The notes below the pieces were generated by a model, which did not search any database, was not told the DNA's origin, and saw only the letters and a list, made by a program, of their open reading frames with translations. Source: Cladocopium goreaui (lineage: Eukaryota > Sar > Dinophyceae > Suessiales > Symbiodiniaceae). From it: 64,000 bases of DNA. Where the stretch lies: contig CAMXCT020003413.1 in assembly GCA_947184155.2 (NCBI GenBank), positions 494,501-558,500 of the forward strand, in the 5' to 3' direction. The position numbers and the translations under genes were made by a program. Shown here one piece after another: positions 1 through 64,000 of this stretch (positions within the stretch are counted from its first letter, which is position 1; each line of letters begins with the position of its first letter).

Positions 1-506
1 TTCTGCAAAGAGCTTCCAGCTTGTGAGCCCAACAAAAATGACTCATCTGTCTGACACTCACTCTCGGATGATGTTGGTGCTGGAACTATAGGCTCCTGTG
101 GTTCTTGTTGCTCTTCTTCAACTTCAACTTCTTCCTCTTCATCTTTTGTCTCTGGCTTGACAACTCTCTCCATGATCTTCTTCTGAACGGTCTTGTTGTA
201 CATGCTAAGCCACTGAATTGTGCATTCAATCAAGTCATCATCTTCTGTTTCCAAAATGAGATGCTTGTTCACAGTGCTCAACTTTTCAAGTTTACCCTTG
301 AACTCTGGATCTCCACGGCCTTGATCTTCTCGACGTTGAAGACGAATGTTTGGATCATCATCGTTCAAATCTGGTTCCTCAGCATTCTCAAAATTGTTGA
401 CTGTGATGTGCTTGTTGGCATTGATAACCCTCTTGACATCCACATGAAACTCATGATATTTGTCATATGAGATCTCGGTTTCTGTTATCGGCACATAGAT
501 TTCCAT
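1..506 (-). CDS. Partial acidic protein of unknown function, running off the window edge
   Basis: An open frame of about 168 codons starts at an ATG at 506-504 (an in-frame TAG lies just upstream) and continues without a stop to base 1, so the C-terminus is outside the window. The first half is mixed and polar; the second half has a strongly acidic run of Glu/Val residues followed by a Pro/Ser/Glu-rich stretch. No domain was recognised. It points the same way as the broken gene at 665-1771 and has the same acidic character, so the two may be parts of one decayed gene. The coding call rests on frame length and composition only. Confidence 0.4.
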   Translation of the reverse strand, partial: MEIYVPITETEISYDKYHEFHVDVKRVINANKHITVNNFENAEEPDLNDDDPNIRLQRREDQGRGDPEFKGKLEKLSTVNKHLILETEDDDLIECTIQWLSMYNKTVQKKIMERVVKPETKDEEEEVEVEEEQQEPQEPIVPAPTSSESECQTDESFLLGSQAGSSLQ

Positions 507-664
507 GAAGGATGTAAGAGGATGTGTCAGCTACATATTCCATGAAGAATAGCAGTGAAAAATAACCAACTTCATCTCGGCGTAGTGGTGATCTTCCTTC
601 TAAATCATCTCCTTAAAGAACACGTTGTGAGTTCATGCACAAATCTTTCAGTAGCAATTGGTGT

Positions 665-1771
665 TCACCTGCCTGACAATGAAAATCCATACCTATCCTC
701 AGGTCTGTTGATACGTGCAAGGTCTGTGAACACAACATCGTCGTCATCTGAAGATGACGCTGGCTGTGGTGTTTCCTCTTTCTGCAAAGAGCTTATAAAC
801 CTTCTTCGACCTTGGTCTTCTCCTGAGGCCTGACAACAACTTGCAGGCAAGGTAAAAATTGTGCTTCTTCATCATCATCATCTTCCATGTCAACATCATC
901 TGCTTGATCTTTGGGAACATGAGCTATCTTCTCAGAACTTGCGACCCAAACATATCCGTCAAGTTTTGTAGATGTGTGGAAATCACCTACATTCAAATCT
1001 TTTGCCTTTGTCCTTGCTCGTGCAGATTGATGAAATGCTTCATGTTGGAAGAACTGATTGTAGGCATGCTCAACAAAGAATCGATAGGATTGAGCTGTCA
1101 TTTCTTTTCTATCATCAACAAACTGTTTGAGCTTTCGGTAAGCAAAGGTTGTGTAGTGACAGAAATCTCCTGGAGCTTCTTGTTCGTACAACTCAGTTGC
1201 CAGGACCATCATCTTGGTGGAGAACGAGAAGTGCTTTTATGGATCTGGAATCACGGTCTTCTTGTTCATGGGAACTTCAACATTTGGATTTCTCAGATCA
1301 TATCCAAAAGTGTTCAATTCCAGTCCAATCTCATTTCCATCATCAGCATACTTCTTCTGGCAAGAGTCCCCCCACATTCTGTCATTCTCTCTGATCAACT
1401 TGTCGAGATGCTTTCTGTAGAAAGTGAACACAGCTTCTACTATATAACCATTCCATGTCGTCTTGAATCATCAGATCACGTTCATACAGAAGCAAGTGTT
1501 CATGCCATTGATCTCGATCAATGTCAAACCGATCATCCCAACCTAATGGCTCACCTTGTCCTCTCAACCAGTCTGTCCAATAATATCTACATTGCTCGAG
1601 TAGGATTCTCACTTCTTCAAAATTCCTTTCCTTGTGATAGTGTGCACGAAGTCGCCCAATCTCCCAAGATCTGGTGAAGAGATAGCAAAGATGTCCTGTC
1701 CATGGTAGCTTCTCCCAGTCAGCACGTCCAATGGACTGCCTTCTCAAAGCAACTCTCTGAGGTCCAAGCAA
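665..1771 (-). pseudogene. Broken minus-strand gene, product not recognised
   Basis: Protein-like sequence runs from 1771 down to about 793, with a tail to 665 in another frame. The first segment (1771-1382) is rich in Trp, Arg and Asp, like a soluble protein. The frame changes near 1430. The next segment ends at an in-frame TAA at 1239-1237, after which the same frame is open again to 793 and ends in an acidic run. A frame change plus a nonsense codon mark it as a pseudogene. Introns could explain the frame change, but no convincing splice pair was seen. No family was recognised. Confidence 0.45.
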
Positions 1772-1794
1772 TTTCCCCCATTCTCGAAGGACAA

Positions 1795-2080
1795 CAACTT
1801 ATTTCCAACTCCACAAAGGGGCACACACAAACACAAATGATATATCATCAAACCAAAGAAATATATATATATACCAAAGTATATATATACATATGTATTT
1901 CACATACGCATATTCGTGATATGCGCTCGCAATTCGGTTTCCGCTTGAAATTCAAAATGAACATTGGAAATGACATGACAGAATTCTCGGACACAACAAA
2001 AAGCACAGCTGAGAAAAATTGAGGTCTCACCTTTTTTCTCCAATAGCAAACGGGGCGAAGTCATCGCCTGTCCTGCCTCT
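1795..2080 (-). repeat. Direct repeat copy (B2), with an empty SINE site
   Basis: About 286 bp matching 2336-2786, except that the SINE and one target duplication are absent. Both copies contain a TA-rich stretch and the sequence around the SINE target, so this copy shows the uninterrupted site at about 1928-1950. Confidence 0.8.
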
Positions 2081-2335
2081 TAGGCTTAGGGATAGGCTTA
2101 CAAAGAAGGGTGGGAAACAACGTTGCAATCTTTGTCAAAATTTTCAGGACTATCCCTCCGTCCTACCCTTGAAAGTAAATTTTGTCAGGAACAAAATTTG
2201 ACGATGTGTTCATGTGTGTGTGCCAAAGGTTTGTTTTGCAAACAGTTTGGTTTTCAAAAAATAAAACACAAACACAAAACAAAACTTACCCAGTTGCGTG
2301 CAGAAATAAAATCGAATTTCTTTGCAAGAAACTCT

Positions 2336-2786
2336 CAACTTATTTCCAACTCCACAAGGGGGCACACACAAACACAAATGATATATCATCAAATCGAAGA
2401 AATAACATACCAAAGTATATATATATGTATATTTCACATACGCATATTCGTGATACCCGCTCGCAATTCGGTTTCCGCTTAGGCGATCTCGTCGAGTAGT
2501 GGTATAATGCCCGTCTCAGGACCGTGCATAGACAGCTAGCCGCGGATCGATTCCCCTCCGGTACGGGGCCGCGATCGTGACGTGGTAGACGAGTAAGTCT
2601 CAACACACCGCGACCTGCAAAAGCAACAGGGCGCCGGTCAAAAAAAAGCAATTCGGTTTCCGCTTGAAATTCAAAATGAACATTGGAAATGACATGACGG
2701 AATTCTCGGACACAACTGAGAAAAATTGAAGTCTCACCTTTTCCTCCAATAGCAAACGGGGCGAAATCATCGCCTGTCCAGCCTCT
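2336..2786 (-). repeat. Direct repeat copy (B1), interrupted by a SINE
   Basis: Matches 1795-2080 once the 185 bp at 2481-2665 (SINE plus one target duplication) are removed. The stop codon of the RNase H frame lies inside its pol-proximal edge, as expected for a terminal repeat placed straight after pol. Confidence 0.8.
2481..2647 (+). mobile_element. tRNA-like SINE, 167 bp
   Basis: It starts with a tRNA-like head: an A-box-like GTAGTGGTATAATGCC and a B-box-like GGATCGATTCC, expected RNA polymerase III promoter elements. It ends in A8. It is flanked by an 18-bp duplication, gcaattcggtttccgctt, at 2463-2480 and 2648-2665. The related repeat at 1928-1950 has the site uninterrupted, which proves insertion. 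Two more copies of exactly 167 bp lie at 6266-6432 and 13294-13460. Such elements move using the reverse transcriptase of a LINE. Confidence 0.88.
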
Positions 2787-3120
2787 CCCCTTTTATGTTG
2801 AGGTGATGCCTGAGCTGCTCCCAGTTTAGACTGGTCTGCTCTGCATGCTTTCCCTCAAACCAAGAAAGGTCTAAACGGCTGGCACCGTCTGCAGGATTGC
2901 TTGTGCTGGGGCAACGTCCGAACCATGCTTTGTGCTGCCATGCAGGTTCAAGTTCAACAAAGCGATCATGCATGAAGCGAAATTTGTGTCTCTCCGTTCC
3001 CTTTGATAAAGTCCGAGCTGACCCGTTATCGATGTAATAAACTATCAGGGCCAGAAAATCTTGCCCCAGCAGCACTTCAAGCTCATGTATGGATTTTTCC
3101 GAACGCTTGGAAAAATTCAA
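2767..3120 (-). pseudogene. Retroelement pol fragment, RNase H C-terminus
   Basis: About 117 residues. The middle reads YIDNGSA, then PSTSNPADGASR, the Asp-containing C-terminal RNase H signature (compare FVDNW and PSASNVADHPSR in the pol at 28431-31667). The RT domain and the first half of RNase H are absent, and the frame is closed upstream by a TGA near 3123, so this is a truncated relic. Confidence 0.7.
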
Positions 3121-3568
3121 TCACATCAGCTGTGCCATGCTGCTGAAGAAAGACTGGCCGCATGAACGGCCTCACGGGGGTGTTAACCTCACAAGTGGTG
3201 TCTCAGCACTCCTGGCGTGGTTCCCGGCGAGCTGGGCCAGCAAAATTGCACCCTGCTTTCTCACTGCACCGCAACACCGGCAGTAAGTGATAATACCTTG
3301 TCCCACTCGAGAAGCCCCCGGACTACAGCGAGACCAACGAGCCAGGACGCTGCAGGCAGTCCGGTTCGCTGATAAGAGACATGCGGCGCAATGAGGAAAG
3401 GAAACAGGGCATACCTCTAGACCAACAGGTGCCAGCTCCAGAGCGCACAAAGTACAGATCACAGAGCATCACCAGCAGGTCAGACGCCCGCCGTTGCGAA
3501 TACAAGATACCCGAGCGGAGACAACAGAAGTCCTACTGAACCACGAAGCAGCACCACCATGAACCGAA

Positions 3569-3594
3569 GGGGGGGAGAGGGAAGGGAGGGAGGG
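3569..3594 (+). other. G-rich tract with G-quadruplex potential (also 10574-10599)
   Basis: At least five G-runs of three or more, separated by 1-3 bases, which fits the usual G-quadruplex pattern. The same tract is in unit 2. No gene association is visible. Confidence 0.5.
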
Positions 3595-4566
3595 CCACCG
3601 CAGGGGAACAACACAACACAAGCACCCAAACAGAGGGCGGAAAAGAGGAACAGAAGAGGCAAAAAGGCCACCGCAGAACAATGACAGAGCCACCCGCAGG
3701 ACAGAGCGCAACAAGAAAGGGGACAAGGGCCAAGGTGCCAGCCAGACAGAGTGGGATTGCTTGAGGTGTTTCTCTTGCTGTTGCGGAGTTTGTGAGTTTT
3801 CGCGCAGGTGGCCGGCTCTCTTCTAAAACCTTCTCAACAGACCAGCGTCGATCTTTCACAGATCACAGCAACCTCTCTTAGCGTCTGCCCCTCACCCTCA
3901 AGGTCACTGGGGCTCCGCTACCATGTGAAAACAGGAGAGCGACGTGGCAGCTCTTTTTCACAGCTCGGACTTGAGCCAAACCACACAGGTTTGACAGCTC
4001 AGTCACTCTTCTTCTCAGAAGAGTCGTGCAGAGTAAAACGCAGTGACACTCAAACGTTCTCAAACTTCTCAAACTACTTCAAAAGAGTCTCAAGCTTCAA
4101 AAACGTTCTTCCAGATTCTCCAAATAAAACGTCCTCAGCTCAAACTCACAAATAACCTCAAAAGTCCTACCAAATAAGTTCACAACATCAAGTTCCTAAG
4201 ACATAGGTCAAACAACATCCAAAAATACCAAAAACCACAAAAACAAACGAAAATCCATCTCCAAGCTCCTTCCATGCTCCAAATTGGTTCCTACCTGGTT
4301 CCTATAGGTTCCTATGGGTTCTATAGTTCACAGATCGGTTCCATGGTCACCTAACTGTTCACATGCACATGCATTGTTCCAAGATAGGTTTAAAGATGTT
4401 CAAGTAGGTTCAAGGTGGTTCAGTACATTGGACATCCTCTCACCAAACTTTCACACTGCTAGGCCCTCCGTCACTCCTGCCATTTTGCTTGTCTCACCGT
4501 GTGCGAGGTCGTCAAGCTCCTCCACTTGTCTCTTCAGTTCCTTCGTGCCGTCTACTTGTATCACAC

Positions 4567-4832
4567 CTAAGGGCTGCAAAAGGCTGATGAGCCTTCTTTT
4601 AGCGGCAAACAATCAAGCCACCAGACGCAACGAAATAATAAGAAGCTAACTTCAAGTGGGTTCAAGCAGCAACCGATATGCACCCCGCTTGCCCCAACAA
4701 GAAACAAAATCCTCTACAAAACAGCAAACCTTCTCAAACCCAGTTGAAGGTACCTTTTTATTATTTCGTTTCGTCTGGTGGCTTGATTGTTTGCTGCTAA
4801 AAGAAGGCGCATCAGCCTTTTGCAGCCTTAAG
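4567..4832. repeat. Foldback with 74-bp inverted arms
   Basis: Left arm 4567-4640 and right arm 4758-4832 are inverted copies with few mismatches around a 117-bp loop. The copy in unit 2 has arms at 11572-11645 and 11763-11837. The right arm is followed immediately by a direct copy (4830-4895) of 3752-3817. No coding capacity is seen. It may be a MITE-like foldback or a partly inverted duplication. Confidence 0.75.
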
Positions 4833-5692
4833 TGATTGCTTGAAGTGTTTCTTGCTGTTGCGGAGTTTGTGGGTTTTCGCGAAGGTGGCCGGCTTCCATT
4901 TGAATGATTGTATTGAATACTTTACTGCCCCTTGTTGGCCCCCATTGCCCCTCTAGACTCCTACCGAAGTTTGCAGCCCAGAAAGAATTATGATCTTTTC
5001 AGTCAATCCCGTTATTAATTAATAATATCAATTTAAAACGGGATGGAGTAAGAATCTGCTTGGGGAAAGATGTGGGAAGGTGAAGTATTGAAGGCTCTCT
5101 TACTCCGCCATCGTTTCGATATCGTGTCAATTACTGTGGGGAGACATCGGCTTGGCCCGGAACATGTGCAAAATTCAACCCCCGAAACCTGGTCCCACCC
5201 AAACACCATGCGCGCCTCCGGTGCGCGAGCTTTGGGTGGCATGTTCTGCAACGCAAGAGTTACCCACACGGCTAAGCTATGAACCAAGAACACTGGAGCA
5301 ACAAAGCAACAGTGTTGGGATAAAAAAAAAAAAGCTGTGCTGGAAGTGCTGGGGCAAAAAAGTCTGTGCTGGACACGCAAGTCACACATTGGCACACTGC
5401 TTCCAGGAGATGTCAACCTGCATTATTGCAGACAGATAGAGGTTGACGCATAGACAGATGGATCGGCAGCAGATAGACAAACAGGCAAGCAGACACACAG
5501 ACAGGCAGGAATAGATGGGAAGGTGCCTTTGACCTCAGCAAGAAAACCTGGTTGGTTAGATCGAAAAATAATGGTTCTGGGCAACTATCTCTGTTTGGGT
5601 GTCTGAGAATCAACCATCCTCCTATGGGCAAGTTTCTTTCCCCAAAAGCCGAAACCCATACAACAACCATTGACACCTCTGTAAGCATAACC

Positions 5693-5759
5693 TGCAAACG
5701 GCCCTTCAATGATTGCCCAAAATGCCATCTTTTCCAAATGGCATAGCCTGCCGTTTGCA
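5693..5759. other. Hairpin within a hairpin (also near 12699-12765)
   Basis: Outer arms TGCAAACGGC (5693-5702) and GCCGTTTGCA (5750-5759) are perfectly complementary. An inner pair, ATGCCAT (5722-5728) and ATGGCAT (5738-5744), lies between them. Confidence 0.55.
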
Positions 5760-6265
5760 CACTTACAAACTAGAACGGAACACATCCAAGAACATTGGGC
5801 ACACTGAACAAAAAACAAATGGTGAATCATTCCTGCTTACCCCAAGTTCAGCCATGCCTTCACGTTTTGCGCTAGATCTTCGTCACCAAGCTTGGCCATT
5901 GAAGAAGATTCCTGTCCAGTCCAAGGGTCTTGTGACCAAATTTTTCTCTTGCTGTGAAATGAACTCTTGCCCATATCTTGTCTAAAGCATGTGAACTCTC
6001 ACGCATGGAAACTGACTCCTCCCAAAAAACAAAATCATCCCAAACACATGTCTACGCGTTCATTGAAGGGCGGATTGCACGTTATGATGGACCGCGCCTC
6101 CACTGTGCAGCTTCAACATGCTCCTCCAGCAGTGCGCCAAAGAACAAAAACTGTCTGCGATTAGTCGCAAACACTCCACAACCGCGGGGGGCACACTTTG
6201 CACGCAAAAACTGGCACAACGCCGCAGCGAAGGACCACGTAACGATCCAAAATGGCCACTGCATC

Positions 6266-6432
6266 TTTTTTGTGGCCCGAGCCCGTTGCCTTTCGGCGGG
6301 TCTACGGTACTTGAGACTTACTCGTCTACCACGTCACGATCGCGGCCCCGTACCCGGGGGGAATCGATCCGCGGCTAGCTGTCTATGCACGGTCCTGAGA
6401 CGGGCATTAAACCACTGCGCGACGAGATCGCC
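6266..6432 (-). mobile_element. tRNA-like SINE, 167 bp, minus strand
   Basis: Reverse complement of the SINE at 2481-2647, same length, with its A-tail read as T6 at 6266-6271. It is flanked by the 20-bp duplication tccaaaatggccactgcatc at 6246-6265 and 6433-6452. The 3' half differs more from the 2481 copy than the tRNA-like half does. Confidence 0.88.
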
Positions 6433-8169
6433 TCCAAAATGGCCACTGCATCACAACACCAGCCCACTGCGAGCACAAAATTCGCACCGCGCCACAACGA
6501 GGGACCGCGCAACGATCCAAGATGGCCACCGCACCACACCGCAACCTGACCCCAAGGCGACCTCGGGATGCCACAAGTCCAAAAAGTTCACTAACGGATG
6601 GAGACCCCCAGAGCTTGCTGTCTTGAACTGACAACTAATTAATTTTCAAAGTGGCAGTAAGTGACCTTGACATGATAGCATCTCACTGCTGGCAGTACTT
6701 TGAGAAGTGATGCCATGTATGTGCAGCCATGAGCTCGACTGAGTTGGCGGGCTTGAGCCGCAGGATCCGCTCCGTTGAGGAAATTTGAGAAGACAGCTGG
6801 ATGGGTCGCAAGGCTGGAGCGGCCTCTCTGATTCATACGTGAGACAGACGCTCCTGGTCTACGTTTGGAGCCAAAAAAAGATGTCCCGTCATTCTTTGGA
6901 CGCCACAGCTGCCTACCTCGCTCGCTCTGGTGAAGCGATAGCTGGATCCAAGGACTTCATAAACTGGATCTTGTTGGCAATGATAAATAACCTGCGGCAA
7001 GATTGCGTTGAAACCGAAATCTGAAGATGCTCGCACTGCACCACGTACAGACCGCAAAACAGAACCTCGGCACCCTTCCACGTGCACAGCCAAAGAATAT
7101 TCATTCATTTTGCCTTTCCATGGTGACCCTCCATCCAACGGACATATTTGAAACGTTTTCAGAAAGCTTGAACGGGCGCATAGGCACCTTACCTGACACA
7201 GCCTCTTTGCATGTGTTGCAGGAGAAGGCGTGGAATTGGTCGGGTTGGATCGGTTTGGTACCCAGTTTGAAAGCAGTTTTGGAACTTCCCCATGGCTCAG
7301 ACAAACAGGGTGGCGCCCTTTTCAGGGTTCATTTTTGGCACACCTTTTTTCGAAGCAATTTTTGTTTTTGGAGCTTGCAAGCTAGTCCCATTTTTTTTTC
7401 AGTGCGCCGACTGCATTCCGCCAGAAAATCGGTTCTCCAGCCTCTAGAAGGCCGTCCGGAACAAAGAGCAAAGCCTGTTCTGCCTTGTAGGGGCCACTCA
7501 TACTTGACATTTTGAGACTTGACCCAATCATGACGCAGGTATTGTATAATGAAACCACAAGCCCGGTGCAGCTCCGATGGGTCTGTGCTCAACCGAGCTA
7601 TGAACGCTGCCGAAGTAGCGGCAAACAAAGCATCGAAGGCATCCTTCGCCGACACGGCCACAGGATCGATTGAAAAATTTGGCGTGGTGCCACCGCATGG
7701 AATACTGCTGCCTTCATGTGTACCTATTTGCGTCTTCTACATGAGAGGCAATCTTACAGTCGTGAAAAAGCTTGGACGCTCCTCTTCGATTGTGCTTCAT
7801 GCCACCTCCATTCTACTGTGAGGTCATTGGCAAAAACATTTCCTGTACACTTCAACCGCTTCGATTTGCATGTTTTTCGGAGGCAGTGGACGCGCAATGG
7901 GATGAGTGTCCTAAGATTCCAGCCGGGCGGGCGCCTCAAGCCCCGGTGCTGGAAGGGGCAACATTGAAGCATGAGTGAAAGAGTGCGCTGGTGATGACAG
8001 CTTAATTCCAGGTTTGTACCGGCAGCTTGGCCCTGCCGGAGGTTTTGTCTGGACCCGCAGTGCTGTTCCCTCCCGGGACGGCGCTGCTGCAAGCAATTCA
8101 TTGAACGATATGGGTCTGACGACAGAGCTACGACTTATCTTTGGATTGTTGTGCCACTAGAATGCACAC

Positions 8170-9766
8170 CTAAGCTTTCTTGGCAACAGCAAGAACAACC
8201 GAAGATGACGAACCTTTATGGATGATTGAAAAAGCACGTCTGAGCTGAGAGGACTGAGCAGAGTATGAGGCAGCAGCTGAAGTGGAAGAACGCAGATGCT
8301 TCTGTGCCCGAGAGGCGGCCCACCGCCAGTGGATCTCGATCAGCTTCCTTCTTGTCCATCTTGTGATCATCGTTGCGGCCTTTTTCATGCGGCTGTGGTG
8401 GACAACATTGACCAAGTAGTGCACGAGATCTGGGGACGCAGGTTCCAAACCATTGAAGGACGTGCTCAACCTGCCCAACAGGCTGAACTCTTTTTGGCCT
8501 TTTTGAGGATTTCTTCTGCTTTGGCTGACCTTCTGCGGGTTCTTGTCAATGGTTTACCTGGAGCTCCGTGCTGATAGCACCAAATCCACTGACACTGACC
8601 ATTCAGTCATCTGGGTTCCAGGTGCCAACCTTGAACTTGCGGTCCATCGGATGAAATTCACCACGCATGGACTTTCACTGGTGAGGATGAAAAATCGGTT
8701 TGGCATTCGAGTCTGTGCTGTCCATGAAGAGGCCACTCACAAAGAACTACGACCTGGTGATGTCCATGTCAAGGTGGATGTCAACAATATCTGCCGTTTG
8801 CACCCATTACGTCATGGACTTCAGCGTCAACAGGTGGTGCAACTCTTGCAGAGTGGAAGTGGCAGGCCAAACCATTGCAGCCAGCCAGAATCTGAAGGTG
8901 GATCGTGGGAAGTGGGCGCCGCATGTGAGCCACCCAACAACCTCTTGGCCGCCTTCAGCCGAGATGTCCTCATCTCTTTGGTCAGACTTGAGTGCAGAGT
9001 CTGAACAGGCACCAGCTGGAAAAGATGTCGAGTGAGATCCATCATATTCACAGGGTCCTGGATGGTCTTTCGTGCTACCAGATGATCTCCAAGCTGAAGA
9101 AGACTACCTTGAATCAATAGTGGATCCTGAGTGGAAGGTAAGTGACAGGAAAGCGGATGGAGGAAATGCTGGCAACGCGTTGAGATGGGCAGGAACCTCT
9201 TCCAGAATCAACAGCCCCAAGGGCATCAGTGCTGATGTAGCGTTCCTCTTTGAGATAAGGAAGTGCTTCAGTCAAGGTTGCAACACCTCTCGCATCAGCC
9301 ACAACCTGGGACAGCAGAATTTGGCTCACCTGGTCGGCCTCGTCATCCACAAAGTGAGCTGGATCTAGGAGGAGCAGAAGACCGAGTGTTCTTCTTGTCT
9401 TATTTCTTTTGACTGGAGTGCCATGCTTGGAGGTGGCTTGGAGGTGATGTAGTCCTGCAATTCCGACTTCAGGACAAATTGAAAATTGCTGCCAGGTCGA
9501 GTGGTGAGTGCCTTGAGGGCTGCCCAGGGGTTGGTTTGTCCCAAGGCAGTCCGGACTGCAGAATGTCCAAGCTTCTTGAGGGCAGCGGCCTCACGATCAG
9601 CAGCCAATTGTGACGGAACCCCCTTCGTGGCCAAAAGAGCAGCCAAATCAGCTTGAGGCTCGGATGGATTGGGCCCAGATGTGAAGGAAGTCCAAAAAGT
9701 CCAAGACGAACACCGACATGGAGCAGAGCCACAGTTCCACAGGTGTGATCGGCAAGCGGAACCCAT
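8170..9766 (-). pseudogene. Decayed protein gene, possibly retroelement-derived
   Basis: Consecutive protein-like segments in changing frames: 9766-9365 (Ala/Leu-rich, helical), 9350-9114 (contains PAHFVDDEADQVSQILLSQV once frames are compared with unit 2), then shorter pieces down to a stop at 8170. At least two frame changes mark it as broken. The layout (Ala/Leu-rich start, then a hydrophilic domain) is reminiscent of gag-like proteins, but no domain was recognised and the function is unknown. The unit-2 copy lost its 3' half in the 1.86-kb deletion. Confidence 0.4.
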
Positions 9767-10196
9767 CAGTTTTTACCACCAAGCCAATTTACTTCCCTAT
9801 TTAAATGCCTCCAAGGAGTGGTGTTTGCTATTCTCCAGGGTACCTTTCCAGCTCAGGGTACTACTAAATGCACTGAATCAATTCAATATTGTAAGCGGGC
9901 CCATTTGGATGACCCCCGTATCAAACCCAACGCATGTCCTGTAGGTAAATCAATGCGCTCTCCCAATATATGTTTTGCTTGCTACAAGTAGAGGAGTCCT
10001 AGCCAGCAAAGTGCATATGCCTGTACGAAATGCCACACCCTTCTGGCCTATCTCGTATTAAGCAGTTGGCCTTTCCTGAAGCCTCCTTCAAAGAATAGTA
10101 ATGGCCTCTTAATTTGGATCCATTGTATGGTCCGTGAACTGCGTGTACCGATTTTCCTACCAGCCCGCCGCCCCCAGCGTAAAACCAACGTGAACT
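9747..10196. repeat. Dispersed 450-bp repeat, copy 1
   Basis: Starts near gatcggcaagcgga and ends near ccaacgtgaact. Also present at 14861-15308 (through the tandem duplication) and at 56189-56636, where it has diverged. No ORF is conserved among the copies. Confidence 0.8.
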
Positions 10197-11571
10197 ACGC
10201 GCGAGGCGTGAGTGACACACTCGGACCGCATGACGAGTCCACGGGCCAGCCACTCCACACCGCTCTAAGCCATTCACCGTTCGCCCCATGACTACCAGGT
10301 TTACCTCAGTGCTCCCCTGGTAAGCGGACAAGACCAAAGCTGAACATTTACTAATACTTCACTCTCACATCGCTACTTCTCCTAAATGTGGCGCAATGAG
10401 GAAAGGAAACAGGGCATACCTCTAGACCAACAGGTGCCAGCTCCAGAGCGCACAAAGTACAGATCACAGAGCATCACCAGCAGGTCAGACGCCCGCCGTT
10501 GCGAATACAAGATACCCGAGCGGAGACAACAGAAGTCCTACTGAACCACGAAGCAGCACCACCATGAACCGAAGGGGGGGAGAGGGAAGGGAGGGAGGGC
10601 CACCGCAGGGGAACAACACAACACAAGCACCCAAACAGAGGGCGGAAAAGAGGAACAGAAGAGGCAAAAAGGCCACCGCAGAACAATGACAGAGCCACCC
10701 GCAGGACAGAGCGCAACAAGAAAGGGGACAAGGGCCAAGGTGCCAGCCAGACAGAGTGGGATTGCTTGAGGTGTTTCTCTTGCTGTTGCGGAGTTTGTGA
10801 GTTTTCGCGCAGGTGGCCGGCTCTCTTCTAAAACCTTCTCAACAGACCAGCGTCGATCTTTCACAGATCACAGCAACCTCTCTTAGCGTCTGCCCCTCAC
10901 CCTCAAGGTCACTGGGGCTCCGCTACCATGTGAAAACAGGAGAGCGACGTGGCAGCTCTTTTTCACAGCTCGGACTTGAGCCAAACCACACAGGTTTGAC
11001 AGCTCAGTCACTCTTCTTCTCAGAAGAGTCGTGCAGAGTAAAACGCAGTGACACTCAAACGTTCTCAAACTTCTCAAACTACTTCAAAAGAGTCTCAAGC
11101 TTCAAAAACGTTCTTCCAGATTCTCCAAATAAAACGTCCTCAGCTCAAACTCACAAATAACCTCAAAAGTCCTACCAAATAAGTTCACAACATCAAGTTC
11201 CTAAGACATAGGTCAAACAACATCCAAAAATACCAAAAACCACAAAAACAAACGAAAATCCATCTCCAAGCTCCTTCCATGCTCCAAATTGGTTCCTACC
11301 TGGTTCCTATAGGTTCCTATGGGTTCTATAGTTCACAGATCGGTTCCATGGTCACCTAACTGTTCACATGCACATGCATTGTTCCAAGATAGGTTTAAAG
11401 ATGTTCAAGTAGGTTCAAGGTGGTTCAGTACATTGGACATCCTCTCACCAAACTTTCACACTGCTAGGCCCTCCGTCACTCCTGCCATTTTGCTTGTCTC
11501 ACCGTGTGCGAGGTCGTCAAGCTCCTCCACTTGTCTCTTCAGTTCCTTCGTGCCGTCTACTTGTATCACAC

Positions 11572-11837
11572 CTAAGGGCTGCAAAAGGCTGATGAGCCTT
11601 CTTTTAGCGGCAAACAATCAAGCCACCAGACGCAACGAAATAATAAGAAGCTAACTTCAAGTGGGTTCAAGCAGCAACCGATATGCACCCCGCTTGCCCC
11701 AACAAGAAACAAAATCCTCTACAAAACAGCAAACCTTCTCAAACCCAGTTGAAGGTACCTTTTTATTATTTCGTTTCGTCTGGTGGCTTGATTGTTTGCT
11801 GCTAAAAGAAGGCGCATCAGCCTTTTGCAGCCTTAAG
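11572..11837. repeat. Foldback, unit-2 copy
   Basis: Same structure as 4567-4832, shifted by 7,005 bp. Confidence 0.75.
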
Positions 11838-13293
11838 TGATTGCTTGAAGTGTTTCTTGCTGTTGCGGAGTTTGTGGGTTTTCGCGAAGGTGGCCGGCTT
11901 CCATTTGAATGATTGTATTGAATACTTTACTGCCCCTTGTTGGCCCCCATTGCCCCTCTAGACTCCTACCGAAGTTTGCAGCCCAGAAAGAATTATGATC
12001 TTTTCAGTCAATCCCGTTATTAATTAATAATATTAATTTAAAACGGGATGGAGTAAGAATCTGCTTGGGGAAAGATGTGGGAAGGTGAAGTATTGAAGGC
12101 TCTCTTACTCCTCCGCCATCGTTTCGATATCGTGTCAATTACTGTGGGGAGACATCGGCTTGGCCCGGAACATGTGCAAAATTCAACCCCCGAAACCTGG
12201 TCCCACCCAAACACCATGCGCGCCTCCGGTGCGCGAGCTTTGGGTGGCATGTTCTGCAACGCAAGAGTTACCCACACGGCTAAGCTATGAACCAAGAACA
12301 CTGGAGCAAAAAAGCAACAGTGTTGGGATTAAAAAAAAAGCTGTGCTGGAAGTGCTGGGGCAAAAAAGTCTGTGCTGGACACGCAAGTCACACATTGGCA
12401 CACTGCTTCCAGGAGATGTCAATCTGCATTATTGCAGACAGATAGAGGTTGACGCATAGACAGATGGATCGGCAGCAGATAGACAAACAGGCAAGCAGAC
12501 ACACAGACAGGCAGGAATAGATGGGAAGGTGCCTTTGACCTCAGCAAGAAAACCTGGTTGGTTAGATCGAAAAATAATGGTTCTGGGCAACTATCTCTGT
12601 TTGGGTGTCTGAGAATCAACCATCCTCCTATGGGCAATTTTCTTTCCCCAAAAGCCGAAACCCATACAACAACCATTGACACCTCTGAAAGCATAACCTG
12701 CAAACGGCCCTTCAATGATTGCCCAAAATGCCATCTTTTCCAAATGGCATAGCCTGCCGTTTGCACACTTACAAACTAGAACGGAACACGTCCAAGAACA
12801 TTGGGCACACTGAACAAAAAACAAATGGTGAATCATTCCTGCTTACCCCAAGTTCAGCCATGCCTTCACGTTTTGCGCTAGATCTTCGTCACCAAGCTTG
12901 GCCATTGAAGAAGATTCCTGCCCAGTCCAAGGGTCTTGTGACCAAATTTTTCTCTTGCTGTGAAATGAACTCTTGCCCATATCTTGTCTAAAGCATGTGA
13001 ACTCTCACGCATGGAAACTGACTCCTCCCAAAAAACAAAATCATCCCAAACACATGTCTACGCGTTCATTGAAGGGCGGATTGCACGTTATGATGGACCG
13101 CGCCTCCACTGTGCACCAGATGTGACGGCGCCTCACAGCTTCAACATGCTCCTCCAGCAGTGCGCCAAAGAACAAAAACTGTCTGCGATTAGTCGCAAAC
13201 ACTCCACAACCGCGGGGGGCACACTTTGCACGCAAAAACTGGCACAACGCCGCAGCGAAGGACCACGTAACGATCCAAAATGGCCACTGCATC

Positions 13294-13460
13294 TTTTTTG
13301 TGGCCCGAGCCCGTTGCCTTTCGGCGGGTCTACGGTACTTGAGACTTACTCGTCTACCACGTCACGATCGCGGCCCCGTACCCGGGGGGAATCGATCCGC
13401 GGCTAGCTGTCTATGCACGGTCCTGAGACGGGCATTAAACTACTACGCGACGAGATCGCC
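13294..13460 (-). mobile_element. tRNA-like SINE, copied with the tandem duplication
   Basis: Unit-2 counterpart of 6266-6432. The target duplications are at 13274-13293 and 13461-13480, with one mismatch. It was inherited through the segmental duplication and is not an independent insertion. Confidence 0.88.
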
Positions 13461-14431
13461 TCCAAAATGGCCATTGCATCACAACGCCAGCCCACTGCGA
13501 GCACAAAATTCGCACCGCGCCACAACGAGGGACCGCGCAACGATCCAAGATGGCCACCGCACCACACCGCAACCTGACCCCAAGGCGGCCTCGGGATGCC
13601 ACAAGTCTAAAAAGTTCACTAACGGATGGAGACCCCCAGAGCTTGCTGTCTTGAACTGACAACTAATTAATTTTCAAAGTGGCAGTAAGTGACCTTGACA
13701 TGATAGCATCTCACTGCTGGCAGTACTTTGAGAAGTGATGCCATGTATGTGCAGCCATGAGCTCGACTGAGTTGGCGGGCTTGAGCCGCAGGATCCGCTC
13801 CGTTGAGGAAATTTGAGAAGACAGCTGGATGAGTCGCAAGGCTGGAGCGGGCTCCTAGTCTACGTTTGGAGCCAAAAAAAGATGTCCCGTTATTCTTTGG
13901 ACGCCACAGCTGCCTACCTCGCTCGCTCTGGCGAAGCGATAGCTGGATCCAAGGACTTCATAAACTGGATCTTGTTGGCAATGATAAATAACCTGCGGCA
14001 AGATTGCGTTGAAACCGAAATCTGAAGATGCTCGCACTGCACCACGTACAGACCGCAAAACAGAACCTCGGCACCCTTCCACGTGCACAGCCAAAGAATA
14101 TTCATTCATTTTGCCTTTCCATGGTGACCCTCCATCCAACGGACATATTTGAAACGTTTTCAGAAAACTTGAACGAGCGCATAGGCACCTTACCTGACAC
14201 AGCCTCTTTGCAAGTGTTGCAGGAGAAGGCGTGGAATTGGTCGGGTTGGATCGGTTTGGTACCCAGTTTGGCAGTTTTGGAACTTCCCCATGGCTCAGAC
14301 AAACAGGGTGGCGCCCTTTTCAGGGTTCATTTTTGGCACACCTTTTTTCGAAGCAATTTTTGTTTTTGGAGCTTGCAAGCTAGTCCCATTTTTTTTCAGT
14401 GCCGACTGCATTCCGCCAGAAAATCGGTTCT

Positions 14432-14846
14432 CCACAACCTGGGACAGCAGAATTTGGCTCACCTGGTCGGCCTCGTCATCCACAAAGTGAGCTGGATCTA
14501 GGAGGAGCATTCTTGTCTTTTTTCTTTTGACTGGAGTGCCATGCTTGGTGGCTTGGAGGTGATGTAGTCCTGCAATTCCGACTTCAGGACAAATTGAAAG
14601 CAAGCCAGGTCGAGTGGTGAGTGCCTTGAGGGCCGCCCAGGGGTTGGTTTGTCCCAAGGCAGTCCGGACTGCAGAATGTCCAAGCTTCTTGAGGGCAGCG
14701 GCCTCACGATCAGCAGCCAATTGTGACGGAACCCCCTTCGTGGCCAAAAGAGCAGCCAAATCAGCTTGAGGCTCGGATGGATTGGGCCCAGATGTGAAGG
14801 AAGTCCAAAAAAGTCCAAGACGAACACCGACATGGAGCAGAGCCAC
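14432..14846 (-). pseudogene. Unit-2 copy of the decayed gene, 3'-deleted
   Basis: Same reading as 9766-9302, without the frameshift near 9365, so one frame now runs through the DDEADQVSQILLSQV region. It is then cut at the 1.86-kb deletion junction near 14432 and reads on into unrelated sequence. Confidence 0.4.
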
Positions 14847-14860
14847 AGTTCCACAGGTGT

Positions 14861-15308
14861 GATCGGCAAGCGGAACCCGTCAGTTTTTACCACCAAGCCA
14901 ATTTACTTCCCTATTTAAATGCCTCCAAGGAGTGGTGTTTGCTATTCCCCAGGGTACTTTCCAGCTCAGGGTACTACTAAATGCACTGAATCAATTCAAT
15001 ATTGTAAGCGGGCCCATTTGGATGACCCCCGTATCAAACCCAACGCATGTCCTGTAGGTAATTCATTGCGCTCTCCCATTTTATGTTTTGCTTGCTACAA
15101 GTAGAGGAGTCCTAGCCAGCAAAGTGCATATGCATGCACGAAATGCCACACCCTTCTGGCCTATCTCGTATTGAGCAGTTGGCCTTTTCTGAAGCCTCCT
15201 TCAAAGAATAATAATGGCCTCTTAATTTGGATCCATTGTATGGTCCGTGAACTGCGTGTACCGATTTTCCTACCAGCCCGCCGCCCCCAGCGTAAAACCA
15301 ACGTGAAC
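14861..15308. repeat. Dispersed 450-bp repeat, copy 2
   Basis: Unit-2 counterpart of 9747-10196. Confidence 0.8.
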
Positions 15309-15505
15309 TACGTGCGAGGCGTGAGTGACACACTCGGACCGCATGACGAGTCCACGGGCCAGCCACTCCACACCGCTCTAAGCCATTCACCGTTCGCCCC
15401 ATGACTACCAGGTTTACCTCAGTGCTCCCCTGGTAAGCGGACAAGACCAAAGCTAAACATTTACTGATACTTCTCTCTCACATCGCTACTTCTCCTAAAT
15501 GTGGC

Positions 15506-15987
15506 CTGCGATGACGTAAACTGCTCCCAGGGGTACCCTGGGTAGTGCTTATGTAAACGCAATCCAAGCAAAGTTGCAGCTGAGACACAATATCCGTTCT
15601 TTCCGTGCCTGAGAACATGTATAAGAATGTAATCCAGCCCCAGTGACTAGTTGCCTGCATTGCTGAACTGGCAACCACTAACCACTTGTTACATATGCGG
15701 TGTTTCCCGGTCTAGACCTCTGCATTAACAGCCCCATGGCTCTCAACGGGCGATCACAGGGTACCGATCCTTGATGGAGAACTTTGGGGGCGTGCCAGAC
15801 ACTGCTTTTTAGTAGAGATACCCAGGGCCCATGGTAGTCCGAGAATCGGAACATGACTAAGGCACAGTCATCACCTATGAAGCAGCTTGTGATCACAGCG
15901 ATGCAGGTGTAGGCCTTTACCTTCAGCTGCCCAAAGCTCTTGTCCTTCAGAAGTTTGTTGACATGAGTCTCGACAAGAACATCTCTG
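15506..15987. other. Locus interrupted by E1, left part
   Basis: No gene was seen. It contains a GGTACC hairpin at 15526-15542. It ends in the 18-bp E1 target duplication (15970-15987), whose partner is at 54931-54948, so 15987 and 54949 were adjacent before E1 inserted. Confidence 0.7.
15526..15542. other. GGTACC hairpin
   Basis: Arms CCCAGGG and CCCTGGG around a short GTA-containing loop. A sister with the same flanks is at 55333-55350. Confidence 0.6.
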
Positions 15988-16382
15988 TTTTTTTTCCGTC
16001 CAACGCCTTCATGGCTTTCGCCAGGTCGTTACAAACGTTCAACCGCAGCAGAAAAGCTGAATTGTAATTTGCTTGCAAGGCCGTCAAATTGGTCGGCAGC
16101 CTCAAAAGAGCTGGTAGTGGACCAATACAAAGTCCAGTGAGCAATCCCCTCAGAGGCAAAACCAAAAAAGAACAAACAAACCAAAAACAAACAACAAAAC
16201 CAAAAACAAACCAAAAAAGACAGAGAAAGGATTGCAACCAGCAGTGGGAATTCCGTGCATGATGACATCTTATGTGTCATCTAAAGAATGGCCCAAACAA
16301 AAACACACCACAGAACCAAACAAAAACAAACCAAAGGGCTACATCGGGTGATAGAAGCAACAAAAGCTCAATGCGGAAACCA

Positions 16383-16405
16383 GGGATCCCCCCAGCCAGG
16401 ATCCC
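16383..16405 (-). other. 3'-tail hairpin with loop TGGCTGGGG (E1)
   Basis: On the sense strand: arm GGGATCC, loop TGGCTGGGG, arm GGATCCC. It lies about 400 nt before the A-tail. The same loop on different stems is found in family P. Confidence 0.7.
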
Positions 16406-16652
16406 CGAGATCACAAAGAGCAGCCGTACCGGCATGATATTCACCCATGCACTTCGAAGCAAACACCGACAACGCCGGGTCGCAACGAGAGTGGTGAGAA
16501 ACGAGAGAAAGGTGAAACAGGGAGGTGAAACATGGTCTAAAGTGAAAATGACAGCAAGGCTACGGCATTCAGGGCGCACTCAGAGTCCGCTCAGTAATCC
16601 TTTTTCTATCATCATCATCATGTAGCCGCGATTTGCAGACAGTTCCATTGCG

Positions 16653-17114
16653 CTAGTGCTCTTGCAGGTAGTCTTCATGGTATGGAAGATTGTGCTCATC
16701 ATCGGTGCGTGGTGAGATCTGTGCATTGAGCTCTTCCGATGACGTGCTAGCTCCTTTGGCTGTGTGATCCAGTAGCAGTATGGCTTTTTGCGCTTGGCTC
16801 ACTTCATAGCTGGCAGAGATTGTACAACTATCCAATATGCAGCTAATTTGGCGGAGTTGGCGTATGGTGGCTTCGAGGTCAGTGACTCTCTGGGCTGGGA
16901 TATTCTGGACACCTTGAAGCTTCTGGCAAGCCTTGTCGAGAAGTTTGGTGGCAGCATCCATTTCACTGGCAGTGACTTGACACAGGGTCAGTTGAGTGAT
17001 TGACTTTGCTAGGCGACTGACAGCAGCATCCTTTACTGGGGTTGGCTGGGCCATACCACAGGGCTGAACTGTACGCTGGGTGTTGTGCAAATGTAAAGCT
17101 GCTGGGCAGTTCAT
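16653..17114 (-). CDS. E ORF3 (E1 copy), small coiled-coil-like protein, intact frame
   Basis: A 153-codon frame without interruption, ending in TGA/TAA-type stop sequence at 16653-16655. The protein is rich in Ala, Leu, Gln and Lys with heptad-like spacing over residues 40-125, so it is probably helical or coiled-coil, with an acidic, His-containing C-terminus. No known family was recognised. It is the 3'-most ORF of the E retroposon, about 320 nt downstream of the ORF2 stop and after a hairpin and a TATAAT-like motif. Small coiled-coil proteins are often RNA-binding ORF1 proteins in LINEs, but that role here is only an inference. The ORF3 of E2 and E5 belongs to a clearly diverged subfamily. 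Confidence 0.55.
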   Translation of the reverse strand: MNCPAALHLHNTQRTVQPCGMAQPTPVKDAAVSRLAKSITQLTLCQVTASEMDAATKLLDKACQKLQGVQNIPAQRVTDLEATIRQLRQISCILDSCTISASYEVSQAQKAILLLDHTAKGASTSSEELNAQISPRTDDEHNLPYHEDYLQEH

Positions 17115-17300
17115 CCATCAATCGCAGAGTTGCCAGCTAATCAGCACAAAGGCATAGGCGTCCATTTGGAGGTGCGCATGGCCGGTCAGTGTGTTGGTCG
17201 AGGTAATGTCAAACAGCAACGGGTTCCTTGATGTACTTTGACATCATCCTACACTACCAACAAGACAACAACACTTAAGTATAGGCCCCCCCCAAAAGGT

Positions 17301-17313
17301 GTACTATAATCCC
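17301..17313 (-). promoter_or_regulatory. TATAAT-like motif upstream of ORF3 (E1)
   Basis: The plus strand reads gtactataatccc. The same TATAAT core beside a C-rich run lies at the same place before ORF3 in E3 (20099-20112), E2 (33941-33955) and E5 (47324-47340). Conservation suggests a promoter or processing signal, but no function is shown. Confidence 0.4.
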
Positions 17314-17381
17314 TAACCCCTATCTTTCTCCTCATACTAACCCAGGCAAGCTTACTTCGTCGGCAGTTACGTTAGGCAGTG

Positions 17382-17407
17382 GTCAACCATGGGTGCCCCA
17401 TGGTGAC
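17382..17407. other. GGTACC-type hairpin between ORF2 and ORF3 (E1)
   Basis: Arms gtca(a)ccatggg and ccatggtgac with one bulged base; the centre here is GGTGCC. It lies 25 nt after the ORF2 stop. Confidence 0.65.
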
Positions 17408-17431
17408 AGCACTTATCAACACATGTCCAAA

Positions 17432-17590
17432 CTACTGGAATTGCACGGGTTGACTGGCGCTGGGGCGTTCGTGGCTGCTTGTGCCACTAGCTGTGCTATG
17501 TGCGGGGGGTGGGTCACCGCTTACCGGCGGCCTCATCATTTGGGCGATAAGGGGATGGCTTTGCTTGGCAAGCAGGATCTTAGTCATTTC
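17432..17590 (-). pseudogene. E1 ORF2, final 50 codons
   Basis: Encodes KQSHPLIAQMMRPP and ends SQPVQFQ-stop, matching the C-terminus of E2 ORF2 at 34124 (SQSVQFQ-stop). It is cut at 17590 by insertion of E2. The preceding codons are found 28 kb away at 45236. Confidence 0.75.
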
Positions 17591-18098
17591 TTTTTTTCCG
17601 TCCAACGCCTTCATGGCTTCCGCCAGGTCGTTCAACATGTTTCAGAGCATGTTGCAATTGGGATTAATTGATGAATTAAGCTACGCAAAGGCCGTTGCTG
17701 TAGTGGCCTCAAAAGTAAACTGGTGGAGGACCGATACATAGTCCTATGCCCTGTCACGCTCATTAAGAAAACCAAGCAAAACACCAAGAAACAAAGACAC
17801 AAAAACCAAAAAAAACACCAAACACAAACAGAACACAAACACACAAGAACAAAAACAAACAAACCAAAAAACAACACACACCACAGAGCAGTGACGTGAC
17901 AAGTTCCAGTTTATGGGTGAAACAAAACGATTAAAGCAAGAGGTGATAGCTTAGTATCATCTCGGTGCATGCAAACTGACATCTTGTGTGCCATGATGAC
18001 GCTGGCCCATACAATCAACAAAAAACAAGACACGCCACAAAAACGCCATGGGCCAATTCAGAGGGTGTGGGAAGCAACACAGCTCAATGCAGAAACCA

Positions 18099-18121
18099 GG
18101 GATCCCCCCAGCCAGGATCCC
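18099..18121 (-). other. 3'-tail hairpin with loop TGGCTGGGG (E2)
   Basis: Same arms and loop as at 16383-16405. Confidence 0.7.
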
Positions 18122-18331
18122 CGAGATCACAAAGAGCAGCCTTCACGGCATGACATTCACCCTGACACTTTGAAGCAAACACCGACAACGCCGGGTCGCT
18201 ACGAAAGTGGTGAGAATAACTAACGCAGTGAAACTGGAGAGTGAAAACATGGTCAATGTGAAAATGACAGCAATAGCTACGGCACTCAGGGCACCCTCAG
18301 AGTCCGCTCAGTTGTTCTTTTCCAAGCATCA

Positions 18332-18551
18332 TCATCGTTGGGAGCTGTAGTGCACACTTGCGGTGCATACCGCTTTCAAAACTGAATCCAATGCGATCGA
18401 GTTAGCGATGATCGCCAGCGCGACAGCATTGATGCAGGCTTGCAAGCGTAGAGCTGCTCGAGCGGTCAACTTAGCAGGTGTTGCAACCAACTGCATTTGA
18501 TGCGGTCGGTTGACCATGGTAGCTGGCTCAGTCACATTGGTACAGGAATGC
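18332..18551 (-). pseudogene. E2 ORF3, 3' portion
   Basis: Continues the ORF3 sequence that stops at 33384, after the E3 insertion. An Ala/Ile/Leu-rich helical segment lies in its centre. It matches 46550-46753 in E5 nearly base for base. Confidence 0.5.
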
Positions 18552-19055
18552 GAGCGTTCCTCTCAGCACATTTTTTTTCCGTCCAACGCCGTATGGCTTC
18601 CGCCAGGTCGTTCAACATGTTTCCAAGCATGTTGCATATGAGATTAATTAATTAATTCACGCAGGGGCCGAAGCTGTAGTGGCCGCAAAAGTAAACTGGT
18701 AGAGGACCGATACATAGTCCTATTCCCTTGTCACGTTCATCAGAGAACAAGAAACGAAGCACAAAGAAGCAAAAGCAACAACAACACCAAAAACAAAATC
18801 AAACAAAAACAAAACATACAAAAAGCAAACAACCACACAACCACAAAGCAGTGACGTGACAGTTCCAGTTTATGGGTGAAAAAGATCTATAGAGGCAAGA
18901 GGTGATAGCTTAGTATCATCTCGGCGCATGCAGATGACAACTTATGTGCCATGTTGACGCAGGCCCATAAAACAAAACAACAACAGGACCAACCACAAAT
19001 CACCATGGGCCACTTCAGAGGGTGCAGGAAGCAACTAAGCTCAATGCGGAAACCA

Positions 19056-19078
19056 AGGATCCCCCCAGCCAGGATCCC
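19056..19078 (-). other. 3'-tail hairpin with loop TGGCTGGGG (E3)
   Basis: Same loop; the outer pair of the stem is altered to a wobble-compatible base. Confidence 0.65.
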
Positions 19079-19334
19079 CGAGATCACAAAGAGCAGCCTT
19101 CACGGCATGACATTCACCCTGACACTTTGAAGCAAACACCGACAAAGCCGGGTTGCAACGAAAGTGGTGAGAAAAACTATCGCAGTGAAACAGATGAGTG
19201 AAACATGATCTAAGGTGAAAATGACAGCGAGGCTACGGCACTCAGGGCACACTCAGAGTCCGCTCAGAACTGCTTTTCCAATCATCATACTGCATCAAAA
19301 TTGCGGTTGCGGTATGCACCACTGTGCTAGTGCT

Positions 19335-19507
19335 TTTTTTCCGTCCAACGCCGTATGGCTTCCGCCAGGTCGTTCAACATGTTTCCAAGCATGTTGCATA
19401 TGAGATTAATTGATTAATTCACGCAGGGGCCGAAGCTGTAGTGGCCGCAAAAGTAAACTGGTAGAGGACCGATATAGTCCAACTCCCACGTTACGTTCAG
19501 AGAACAA
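19335..19507 (-). mobile_element. E4: 173-bp 5'-truncated E copy inside E3
   Basis: It contains only the last ~170 nt of E (ccgtccaacgcc end, T-run first). It is flanked by a perfect 21-bp duplication at 19314-19334 and 19508-19528. It is a classic strongly 5'-truncated insertion and defines the 3' end of the family. Confidence 0.9.
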
Positions 19508-19528
19508 ATGCACCACTGTGCTAGTGCT

Positions 19529-19850
19529 CTTGCAATTCGTCTTCATAGTATGGGAGATTGTACTCGTCATCAGTGCGTGGGAATATCTGTGCATTGAGTT
19601 CTTCTGATGATGTGCTGGCTCCCCTGGCTGTATGGTGAAGCTGCAGAATGGCTTTCTGCGCCTGGGACCCTCTGGGATGGGATGTTTTGGATGCCTTGAA
19701 GCTTCTGTCAGGCCTTCTCTAGAAGTTTAGTGGCATCATCGACTTCGCTGGTAGTGACTTGGCAGAGGGTCAGTTGAGTAATGGACTTTGCAAGACGAGG
19801 ACAGCGGCGTCTTTGATAGGAGTCGGTCGTTCCATGCCAATGGACTAAGC
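19529..19850 (-). pseudogene. E3 ORF3, degraded
   Basis: Aligns with 16653-17000 (the E1 ORF3 subfamily) but with indels and no long frame. The spacer that follows (19990-20220) keeps the TATAAT-like motif (20099-20112) and a hairpin (20184-20208). Confidence 0.55.
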
Positions 19851-20183
19851 TGTCTACAGGTTTTTCGGCAGACGCAAAGCCTCAGGGCATACAGTTAACA
19901 CCCACCGTGTTGCAACCTTGGCCGAGAAAGGGCATGGGGAGGTGTGGTAAAAGTCATTTGGCCGGTCGAAAGATTGGTTGATCGAAGGTCAAACGGTGAC
20001 GGGCACCATGGCTAGATGTACTTTGACATCACACTACACTACCATGTAACAATTAAGGTAGAACAACACGAACAAACCAAGTTAAAAACCCTGAAAAGGA
20101 GTATTATAACCGCCCCCCCACCACCTCCCGTCCCATACTGGCTCCGGCATGCTGACAGCAAAGGTAGTCGCAGTGGGCAGTAG

Positions 20184-20208
20184 CCAACCATGAGTACCCC
20201 ATGGTGAC
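20184..20208. other. GGTACC-type hairpin between ORF2 and ORF3 (E3)
   Basis: The arms match 17382-17407, with GAGTACC at the centre; it is partly decayed. Confidence 0.5.
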
Positions 20209-20357
20209 AACGCCACTCAACCTAGGTCAAGTTACAGGCTGAATGCATGTGTGGGAAACTTGGGGTACTCTAGGATTATGGTTGGTCCGAATGGCCGCTA
20301 CTGCACGCAAGACGTCATTTGTTTGAACTTCATATAACGTGGTCGTTTCTTGCTTAT

Positions 20358-20809
20358 TCTTCCCAGTTAATTCGCTATTCGCTTTGAATTAGGTTTGTTT
20401 TCTCATGTGGCTTCTTCTATGGCTTCGTATTGGGGAGGGCCCTTCTCCCTTTGTGTTGTTTCTGCCTTTGTTCCGAGAGGGGCGGTAGATTCCCGGTAGA
20501 GCCATGGACTAGGCTGCACTGCAGTGAGCTTTACTGGCGCTGTCCAGTTGGTTTTTTGTTTGTTGGGCTCTGCCCCGTTCTTTGTTGCTTCGCTGTTTTG
20601 CTTTAAGGCGAAACGCAAATCTGGCTGGGGGATTTGCGAGTCGTTTTTGTTTGTGGTAGTCTTGTTGTTTTTTGTTTGTCTTTGGTTTCGTGATGATTTG
20701 CCTAAGTTTTTGGACCACACGTGTCCTTGTACATTACTGCTTTTCATTGCTTACGCAATTGTAAGGACCGAGCCTAGTGCAACGTCGGCCAAACCGGAGG
20801 AAAAAAAAA
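20358..20809 (+). mobile_element. P1: short retroposon of family P, inside E3 ORF2
   Basis: 452 bp ending in GGAGGA9. Flanking duplications are gtggtcgtttcttgcttat (20339-20357) and the same with one extra T (20810-20829). E2 shows the uninterrupted coding sequence at 34573-34640. It contains the TGGCTGGGG hairpin (20614-20638) and a T/G-rich tract. No ORF is conserved with P2, so it is probably non-autonomous. Confidence 0.85.
20614..20638 (+). other. Hairpin with loop TGGCTGGGG (P1)
   Basis: Arm CGCAAATC, loop TGGCTGGGG, arm GATTTGCG: a perfect 8-bp stem. The loop is identical to that of E although the stem sequence is unrelated. Confidence 0.75.
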
Positions 20810-20829
20810 GTGGTCGTTTTCTTGCTTAT

Positions 20830-23800
20830 GGCAGGCTCGGAGTCAGTCCATAGTTGTTCCAGTGTGTATCCTGGTTTCGGTTCAATATACCGTCGGTTCC
20901 ACACTGCATGATGGGACCAGTGAGGCGCATCAGGGTTGATTTCAACTGAATCCCTTTTCATGTCATATTCTCTGAGCATATCATCTAATTCTTGCAGGCA
21001 AGCGGCTCGGTGAATACAACATTGTCTGACAGCACCATCAATGTGGAGTGGCCATCCCACGGGCATGTGGGAGTCTTCCAAGAGTCCATCACCATTTTGC
21101 TCCATGATTGTACCCAACATAGGAACATCAATAGTTGCTTTGAGGCTAACTTGCGCACGTTTGCACTTCCACGTGTCAGGGGCTAAAAGGCCTCTGGCAG
21201 CCAACAGTTCAAGCGATGGGATTCTGGTTGGTCATTCGTCGGCAGCACCTCTTCTTTGATGACTAACTTTAGCCCATGTAGTGGCTGGGGCTGTTCTTTT
21301 GGAGGGTCTTAAGGTGGTTGGGATGCAGTATCCTTGGGTGTTGTGTCTTCAAACCAGGTGGGGCGGACCGACTGGACACCTATGGGACTTGCGGAGCTGG
21401 CGATTTTGATGCTTTCTCTGCGCAGGCTATGGTAGACGGGTGGGATCATCCATGCCGGCACAAAAACTGTGATAAACTGCACATTCCAAATGACCTGCAA
21501 ATTCTGCGGCTAAACTTCAGGCGTGATACATCTTACCTGACCATCGATCACTCTGGTGTAGGATTCGGAGCCGTCGAAGGATGCTGTGACTTTTAGACCT
21601 AGGTACAGCTCTCTAAACCAGTATTCCTTGAGCATCATAAAGGAAAGGTGAGGTGCCCTCACTTCCAATACGTGCGATGCTGGCACTAAAAGAGTGACCA
21701 TCCATTCAGCTAAAAATTCAATCATTTTGACTTCGAGTTTGGGAGGATGGCTTGGACTGCTCGAAGTGCACCCGCAATGTCCGCGACATGCCGACGTGAG
21801 GGCAGTCCAACTGTTCGCTTGGCATACTCATCAGCGAAGTAGAGTCTGCACAACTTTGAGACCCACTGGCTCGGCTTCTCCATGTCTATGGTGATCTTGG
21901 CCAGGGGCCATGGGTCTGGGAGCGTGGACAAGCAATGCAGCAATTCGGAGGTCGGGTCTGCGGAGATGACTGGGAGGGCTTCTCCTTGCGGGCGATAGTC
22001 AACTACTGGTCCTACCGTGCCCTTGCTTTTTTTGCGTATGGGTGCGGGTGACTATATGCACCGCTTGGATGGTGTTCTCATATTGGTTGACCATAGCTCT
22101 TAAGTACTTGCATGCGCGGGCAGCTGCTCTTCTTGTGTTTGGCCCATCTTCGGGCTGATTCTTGGCAGCTACTGCTAGGATGTCTCTCGCTTCTTCTTCA
22201 GGCGACCGTTTGGGTTCCGTACCAGGTGCAGGTGCAGTTAGAGCGGTACCTTGGACTGACGCCTCTTTTGCGCGTGGCAAGTGGTCTGGGATCGGCAACT
22301 TAGGGTGTAATCGCCATCCATCAAAGAAGTATATACCAGGCAGAGACAGAATCTCCTGTTCTGGGCCCGTCTGCGCCACTACTTGCCCGGTGCGGGCTTT
22401 GTACAGTCCTGAGGGCAGGCACACGTAGCTCGGAAAGGGTGTGCGATCAGCCGCGTAGGCATATAGGACGACTTCAGAGAAAGGGAGAGTCTGCTCGGGG
22501 AGCCACTTATGTTGAGTTGCTAAGCCTGTTTTGACTTCTTGGAGGCGCTCCCTGATTAGCCAGCGAAGGTCCGACCTGCGCACCAATATTAGACGGTATC
22601 TCGCTCGCTTTACTTCGTCGGCTTGCTGATCGTAGTATTGGTTGGCGATTGCAAGGGGAGGGAACTCCCAGGTTGGTGCTGAAGTCAGTGACCACCAGCT
22701 TAACTGTGCTAGATTCTCTTGAACTGGGTCAGGATCAAAGTCAGGCCACCTCCATGTCGTTTCTCCTCTCCGGAGGCCCCGGATGCCATATGCAATTGTC
22801 GCAATCACCTGCGCCATGCCCATGAGCCCCATCATGTCTAGCGGGGAGACAAGCAGGGTTAACGATTTGGACCGGGTGAGTCCGACAGTGATTCTGCCAA
22901 GGCAGTCTTCGGTATCTTCTGCAGGGGAGCCATTGGAGTAGTATTTGGTGTTTAAAAATCCAATGCTGGGCTGAGCTACGATTGATACCTGTGCTGTTCC
23001 TCCTGCTGAATTGGCTATTGTTTCTACACGCAGGGTGCGGACATAATTCCTTTTGAGCACGGAGCGGTTCAAGTTGTTCTTGTGATCTGTTGCCGTGGTC
23101 ATTATAAAAAGTCCATCTGCAAATCCAGCATTGTGTGGGAAAGGGGTGAGTACCTCTGACACAAGAGTCTCCAGGTCTGTCGCTACCAACCCGTTAATCC
23201 TAGCATTAGTATCCCAAAGCACTAATTGGAACCCTGGTGGCTTGTCGGGGAGTCCTCCCGAGGCAAAACTTCCCAGTTCCCATAGGCCATTGATCTGCCT
23301 GCAGAGATCAGGATATCTAACTGCAACCACTGCATGGTATGTCACAGGACTAACCCCAGAGCTGGAGGGAAGCATTAACCCCCAAGCATGGATGTCACTC
23401 ACTCCGGCGGTCTGGGAATTTAAAACTGCTTGTATGTCTCCAGCCATAGGTAGGAGAGTAGCGGCATGCTGCAAGATCCAGGCGAGGCGCACGAGGGACC
23501 GTGGAAAATTAATAGTGGTACCTCCCAGCAGTTCTGAGTCCACAAATCGGGAGTGCCGTTGCATATTGGGCTGGGCGGCTTCAAATTGGGCTCTCAGGCC
23601 TGGAAGAACAGTGCTGGCTGCCCTGAGGTCTTCCGCATCCTGCGGCGAGAGGTGACTTGTCCATAGCTGACCTAAAGTGGGCTGGCCTCGTTTGAGGATT
23701 TGACCAAGAGCCGCTAAACCTTCATTGGCCGAACCGTCCAGCAGTCGGATCATTGCATCGGCAAGGTTAGCTGGCATATAATAATTGCGGTCGCTTCGCA

Positions 23801-25224
23801 GCCCATGCTTCTTGGCCAACAGGAGCTGTCGTGATCGTTTCGCGTTGCGGGCTGCACGATCAATGCCGCCGGGTGTCTGCTCAGAGTCTCCTGTCCACAA
23901 GACCAGGGGTTGCTGTCTCAGCAGGCTGATGACTGCAATTTCTCGGTCAGTACCATATTGCTGGCCTTCATCAATGACCAGGAGGGAGAGCTCTTGCATA
24001 AAGCCACCCATTGTGGACCATTGCATGGTAAGATCCTGGGCTACCGTTCCTCCGGTGGCTAAAATTAACTGACACTTATTCAGCATTTGCCTTCTTTCTC
24101 TCGGGTGTATGTCGAATTTCGTGTGGGAGTAACTACTTTTGTTACGTTCTTGGTCTCCCACTAGCCTACCTATGCGCCCAAACACCCCCGACGGGGGGTC
24201 GAGCCATAGGAGGAGGTCAGCAAAGGATCTAGTACCGGAGTTCTCTTTACAGATGAATAATATTTTGAGGCTGTCAGTAGCATCGATTTCAATCAAGGCC
24301 AGGATGAGGATTGCCATCGATTTCGACTTGCCTGCTCCGAAAAGCCCTTGGATACACAGGTCTAACCGATTGGTGAGCAACGCCATTGTCACTGCGCAGA
24401 GTGTGCCCAAGACATGTCCGTCGAGCTCAGCGGCAAAGGATAGTGCAGTGGAGCGGGTCCAGGGGTGAAGCTCACCCTCTACGTGACATGGAATTAGCAC
24501 TAGGCGTAGCAACTGGCCGCACAAATGCAAGAAATGTGATCTTTTGTTGCCATCCATTCCTTCCACTGCCGTTTGGACATTATAGATGCCTAATCCCAGG
24601 TGGTATCTGCACGGGGGAGTTTGTGCAACAGCGGTAACCTCTCTGGTAGGCTTGGTACATCCGAACATCCACATTGTGTGTAGGTAGAAGGTCCCTGGGA
24701 CCGGGCTTTTCTGCCCTTGAACGGTCGCATCAATGGGGTCCAGGCGCTGGCCGGAGGCAACATAACAGTCTTGAAGGGCTACAAGCTGTTCTTTCGCGAA
24801 AAATTCAATGGCTGGTCCTGAGAGAAAGGCTACTTCGATGAATCTGGGGTTGCACTGTCTGTGTATGCGGGCGGCAGGCAGCTCATCCTTGCTTTTGGAT
24901 GTGCGTGGCGTGATGGCTAGGACCAATCCAAACAGGACTTGAAGGTCTCCTCCGTCATCGGCTGGAGCTTCTGCGGTGCCTACCATTGCAACTAGCCTAC
25001 CCGTGCCGATGGGGCTAACTTTGTGATGGTGCGCATCGCTGGCTAGGAGGCTGAAAACTTCAGTTTTGCCAAGGCTTGGATGTCGGAACGCAAATGCATC
25101 TTGTCCGCCTTTGACTTTCCAGTGTCCAAATTCGCTGTCTTTGAAGAGGAATTCGAAAGTAATGGGTTGCCATGGTTGACGGATAGGTCCTGCACTTTGC
25201 ATTGTTAACCCTGTTTCATTATGG
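20830..25224 (-). pseudogene. E3 ORF2, helicase and C-terminal part
   Basis: The main frame (25222 to 21999) carries the SF1 helicase core: Walker A GLFGAGKSKS, a VIDEGQQ Walker B, WTGDSEQTPGG (motif III) and VGLTRSKS (motif VI). It then frameshifts near 22020, and the C-terminal region continues in several frames (21943, 21725, 21500, 21204) to 20830. The N-terminal end at 25224 is the insertion point of the split-repeat element; the protein resumes at 32879 with no codons lost. The helicase core is catalytically complete on paper, but the gene as a whole is broken. Confidence 0.8.
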
Positions 25225-25565
25225 TTGCAGTTAGACGTGTCTAATAGCTGTTTATAAACAAGACCTTGAAGCCTTTTTAAGGCGGCCCGAAAAAAAAAAC
25301 ACAAAATGTTTGACAAACAACAAACCTGTGAACTTTTAAGTTGTGTTTGGACATGGTCGCATTGCGTACTCATGCACGTACGTATTGCACATGTTGCGTG
25401 TTTATACATGTTTTGGTAATATATGGACTGATGACGTATGTCATGCTTGTGCTTCTCCCAAACACTTCGTTCTGAACTCATGATCTATCTCTATGTGAAT
25501 GTATCTCAAGATGCAGGGTAGGGTAGGGTGGGACACCAACAAAGCTGTTGGGTCAAATTTTTCTT
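25223..25565 (+). repeat. Split repeat A1
   Basis: 343 bp matching 32093-32433, with only a 2-bp length difference in an A/C run near 25290. Ends at the ORF0 start. It begins with ggttgcagttag. Confidence 0.9.
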
Positions 25566-25566
25566 G

Positions 25567-25944
25567 ATGGATGCTTCTCAGCTACAAGGTTTGTCGGGGC
25601 CACAATTACTGACGCTCCTCTTCACATTGCTCTGCGAAGTCGCCCGACGACTCAGCATTCCCATCACGGTGGGTGCACAGATCGGTGACATCGACGAGGA
25701 AAGCGGAGTAACACATGGCCCAGACGCAGCTGACAGTGGAATGGCCGCAGAGACAACAGACTTACATTCTGCGGGATCTTCAACGGTACACCCATGGTCA
25801 GTACCGTCCCCTGGAACGCCCGAAGGGCCACTTCCTCAAGAACGGTGCCATTATGTTTGCAGCATGTGTGGCTGCAACGCGTTTTGCGCCAACACAGCCA
25901 GGGACCATGTACGGCATCGATGTGCCTCTCACACATGGTACTAA
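25567..25944 (+). CDS. ORF0, small Cys/His protein of the split-repeat element
   Basis: ATG at 25567, immediately after A1; 125 codons to a TAA at 25942. A hydrophobic N-terminus (LLTLLFTLLCEVA) is followed by a Ser/Thr/Pro-rich linker and a C-terminal cluster of Cys and His (CSMCGCNAFC, then HVRHRC) that could bind zinc. It is not a known family. The next ORF (25715) overlaps its second half in another frame, so a frameshift product or a pseudogene break is possible. Confidence 0.4.
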   Translation: MDASQLQGLSGPQLLTLLFTLLCEVARRLSIPITVGAQIGDIDEESGVTHGPDAADSGMAAETTDLHSAGSSTVHPWSVPSPGTPEGPLPQERCHYVCSMCGCNAFCANTARDHVRHRCASHTWY

Positions 25945-26836
25945 CCAGGTGACCATGGCATTTTTGGCTTTAGCCGCAGTGGCTCTGACAGTTTTTACAA
26001 TTGGACTATTTCTTGTCCTAATGTCCCTAAAGCTCGAGGGGGGTTTTTCTCTTGATGACGAGCTCACTGGTACAGACACATCACAGTCTTGCATGCTTGT
26101 CAGACAGCCGTACTTGAAAAACAGTGCCGGCAACTTGATACTGTCATGTGACGCTAAGATGTATGACCAAATTGAATTGGTTGGGAATGTGCGTGGAGCG
26201 CTGTTGAGAACTGTTGGGGTCGCGACTCTTGTGCTGCTGTTGGAGCAACCCCGACCGGAACCTTTTGTGTTCCTACTTGCAATCGTTTCGAATTACAATC
26301 GCACTGAGAAGTTTCTGCACGATGCGCATTTATGTCCATGGGTCGAGGAGATCTGCTTTGGGCTGAAATACGTTTACAAGAAGCGGATGATGATATTTTT
26401 CGTGAATGTCATGGCTTTTGTGACGATGCTGTTTCAAATTTTGGCTGGTTCGTTGGAGATTGCACCAGAAGGACTGGTCGAGTCTGTGTTTGATGCATTG
26501 GTAAGCAGGTCATCGAGTTCCTCCACTGCAGAGCAGGGCCCATGTCGTGATGCCTATGATTTTGCAATGACACGAGTGTTGGCAGTCCGCCACTGGAAGA
26601 GTACAGGGTCTACGACTTCATTAAGGGGTAGTCATTGGAAATGTTTTGTGGAGTCACTTTCAATCCTGACACAATGCATTCTTGGATTTGTGCTGCAACA
26701 GCTGTCGTCTGATGACGGCGTGCTGGCCCTGCGTTCTTCAAACTGTGGATGGGATGAAGAAGTTGACATGATCCTTCGGGAGGAGACCGTGAGGCGTTGT
26801 TTGACGCCCTATCCCTTGGGAAGGTTTTCTATGTGA
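25715..26836 (+). CDS. ORF0', putative multi-pass membrane protein of the split-repeat element
   Basis: 373 codons from ATG 25715. At least three hydrophobic segments are visible: around residues 85-108 (AFLALAAVALTVFTIGLFLV), 165-195 and 228-250 (FFVNVMAFVTMLFQILAG), with a possible fourth near 310. No protease site, signal peptide or fusion-peptide pattern is evident, so it is not called an envelope protein. No tyrosine-recombinase residues are recognisable. It lies between A1 and gag, where known elements of this class usually have no extra ORF. It may be a captured host gene. Confidence 0.45.
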   Translation: MAQTQLTVEWPQRQQTYILRDLQRYTHGQYRPLERPKGHFLKNGAIMFAACVAATRFAPTQPGTMYGIDVPLTHGTNQVTMAFLALAAVALTVFTIGLFLVLMSLKLEGGFSLDDELTGTDTSQSCMLVRQPYLKNSAGNLILSCDAKMYDQIELVGNVRGALLRTVGVATLVLLLEQPRPEPFVFLLAIVSNYNRTEKFLHDAHLCPWVEEICFGLKYVYKKRMMIFFVNVMAFVTMLFQILAGSLEIAPEGLVESVFDALVSRSSSSSTAEQGPCRDAYDFAMTRVLAVRHWKSTGSTTSLRGSHWKCFVESLSILTQCILGFVLQQLSSDDGVLALRSSNCGWDEEVDMILREETVRRCLTPYPLGRFSM

Positions 26837-27197
26837 GGCGCATGGCCTCCGGATGCAACCACTGCTGGATGAATGAGGGTGGCACACACCCCCTTTGGCG
26901 GAGTTATGTCTGCCCAATGTTGGCTCCCGAGCGACCTCTGGAGTTCTTTCATCCTTCTATGGTATATGATTCAAGGACTTCGGTCGTGAAAATATGCTGC
27001 TGGGGTGGTGTGAACTTGTACTTTGATCCATTTTTGTGGGGTTTCAAAATTTTGTGTCATTGATGCCAGTTTTATGAATGCTTGCCGTCATATGCAGTGA
27101 CGTCCAGTATGATGCAATGCAATGTTGACCGCCTGATGCAAGGTGGTCACATGAAATTTTATCGAGTTATTTCGAAGTCTCGGCTCCAGCTTGCACC

Positions 27198-28418
27198 ATG
27201 TCTTATAGCGACAGCAAGGCAGTTTTCAAAAAGAGGTTTCTGGAAGTTGGTCTTACTGATGCTAACTATGAAGCCTTCAATGCAGAAGGCCTGAACACCT
27301 TGGGAACGTTTGCGTTCTCATGCAACTATGCTCCAGGGACCGCGGATGAGAGGCCGCTTGTCGCGTTGGCCACAAATGTGTTGGGAAGTGCACCTTCTAC
27401 TAAAGAAATGGCATGCATTAGGAGGTTGTTCAGTGAAGCCTACTCGACTATTGCTGCTGATATTCGGTCAAAGGTTGAGGCTTCTGACGAGGCTTCGGTG
27501 AAGAAGCTTGCACCTGCAGAGAGGTCCCAGCGTTTGAAGGATCAGCAGACCAGGTTGTCCGGCCTCGACCTTAGAGGAAATTACGAACCTGGAGACTCAC
27601 TTGTGGATCGAGCCGTTGCTGCTTATGAATCAGACAGGGTTTCGTACATACCATGGGATGTTTGCGTTTCTCGTGACCATGAAATAGTCACAGGGACTAA
27701 GAAAGATGCAAACCTCAGCTTTGATTCCTCAGGCACTTTGAAGTTATCCAAGCGCGACCAGGTTGAACCATGTAGCACTGGAAATGAGATGCAGGTGCGC
27801 TACTGTCTCATCCGAAGAGGTTTGGCGCTCGATCAGGCCAATATTATGTGTTTCAAGTTGCATGATCGTTTGGCAGAAAAACTCATGAATGCCCGTATGG
27901 AAGAACCACCAAGCGGTTGCCTGAAGCTCAGCCTGAAACAGATTGAGACAGCAGACAAAAAGTTTTGGACACTCATGGCAGAAAAGACGCGTGATGGTAT
28001 CAAGTCTGGCCCTGCAGGCCGTCCATGTGATGAGAATTTTGATGCATGTTTGGACAGTCCTGAGTTTCTGAACCTTTTGCAGCATCGTTTTGCTCCTCCT
28101 GCTTCATCTCCGGGACCTTCCAAGCAGAAACCTTCGGAAGAGCCTGCCACCAAGAAGCCCAAAACGGGCCCGCAAAACTTGAAAGGTGCTTCAAAGGGAA
28201 ATTTCATGAGAGTCCCGAGTGAGTTGTTGGCCTTGGGATGTGTAGGTGCTACGACCAAAGGCCATCGTTTGTGCTTCGACTACAACTTGAGGAGATGCAA
28301 GCTGCCCGTCAAGGATCAGCGCTGCGGCAAGGGATTGCACTTGTGCGCGGTTAAAGGTTGTCAGAAGATGCACATGGCAGTTGAGTGTCCCGATAAGGGA
28401 AATGCTGCGCGGGAGTGA
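27198..28418 (+). CDS. gag: Gag-like protein of the split-repeat element
   Basis: 406 codons from ATG 27198 (good context, caccATG). The N-terminal 300 residues are helical and charged. Residues about 300-345 form a Pro/Lys/Ser-rich linker. The C-terminus (about 357-400) holds a Cys/His knuckle: C-x7-C, C-x5-C, then KGCQKMHMAVECP, a likely nucleic-acid-binding zinc finger of CCCH type. Gag proteins package the element RNA. The ORF ends in TGA followed by CTAG, and the same frame continues open into pol with no second stop. Confidence 0.75.
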   Translation: MSYSDSKAVFKKRFLEVGLTDANYEAFNAEGLNTLGTFAFSCNYAPGTADERPLVALATNVLGSAPSTKEMACIRRLFSEAYSTIAADIRSKVEASDEASVKKLAPAERSQRLKDQQTRLSGLDLRGNYEPGDSLVDRAVAAYESDRVSYIPWDVCVSRDHEIVTGTKKDANLSFDSSGTLKLSKRDQVEPCSTGNEMQVRYCLIRRGLALDQANIMCFKLHDRLAEKLMNARMEEPPSGCLKLSLKQIETADKKFWTLMAEKTRDGIKSGPAGRPCDENFDACLDSPEFLNLLQHRFAPPASSPGPSKQKPSEEPATKKPKTGPQNLKGASKGNFMRVPSELLALGCVGATTKGHRLCFDYNLRRCKLPVKDQRCGKGLHLCAVKGCQKMHMAVECPDKGNAARE

Positions 28419-31400
28419 CTAGGTCCCGCATTGGGTGCCGAATGCATGGGCGCTGATGACCGCTCTCGGAGCCCAGTCAATGCAAGACTGGGAGCTGGGG
28501 GCCAACCTTCAAAGAAGGCTGTCATGTCAGCTGAATTTGTCGCTGCTGAAATGCCTGCAGCCCAGTCCGAAACGGACCATGTTGCTTCATGTTCTTCTTC
28601 AAGGGATTCACATGGAGATTTTGATTTTGATGGTTTTGGTGGCGGTACCACAGATAGGCAAATGGTTTTCATCGAGTTGTGCGCTGGTAGCGCTGTTTTG
28701 AGTGCTACCGCCCAGAGGCATGGGTACAGAGTTCTCCCAGTTGACTGCAAGAGGAATCGACATAAGCCTCGGTGTCGCATTGTCTCCTTGGATTTGTCAG
28801 AGGCCCATGCTTGGGAGGTTTTGGAGTACATTGTCGACACTTGCGATGTGGCGGCGGTGCATTTGGCGCCACCTTGTGGAACATGCAGCAAAGCAAGGGG
28901 TATACCCATGCCCGATGGGTCGCCCGGGCCTCAGCCTCTTCGTACGGCTGAACATCTACTTGGAGTGCCAGACATGACTCCTCTTGACAGGATCAAGGTC
29001 AATGCTGCCAACATGCTGTATGAAAGAATGGGCAAGTTCATAGAATGGTTGGATTCAAAAGGCGTTGCATGGGTGCTCGAAAATCCAACAAACAGTTTCT
29101 TGTGGGAGCTTGGCTATTTCTCTTATGCTGTGCAACATGGGTATTTTGCGCATTGTCATGCTTGCGCATACGGGAGTTCTAGGCCTAAGAAGACCTCCTT
29201 TCTGAGCAACAGATCTGGCATTCACATGATGCAAAAGTTTTGTGGGGACGTGGAACCTCACGAACATGCTCCGTGGGGCATTTCTGCTGATGGAGGTTTT
29301 GCAACGGCGTTGGAAGCCCAATACCCGGATGCTATGTGTGAACAATTGGTGAAATTTGTGGATGAATTGTGCTCCGACAAGGGCATCAAGATATCGCCTG
29401 CGAGCTTGCAGCAACCTCGAGCGCACAGGCAGCCCAGGGGTCGAGCTACGCCTCAACTCATTCCTGAGTATGAGCTAGTCGTCAGTCTGCTACTTCACAA
29501 TACTCCGGCCCTTGACTCAAAGCGTTGTTTGATGCAGCCTTGTAGAAATGTCCCAGTTGGGAGCAAGCTCCTGCGTTCCGAGAAGAAGGGGAAGATGGTC
29601 TTGTGCATTTTTGGTGTTTTTCATACATGTGAGAAGTTCGTGCATGTTGCAAAGTCGCTCTGGCACCCTTTCGATTTGGCGGCCCACATGCCAGACCATT
29701 TGCTCAGGTGTCTTTTTGAACATCTGACCAAGTCCCCTGTGGATCTTGTCAAGTTGAGGATCCAGAGGTTGAAACTGTGGACATCCTGGGCGCGTGACTT
29801 GGCCAAAGACGAGAGCGAATACAAGTTGACATTGGACCCCAGGGTGAGAGCAGTCCTGGGAGCAAAGCGCCTGCTCCTCATGAAGAAAGTTGCGGAAGAA
29901 ATTGGATGGCCTGACACTGAGTTGTTCAGCGAGCTTGCAACTGGTTTCCGACTGGTTGGTAATGCGACTCGGTCGAACGTTTTTCAACAGGGCCTCAAGG
30001 CCGCGACGCTTAGCGAAGAACAACTCATGCGTGATGCAAAGTTCCTCAAGCCTGCTTTGCTTGGGAAGATTCGTGCCAGTGGAGGTGGCGAGCATTCAAG
30101 TGCACTTTACGACATCACTGTCGCCGAGGCAAAAGAGAAGTCGTGGCTTAAGGGTCCTTTCAGTCCTGTCGAAATGGATCAGCGCTACAATGGGCGGTGG
30201 CTGCCGGTCAGGAGGTTCCCTGTGGTCCAGAAGGACAAGCTTCGCCCAATTGATGATCTGCGTGAAAATAGGGTCAATGACACCTTTTCAAGCACGGAGA
30301 GGGCGACCTTGTATGCTTTGGATCACTTGGTCTGGGCGTCTATTTTCTTGATGCGTTTCTACAGGTCTGGGGGTCATGTTTCTTTCACCTTGTCTGATGG
30401 GACGGTCCTGGATGGTTGTGTCCATCCGGAGTGGCTGGCTATGCCACCTGATCTGAGGATCACTGCAATGGACTTGAAGTCCGCTTACAAGCAACTTCCT
30501 CTGAGCCCCTTGGATTTTGACAAATCCATCGTTTCCTTGTGGAGCGTCAAAGACAGGGATGTCAAGTGTTTCGAATGCCACGTCCTTCCTTTCGGGGCGT
30601 CGGCAAGTGTACACAACTTCTTGCGCGTCAGCGCTTTCTTGCAGGCTGCGGGGTGCCACCTTGGCATCATTTGGATGAGTTATTTCGACGACTTTCCGAT
30701 GTTGTCGCACAGCCTGCATACTGGTTCTACTCTTGCATGCGCAAGGGGAATGATGTCCCTGTTCGGCTTCGTGTACTCTGAGGAGAAGCTTTTGCCTTTT
30801 GAGCGCAGCGCCGAGATCCTTGGCGTGGTGTTCGACCTTGGCCTTAGCAGTGAGGGCCGTGTCTCCATCTCGAATAAGCCCTCCAGAGTGGAGGAGTTGA
30901 ATGATGCCTTGCTTGGCATATTGAATGAAAAATTTGTGATTCCGACTTCTATGCCGTCTGTCCTGGGGAAGTTGCAGTACGCCGACTCACATGTTTGGGG
31001 CAGAGCTGGAAAACTTGCTCTTGCTGACTTACGGGAGTTGGGGCATACTTCTCCTTCGAAGGTCTTGCTTGAAGAATCCCAGCTCAAGGCGTTTGAGACT
31101 CTCAGGTGCCGGCTTTGCTCAGGCCGACCAAAGACTTTCCTTGCTGATGACGTAGAGAAGCCAGTCTTGATCTTTACTGATGGGGCTCTGGAATATGAAG
31201 GTGATGCTGCAAAGGCGACCATTGGCGGGGTTTCCCTAAAGCCGGATGGCGCTTGCGAAGTCTTTGGTTGCGCAGTCCCAGACGATGTCTTGAAACGGTG
31301 GCAAGACGGCGGAAAGACTCATGTGATTGGCCTCGTTGAATTGTATGCCTGCGTCGTCTCGCTCTTGCATTGGAAGCCTGACGTGTCGTCCAGACGCGTC

Positions 31401-31667
31401 ATCCTCTTTGTCGACAATTGGCCTGCGCTTGATGTTTTGGTCAAGGGCACGTCGCTCCAGCCTGAATGGAGAGAGCTTCTTTTGCTTCTCGAGGACCCGG
31501 TGGAAGACAACTTCATGCTTTGGATCGCCCGCGTGCCTTCAGCTTCGAATGTTGCAGATCACCCTAGCAGAGGGTCTCTCAAGGAGCTTGAGTTTCTGAG
31601 GCCTTACAAATGCGTACAGCCGTGTTGCCCAGTGACGAAGCTTCCTTTAAAATCCACAGTGTGCTAA
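28419..31667 (+). CDS. pol: Pol: cytosine-methylase-like domain, reverse transcriptase, RNase H
   Basis: The frame is open from the codon after the gag TGA; the first ATG is at 28446. Counting from 28431: residues 79-88 FIELCAGSAV (SAM-binding motif I type) and 146-156 APPCGTCSKAR (Pro-Cys catalytic loop of C5-type DNA methylases) form an N-terminal methylase-like domain. A linker of about 300 residues follows. RT: AMDLKSAYKQLPL near 680 and the catalytic YFDD near 750. RNase H: FTDGA near 914, VELYA, FVDNW near 993 and NVADHPSR near 1040, so the D-E-D-D set is present. There is no integrase, protease or recombinase. The product makes cDNA from element RNA. DIRS elements are known to carry an adenine-methylase domain, but after RNase H; a C5-like domain in front of RT differs. 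Confidence 0.85.
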   Translation, partial: LGPALGAECMGADDRSRSPVNARLGAGGQPSKKAVMSAEFVAAEMPAAQSETDHVASCSSSRDSHGDFDFDGFGGGTTDRQMVFIELCAGSAVLSATAQRHGYRVLPVDCKRNRHKPRCRIVSLDLSEAHAWEVLEYIVDTCDVAAVHLAPPCGTCSKARGIPMPDGSPGPQPLRTAEHLLGVPDMTPLDRIKVNAANMLYERMGKFIEWLDSKGVAWVLENPTNSFLWELGYFSYAVQHGYFAHCHACAYGSSRPKKTSFLSNRSGIHMMQKFCGDVEPHEHAPWGISADGGFATALEAQYPDAMCEQLVKFVDELCSDKGIKISPASLQQPRAHRQPRGRATPQLIPEYELVVSLLLHNTPALDSKRCLMQPCRNVPVGSKLLRSEKKGKMVLCIFGVFHTCEKFVHVAKSLWHPFDLAAHMPDHLLRCLFEHLTKSPVDLVKLRIQRLKLWTSWARDLAKDESEYKLTLDPRVRAVLGAKRLLLMKKVAEEIGWPDTELFSELATGFRLVGNATRSNVFQQGLKAATLSEEQLMRDAKFLKPALLGKIRASGGGEHSSALYDITVAEAKEKSWLKGPFSPVEMDQRYNGRWLPVRRFPVVQKDKLRPIDDLRENRVNDTFSSTERATLYALDHLVWASIFLMRFYRSGGHVSFTLSDGTVLDGCVHPEWLAMPPDLRITAMDLKSAYKQLPLSPLDFDKSIVSLWSVKDRDVKCFECHVLPFGASASVHNFLRVSAFLQAAGCHLGIIWMSYFDDFPMLSHSLHTGSTLACARGMMSLFGFVYSEEKLLPFERSAEILGVVFDLGLSSEGRVSISNKPSRVEELNDALLGILNEKFVIPTSMPSVLGKLQYADSHVWGRAGKLALADLRELGHTSPSKVLLEESQLKAFETLRCRLCSGRPKTFLADDVEKPVLIFTDGALEYEGDAAKATIGGVSLKPDGACEVFGCAVPDDVLKRWQDGGKTHVIGLVELYACVVSLLHWKPDVSSRRVILFVDNWPALDVLVKGTSLQPEWRELLLLLEDPVEDNFMLWIARVPSASNVADHPSRGSLKELEFLRPYKCVQPCCPVTKLPLKSTVC

Positions 31668-31676
31668 AGCAGACCG

Positions 31677-32092
31677 GGGTGATGTGAATGAAACCGGACA
31701 TGCAGTCCTGAAAACCAATGCAATGATTTTCTCAGGAGTTTCTCAATGCCGAGGAACCACAAGTCGATGGAACATGCAAACCATATGCGAGAGACATTTC
31801 ACCCTTGTCCGCCAGATGAGAAAAGTGTGAGTGGAGCGAAACTTTGTCGATTGCATATTTTCTCATTTATGTTTTGCGATGTTTTTCGATGTTGCATGTT
31901 TTCTTTCACGTATGTTTTCGTGCGACGAGTTTTCTTTGTGCAGTTGTTTTATCCTCATATGCTTCGTATGCGTTTGCGAATTATATATGACTATATGGAT
32001 ACGCTATGTATGTTTATGTTGGATAACTCCGTGCTATGCCGTTTGCGGAGTTCGTGCTATGCCGTTATGTGAGGGACAAGGTCTGTTTATAA
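31677..32092 (+). repeat. Split repeat B1
   Basis: 416 bp beginning 9 nt after the pol stop; matches 32463-32877 with one 1-nt length difference. Confidence 0.9.
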
Positions 32093-32433
32093 GGTTGCAG
32101 TTAGACGTGTCTAATAGCTGTTTATAAACAAGACCTTGAAGCCTTTTTAAGGCGGCCCGAAAAAAAAAACAAAATGTTTGACAAACAACAAACCTGTGAA
32201 CTTTTAAGTTGTGTTTGGACATGGTCGCATTGCGTACTCATGCACGTACGTATTGCACATGTTGCGTGTTTATACATGTTTTGGTAATATATGGACTGAT
32301 GACGTATGTCATGCTTGTGCTTCTCCCAAACACTTCGTTCTGAACTCATGATCTATCTCTATGTGAATGTATCTCAAGATGCAGGGTAGGGTAGGGTGGG
32401 ACACCAACAAAGCTGTTGGGTCAAATTTTTCTT
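32093..32433 (+). repeat. Split repeat A2
   Basis: 341 bp, second copy of A1, joined directly to B1. Confidence 0.9.
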
Positions 32434-32462
32434 CCCGCCCAAATGTACTATGTACCCGCCCT

Positions 32463-32877
32463 GGGTGATGTGAATGAAACCGGACATGCAGTCCTGAAAA
32501 CCAATGCAATGATTTTCTCAGGAGTTTCTCAATGCCGAGGAACCACAAGTCGATGGAACATGCAAACCATATGCGAGAGACATTTCACCCTTGTCCGCCA
32601 GATGAGAAAAGTGTGAGTGGAGCGAAACTTTGTCGATTGCATATTTTCTCATTTATGTTTTGCGATGTTTTTCGATGTTGCATGTTTTCTTTCACGTATG
32701 TTTTCGTGCGACGAGTTTCTTTGTGCAGTTGTTTTATCCTCATATGCTTCGTATGCGTTTGCGAATTATATATGACTATATGGATACGCTATGTATGTTT
32801 ATGTTGGATAACTCCGTGCTATGCCGTTTGCGGAGTTCGTGCTATGCCGTTATGTGAGGGACAAGGTCTGTTTATAA
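32463..32877 (+). repeat. Split repeat B2
   Basis: 415 bp, second copy of B1; its end marks the right edge of the element next to resumed E3 ORF2. Confidence 0.9.
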
Positions 32878-32878
32878 A

Positions 32879-33383
32879 GCCTTCATTGGGGCTGAGCATG
32901 GGCAAATAGTAGTCTAACATGTAGACAGCCATGGGCAATTGCAAGGTGCCAAGGAAATGTTGAACCATGGTGGTATAGTTGAGCAATTTGGTCCTTGACG
33001 AGATGGTAACAGTTGCCAACGAGGCTAGGTATTGGGTTGCCTCTTGCTCCGTTTTTACCTCAGAGTTGTGGGTGACAAGTGCCTGTGTCGTGGTCTCAGG
33101 TAGCTCGCACATTTCAGCTAATTCGCGCAGGAGTTTTTTGGCTGTTTTTGGGAGCTCGAAGCTGCACCATGAGATCAGGCGGAGGGGAGCCTGTGAGTAG
33201 ACTTCAAAGGGGAGCACTCCTGGGGTACCTTCTAACTGCGCCATATCTGGTCGTCCCTCTGAGAGGGCAACTCGTGTCCAGTGGGAGTAGCTGTGTTGTG
33301 CAGTGCCTAGGTATGCTCTCCATCCTGTGATATGCGGTGATTGCAAAGCCCCGTTGCCTGAGCAGTTTAATGTCATGGTTCGT
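32879..33383 (-). pseudogene. E3 ORF2, segment upstream of the split-repeat insertion
   Basis: Codes for the region before the helicase domain (ending YLPMLSPNEG), which joins precisely to HNETGLTMQS at 25222, as in E2 at 38940. One extra base near 33340 shifts the frame. The 5' edge at 33383 is the truncated end of E3. Confidence 0.75.
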
Positions 33384-33894
33384 GAGCGTTCCTCTCAGCA
33401 CAGGGACCAGGGCTATCCTCAAAGTGTTCAGCCGAGGTTCTGGACAGGCAACTTGTGTCAGCTGTGTGAAGGTCCTCTGTCGGGTAATGTTGTACGCTCG
33501 CTTGGATGAGCTGTAGCTGTCGACTTATCACTTCACGTTCTGTAACATTGGCACGGGCCTCTACTCGAATGCGCAGACTCCTTATGCAACAGCAGGCTGT
33601 GCGAATGTCTCTGCAATCTTGCTCGTTGATAACACCTGCAAGGAGTTCTGTTTGTTGCAATACGGCATGGGTGTCTTCCAGTGTTCTGAGGGTGTTCGTC
33701 AGTCTGTAGACATAGTCCTGCAAGAGGAGGAGATCCTGTGCTTCATTGTGACTCTGGAGTTTTTGAGGCAGGCATGCCAATTCACTCGGTTGCGCTGTAC
33801 TCATATGGCCAGGTGGCATTCGAGCAATGAAGGTACTGGATTGTGCTGAGCAAAACAGCGACGGGCGCCATGGCTTGATGTACTTTGACATCAT
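33384..33894 (-). pseudogene. E2 ORF3, 5' portion, interrupted by E3
   Basis: A frame of about 170 codons with a likely start at the internal Met before STAQPSEL. The central 100 residues are Leu/Gln/Arg-rich with heptad spacing (coiled-coil-like) and include a Cys-rich patch, RTACCCIRSLRI. It is cut by E3 at 33384; the rest is at 18551-18332. It is the second ORF3 subfamily, near-identical to E5 (47255-46746) but diverged from E1. Confidence 0.6.
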
Positions 33895-33940
33895 CCTACG
33901 CTACCCTAAAACACACTACATTAAGTAAGGTCCCCGAGAA

Positions 33941-33955
33941 AGGATATTATAATCC
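33941..33955 (-). promoter_or_regulatory. TATAAT-like motif upstream of ORF3 (E2)
   Basis: aggatattataatcc is nearly palindromic, next to a C8 run and about 50 nt before ORF3. It is shared with E5 (47324-47340) and, less exactly, with E1 and E3. Confidence 0.4.
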
Positions 33956-34023
33956 CCCCCAGCTCCTCACGTCCTTTATTGACACCGGCAAGTTTACCAA
34001 GGGATTAGCAGCAATGGGTAGTG

Positions 34024-34049
34024 GTCAACCATGGGTACCCCATGGTGAC
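34024..34049. other. GGTACC hairpin between ORF2 and ORF3 (E2)
   Basis: Arms gtca(a)ccatggg and cccatggtgac around TAC. The identical hairpin lies near the 5' end of E5 (48977-49002). Confidence 0.7.
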
Positions 34050-34091
34050 AGAACTTCAGAACCACGGTCTTAAACAGGCTAACATCATGCC

Positions 34092-34112
34092 AACCGTGGG
34101 TACCCCACGTTA
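34092..34112. other. Second GGTACC hairpin between ORF2 and ORF3 (E2)
   Basis: Arms aac(c)gtggg and cccacgtt around TAC; 12 nt after the ORF2 stop. The stem differs from its neighbour, yet complementarity is kept. Confidence 0.65.
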
Positions 34113-34123
34113 ACTCTAGTAGC

Positions 34124-37100
34124 TTACTGAAACTGCACGGACTGACTGGTGCAGGATTTATCACGGCTACCGGAGCTACTGAATGCGGCATTTGCAGGGG
34201 GTGGGTCACTGCTCTCGGCTGGTTTCATCATTTGGGCAAGTAGTGGATGGCTTTGTTTTTCGCGCAGGACTCTGGTCATTTCACGAGTGAAGGCTGCAGG
34301 GTCATCCACTAGTGCTTTTGCTTCCGCTAGTGGCTTGTCAAGGACAATAGCGATAAGCATTTCGCCACCATCTTTCTGGATTAGGGCTGGTCGGCCGGCT
34401 TGCACCTCTGCGAGGATTGCTACTGCCTTGTTTTCACACAAAGTGCGTTCCCATTCCTCCAGGGCTCTTTGTGCTAGGGTGTCAGTTTGTGGTGAGGCCT
34501 TGAGAGCTGCCGATGTCCCTAACGCGCGTAGGAAGGGGCTGTCAGGTAGCATGGGAGATGGGAGATGCTGGATAGCCGCTACTGCACGCAAAACGTCATT
34601 TGTTTTGATTTCATACGAAGGGGACGTTTTCTTGCCTATGGTAGGCTCAGAATCAGCCCATAGTTGCTGCAGTGTGAGCCTGGTTTCGGCTCCATGTACC
34701 GTCTGTTCCATACTGCATGGTGAGACCATTGAGGTGCGTCATGGTTGATTTCAACTGAGTCTCTTTTCATGTCATATTCTTTGAGCATGTCGTCTAATTC
34801 TTGCTGGCTCGCGGCTCGATGAATACAACATTGCCTGACAGCACCATCAATGTGCAGTGGCCATCCTACGGGCATGTGGGAGTCTTCAAGGAGTCCATCA
34901 CCATTTTGCTCTATGATTGTGCCTAGCATAGGGACATCAATGGTTGCCTTAAGGCTAAGCTGTGCACGTTTGCACTTCCACGTGTCAGGTGCTAGAAGGC
35001 CTCGGGCAGCCAACAGTTCCAGCGATGGGAACTCTGGTTGGTCTTTCATTGGCAGCACCTCTTCCTTGATAACTAGCTTCAGCCCGTGCAGTGGCTGGGG
35101 CTGCTGCCCTTGAGGGTCTTGGCTGGGTTGGGGCGTGGTATCCTTGGGCGCTGCAACATCTTCGAACCAGGTGGGGCGGACCGACTGGACGCCTATGGGA
35201 CTGGCGGAACTTGCGGTTTTGATGCTTTCTCTGCGCAGGCTGTGGTATACTGGTGGGATCACCCATGCCGGCACGAACACTGTGATAAACTGCACGTTCC
35301 AGATGACCTGCAGGTTCTGCGGCTTGATTTCGGGCGTGATGCACCTTACCTGACCATCGATTACTCTGGTATATGATTCGGAGCGGTCGAAAGATGCTGT
35401 GACTTTCAAGCCTAGGTACAGCTCTCTAGAATTCAATCATTTTGACTTCGAGCTTGGGGAGGATGGTCTGGACCGCTCGGAGCGCGGCCGCAATGTCTGG
35501 GACATGTGTGGGTGAGGGCAGTCCGACTGTTCGCCTGGCGTATTCATCGGCAAAGTAGAGTCTGCACAACTTTGAGACCCACTGGCTCGGTTTCTCCATG
35601 TCTATGGTGATCTTGGCCAGGGGCCATGGGTCTGGAAGCGTGGACAGGCAATGTAGTAATTCTGAAGTCAGGTCTGAGGAGATGACTGGGAGGGCTTCAC
35701 CTTGCGGGCGATAATCGACGGCTGGCCCTACTGCGCCCTTGCTTCTTTGTGTATGGGTGCGGGCTGCTATATGCACTGCTTGGATGGTGGACTCATATTG
35801 GTTGACCATCGCCCGCAAATACTTGCACGCGCGGACTGCTGCTCTCCTTATGTTTGGCCCATCTTCGGGCTGATTCTTGGCAGCTGTTGCCAGGATGTCT
35901 CTCGCTTCTTCTTCCGGCGACCGGGTAGGTTCTGTGCCAGGTGTCGGAGCAGTCTGGGCGATATCTTGAACTGGCGCCTCTTTCGCGCGTGGCAGGTGGT
36001 CGGGGATTGGCAACGTAGGGTGTACCCGCCATCCATCAAAGAAGTATATACCTGGCAGAGATAGGATTTCCTGCTCTGGGCCGGTCTGTGCTACAACTTG
36101 CCCGGTGCGCGCTTTGTACAGCCCTGAAGGCAGGCACACGTATGTGGGAAAGGGTGTGCGATCAGCCGCGTAGGCATACAGGGCAACTTCGGGAAAGGGA
36201 AGATGCTGAACGGGGATCCATTTGTGTTGTTTTGCTAGGCCTGTTTTGACTTCCTGGAGGCGATCTCTGTTCAGCCAGCGAAGGTCTGACCCTCGAACCA
36301 ATATGAGACGGTATCTCGCCCGCTTAACTTCGTTAGCTTGCTGATCGTGGTATTGATTGGCAATTGCAAGGGGAGGGAAGTCCCATGCTGGCGCGGAATT
36401 CAGTGACCACCTGCTTAGCTGTGCAAGATTCTCTTGTTCCGGGTCAGCATTGAAGTCGGGCCAGCCCCATGTCGTCTCTCCTCTGCGAAGGCCCCGGATG
36501 CCATATGCTATGGTCGCGACCACCTGCGCCATGCCCATGAGCCCCATCATGTCTAACGGGGAGACAAGCAGGGTCAGCGATTTGGACCGGGTAAGTCCTA
36601 CAGTGATTCGGCCGAGGCAGTCTTCCGTATCTTCCGTAGGTGACCCATTGGAGTAGTATTTGGTGTTCAGGAATCCGATACTTGGCTGAGCTACGATTGA
36701 TACCTGTGCTGTTCCTCCTGCTGAGTTGGCTATTGTTTCTACGCGCAGAGTGCGGGCGTAGTCCTTCTTGAGCACTGAACGGTTCAAGTTGTTTTTGTGG
36801 TCTGTTGCCGTGGTCATTACGAAAAGCCCATCTGCGAACCCAGCATTTTTGGGGAAGGGGTAGAGTACCTCTGAGACGAGCGTTTCTAAGTCTGTTGCTA
36901 CTAGGCCATTAATTCTAGCATTGGTGTCCCAAAGGACGAATTGAAACCCCGGTGGTCGGTCTGGAAGGCCTCCGGAGGCGAAATTTCCCAGCTCCCACAT
37001 TTCGTTGATGAATCTGCAGAGGTCGGGGTACCGAACTGCCACTACTGAGTGGTATGTCACAGGACTGACTCTTGAACTGGAAGGGAGCATCAACCCCCAG

Positions 37101-40100
37101 GCATGGATGTCGCTCACTCCGGCGGTCTGAGAGTTTAAGACTGCTTGGATGTCGCCAGCCATAGGTAGGAGGGTAGCTGCATGCTGCAAGGTCCAGGCAA
37201 GGCGTACTAGGGATCGTGGGAAGTTGACCGTTGTGCCTTCCAGCAGTTCTGCATCCACGAAAGTGGAGGAGTGTCCTTGCACACGTGGCTGGGCGGCTTC
37301 AAATTGGGTTCGCAAGCCTGGGAGAACGGTGTTGGCTACTGTGAGGTCTTCCGTATCTTGTGGCGAGAGTTGGCTTGTCCATAGCTGACCTAACGTGTGC
37401 TGGCCTCGACGGAGTATTTGACTGAGGGTAGCCAGGCCTTCATTGGACGAACCGTCCAACAGCCGGATCATTGCATCTGCAAGGTTAGCTGGCATATAAT
37501 AATTTCGGTCACTTCGCAGCCCATGTTTTTTGGACAACAGGAGTTGTCGAGATCGTTTCGCATTACGGGCTGCACGATCAATGCCGCCGGGTGTTTGCTC
37601 CGAGTCTCCTGTCCACAGGACTAGGGGTTGCTGTCTCAGCAAGCTGATGACTGCAATTTCCCGGTCAGTACCATATTGCTGGCCTTCGTCAATGACCATG
37701 AGGGAAAGCTCTTGCATAAAGCCACTCATTGTGGACCATTGCGTGGTGAGGTCCTGGGCTACAGTACCTCCTGTGGCTAAAATTAACTGGCACTTGCTCA
37801 GCATTTGCCTTCTTTCTCTTGGATGGATGTCAAATTTGGTGTGGGAATAACTGCTTTTGTTACGTTCTTGGTCCCCCACCAACCTGCCTATGCGCCCAAA
37901 CACCCCCGACGGGGGGTCGAGCCATAGGAGAAGGTCAGCAAAGGATCTAGTGCCCGAGTTTTCTTTGCAGATAAACAATATTTTGAGACTGTCAGTGGCA
38001 TCAATTTCAATTAAGGCCAGGATGAGGATTGCCATCGACTTGGACTTGCCTGCGCCGAAGAGTCCTTGAATACACAGGTCTAGCCTATTGGTGAGCAAAG
38101 CCATTGTCACTGCACAAAGCGTGCCCAAGACATGTCCATCTAGTTCAGCGGCGAAGGAGAGTGCAGTGGTGCGGGTCCATGGGTGGGGTTCACCTTCCAC
38201 GTGACATGGAATCAGCACCAGGCGCAACAACTGTCCGCACAAATGCAAGAAATGTGATCGTTTGTTACCATCCATTCCTTCGACTGCTGTTTGGACATTG
38301 TATATGCCTAATCCCAGGTGGTACCTGCACGGGGGAGTTTGTGCAACAGCGGTAACCTCTCTGGTGGGCTTGGTACATCCGAACATCCACATTGTGTGGA
38401 GGAAGAAAGTTCCAGGGAGCGGGCCTTTCTGCCCATGAACGGTAGCATCGATGGGTTCCAGGCGCTGGCCAGAGGCAACATACCAGTCTTGGAGGGCTAA
38501 AAACTGTTCTTGTGCAAAAAAGTCAATGGCTGGCCCCGAGAGAAAGGCTACTTCGATGAATCTGGGGTTGCACTGTCTGTGTATGCGGGAGGCAGGCAGC
38601 TCATCCTTGCTTTTGGATGTGCGTGGCGTGATGGCAAGGACTAACCCGAACAGGATTTGAAGGTCTCTTCCATCGTCGGCTGGAGCATCTGCGGTACCTA
38701 CCATTGCGACAAGTCTTCCCGTGCCTATAGGGCTAACTTTGTGGTGGTGAGCGTCGCTCTCTAGGAGGCTGAAGACTTCAGTTTTGCCAAGGCTCGGATG
38801 TCGGAATGCAAAGGCATCTTGCCCCCCTTTGACTTTCCAGTGGCCAAATTCGCTGCCCTTGAAAAGGAATTCGAATGAAATTGGTTGCCATGGTTGACGG
38901 ATAGGTCCAGCACTTTGCATTGTGAGCCCTGTCTCATTATGGCCTTCGTTGGGGCTGAGCATGGGCAGATAGTAGTCTAGCATGTAGACAGCCATGGGCA
39001 GTTGCAGGGTGCCGAGGAAATGTTGAACCATGGTGGTATAGGTGAGCAATTTGGCCCTTGACGCAATGGTAACAGTTGCCAACGAGGCCAAATACTGGGT
39101 TGCCTCTTGCTCCGTTTGTACCGCTGAGTTGTGCACAGCAATGTGGGTGACTAGTGCCTGGGTTGTGGTCTCAGGCAGCTTGCACATGATGGCTAATTCG
39201 CGCAGGAGTCGTTTGGCTGTTTTTGGGAGCTCGAAGCTGCACCATGATATCAGGCGGAGGGGAGCTTGTGAGTAAACCTCAAAGGGAAGCACTCCTGGGG
39301 TACCCTCTAACTGAGCCATGTCCGGTCGTCCCTCTGGAAGGGCAACTCGTGTCCAGTGCGAGTAGCTGTGTTGTGCAGTGCCTAGGTATGCTCTCCATCC
39401 TGTGATGTGTGTGATTGCAAAGCCCCGTTGCTTTAGCAGTTTGATGTCTTGGTTAGACGGGTTCCATACACAAAGCCGGTCATCGGCATGGTGAATGAGG
39501 TGTACCTGTCGAAGCTGGGACAGGCTGTGTGCCGTCAGTAGCGATGGTGGCAGAGCAATGGCTGCTAGCACGGTTTTGCCTTCAATGTCTGGGAATTCCG
39601 AAAGGATGGTTTCCCATACCATTCCTACGAGCCAGCACTGTGGCCTCGTATGAAAATAGACCCCACCATGTACCCGGTTAATCTGAGATAGTCCACTGGG
39701 CGAATTTCAGGGGGCAGACATACCCCGACCAACGGATGCGCAACTAGTAATTTAGTAAAGAGTCGCAGGCCATGCGTGTACCCTGGCCATGGCGGTTTCC
39801 TATGCGCAGGGGTAATGGGACAGAAACGCAGCAATTTCATGGCTCGACTGATGATCTGTGCCTGCACTTGGTCAGCTCCGGGCACCCCTAGGACACGGCA
39901 CCAGGTGTGCGCACCAATGGGAAACATGGCAATGTGCAGCAGCAAATATTCCTGTGTGTGGGCAGTTCCTGCAATTGTGCCAGCCCTTGCATTCCAATCG
40001 TCCTGTTTGCTTGCAAGCTAGCAGTACATCCCACTCTTCATCGAGTCCTCCTCCACCCAACCCAGTGCACTGAACGTCCAGGGACCCTGGGTCAGCGTCA

Positions 40101-42130
40101 TTGAGTTGCCAGGTGGTGTTGTCCATGACAATGATCTTCCAGTCAGTGTATTGAGGGTCTGCATGGCTAGCGAGAACTTCATTGATGGCTAATTCTGCGT
40201 TACTAGGGTCAATTCCCAGTCGTTGTTGCAGTGCTTCTAGGAGAGGGAGAATTTGGGCAGTAGGCAGTTGGAGGCTAGCTTGCTGACCGCAAAAGACACA
40301 GGCAGTCTGGCAGGTCTTAGGCCAGGGTGTGTGGTCGTTGTTGCAGTTAGGGGCTTCAACTGGCGTCCAAAGGCTCTGAAGCAGCAACACTTGCGTCTTG
40401 GTAAGACTGCGCTTTTGCGAGACATGTGGCTTGGCGACTATTTTACTTCCTCTGACGAAATCGCAGCCTGTGGGGTGTGTCCATAGCGGGGGTGCTTCAT
40501 CAACTCCTATGAGCGACACAGCAAGCGGTTGCAGCCCTTTGCTTTGCCACTGTTGGAGTTTGTGCCCTAGGCCTACTTTGCTCCCATGGAAGGCATGCAC
40601 TATTGGTGGCAGGCTATACCCGTTGTCTAATTCCTTGCTTTGAAACAATTTGTCCCCTGGGAGGCAGAGTATGGGGAAGTCGGCTGGGAAGACAGACATA
40701 GGAGAGAGTGCACCTTGCTCGAATATGGGGCGCGCCCAGGTCAGGAAGGGCGGGGTCCGCTCGACAAAGTCCGGTCGTAAGTAACGACCATCTCCGTGGC
40801 GCGGCCATTCCGCTTGCTGTGGGAGAGGGAATGCAATGATTCCAGCCCATTCACCTAGCATTGCCCATGCATGTGTCCAGTCAAGCGGGGTTCTGGCTTT
40901 ACATCCTAGTAAAGGGGTGAGCACTAGTCCGCCTCTTATCGCCTCCGCTGGGTCTGCTGGGACAGCTGTAGTGGCTAGGAAACTGGCTCGGCTGTTATAG
41001 AGTGCGGTAACCCATTCGTCTGCTGATCTGCGATTGGCAGAGTGGGCTATTCGTCGTGCTTTAGGGGCGGGTGCATCGCTCGAGGAGGAGCCTGGGGCAG
41101 CAGTCAGTGGCATGCATGCATCTGGGGTTGCCTGGTCCATGTCGACATCTGCTGTACAGGTCGGGATATGCCCTGTAACAATGATCAATCCGGCATTGAG
41201 CTCAGCTTTGGCTTCTGTGGTAAGGAGAACTGCCGGCGGGCACTGGCTAGAACTGGCCATAGTATTGTGTTGCATTGCTTCGGCTCTGCTTGCCTTATCC
41301 GTCATGAGGTTGACCAATTCGGCTATCTCGAATAGTGAGGTCGGCACGCAGTCAGAGTCTATCAGTGCAAAGTTTACAGTGGGAAACACTAAGCACAGCG
41401 CCTCCAGAGCTGCAGCACCAGCCCAGGTGTAGTGGACCTGATGCAATCCTGTATCAGCGTTTATGGGAAAATGGATAGCAGTTGTTTTCTCCCGGTAGGG
41501 GCCAGTAACTGTACATCTACCTTTGATCCAGGGTGCAAAATGTGGCCAGTAGGCAGGGGGATCAGTGCCTGACAGTTTGCGGTTGTCCACAAAAACATAG
41601 ACAGTGTCATACTGCGGCACCCATGAGAGGTTATCTACTATCCACTGGAAAAGTGCCCTATGATGGACCTGGCTAGCTGCGGGGCGTCGGATTCCATTCC
41701 CTTCGTCCACCATGATGGCTGGGTATGTCAGGGGTGACTGGGGCATTCGACGAGAGCCGACATCGGCCCACTTCCACCTTTGCTTGATGTCGTCCATGCC
41801 GAGTGGAGTTTCAATTTCTTTTTCCGAGAGGAAAAGTTCATCAAGTTGGCGGCTTATTTGCAAGACCCCTTGGACATTGGAGAAATCTATAGGCGCGGCA
41901 ATTTCCCACTCCTCTCTTGGGGGAGGCTCAGCTCCTTGTTGGAAGTAGGGAGTGTCCTCCTCTGTCTCTATGGCGTCAAAGTAAACCGATTGGTCACTGT
42001 CAACTGACGCATCCTCGCCTGTTTTATCTGTGATGGTTGGTCCCGTTGGTTCGATGTCTGTATCTGAGTCGTCAGGGTCATCCGGCGCCAATGAAATGAA
42101 CCTATTTGATGCCATGAGCTGTTGTAGCAT
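34124..42130 (-). pseudogene. E2 ORF2: giant protein with SF1 (UPF1-like) helicase domain
   Basis: From ATG 42130 to the stop at 34124, about 2,700 codons if repaired. Parts: an acidic N-terminus; about 730 residues in the first frame, with a region containing NFALIDSDCVPTS of unknown fold; a segment at 39945-39625; the main frame from 39622 with Walker A GLFGAGKSKS (~520), Walker B VIDEGQQ (~642), motif III WTGDSEQTPGG (~672), YYMP (~700) and VGLTRSKS (~1009); then a C-terminal region of about 500 residues ending SQSVQFQ. Lesions relative to E1/E3: a deletion of about 35 bp near 40015, a 4-bp loss near 39628, about 100 bp lost near 35432 and a 1-bp loss near 34678. SF1 helicases unwind nucleic acid using ATP. 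No RT, RdRp or nuclease motif was seen. Confidence 0.8.
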
Positions 42131-42147
42131 GCTGGAGCGGGCTTGAC

Positions 42148-42174
42148 CCTGAACAACCGGTACCCGGTGTCAGG
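42148..42174. promoter_or_regulatory. GGTACC hairpin 18 nt upstream of ORF2 ATG (E2)
   Basis: Arms CCTGA...ACCGG and CCGGT...TCAGG around TAC. The same distance to the ATG occurs in E1 (54393-54419) and in the plus-strand copy (59619-59645). Confidence 0.7.
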
Positions 42175-42256
42175 TTACAAGTGACCAGCGAGGACTAGCA
42201 ATACTATCAGGGCGGTAAGTGCGAAATGTGTCCAATGGATTGGCAAGGCTAGGGAG

Positions 42257-42287
42257 ACCCCGAACACCCGGTACCCGGGGTCGGGGT
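42257..42287. promoter_or_regulatory. Second hairpin upstream of ORF2 (E2)
   Basis: Arms ACCCCGA...CCCGG and CCGGG...TCGGGGT around TAC, 127 nt before the ATG. Counterparts are at 54504-54532 and 59502-59532. Confidence 0.7.
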
Positions 42288-42765
42288 TCCTGTTGCAGGG
42301 CCAATTCGAATGGAGTTGAAAAGAGAACCAAAACAATCGGGGTTTGTCTATCACCTTGGTGTGCGAATTGAGTGGCTGATGGCTGACCTAGCTATAAAAA
42401 CTAGTGGAGCCGCAAAAGCTGCAGTGAAGACACATTACCCAGTAGCGGTGTTCAATGCAATTCTCTGATCAAAGTAGAGGGTAGTTCTAATGGAGCTGAG
42501 ATAACTGAAGACGACAGGACCTGGGACACACGCCTGACCAAGACAGCAAGAAAAAGCCAAATCACAATAAATCCCCTTACTCTGGCTTGCGGGGGTCAAT
42601 TTTAAGTTGGTACGCTCCCATAAGTAAAAGTTTGGGGGGTAACACCCTGGCACGCAGCTGCTTTTCTCTTGGCGCATCTGTGGGGTAGGCGGCGAAAGAA
42701 ATGGCACTGATCAGGCGGTTTCAACACAGTCATGTGCACTCAATGCTAGCTGGCTGCAAATTCGA

Positions 42766-44293
42766 TCAGTCAATGATTTCCATTTCCATATCTGCCAAGG
42801 GCGAAGCCTGCGGAGTGTCTGGTGCCTGGCCATCTTGCATTGTTTTGAGGCGTTTCGTGATACGCGACAGATGCTCGCGAGCACTGGCTAGCCGCGTTTC
42901 ATGAAAGGCCACTCTTTCACTGGCTGCCTTCTGCATGTTCTGCAATGTCGGGATGTCCGCTGCGGCTAGGTCAATGTCCTGTCTGGTTTCACAGGCGGGC
43001 TCAGGGCTACTAGCAACAACAGTGTCAGTGGCTTGCGTCTCTGGCGATTCATTTGGTGTGTCAGCAGGCGACGATTCTTCTGTCGGTGTCTCGTTGTCAA
43101 CAGCGGGTTGCTCCTTTTGAGGCGGCTGCTGTTCTTCAGCTCTGTTGTGTGCTGTAGAGTGAGAGTCAGAGGATAACGCACCGGTACCCGGGGTATCCGT
43201 CTTTGATTTGCTCGTGGGTGGGAGCGATGGTGGACCTGGTCTCTGGCTGAACTCCAGCTCCTGCCGCCGCGTCTGTACTGGGATTGGACGGCACGGTGGT
43301 TGCAGCGTTTTCTGTGCTTTGCTGACTCGCGGCCAGCAAGTTGGCTGGTTTTTGGGTCTGTTTGGAATCCGCTGGTCGGCTGTCTGCCAGCGTCCGTTGG
43401 TTTGCTTGAGCAATAATATATTGCAATTCCATATATTGCCTTTCTCGATCAGCCACTTGCTGCGGCATGTTCTGAGTACCCTTCGGGTCCTGTGGAGCGG
43501 CTTCTTGCAGTGCTTGCGCAGGCTGTTTTTCTGCGGTTCGTTCCGTCCACCTAGTTGGTTTCGGTGGAGGCGGAGGTTGTGAACGCTTCGCATGCTGAGA
43601 AGGTTTGAGTTGATTAAGGCGTGGCTGAATTTCATCTCTCAATTCAGGTGGGTACGACTCTCCTGTCTCAGCTAACCACTGTATGGTGTCTTCATGCAAC
43701 CACAGGGTTGTCCTCCACAATGGAATGGTTTTGTCATCATTTACCCAGAACAGTGGCGTAGGCGGCAGCAACGCATGGGCCTCCACAATCAATGGCAGTA
43801 GGAAAGCCAATTTCTTCGGTTCATGGAAAATCGCTGCCCCGTTCGGGTGAACCTTAAGGTAGGTTTCATTCCACACAAAAGGGTTCACGACACGCATGGT
43901 GTGGGCGATGTCATTGAAAATGGATAAACGAATGTCGGTATACAGTGGCGCAACACCGTAGGCTTTTCCATCCCAGGGTAGTTCAAGGAAACCCCACCGC
44001 TCTTTTCGGTTGTGGTTAACAGTCTCCCAAAAGCTGGGTAGGAATTCTTTCTCAAGGACATCAGCAAGAGTAGAAAAAATAAGCCATGGTACCTCATCGA
44101 TATACAATTGGTATTCCACCAGCGTAAAGTTATATGTTGTTTGGCAATCTCCTACCCAAATTGTGCCCCTCACTGCAAGGAAGCGGACGTTACTGGCATC
44201 TCGCATGTCCCAATTCATCCCAGCCGACATGTCTAGTAAGTGTTGATCGGCGACAACGATTGGGCCAGACGGAAAGTGTGTCGGTTTCGGCAT
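42766..44293 (-). pseudogene. E2 ORF1, unknown protein with Pro-rich linker and coiled-coil tail
   Basis: ATG 44293. The N-terminal ~200 residues look globular (VEYQLYIDEVPWLIFSTLAD; KERWGFLELPW). Next comes a Pro-rich stretch (PPPPPKPTRW), then a Gln/Ala/Thr-rich low-complexity linker, a Glu/Thr/Pro-rich part, and a C-terminal helix (HLSRITKRLKTMQ) ending MEMEIID-stop at 42766. A frameshift near 43200 separates the two frames. It resembles a nucleic-acid- or particle-associated protein in architecture only; no family was recognised. It is followed by a 635-nt spacer and ORF2. The plus-strand relative is at 57466-59025. Confidence 0.65.
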
Positions 44294-45217
44294 ACCAGCA
44301 GTGGTAGCACTATCCGGGAGTGGAGGTTATTGCGCGGTGTGTGGTTGGACCAAACGACGGGAACCACGCGCTATTGTGGGCAGTGGCCAAACAACGGGAA
44401 CCCCGTGTCAGCTTCGATGTAAGAGCGGTCAGGCAAATTGAAAAATGGGGACGGGGAAGACCAAGGCAACTCTGGCTTTGCAGGTGCGGTGTCCTCACAG
44501 TTTGAGCCAACGGCTGCTGACGAAGACAGTTAGTCATGTTCGGATCAGGCACAAAATCAGAAAAACAATCAAGGTCGTAATGGGAAGTGTATGCAACATG
44601 CTGCCGGTTAAGGGGTTGTAATGAAAGTAAGTTGTTACTCTGTTGTGGAGGCATAAGCCATAGAGGGGGAGTGGCAGAGAGTAGAGCATAGGGGTATGGG
44701 AGAGGGGAGAGGGCGGCAAGTGGCAAGGGCAGCAACGCACGCCATAGGAATTTAGCGGAGCAGGTGCCTCGTCAGTGCTGGTGTCCAGGGTGAGATGTGT
44801 GTCTCCGCTGATTTACGTGGGGCATACAGGTGTATGTGCAGTAGAGCACCTATACTCGGAGTGGGGACGGGTGGGCAATGCGCTAATCGGTGCAAGATAT
44901 GCTACTAACGAGAGACCCTGAGGAGTGTTGTCAACAAGGATTTAGCATCATTTAGGGGATATGACCGTCAGGATGCTTGAACCAGGATGATGTTCTTTAG
45001 AGTGTGAACCAGGTGAGATGAGTCACTTGTAGAGAGTTAAAGCAAAGCTTAACCCTCACCATTACCCAAGGTACCCTTGGGAACAGTAGGAAGATGATAG
45101 ACACATAGGCCGAGTTCCTACTAATCATGATGTTCGGGGCACAATGGGGGGTGAGGGCATGAGGTACTACTTACGGAGATGATGCTAAGTACGTTAAGCG
45201 GTATCAGCCAGCTATAT
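44294..45217 (-). other. 5' region of E2
   Basis: 924 nt between the E2 target duplication and ORF1. An open frame at 44735-44310 is Pro/Leu/Ser low-complexity and unsupported as a gene. It holds a near-perfect hairpin at 45065-45081 (CCCAAGG, TAC, CCTTGGG) and another small palindrome near 45040-45057. It is probably the 5' untranslated or promoter region. Confidence 0.5.
45065..45081. other. GGTACC hairpin in the E2 5' region
   Basis: Perfect 7-bp arms CCCAAGG and CCTTGGG around TAC. Confidence 0.65.
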
Positions 45218-45235
45218 CAGGATCTTAGTCATTTC

Positions 45236-45813
45236 ACGAGTGAAGGCTGCAGGGTCGTCCACTAGTGCCTTAGCTTCAGCTAGTCGCCTATCAAGGACAA
45301 TGGCAATGAGCATTTCGCCGCCGTCTTTCTGGATTAGGGCTGGTCGGCCGGCTTGCATTTGTGCAAGGATTGCCACCGCTTTATTTTCACACAGGGTACG
45401 TTCCCACTCTTCTAGGGCTCACCTTCTTTGACGTCATATGATGCGGAAGATTTCTGTCCAATGGCCGGTTCGGAATCATCCCAAAGTTGTCGCAGCGTGT
45501 ATCCTGTTTTCGGTTCCATATACCTTCTGTTCCATACTGCGTTGTGAGACCATTGGGGTGCGTCACGGTTTATTTCAACCGAATCTCGTTTCATGTCATA
45601 TTCTTTAAGCATGTCATCTAATTCCTGGCAGGTCGCAGCTCGGTGAATACAACATTGCCTGACAGCACCGTCGATGTGCAGTGGCCATCCGACTGGCATG
45701 TGGGAGTCTTCAAGGAGTCCATCACCATTTTGCTCTATGATTGTGCCTAGCATAGGGACATCAATGGTTGCCTTAAGGCTAACCTGTGCACGTTTGCACT
45801 TCCATGTGTCAGG
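45236..45813 (-). pseudogene. E1 ORF2 C-terminal segment between two insertions
   Basis: Matches E2 ORF2 around 34285-34985, with an internal deletion of about 150 bp near 45420. It is bounded on the right by E5 (target duplication 45794-45813) and on the left by E2. Confidence 0.7.
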
Positions 45814-46316
45814 TTTTTTTCCGTCCAACGCCTTCATGGCTTCCGCCAGGTCGTTCAACATGTTTCAGAGCATGTTGCAATTGGGATTAATTGATGAATT
45901 AAGCTACGCAAAGGCCGTTGCTGTAGTGGCCTCAAAAGTAAACTGGTGGAGGACCGATACATAGTCCTATGCCCTGTCACGCTCAATAAGAAAACCAAGC
46001 GAAGCACCAAGAAACAAAGACACAAACAACGAAAAAAACACCAAACACAAACAGAACACAAACACAAAAACAAACAAACCAAAAAACAACACACACCACA
46101 GAGCAGTGACGTGACAAGTTCCAGTTTATGGGTGAAACAAAAACGATTAAAGCAAGGGATGATAGCTTAGTATCATCTCGGTGCATGCAAACTGACATCT
46201 TGTGTGCCATGATGACGCTGGCCCATACAATCAACAAATAAAACAAGACACGCCACAAAAACACCATGGGCCAATTCAGAGGGTGTGGGAAGCAACACAG
46301 CTCAATGCAGAAACCA

Positions 46317-46339
46317 GGGATCCCCCCAGCCAGGATCCC
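46317..46339 (-). other. 3'-tail hairpin with loop TGGCTGGGG (E5)
   Basis: Identical to the E2 hairpin at 18099-18121. Confidence 0.7.
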
Positions 46340-46549
46340 CGAGATCACAAAGAGCAGCCTTCACGGCATGACATTCACTCTGACACTTTGAAGCAAACAC
46401 CGACAACGCTGGGTCGCAACGAAAGTGGTGAAAATAACTAACGCAGTGAAACTGGAGAGTGAAACATGGTCTAATGTGAAAATAACAGCAATAGCTACGG
46501 CACTCAGGGCACCCTCAGAGTCCGCTCAGTTGTTCTTTTCCAAGCATCA

Positions 46550-47255
46550 TCATCGTTGGGAGCTGTAGTGCACACTTGCGGTGCATACCGCTTTCAAAAC
46601 TAAATCCAATGCGATCGAGTTAGCGATGATCGCTAGCGCGACAGCATTGATGCAGGCTTGCAAGCGTAGAGCTGCTCGAGCGGTCAACTTAGCAGGTGTT
46701 GCAACCAACTGCATTTGGTGCGGTCGGTTGACCATGGTTGCTGGCTCAGTCACATTGATACAGGAATGCGAGCGTTCCTCTCAGCACAGGGACCAGGTCT
46801 ACATCCTCAAAGTGTTCAGCCGAGGTCCTGGACAGGCAACTTGTATCAGCTGTGTGAAGGTCCTCTGTCCGGTAATGTTGTACGCTCGCTTGGATGAGCT
46901 GTAGCTGTCGACTTATCACTTCACGTTCTGTAACATTGGCACGGGCCTCTACTCGAATGCGCAGACTCCTTATGCAACAGCAGGCTGTGCGAATGTCTCT
47001 GCAATCTTGCTCGTTGATAACACCTGCAAGGAGTTCTGTTTGTTGCAATACGGCATGGGTGTCTTCCAGTGTTCTGAGGGTGTTCGTCAGTCTGTAAACA
47101 TAGTCCTGCAAAAGGAGGAGATCCTGTGCTTCATTGTGACTCTGGAGTTTTTGAGGCAGGCATGCCAATTCACTCGGTTGCGCTGTACTCATATGGCCAG
47201 GTGGCATTCGAGCAATGAAGGTACTGGATTGTGCTGAGCAAAACAGTGACGTCAT
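46550..47255 (-). pseudogene. E5 ORF3, uninterrupted copy with a frame break
   Basis: The first frame runs 47255 to 46746 (169 codons, coiled-coil-like with the Cys patch). A second frame runs from about 46753 to 46550 with an Ala/Ile/Leu-rich helix. Either a 1-nt lesion splits one ORF3 of about 230 residues, or two overlapping small ORFs exist; E2 shows the same second frame at 18332-18535. It serves as the uninterrupted reference for the E3 insertion site. Confidence 0.55.
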
Positions 47256-47323
47256 GGCTTGATGTACTTTGACATCATCCTACGCTACCCTAAAACACAC
47301 TACATTAAGTAAGGTCCCCTAGA

Positions 47324-47340
47324 AAGGATATTATAATCCC
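47324..47340 (-). promoter_or_regulatory. TATAAT-like motif upstream of ORF3 (E5)
   Basis: Same as 33941-33955. Confidence 0.4.
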
Positions 47341-48402
47341 CCCCACCTCCTCACGTCCTTTATTGACACCGGCACGTTTACCAAGGGATTAGCACCACCG
47401 GCACACTTGGTCTGGTTGTCCGGTTGTGCTCTTGCTGGGTCTCCTTTTTGCCTGTTTGCGTCTCTGGTGGACCTTGCGTGCATTCCTCTGCTTATTTACT
47501 CTCCCCTTCTCTCACTCAGGAACGAATGAATGGAGCTTAGTTTGAATGTACGAACATCGGTGATCTGGTTGATTTTTGTCTGGTTATTTTTAGTACTGAC
47601 TGGAGAGACACTGACACAGCATTCTTGTGACCCACTAAGGTGACTCAGGACAGCCGTATTGCCTGGTGCCCGTAAAGGCCGTCTCTTTGCTCTGCCTTTC
47701 TTGCTGGCTTGACTTTTTTCTTGTTAAGGGGCTGCCTTCTCCAACTTGACCTTAATTCGTTTGTATTCTCTGGGTTTCCTTGGTATGTCCTCTGTCTGGG
47801 TACTCTACATGGGTAGCTGAATCCAACCTAGAGGGGCGGTAGTTAGCCGGCCGATGCCATGGACCAGACTGTGCTGCAGTGAGCTTCACCGGTGCATTCC
47901 GGTGCTTCTCCCTGTAGGACAGCCTGGGGCGCCCGCGAGCAGCACAAGACGCCAGCATGGTTCGTCAATTGATTGAAAGATGTGGCAATTCTGCAGCCTG
48001 TCTACTCTATGGGTGAGTGGCACTACAGCCGTAGTTTCGCTACGATCTTCGTCGATGCGTACTGCAATGCACTGCAGGTCCTTCAGGGACGATGACATCC
48101 TGAAATGTCCTGAACAGTTCTGTAGTTTGTATTCCTTGCGAACCTGCTCTTAGAACGCTACACTGCCTACGACAGCACATGTATGGTGGCACTAGCGAAG
48201 ACAATTTTACAGATACAAAGGTTTTCTGCATGTTGCTCAGCTTTGCGAATACTGCCAAGAAAGTCGCTGGCTGAGACCAATCCAATGGATGGCTGCATTT
48301 TCCCCTATGAAACTAGGGGCGTGCCCCCTTTTTTTGGTTGGCGATGGCATGTTTGGAAGCTTGTCCCTGGCCTACGATGCTTCCCCTTTGCCATCTCTGT
48401 TC

Positions 48403-48419
48403 CCCCTTTTAAAGGGGGG
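48403..48419. other. C5/G5 palindrome inside P2
   Basis: cccccttttaaaggggg, a near-perfect stem in the part of P2 absent from P1. Confidence 0.45.
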
Positions 48420-48780
48420 TTCTGATTTCTCAACATCACGGCTTCGTGATCGCGGCTGACAGACAAGATGATGACTACTATGTCCATGAAGGCCCATTGA
48501 CGAGTTGATCTGAGAGGACTCTGAGAGAGGTTTTATCGTAGCCCTGCTTTCGTGTACAGCTTGGCCCATGCTAGGGTTAACTCCCAAGCTAAGGCCTTCA
48601 TGTCTGCCTGGACAGCCGTGATCCCTAATTCATGTGGCATGTTTTTGATAGTGATGCAGTGGATAAGCCACTGCGTCCAATGGCAAATCGATTCGGTGGG
48701 TGTTTTTGTTTGGGCTCTGGCCCCGTTTTTTGGGTTTTGTTTTGTTTCTGCTGTTTGCTTCGCTGTTTCCGCTGGCGAAA

Positions 48781-48805
48781 CGCAAGTCTGGCTGGGGGAT
48801 TTGCG
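48781..48805 (+). other. Hairpin with loop TGGCTGGGG (P2)
   Basis: Arms CGCAAGTC and GATTTGCG; one A-to-G change relative to P1 is tolerated as a G-U pair in RNA. Confidence 0.72.
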
Positions 48806-48976
48806 GGTCGTCGTTTTTGGTTTGGTTGTGGTTTTTGTTTTTGTTGCTTCAATCGATTTGCCGACTCCAAGGACCCTTTGTCCTTGCAATTTGTATTTCC
48901 TGCTTACTCTCATGTAAGGACCGAGCCTTTAGCGCGACATCGGCCACACTCGAAGGAAAAAAAGCAATGGGTAGTG

Positions 48977-49002
48977 GTCAACCATGGGTACCCCATGGTG
49001 AC
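48977..49002. other. GGTACC hairpin at the 5' end of E5
   Basis: Identical to 34024-34049; 14 nt from the 5' end of E5. Confidence 0.7.
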
Positions 49003-49036
49003 AGAACTTCAGAACCTTGCACTTCCATGTGTCAGG

Positions 49037-52000
49037 TGCAAGCAAACCACGCGCGGCCAGTAAAGCAAGTGCTGGGAATTCCGGTTGGTCTTTCATCGGC
49101 AGCACCTCCTCCTTGATGACTAACTTAAGACCATGTAGCGGTTGGTTCTTGCCACTGAGGAGCATGGTGTGGTTGGGGCTTGGTCTCTTTAGGCACGACG
49201 GGCACCGCAGTGTCTTCAAACCAGGTGGGGCGGACCGTCTGGACACCTATTGGACTGGCGGAACTGGCGTTCTTGATGCTTTCCCTGCGCAGACTGTGGT
49301 AGATAGGTGGGATCATCCATGCCGGCACAAAAACAGTGATAAACTGGACGTTCCAGATGACCTGCAGATTCTGTGGCTTAATTTCGGGTGTGATGCATCT
49401 CACTTGGCCATCTATGACTCGCGTGTATGATTCGGATCGGTCAAAGGATGCCGTGACTTTTAAGCCAAGGTATAGTTCTCTGAACCAGTACTCTTTGAGC
49501 AACATAAAGGAAAGATGAGGTGCCCTCACTTCCAATACGTGCGTTGCTGGTATCAGAAGGGTGACTAACCATTCAGCCAAAAATTCAATCATTTTCGCTT
49601 CAAGTTTTGGGAGGATTTTTTCAACCGCTCGGAGCGCTGTTTCGATGTCTGGGACATGTGTAGCCGAGGGCAGCCCGACTGTCCGCTTGGCATATTCATC
49701 AGCAAAGTAGAGTCGGCACAATTTGGAAACCCACTGGCTAGGTTTCTCCATGTCAATGGCTATTTTGGCCAGGGGCTATGGGTCGGGTAGCGTGGACAGA
49801 CAATGCAGTAACTCTGAAGTGAGTTCTGGGGATATGACTGGGAGAGCCCCCCTTGCGGTCGGTAATCTACAGGCGGCCCTACAGTGCCCTTGCTCATCTG
49901 TGTGTGAGTACGGGCCGCCTTGTGTACCTCTTGTATAGTGGACTCATACTGGTTGACCATAGCTCTTAAGTACTTGCATGCGCGGACTGCGGCCCTTCTT
50001 GTGTTTGGTCCATCTTCGGCCTGATTTTTAGCAGCTGTTGCCAGGATGTCTCTCGCTTCTTCTTCCGGCGACCGAGTGGGTTCGGTACCAGGCGCAGGTG
50101 CAGTCAGAGTGATGTCTTGGACCGGTACCTCTTGGGTGCGTGGCAGGTGGTCGGGGATTGGTAACGTTGGGAGTTCCTGTTCTGGGCCGGTCACTGGTAC
50201 CACTTGTCCGGTTCGCGCTTTGTACAGTCCTGAAGGCAGGCAGACATATGTGGGAAAGTGTGTACGATCGGCTGCATAGGCATACAGGACGACTTCTGGG
50301 AAAGGAAGATTCTGAACAGGAATCCATTTATGTTGTGCTGCGAGACCTGTTTTGACTTCCTGAAAGCGGTCTCTTGTCAGCCAGCGTAGGTCCGACCCTC
50401 GAATTAAAATCAGGCGGTATCTTGCTCGCTTCACCTCTTTGGTTTGTTGGTCTTGGTATTGGTTTGTTGGTCTTGGTATTGGTTGGCGATTGCGAGGGGA
50501 GGGAATTCCCATGAGGTGCGGAATTCAATGACCATCTAGTTATTTGCGCAAGATTTTCCTGCTCGGGGTCAGCATCGAATTCGGGCCAGTTCCATGTCGT
50601 CTCTCCTCTTCGAAGACCCCGGATGCCATATGCTATGGTCGCCACCACCTGAGCCATGCCCATGAGCCCCATCATGTCGAGCGGGGAAACCAAAAGGGTC
50701 AGGGATTTTGAGCGGGTGAGTCCGACCGTGATTCTGCCAAGGCAGTCTTCCGTATCCTCCGTGGGGGAACCATTGGAGTAATACTTTGTGTTCAGGAATC
50801 CAATACTAGGTTGGGCCACGATTGCTACTTGTGATGTCCCTCCTGCTGAGTTGGCTATTGTTTCTACGCGGAGCGTGCGGGCATAATCTTTCTTCAGCAC
50901 CGAACGGTTCAAATTGTTCTTGTGGTCTGTTGCGGTGGTCATTACGAAAAGCCCATCGGCAAACCCGGCATTGTTGGGGAACGGGGTGAGTACCTCTGAC
51001 ACAAGAGTCTCCAGGTCTGTCGCTACCAGCCCGTTAATCCTAGCATTAGTATCCCAAAGCACTAATTGGAACCCTGGTGGCCGAGTTGGAAGTCCTCCCG
51101 AGGCAAAACTTCCCAGTTCCCATATGTCATTGATCTGTCTGCAGAGATCAGGATATCTAACTGCAACCACGGCGTGGTATGTCACAGGACTAACTCTCGA
51201 GCTGGATGGAAGCATCAACCCCCAGGCATGGATGTCACTGGGAATTTAAAACTGCTTGTATGTCGCCAGCCATGGGTAGGAGGGTAGCGGCATGCTGCAA
51301 GATCCAGGCAAGGCGCACAAGGGACCGTGGAAAGTTAATGGTTGTGCCTGCCAGCAGTTCTGCGTCCACAAATGCGGGGGGTTGTCTTTGGGCATGTGGC
51401 TGGGCGGCTTCAAACTGTGCGTTCAGGCCTGGAAGGACTGTGTTAGCTGCTTTAAGGTCCTCTAGAGCTTGTGGCGAAAGTTGGCTTGTCCAGAGCTGTC
51501 CTAACGTGTGTTGGCCTCGGCGGAGGACTTGGCTGAGGGTAGATAGGCCTTCATTGGATGAGCCGTCCAACAATCGGATCATTGCATCGGCTAAATTAGC
51601 CGGCATATAATAATTCCGGTCACTTCGTAGCCCATGTTTCTTAGACAAGAGGAGCTGCCGGGATCGTTTTGCGTTACGGGCTGCACGGTCGATGCCTCCT
51701 GGCGTTTGCTCTGAATCACCCGTCCACAGGACGAGGGGTTGCTGCCTCAGCAGGCTGATGACTGCAATTTCCCGAGACCGTTTTGCCTTCAATGTCCGGG
51801 AATTCAGCGAGGATGGTTTCCCATACCATTCCTGCATACGAGCCTGCACTGTGCCCTCGAATAAATAGGGAGCCTACCATGTAACCTGTTAATTTGAGAT
51901 ACTCTACAGAACGGATTTCCGGGGGCAGGCACACTCCGACCAATGGATGCGAAACCAGCAGTTTGGTGAAGAGTCGCAGGCCATGCTTGTACCCTGGCCA

Positions 52001-54375
52001 TGGCGGTTTTCTATGTGCCGGGGTAATGGGGCAGAACTGAAGCAGCTTCATGGCACGGCTAATGATCTGTGCTTGCAGTTGATGGGCATCAGGCACTCCA
52101 AGTACACGGCACCAGGTGTGGGCTCTGATTGGGAACATGGCTATATGCAGTAGCAAGTATTCTTGTGTATGGGCGGTTCCTGCAATTGTGCCAGCTCTTG
52201 CATTCCAATCATCCTGCTTGCTGAGTGATGGTCCGTAAACATGCGCTTCTTTTCTACAAGCTAGCAGTACATCCCACTCTTCGTCAAGTTCTCCTCCACC
52301 CAATCCTGTACACTGAACGTCCAGGGACCCTGGGTCAGTGGGATTGAGTTGCCAGGCAGTGTTATCCATAATTATGATCTTCCAATCAGTGTATTGGGGG
52401 TCAGCATGGCTGGCAAGAACTTCGTTGATAGCCAATTCTGCGTTGTTAGGGTCAATTCCCAGTCGTTGTTGCAGTGCTGCAAGAAGAGGGAGGATTTCGG
52501 CAGTGGGCAGTTGAAGGCTAGCTTGCTGTCCGCAGAGGACGTGGGCAGTCAGGCAAGTCTGGGGCCAGGGTGTGTGGTTGTTGTTGTGATTGGGGACTTC
52601 CACTGGCGTCCAGAGACTCTGGAGTAGCAACACCTGCGTTCTGGTCAGGCTGCGCTGTCGTGAGACATGTGGTCTGGCTACTAATTTGTTTCCTCTGGCG
52701 AAATCGCAACCTGTGGGATGTGTCCATAGCGGGGGTGCCTCGTCAACCCCTATATGAGCGAAACGGCGAGTGGTTGCAGTCCTTGACTTTGCCACTGCTG
52801 GAGCTTTTGTCCGAGACCCACTTTGCTCCCATGGAAGGCATGTACAATGGGTAGCAGGCTGTACCCTTTATCCAACTCTTTGCTTTGGAAAAGCTTGTCC
52901 CCCGGGAGGCAGAGTATGGGGAAGTTGGCCGGGAATACAGACATGGGGGAGAGTGCTCCCTGTTCGAAGATGGGACGAGCCCAGGTGAGGAAGGGTGGGG
53001 TTCGCTCAACAAAATCCGGTCGCAAGTAACGACCATCCCCGTGGCGTGGCCATTCCCCTTGCTCAGGGATAGGGAATGCAATGATTCCTGCCCATTCACC
53101 TAGCATGGCCCATGCATGCGTCCAGTCTAGTGGGGTTCTAGCCTTGCATCCAATTAAAGGGGTAAGAACTAGTCCACCTCTAATTGCTTCCGCAGGGTCT
53201 TCAGGGACGGCTGTCGTGGCTAGAAAGTTGGCTCGACTGTTGCGCAGGGCAATGACCCACTCGTCTGCCGTTTTGCTGTTTACTGGTTGGACTATGCGTC
53301 GTGCTTTGGGTGCAGGTGCATCACTCGCAGAGGAGCCAGCGGCATCGCTTGGTTGCATGCTAGCATCTGGGGTTTCCTGGTCCATGTCAACATCTGTGGT
53401 GGTTATCTGAGTGTGCCCTGTGACTATAATCAATCCAGCATTAAGCTCTGCTTTTGCTTCGGTTGTGAGCAGGACTGCCGGCGGGCATTGGCTGGAACTT
53501 GCCATGGTACAGTGTTGCATTGCCTCGGCTCTGCTCGCCTTGTCCGTCATGAGATTGACTAGTTCAGCTATCTCGAAGAGCGAAGTGGGCACACAATCAG
53601 AGTCCGTGAGCGCAAAGTTCACAGTGGGAAATACTAGGCATAGTGCCTCTAGGACCGCCACTCCAGCCCAGGTATAATGGACCTGGTGCAAGCCTGTGTC
53701 AGCATTGATGGGAATATGGATAGCAGTTGTTTTTTCCCGGTAGGGTCCAGTGACGGCACATCGGCCTTTGATCCATGGGGCAAAATGCTGCCAGTAGTCA
53801 GGGGGATTAGCACCTGACAGCATGCGGTTGTCGACGAACACATAAACTGTGTCATACTGTGATACCCATGGGAGGTTATCCACTATCCACTGAAAGAGTA
53901 CTTTATGGTGGACCTGGCTGGCTGCGGGGCGGCGGATTCCATTTCCTTCCTCCACCATTACTGTTGGGTATGTCAGGGGTGACCGGGGCATGCGGCGAGA
54001 GCCTACGTCTGCCCATTTCCAATTCTGCTTGGAGTCGTCCATACCGAGTGGCGTTTCAATCTCTTTCTCCGACAGGAAGAGCTCGTCCAGTTGATGGCTT
54101 ATTTGTAGGACACCCTGGACGTTGGAAAAGTCAATGGGCTTGGCAATTTCCCACTGCTCTCTCGGGGGAGGCTCGGACCCTTGTAGGAAGTAAGGAGTGT
54201 CATCCTCGGCCTCTAGAGCGTCGAAGTAAATCGATTGGTCACTATCAGCTGACGCATCCTCGCGGGCTTTTTCGGTGATGCATGGCACATTTGGCTCTGT
54301 GTCTGGGTCCGAGTCGTCAGGGTCATCCGTCGCCAAGGGAATGAATCTGTTCGCTGTCAGAAGCTGCTGTATCAT
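49037..54375 (-). pseudogene. E1 ORF2, N-terminal and helicase parts
   Basis: ATG 54375. Successive frames: 54375-52750 (541 codons), 52795-51716, 51849-51235, 51218-50328, 50512-49760 and 49751-49125. It follows E2 ORF2 but has frameshifts and deletions. In the helicase core, about 570 bp between the region before Walker A and GDSEQTPGG are missing near 51780, removing Walker A and B, so it cannot encode a working helicase. Motif VI VGLTRSKS is kept. The C-terminal part continues at 45813 beyond E5. A short duplication, ttggtttgttggtcttggta, occurs at 50440-50480. Confidence 0.75.
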
Positions 54376-54392
54376 TCTGGTGTGGGCGTAAC

Positions 54393-54419
54393 CCTGAACA
54401 ACCGGTACCCGGTGTCAGG
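54393..54419. promoter_or_regulatory. GGTACC hairpin 18 nt upstream of ORF2 ATG (E1)
   Basis: Same sequence as 42148-42174. Confidence 0.7.
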
Positions 54420-54503
54420 TTCCCAGTGTACAACTAGGACTGTGAAATACTGTCAAGGCGGTAGGATTCAAATGTGTCCAAAAAATCAGCGGAGCTGGGA
54501 GCA

Positions 54504-54532
54504 CCCCGAACACCCGGTACCCGGGGTCGGGG
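54504..54532. promoter_or_regulatory. Second hairpin upstream of ORF2 (E1)
   Basis: Counterpart of 42257-42287, arms CCCCGA...CCCGG and CCGGG...TCGGGG. Confidence 0.7.
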
Positions 54533-54930
54533 ATTTCCGTTGCAAAGCCAATTCAAGCGGAGTTTTAAAAATACAGATTGAAGCTTATCTATCGCCTTGA
54601 GATGCGAATTTGGTGGCTTGTGGCTAACCTAGCTATAGAAACTAGTAGAGCCGCAAAAGCTGCAGTGAGAGACCCTTTTCACTGGTACCATGAGAGACAT
54701 TCTTCACTAACGACGCATCAGCACAAACGGAAGCAGGATTCAACTGACAGGAGACAGAGGGACATGGGACACGAGTTCGACAAGACCCAACAGGTGAAGT
54801 ATCCCAAAACAAATCCCCTTGCAGTACTTTGGGGGGTCATATTAAGTTGTAAAGCCCTTTATAGTACCACAAGTTTAGGGGGTAACACCCAGGCACTCAA
54901 CTGCTTTTCTCTTGGCGCACCTGTGGAGTA
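54533..54930 (-). other. E1 5' end, ORF1-ORF2 spacer
   Basis: Aligns with 42290-42690 of E2 (shared: ctagtagagccgcaaaagctgcagtg, here broken into words, and gcttttctcttggcgcacctgtgg). It stops before ORF1, marking 5' truncation. Confidence 0.65.
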
Positions 54931-55332
54931 TCGACAAGAACATCTCTGTGCATTTTTTTCTTATTTGTCACCTGTCCAAATAATACCAGTGAGTTTGAAG
55001 CTCTGCACGGATATATAACCTACTCCATGATAAAGTTCTGTACATCAGGTTCATGCAAAATCTTGGTATCACATTTGGTCCAACAGTAGCCAGGAGAGAT
55101 ACTTATGCATGTCAAGTTGAGTCCAATGCTGAACACTGTCAAGTTCCTTGGACCCAGCCTCTGACAAAACCTTTGAATATGAGTTTCCCAGACGGTGGGT
55201 GACTGTGGTCAGAGTCACACTGTTAGTGAGCTGCAAAATTTATCTGTCGTCAATCGCATCAACTTTTGACGACCAATGGACGTGACCGAACTTCAGATAA
55301 AATGAACGTAGCCTATGCTGACGGTGTCTACT

Positions 55333-55350
55333 CCCAGGGGGTACCCTGGG
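55333..55350. other. GGTACC hairpin
   Basis: CCCAGGG, GG, TA, CCCTGGG, with outer flanks ctac and gtag also complementary; sister of 15526-15542. Confidence 0.65.
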
Positions 55351-56188
55351 TAGTGGCCCACGTCACGCAGACCACACAAAGCGACGGCGGTACCAAGCAT
55401 CACTAGATGTACCGCAACATTTTACCAGTATCAAATGAGAACCAGCGTCAGCAGTTGTCAAGTGGGCTCGAACAGCATGTCTCCGCCTTCCTCGTTGTAG
55501 GACAGATAATCAGGTGCTCCTGCACTAGCGCATAGTAGCTTGCATTGCTTAATTATTACCTGCTAGGCACTGTGTACAAGAAGTTTTTCAGGCTTGTTTT
55601 GTTCATCACCATGTGGGCACATGTGCCCTCAATCGAGACTAGACCAGTTATCTGGGACTTGTCTGGGACTGTGTGTGTGCTCACTGCGGTTCCGGCGACA
55701 GGCCTTCCGCCAATCTGTCACCGCTCTCCATAGGGTTTGATTAGTATTCTGTACTCGAATCTACAGTTGTCATGGGGCTGGAGTAAGCTACGTCCCAACC
55801 TAGCCACCGGCACAGCCTCAACTAGTTGTGGCAACGGCATTGAAGTTTTGGGATAGTTAGAAAAGTTCCCAGTCGCCCCAGGACTGCGTGTGAACACAGG
55901 CCATAGTTTGCCTCTCCGACGATGGGTCCTCCATGCCAATACAGTCACCCAGGGCGGCTTGCCGGCTCTCACACAACGATAACTTCAGATACAACTGGCA
56001 TGTTTGTCCAGCTCCAGCCAAGGCCGTTGCGTCTACCAGAGCCTTAAGCACCGTCAATGAGTCCAATGCAAGTCACTTATGGCACAGCTAAAGAGCAATC
56101 CATGCCAACAGGCTCCACATATCCGATATAGCTAATGCGTAGCTGATTAGGATTGCTTGTTCTCCCCGTTTCGGCCTCAGCGGGAACT

Positions 56189-56636
56189 GATCGGCGAGCG
56201 GAACCCATCAGTTGTTACCACCAAGCCAATTTACTTCCCTATTTCAATGCCCCCAAGGAGTGGTGTTTACTATTCTCCAGGGTATCTTTCCAGCTCAGGG
56301 TACTCCCAAATGCACTGAATCAATTCAATATTGTAAGCGGGCCCATTGGGACGACCCCCGTATCAAACCCAACGCATGTCCTGTAGGTAAATCAATGCGC
56401 TCTCCCAATATATGTTTTGCCTGCTACAAGTAGAGGGGTCCTAGCCAGCAAAGTGCACACGTCTGCGCGGAAAGCCACACCCTTCTGAACTATCTCGTAT
56501 TAGACAGTTGGCCTTTCCTGAAGCGTCCTTCAAAGAATAATAACGGCCTGTAAATTTTTATACATTGTATGGACCGGGAACTGCGTGTACCGGCTTGCCT
56601 ACCAGCCCGCCGCCCCCAGCGCGCAACCAACGTGAA
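56189..56636. repeat. Dispersed 450-bp repeat, copy 3
   Basis: Diverged copy of 9747-10196, 41 kb away and outside the tandem duplication, so the repeat moves or duplicates independently of that event. Confidence 0.75.
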
Positions 56637-57300
56637 TGATCATCTCCCTGTGTGCACGCCGACCCCTCCTTCCCAGTACCCCGTGTTGACAGCCCTGTGC
56701 AACTGTCCCCCCCACGCGGTGTGAAGAGTAATCCCGACAAATCCTGTCCCCACCCATGCGCGTACTGCAAACGAAACCGTAGCACTAGGAGCAACCTGCC
56801 TGCGATCCAGTGATTTGGTAATACCCCGGTAGGCGTCCATAGCATTTCCACTCCGTCACTGCTATCCACCTACGCACGACCTCACCCCCTTTGTGTTTAC
56901 CCTCCACTCTATCCCCTACTGCAGACCTGCGTTGCCTGAACTCCCTTGTCCCACCATTTTACCTCTCATGCTGACCGCCACCCCACTCCCTTGTCCAACC
57001 ATTTGACCCCTCAAGCTGACCGCCACCCCCCTGTATGGCATTACGAACAACAAGGATCAGAGTTCTGCTGTTGCTTGATTTTACAGTTAGGATCACGATA
57101 TACATAGAGTCACTACCAACTATGTCCAGTCTCCCTGTAGATGTAGGTCGTCAGCCTCGGTCGTAGCTCTTCCATGCCAGCTCGTGGCTCAAACCGTATT
57201 GGGCTACTCGCTACTGTAAGCACCTGCGCCTGCAAAAGCCAGTGTTGCTCAGTCGGTGTTTACTCAGCTTTCTCGACCTGTGCTAGTATCAAACTCGACG

Positions 57301-57325
57301 CCAACGTGGGGTACCCACGGTTTGG
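57301..57325. other. GGTACC hairpin upstream of ORF1
   Basis: ccaacgtggg, gta, cccacggtttgg, with small bulges. Confidence 0.6.
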
Positions 57326-57424
57326 TTGCTGCACCTTGCAAACACCTAGTTGCTGCACCCTTCTGGAGCGTTCGCCATACGACGCTCCCGCTGTGCACCG
57401 CTTCCATCCAGACACGTGTTTCCA

Positions 57425-57441
57425 CTGCAGGGTACCTGTAG
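57425..57441. other. GGTACC hairpin 25 nt upstream of ORF1 ATG
   Basis: ctgcagg, gta, cctgtag; one G-T wobble. Confidence 0.6.
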
Positions 57442-57465
57442 CTGGAACACTGCCAGCCTGCCAGA

Positions 57466-59025
57466 ATGCCGTATCCTGCAGGTAACATTGCTGTCGTTGA
57501 TGCACGTTTGCAAGACTTTTCCGGAGGCATGCAATGGAATATGCAAGATGCTGATTATATCCGCTTTCTTGCAGTGAGTGGCACCATCACAGTTGGTGCT
57601 AGCCGAGCAAGGTATGATTTCACACTGGTCGAATATCACCTGCACATCGATGAAGTGCCATGGCTCATTTTCTCCACTCTCAACAATGCACTTGAGCTAG
57701 AATTCACAGCGGAATTCTGGGATATCGTCAACAAGAATAGAAAAGAACGATGGGGATTTCTCGAAGTGCCGTGGATCGCAGGCAAAGAAGTCTACGATGT
57801 CGCTGCACCCTACCCGGAAGTCCGCATGTCCATTTTTGACGACCGTGCCCACACCATAAGAGTTGTAAGGCCTTTCGTATGGAAAGATACGTACCTCAAA
57901 GTCCATCCGAATGGGGCAGCTGTCTTTGCGGAAGACAAAAAACTTGCCTTCTTCCTTCCGCTGATCATTTAAGCACATGGATTGCTCCCGACTACCCTGC
58001 TCTTCTGGACTAATGATGATAAAACCATTCCATTGTACAGGCAAACGCTGTGGCTGCATGCAAGTACGATTCAGTGGCTCGCAGATACCGGGGAGGCTTA
58101 TCCTCCAGAGCTGCGTGACGAAATCCAACCGCGCCTCGATAAGATGAGACCTCCCCAGCCGGCCAGACCGAAACAGCCACCTCAGCCTCCGAGACCGACG
58201 AGATGGCAGGAACGAGCCGAATGACCCAAGGAGAAGGCAGACACGCAGGCAAGTCAGGGATTCACCTCACAGGACCCGCAAGCATCGAAGCCATCGCCTC
58301 AGCAACTGGCTGAACATGAGAAACGATACATGGAATTGCAAGCAATAGTTGCCTCCTTAGGACAACGTACACTTGCTGAAAGTCGACCGACGGCTAAACA
58401 ACCTGGACAAGAACCAGACAAAACCCCGGTCCAACCTGCGCCCCAGCAGGTGGATGCAGGGGCGCACTTGCAGTCTGGAATAATTGACCATGGGACAACA
58501 AAAGACCCAACCTCCCATAATAGTAGCCAGCCCCAGACCACCAAGGTCAGTGTACAAACTTTGGCTGAGGCGCGACCAGAACCACCGCCACCACCGTCCA
58601 CTAAAGAGCCAAAGGAGGATGCCCCGGGTACCGGCGAGCTATCCGCACACGCCCCAGACCACCTAGGTGCAAATAAGCCGACGCAGCCAAAGCAGGAACA
58701 GCCACTCATTGTCGAGGTCAGTGTTGGAGCGTCACCGATACTTTCGCCAACAGAATCGTCAGATACGCTAGCATCCGAAACGGTTGTTGTCAGTAGCCCC
58801 GCAACTGACCAAGAGGAGGATATTAATTCAATGGATTTTGCCACACTGCAGAGTCGCCAAATTGTAGCCCTGGAGAACGTGCAGGAACTGACAGCACGAC
58901 TAGCCAGAGCCCAAGACTTTTTCGGTCGTATAACCAAGAGACTCAAAACGATGCAAGAGTGCCAAGAGCCGCCCACACCACCCGCATATCCCGCTGAGGA
59001 CATAGAAATGGAAGGGGTGGACTAA
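57466..59025 (+). pseudogene. E ORF1, full length with two in-frame stops
   Basis: 520 codons in a single frame from ATG 57466 to the stop at 59025, interrupted only by TAA (57970-57972, where E2 has a Glu codon) and TGA (58222-58224). Domain order as in 42766-44293: globular N-terminus (residues 1-200, with VEYHLHIDEVPW and KERWGFLEVPW), a PPQPPRPTRW Pro-rich stretch near 240, a low-complexity linker, and a C-terminal helix (FGRITKRLKTMQE) with an acidic end. The absence of frameshifts over 1.56 kb shows that it decayed recently. Confidence 0.75.
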
Positions 59026-59501
59026 GCGGGCCACGAGCCGACCATCATCATGTACATAGGACGTTCATGGTTCAATTGGTCGTTGGTAGTGCAAGCTTGT
59101 ACTTTTGTTGCCGCGGAGTTCAGAAGAAAACAACATGTGCAGTGACACTTTGTCCCCCAGAAATTTGCGGGCGATAAGGGGCGTAAGCATACAATCCACC
59201 CACCAATAAGTAATATTTTTCTGACAGGTACCTATGGTTGTATGTCATTTGACTTTAACCAGGGGAGTCACTTATTAGTCATTTTCACCGCATCCCACCT
59301 CCATGTTTGTTGGTTTAGTTCAGGTGTGTGAAGGGTGTATCCTATCATGGCTACTATTTTGGTTTGTTTTCTGCAGCTTTTGCGGCTCTACTAGTTTTTG
59401 CTAGGACAGCCATAAGCTACACAATTTCAATCTCACAGGGATAGGTAGTAATCACATACTTGCCACCTTTTTTCAATTGGGACGACTTTGCTAACAAGGA
59501 A

Positions 59502-59532
59502 CTGCCGACACCGGGTACCGGTTGTTCGGCAG
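59502..59532. promoter_or_regulatory. Hairpin upstream of ORF2 (plus-strand copy)
   Basis: Arms CTGCCGA...CCGG and CCGG...TCGGCAG around GTA. The outer stem is CTGCCGA where E2 has ACCCCGA, and the partner changed with it. Confidence 0.7.
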
Positions 59533-59618
59533 CTCCCCAAGCTCAGCCGCACCACAAGTATCCTCGGAATCCCATTAGCTTAGCGGGTGTGAAACGAGAC
59601 TCCCGCGGTATTGCACAG

Positions 59619-59645
59619 CCTGACACCGGGTCCCGTTTGTTCAGG
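59619..59645. promoter_or_regulatory. Hairpin 18 nt upstream of ORF2 ATG (plus-strand copy)
   Basis: Outer arms CCTGA and TCAGG are kept; the inner part (ACCGGGTCCCGT) is altered. The end at 59645 and the ATG at 59663 give the same spacing as E1 and E2. Confidence 0.65.
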
Positions 59646-59662
59646 GTTAAGTCCACGCCAGG

Positions 59663-59893
59663 ATGTTACAGCAGTTGATGACAGTAAATCGATTTGTTTC
59701 CCTGGCGCCTGACGATCCGGACAACTCCGACACTGACCCGGAGGTCACAGAACCGCACATAGCAAACAAGCCTCAGGATGATGTGTCAACCGTCAGTGAC
59801 GACACTGTGTATTATGAGGCTAACGATGATACCCCCTACTTCCAAACAGGAGCTGAGCCTCCCCCACGAGAGGAGTGGGAAGTTGCCAAGCCT
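59663..59893 (+). pseudogene. E ORF2 N-terminus, truncated
   Basis: Seventy-seven codons matching the acidic N-terminus of E2 ORF2 (MLQQLM, then FVSLAPDDPDNSDTD). It then runs into unrelated sequence and stops at 59909. Confidence 0.75.
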
Positions 59894-60172
59894 ATTCTTA
59901 CTGGCGGTTAAGCGGGAATAAGGGAATACAAAAACTATGCCCCATGGCAAGTTCCAAGTGCTTGATGATGTGGTTCAATGTTTACACCAGTGTCTCCGGT
60001 TAAAAATATCCATTTGTGATGATGAGTTGGTTGGAGAATGGAATTGTACGATTATAATTATGACATGATCAAAATAAAAAATGAAAGGCCAGTTGCCTCA
60101 GTTAAATAAGGTCTAGACCAAATGTATTTAAATATGGGCTAATTAATAATATTAATATATAGATCAATTGTA
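59894..60172. other. AT-rich non-coding stretch
   Basis: Marked fall in GC to the right of the E fragment. No gene or repeat was recognised. Confidence 0.5.
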
Positions 60173-60199
60173 TCACATTATTGCCCTTAAAATTAATGG

Positions 60200-60370
60200 A
60201 TCATGTTGCATTGCCCCATGCTGAAGAAGCATCATCACATGCATTGCCCCATGCTGCAGAAGCATAACATGCATTTTCCCATGCTGAAGAAGCATCATCA
60301 CATGCATTGCCCCATGCTGCAGAAGCATAACATGCATTTTCCCATGCTGAAGAAGCATCACATGCACTGA
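60200..60370. repeat. Tandem repeat, about 30/60-bp unit
   Basis: Repeats of catgcattgccccatgctg and aagaagcat or agaagcataa variants, about five to six units. Confidence 0.85.
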
Positions 60371-60559
60371 AAATTGCCCAAATCAGATGCCAGTGAAGCA
60401 TCCATGCTAAAGAAACAACCATTCTTGGAAACATCCATGCTGTTTTTTTTGGAATCTTTAATGATATTTTGGCCAGGATCAAGATTCATGGAAATTCGAA
60501 CAGCCAAGATCAGTGTGCTAAGGTGGCACTGACGCATCTGTTCAGAATGAGGAAGATTG

Positions 60560-60780
60560 CAAAAAGCGGCCAGCTAGCTGGCCACATGCCAGCTTGCTGG
60601 CAACTGAAACAACCCCAAAACGGCTAAGAGGCCAGCTAGTTGGCAAGAGTAAGACATAATATGAAACAAAATATGAAACAACAAACTGGCCAAACACCGT
60701 AAGGGTCTTTTGGCCAGTTTGTTGTCTATATTTTACATTTAATTTATTACAAGACATTGACTGGCCAGCTCACTTGCCAA
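60560..60780. repeat. Scattered CCAGCNNGCTGG palindromes
   Basis: Several ccagctagctgg, gccagcttgctggc and ccagctagttggc words, plus an inverted pair actggcc/ggccagt near 60685-60720. Confidence 0.6.
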
Positions 60781-61021
60781 AGGCCCTTTCTTTACATGCA
60801 TGGCGACGGGTGATGCCCACAGTGAGTGTCAGTACACTGCTTCTTGGGCTCAATTTGATTTGCGTCAATTTCAATCGGAGCTCGAAGGGAGCCCCGACCA
60901 TCGGCGAATGATCTTCCGCATGGCCTCTTCCAAGTCTATGCTTGAGAGCCACTTCTGAGTTGAGGCTGAAAAGAAGCGAAAATAGTTTGAAAAACGTCGG
61001 TCAAACAAAATCAAACCTCAG

Positions 61022-61270
61022 TCAGTGAACAGCAATAACATCCAAGCCGCGGAGTTGTTCCTCAAATAGTTGTACTTCGCCTTGAGAAGCTCCAGCGGCA
61101 TCCTGTGCAAGAGGCGTTTTTGAACCATCATCGGGCATGGCGCTGGCTTCTCCTTGGCTCGCGTCCATTGTCCCATTTTGCTGGCTTGGATGGTTTTCGC
61201 AGTCACAGAAGGGGGCGGTGGTCGCATCATTCCCATGGATACAAATGAGGCTCTTGACAATGGACGACAT
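61022..61270 (-). CDS. Candidate terminal exon, unknown protein
   Basis: Open frame of 82 codons ending in a stop at 61022-61024. The composition (Asp/Gly/Ala/Gln, then QLFEEQLRGLDVIAVH) looks more protein-like than the other frames here. Neither domain nor start can be assigned. Confidence 0.3.
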   Translation of the reverse strand: MSSIVKSLICIHGNDATTAPFCDCENHPSQQNGTMDASQGEASAMPDDGSKTPLAQDAAGASQGEVQLFEEQLRGLDVIAVH

Positions 61271-61311
61271 TTGGCCTGGGAAATTTTGCGGCAGTCAAGT
61301 GTAAGTTTCAG

Positions 61312-61490
61312 TCAAGCCAGCTGGCAGCGCACATTTATGATCAGCCAGCAATCTGGCCATGCAAACAAACACTTTATCAGTCGCGGTGCTTCGCCATTGG
61401 AAGAACAAATTTGAAGGACCAGCAAGCTGGCCATTTCAACACCAGCAAGCTGGCCATTTCAGGACCAGCAAGCTAGCCAATTCAGGTTAT
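61312..61490. repeat. CCAGCAAGCTGG-type repeats
   Basis: Four to five degenerate copies of accagcaagctggccatttc. They are probably seeds or relatives of the satellite at 61985-62400. Confidence 0.7.
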
Positions 61491-61539
61491 CATTTCAAAA
61501 TTTCAATCGGTGACAATCATTTTCACCATTTGATTCCAG

Positions 61540-61805
61540 GCACTGGTAGTCAGTCCATTCCTGACCAGCAGTGGTCTTACCACTGGTCGTTGCTAAAGAG
61601 GGTTGTGTTTCCAGACCTTCAAGTCTGTCTGGAAAAGGCCAAGCATGCACCACCCATAGATGTCGTCCGCAGATGCATACAGGACTGCCGTGAGCAACAC
61701 GGATCTGCCGGCGGAGTCCCACACCTCAACTCATCGATGATATTGTTTCGCAAGTTGACCTGGATAAAAACCAAAGCTCATTGTGTACATAGAGTGGACA
61801 TTTGA
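61540..61805 (+). other. Possible exon-like open segment
   Basis: The plus frame reads LQVCLEKAKHAPPIDVV and RRCIQDCREQHG, which looks like protein, after a possible acceptor at ttccag (61535-61540). The opposite strand is also open, so the coding strand is uncertain. Confidence 0.25.
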
Positions 61806-61984
61806 TGATATCAGTTACTATTTTTTAAGTTTGAAGGCAAGAAACGCCACGGAAAAAACCTTCTTCAACGTAGGCAACATCTCGAAGATCATGGATGTGC
61901 ACAGTGCCACCCGCTTGTACTGCCTCAGAAAAAATGCTCAAAATCAATGGCAAAAAACTGCCTGGGCACGGAACCATGTTCTAA

Positions 61985-62400
61985 ATGCAAACTGATAGTA
62001 CCATCATCAACCAGCAAGCTGAAACAACCAAACAGTTTCAACCAGCAAGCTGGTCCAATCATCAACCAGCAAGCCGGTCCAATCAGCTAGCAAGCTGGTT
62101 CAATCATCAACCAGCAAGCTGGTCCAATCATCAACTAGCAAGCTGGTTCAATCATCAACCAGCAAGCTGGTCCAATCATCAACTAGCAAGCTGGTTCAAT
62201 CATCAACCAGCAAGCTGGCTGGGTCAATCATCAACCAGCAAGCTGGTCCAATCATCAACCAGCAAGCTGGTCCAATCATCAACTAAGCTGGTTCAATCAT
62301 CAACCAGCAAGCTGGCTGGGTCAATCATCAACCAGCAAGCTGGTCCAATCATCAACCAGCAAGCTGGTCCAATCATCAACCAGCAAGCTGGTTCAAAGCT
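61985..62400. repeat. 24-bp satellite array
   Basis: About 16 copies of a unit built on ccagcaagctggtccaatca, with a few expanded or shortened units (for example ggctgggtc inserts at 62217 and 62313). Since 24 is a multiple of 3, a frame stays open across it and gives an (NQQAGPII)-like or (SNHQPASW)-like repeat peptide; expression is not implied. Confidence 0.93.
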
Positions 62401-62408
62401 GGACTACT

Positions 62409-62666
62409 TTACTTAAATCGAACAAGTTGCAACAGCACATCTTCCGATTCACCATTGGTGATTGCATCCTTCAGGGCGAACAAGTAGGCATGCTCTGGCT
62501 CTTCAGGGGAGACTCGGCGCAGGTTGCCCTTCGACACCGAGAGGTCTTCCGCAACAGCAATGACAGTCGGGCGGTCAAAGGGAGCCGGTCTGTCTTTGAA
62601 GATCTTGGACTGCAGCCTTTTGACGGAGTCCCTGTTGATTGGCACCTTTGGCGCTGCGCTCCACTA
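62409..62666 (-). CDS. Candidate 3' terminal exon, unknown protein
   Basis: The frame ends at TAA (62411-62409). It begins just after a good acceptor-like sequence, gaggtcttag followed by tgg, on the minus strand near 62666. It encodes about 85 residues with mixed, globular composition (PTVIAVAEDLSVSKGNLRRV, then EHAYLFALKDAI). No family was recognised. Confidence 0.4.
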
Positions 62667-62924
62667 AGACCTCAAAGTGAAGATCTTTTTACTTTAGGCA
62701 CTTAATGAAGATATTAGTAGTTATATGAACTTATCATAGAAGTGATTTTTACCTATTTTCACTGATTTTCACTTATTTTGCTTACTTTTTTATGTTTTTT
62801 TTTAAATGAGACTAGCATTGATTATAGACGAGATTTTTTTCGTCATATATATTTTTTTTAAAAGAGTTTTTTGCGTCAAATACATCTTTTTTTTCTTCAT
62901 GGTGATTATTGTTCTTTTTAGGGT

Positions 62925-63035
62925 TCATCCTGTTCAGGAGTTATCCTTTTCAGGAATTATCCTTTTCAGGAACTACTCTATTCAGAATGAATCCTTTTCA
63001 GGAACTATCCCTCTCAGGAATTTTCCCTCTCATTG
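62925..63035. repeat. Minisatellite, about 18-bp unit
   Basis: Six copies of a unit like ccttttcaggaattat. Confidence 0.8.
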
Positions 63036-63582
63036 CGGCGCAGAAGAAGCATAATCTGGTTGCCATCATTGAGGCACAGAAGAAGGAAAAACAATCTGAA
63101 GGATGCTTCTTGAACAGAACTTTTACGAGTTTGGAAAGTAATTGCACCAAAAAAAATAGTTCAAAGCGACCGACTACAAAATTCCTAGCAGCAAAAAACT
63201 TTTGATGCTCGAGAGTTCGATCAATCTAAACTTATAAATGTTGTATATTTCTCCATGTATTTTTATTTCAAAGACGTTTTTATTTTTTCGGATTATCAGC
63301 TTAGACAGTGAAATTTCAGGAAACACATATTTTTTTTAATGACATTTCCATCTCTTTGCAAATTTTAAGTTTTTAAAAATATAGATAACATATTTCATTT
63401 TTTAAATTATGTTGGAACTTAATATAGTTCACTTCCTGCAATTCCTTCCCTTTGTATGGAAAAAAAATAATTCATATTTCCTTTGAAAAGGACCGCTTGT
63501 TTTTCTATAGCTGACCTTGTTGATCTTTTTGTTTTTTCTTTACATTATATATATATATATTTAAATATATATAATGAAAATA

Positions 63583-63673
63583 TGGGGATGTCTCAAAATG
63601 AGGTGTCCGTTTTTTCCCTTAAAGTAACCATTTTGGAACCAAAAACGGACACCTCATTTTGAGACATATCCAT
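63583..63673. mobile_element. 91-bp foldback, MITE-like, at a TA site
   Basis: Arms 63579-63614 and 63641-63676 match at 34 of 36 positions around a 26-nt loop. Taking TA on either side as the target duplication gives an element of 91 bp with ends TGGGGATGTCTC and GAGACATATCCA. A TA target and a short foldback fit Tc1/mariner-derived MITEs. No transposase is present. Confidence 0.65.
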
Positions 63674-63829
63674 ATTTGTTTTGAATTTAAGCATATATCT
63701 ATAGAGAAAAAATATCAAAAATTATCAATTAATCATAAATTTTCTGAGGTGTCTAAGTTGCTCAAACTTTAAATATTCTCAAAACTTATAAATTTTCTTA
63801 ATGTTCGGATTTTTCTATTTTTTTTTGTA

Positions 63830-64000
63830 TTTTTTTTGAATTTTCTGAATTTTCTGAATTGTCTTAATTTTTCTAAATTTTCTGAATTTTTGAAATTTTC
63901 TGAATCTTCTGAATTTTCTGAATTTTCTGAATTATATATATATATTTCTGAATTTTCTAAATTTTCTGAATTATATTTTCTGAATTTTCTGAAGTTTCTG
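63830..64000. repeat. AT-rich tandem repeat (ttttctgaa)
   Basis: Many degenerate copies of a 9-10-bp unit, ttttctgaat, running to the window end. An (AT)n run is also at 63545-63575. Confidence 0.85.

What the first reader, a model, noticed from the sequence alone, without database searches (positions are those of the whole stretch)
17591..45217. Giant three-ORF LINE-like retroposon (E) that encodes an SF1 helicase but no visible reverse transcriptase
Five copies (E1-E5) share one 3' end with a short A-tail, have 18-21-bp target duplications, and are 5'-truncated at different points. That is the signature of target-primed reverse transcription. Unlike known LINEs, the ~12.8-kb unit carries ORF1 (coiled-coil tail), a ~2,700-codon ORF2 with a UPF1-like helicase core, and a small ORF3. 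No RT, endonuclease or RdRp motif was found. It could be a helicase-bearing RNA replicon, or a polycistronic transcript copied in trans by a LINE.
Basis: partly seen in the sequence, partly recalled or inferred. Interest (0 to 1): 0.95.

Follow-up and report, generated by a model that had tools for sequence, protein, structure and literature searches.

The report
Tail end of a 32-kb LINE
The repeats in this dinoflagellate-like genome are broken-off back ends of a giant jumping gene about 32,000 bases long, whose missing front end carries the copying enzyme, a DNA-methylating enzyme and the host's own RNA leader tag, so the supposed 'LINE without a reverse transcriptase' does have one.

Summary
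In detail: five nested minus-strand copies end at 15988, 17591, 18571, 19334 and 45814, each with the same GGACGG(A)7-8 end and an 18-21-bp target duplication. The interpretation 'no reverse transcriptase' does not. The 12.8-kb copy is itself 5'-truncated. Elsewhere in the same genome (1.17 Gb, unnamed) the family continues about 19 kb further 5': a 992-aa ORF, a 530-aa ORF, a weakly matching C5-cytosine-methyltransferase ORF, an endonuclease-reverse transcriptase ORF and an RNase H-like ORF, then the window's ORF1, helicase ORF2 and ORF3. Order and strand recur on many contigs with near-constant spacing (capped hit lists). One copy on contig C41 runs 32,190 bp between two copies of a 20-bp duplication, from a spliced-leader-like sequence to the A-tail, so it arose in one event. 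Three of four upstream junctions read carry that leader with 1-3 edits. ORF2, RT and methyltransferase ORFs show Ka/Ks near 0.1 between diverged copies. Closest known: SymbioLINE-Dnmt of Symbiodinium (PMC5890265), described with a methyltransferase ORF and an EN-RT-RNase H ORF. The 32-kb size, 3' helicase ORFs and leader-tagged 5' end are the new parts.

The parts
15988..54930 (-). Outer copy (X) of the giant LINE, 3' end at 15988, 5'-truncated at 54930; holds the nested copies below
   Evidence: 3' end motif and 18-bp duplication TCGACAAGAACATCTCTG at 15970 and 54931
17591..45217 (-). Copy E4 (12.8 kb without its nested insert), inserted in ORF2 of X; 5'-truncated upstream of ORF1
   Evidence: 18-bp duplication GAAATGACTAAGATCCTG; other genomic copies continue 5' of 45217
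18571..33383 (-). Copy E3 inserted in E4, 5'-truncated within ORF2
   Evidence: 19-bp duplication TGTGCTGAGAGGAACGCTC
19334..19506 (-). Copy E2, 173 bp of 3' end only, inserted in E3
   Evidence: 21-bp duplication including one A
45814..49013 (-). Copy E5 inserted in ORF2 of X; contains another insertion at about 47400-48970
   Evidence: 21-bp duplication including one A
42766..44293 (-). ORF1 of E4 in two overlapping frames (375 and 289 aa), no Pfam match
34127..42130 (-). ORF2 region of E4, interrupted (open pieces 42130-39872 and 39622-35426, further coding to 34127); helicase core in 39622-35426
   Evidence: purifying selection
21999..25217 (-). Helicase part of ORF2 in copy E3 (1072 aa, open), model resembles RecA-type helicases
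33373..33894 (-). ORF3 (173 aa) of E4, no Pfam match at E up to 0.1
17591..18570 (-). 3' terminal region of E4, ending GGCGTTGGACGG(A)7; the other copies share its end (E2 only 173 bp of it)
15861..15995 (+). Fragment of the 992-aa ORF of a diverged relative of the same giant LINE (target of X), continued at 54930-55190
   Evidence: tblastn 76% and 49% identity

Best explanation
The window's copies are 5'-truncated, nested insertions of a non-LTR retrotransposon (LINE) of about 32 kb in a dinoflagellate-type genome. Shown: gene order 5' leader-like sequence - 992-aa ORF - 530-aa ORF - DNA cytosine methyltransferase ORF - endonuclease/RT ORF - RNase H-like ORF - about 6 kb without long ORFs - ORF1 - helicase ORF2 - ORF3 - short A-tail; one copy complete from end to end inserted in a single event with a 20-bp target duplication; coding selection on ORF2, RT and methyltransferase. 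Inferred: the RNA is trans-spliced at its 5' end with the host leader, the element's endonuclease nicks a target, the RT primes at the common 3' end and often stops early, giving 5'-truncated copies such as the five in the window. Inferred more weakly: the helicase helps copy or unwind so long a template, and the methyltransferase marks new copies.
For: C41 copy: leader-like CCGTAGCC..GGCTCAAG at C41:278143, A-tail end at C41:245954, the same 20 bp CACTTAAATACCCCTAGTAG outside both ends, 32,190 bp. C1495 copy: EN-RT ORF, ORF1, ORF2 and the common 3' end in one 23.7-kb stretch. Order and strand from the listed hits: 992-ORF to methyltransferase in 24 of 40, methyltransferase to RNase H end 17 of 40, RNase H end to window 5' end 19 of 40, window 5' end to helicase 8 of 40; no opposite-strand pair within 30 kb; gaps mostly 3.74-3.78, 6.25-6.40, 3.1-5.8 and 5.1-6.2 kb. 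First-look candidates rise toward 3': 201, 229, 305, 535, 1503 (queries differ in length). Leader at the 5' junction in 3 of 4 loci read (L051, L052, L053; L054 is truncated). Ka/Ks between diverged copies: ORF2 0.07-0.10 at dS 0.56-0.80; RT 0.088; methyltransferase 0.07 over 400 codons. Pfam RVT_1 and Exo_endo_phos above cut-off.
Against: No copy in the window has the 5' part. Only one copy was shown complete with a duplication at both ends; no separate duplication was found for C1495, which starts right after the A-tail of an older copy and could be a join, and which has about 0.6 kb extra (22.7-23.3 kb) against E4. The genome search for the frequency of leader-tagged 5' ends did not complete. 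In each of the two 992-ORF comparisons one same-strand pair is in reverse order. Methyltransferase identity is weak by Pfam for this copy (0.05; 11 of 21 relatives at up to 0.1, best 5.8e-4). Hit lists hold only about 40 places per query, so copies lacking one half could be missed. Some ORFs of the copies read are broken. The leader has 1, 2 and 3 edits in the three copies, and a further 3-edit match lies in L046, away from the element's end. Ka/Ks is higher for RNase H (0.216) and for some close pairs (up to 0.303).
Confidence: 0.92

Rival explanations
1. Two neighbours: a methyltransferase LINE plus an independent helicase element (E) without RT that is copied in trans by a LINE and sometimes lies next to it.
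For: About 6 kb without ORFs of 200 aa or more lies between RNase H and ORF1, so a boundary there is imaginable; no RT was found in the window copies.
Against: A single 20-bp duplication encloses both halves on C41; C1495 has both in one 23.7-kb stretch; recurring order, strand and spacing; upstream extents of partial copies differ (L039, L043, L044).
Confidence: 0.04
2. The window copies are retroposed subgenomic RNAs (for example trans-spliced messages of ORF1/ORF2) rather than aborted reverse transcripts of the 32-kb RNA.
For: Dinoflagellate transcripts are leader trans-spliced (PMC11453091 passages), and downstream ORFs need some means of expression (inference).
Against: The five window copies start at different points: before ORF1, between ORF1 and ORF2, inside ORF2, 3' of ORF2 and in the 3' UTR; no leader with up to 3 edits was found in the window or in loci L009-L038, which reach 1.5 kb either side of E's 5' region.
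Confidence: 0.06
3. E is an endogenised RNA virus or RNA replicon with a helicase.
For: Large ORF with a helicase and no RT seen in the window; endogenous RNA-virus copies with leaders are reported in Symbiodiniaceae (PMC10235124 passages).
Against: No RdRp or capsid family among the matches listed by Pfam or PHROGs (phage families only); the same unit encodes EN-RT-RNase H.
Confidence: 0.01

Closest known systems
SymbioLINE-Dnmt (de Mendoza et al. 2018, PMC5890265; outline with abstract, sections 6, 7, 15 and passages seen)
   Same: Dinoflagellate LINE with a methyltransferase ORF upstream of an endonuclease-RT-RNase H ORF, target duplications, Ka/Ks under 0.2 for most methyltransferase comparisons and similar for RT.
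   Different: A word search of its main text finds no 'helicase', 'spliced leader', 'DinoSL' or 'nested' and one 'trans-splic'; it describes elements without poly-A tails. Here two more ORFs lie 5', ORF1/helicase ORF2/ORF3 lie 3', the complete copy is 32 kb, the 3' end has 7-9 A and the 5' end carries a leader.
Insect LINEs (TRAS, Jockey) with captured viral SF1 helicases (Morozov et al. 2019, PMC6338049; passages seen)
   Same: A LINE that carries a helicase.
   Different: There the helicase is virus-derived and in insects; here it sits in a separate giant ORF 3' of the RT, no viral relative was detected, and it is conserved with Ka/Ks about 0.1.
DinoSL-tagged retrogenes (PMC6050394, PMC12014239; abstract starts in the search listing and passages seen)
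   Same: Host spliced leader fossilised at the 5' end of retroposed DNA.
   Different: Those are host genes; PMC6050394 favours LTR elements as the machinery, while this is a LINE that tags its own copies.

Membership tests
Non-LTR retrotransposon (LINE) | Reverse transcriptase of LINE type in the same unit | tested here: met
   PF00078 E 1.9e-15 in L040 ORF, linked to the window's part in one insertion; no RT tree was built
Non-LTR retrotransposon (LINE) | Endonuclease (APE type) | tested here: met
   PF03372 E 2.6e-10 in the C41 copy; 5.5e-9 in relative P0053, 99% identical over 296 aa
Non-LTR retrotransposon (LINE) | Common 3' end, variable 5' truncation, target duplications | tested here: met
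SymbioLINE-Dnmt | C5-methyltransferase ORF upstream of EN-RT ORF | tested here: met
   PF00145 in 11 of 21 relatives at E up to 0.1, best 5.8e-4, invariant GSPCQ and ENAG columns; order; this copy alone is below cut-off
SymbioLINE-Dnmt | Two ORFs only, as described in the paper | tested here: not met
   additional ORFs on both sides; so it is not filed as a member, only as a LINE of the same general plan
SymbioLINE-Dnmt | No poly-A tail | tested here: inconclusive
   a constant run of 7-9 A ends the copies, which may be templated
SymbioLINE-Dnmt | Phylogenetic placement of RT or methyltransferase inside the published clade | not tested
   published sequences and supplements were not available here
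SF1 (UPF1-like) helicase | RecA-like ATPase domain | tested here: met
SF1 (UPF1-like) helicase | Second RecA domain | tested here: inconclusive
   some rows align to 783, but the model there has low confidence
SF1 (UPF1-like) helicase | SF1 rather than SF2 | tested here: inconclusive

The most novel reading that the evidence does not exclude
A 32-kb LINE whose genomic RNA is trans-spliced with the host's spliced leader and which encodes, besides EN-RT-RNase H, its own DNA methyltransferase and a giant helicase protein; each cycle adds a new leader at its 5' end, and this machinery may be what also makes leader-tagged retrogenes in dinoflagellates.
Probability: 0.5. Interest if true: 0.85.

Novelty: new variant of a known kind. 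Interest (0 to 1): 0.74.

Why it matters
A LINE of 32 kb is several times longer than the usual 4-8 kb (recalled), and copying it in one TPRT event needs an unusually processive system; a conserved helicase ORF in the same unit suggests how, and is testable. A leader at the 5' end shows which RNA was copied and may count cycles. It also offers a concrete candidate for the machinery behind the leader-tagged retrogenes of dinoflagellates, and warns that 3' fragments of giant LINEs can be mistaken for elements without RT.

Tried and rejected
RT inside ORF2: no RT family among the Pfam matches; N-terminal 752 aa folded badly (pLDDT 33), so that part is untested by fold; the C-terminal ~400 aa and the stretch around a GHSAGSYSG motif were not folded. 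PHROGs and NCBIfam gave nothing for the ORF2 relative P0010; for the 903-aa ORF PHROGs gave two weak methyltransferase rows (0.047, 0.099). PDB sequence searches gave no helicase, RT or methyltransferase. Rfam and tRNA scans of the window were empty. RdRp/virus: rejected. Separate E element: rejected. A claim 'largest LINE' is not made: one search returned 0 papers and four, judged unrelated from titles and abstract starts. Searches for a published description of this unit, with papers listed of papers found: 20 of 47; 15 of 235; 15 of 20; 15 of 39; 6 of 6; 5 of 5; 4 of 4; 10 of 17; none of those listed appears to describe a helicase-bearing or leader-tagged dinoflagellate LINE, judged from listings plus the passages read. 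Papers not listed, subscription journals and supplements were not seen.

Limits of counts. Genome searches score about 40 best places per query. Rows dropped before the count: 1 second piece, 7 second or short pieces, 1. In one search only plus-strand loci were compared: 12 printed, 9 of which start at E4's 5' end and share sequence beyond it. The shuffled-pair null includes repeat pairs. In the flank check, of six copies outside the window the flanks of C2279, C1495, C348 and C41 (3' side) match the family over 270 bp or more; C2223's and C41's 5' flanks match it only over 47 and 58 bp; C3179's 5' flank matches the SINE-like insert; C1495's 3' flank matches nothing in the window.
Full report
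What was checked. The window is G000:C3413:494501-558500 of a 1.166-Gb genome in 6202 contigs whose name is withheld. Self-comparison and a search for the shared 3' end give five copies in the minus orientation, nested: X 15988-54930; E4 17591-45217 inside X; E3 18571-33383 inside E4; E2 19334-19506 inside E3; E5 45814-about 49013 inside X. The five have 18-21-bp target duplications. A split-repeat retroelement (repeats 25220-25565/32090-32433 and 31674-32092/32460-32877, ORF 28446-31667 with a sub-threshold RVT_1 match) interrupts E3.

Why it looked RT-less. E4 lacks an RT because it is cut off at its 5' end. A genome search with the 500 bases at E4's 5' end gave 40 scored places of 535 candidates, and 9 of the 12 loci printed share sequence beyond E4's end. 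Ten-kilobase pieces upstream showed an ORF with reverse transcriptase (L040; PF00078 1.9e-15) and an RNase H-like domain (RVT_3 3.4e-4, 21.0 bits against a cut-off of 21.6). Copies C41, C1495 and C2223 align with each other through this region into E's 5' end at 93-98%. C1495 holds the sequence from inside the EN-RT ORF to the common 3' end in 23.7 kb, with about 0.6 kb extra against E4; no separate target duplication was found for it. C41 extends further 5' through the rest of the EN-RT ORF (PF03372 2.6e-10) and ORFs of 903 aa (methyltransferase), 530 aa and 992 aa.

One unit. From five genome searches (helicase; E 5' end; RNase H end; 992-ORF; methyltransferase), I compared contig, strand and order of the listed hits (36-40 each, second pieces dropped). 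992-ORF is followed by the methyltransferase in 24 of 40, the methyltransferase by the RNase H end in 17 of 40, that by the E 5' end in 19 of 40, and that by the helicase in 8 of 40 (one of the 8 is E4 itself); no opposite-strand pairs within 30 kb, and one same-strand pair in reverse order in each of the two 992-ORF comparisons. Gaps are nearly constant (3743-3783 bp in 22 of 24; 6251-6404 in 13 of 17; 3124-5832 in 16 of 19; 5096-6212 in 7 of 8). The rest have larger gaps, as insertions would give.

Both ends of a complete copy. C41 and C2223 stop being alike at one point, and there stands a sequence close to the dinoflagellate spliced leader: CCGTAGCCATTTGGCTCAAG in C2223 (1 edit), CCGTAGCCCTTTGGCTCAAG in C2279 (2 edits), CCGTAGCCACTGGCTCAAG in C41 (3 edits). 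In 357,523 bases scanned with up to 3 edits there is one further site, in L046, not at an end of this element. The reference leader is given as a primer in PMC8045281. A fourth locus, C3179, is truncated further in. Leader-like remnants (TTGGCTCAAAG, CGGCTCAAA) follow, as expected if leaders from earlier rounds persist (inference). The 3' end of the C41 copy was then read: GGCGTCGGACGG(A)8 followed at once by CACTTAAATACCCCTAGTAG, the same 20 bases that end 2 nt before the leader at the other end, 32,190 bp away. This is one insertion of the whole unit. Its middle, between the fetched pieces, was located by search hits and not read in full.

Selection. Codon comparisons of copies give Ka/Ks 0.07-0.10 for ORF2 between the window's diverged copies (dS 0.56-0.80), 0.088 for the RT ORF, 0.07 for the methyltransferase ORF (400 codons) and 0.216 for the RNase H ORF between C41 and C2223. 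ORF2 against C1495 gives 0.07 and 0.155, against L002-L008 0.08-0.17, and RT C41/C1495 0.30 at dS 0.013; the higher values come from closer pairs. ORF2 is thus maintained much like the RT and is not passenger DNA.

What ORF2 is. The 1072-aa piece 25217-21999 resembles RecA-type helicases (pLDDT 53 overall, 70-86 in parts). SF1 membership is not settled by these results. The N-terminal 752 aa gave no usable model. ORF2 relatives: 102 proteins at E up to 1e-3 among 7992 scored candidates, one of them 32% identical over 87%, so the protein has diversified. One relative, P0053, joins the element's endonuclease (99% identical over 296 aa to C41) to ORF2. ORF1, ORF3, the 992-aa and the 530-aa ORFs have no confident match (ORF1; ORF3; others); the 530-aa ORF has a sub-threshold Peptidase_C39 hit (0.018).

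How it most likely works. A read-through or own transcript receives the host leader by trans-splicing at its 5' end; proteins are made; the endonuclease nicks DNA; the RT starts at the common 3' end; many copies stop early and stay as 5'-truncated pieces such as those in the window. The leader, the complete copy, the truncations and the duplications are shown; transcription, trans-splicing as the source of the leader, and roles of helicase and methyltransferase are inferred.

Relation to known elements. The closest description is SymbioLINE-Dnmt (PMC5890265), whose text describes a methyltransferase ORF and an EN-RT-RNase H ORF, target duplications and no poly-A tails. A word search found no helicase or spliced leader there. 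LINEs with SF1 helicases are known in insects (PMC6338049). Because the two-ORF layout is not met and no tree was made, I do not file it as a member of SymbioLINE-Dnmt; it is a new variant of the LINE kind, probably of that lineage. What the literature searches covered is told under Tried and rejected.

Nesting. Copies often lie in older copies of the family: four inner copies in the window, X in a diverged relative, and, of six copies outside the window, C1495, C2279, C348 and C41 (3' side). C2223 (over most of its flank) and C3179 are exceptions. Whether this is target preference or survival in repeat-rich DNA was not tested.

Noticed in passing
window 25220-32878 (+): Retroelement with split direct repeats (A1-ORFs-B1-A2-B2 layout, as in DIRS/Ngaro elements, recalled) inserted in copy E3; RT-like ORF 28446-31667 with sub-threshold RVT_1 (0.0025). 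PMC5890265 describes DIRS elements in Symbiodinium.
   Followed up: partly
window 3381-7439 and 10386-14434: A 4-kb stretch repeated 7 kb apart at 98% identity, with 9299-10392 and 14432-15505 also repeated at 96%; a large tandem duplication.
   Followed up: no
window 15861-15995, 54930-55190 and 57409-59022 (+): Plus-strand fragments of a diverged relative: the 992-aa ORF and, 2 kb on, an ORF1-like protein (42-61% identity), with no tblastn match to the methyltransferase or RT between them; an internal deletion or a different gene order.
   Followed up: partly
window ~20345-20817 and ~47400-48970 (+): Two related plus-strand insertions (74% over 228 bp) ending in an A-run; a relative of the second lies beside the C3179 copy. 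They look like SINEs or short LINE pieces; the first has a 12-bp flanking repeat.
   Followed up: partly
L050 (C1495 37160-40000 in reverse-complement coordinates): Tandem array of units of about 535 bp some 4 kb beyond the 3' end of the C1495 copy.
   Followed up: no
window 62003-62396: Short tandem repeat of about 100-bp units in AT-richer DNA near the window's right end.
   Followed up: no
L051, L052, L053 5' junctions: Leader remnants behind the first leader differ in number between copies, which might count retroposition cycles.
   Followed up: no
C1495 reverse-complement 9472; P0053 residue 296: The C1495 copy begins, and the endonuclease part of P0053 ends, at the same short stretch (LQSDQP) of the EN-RT ORF; chance or a weak spot.
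   Followed up: no
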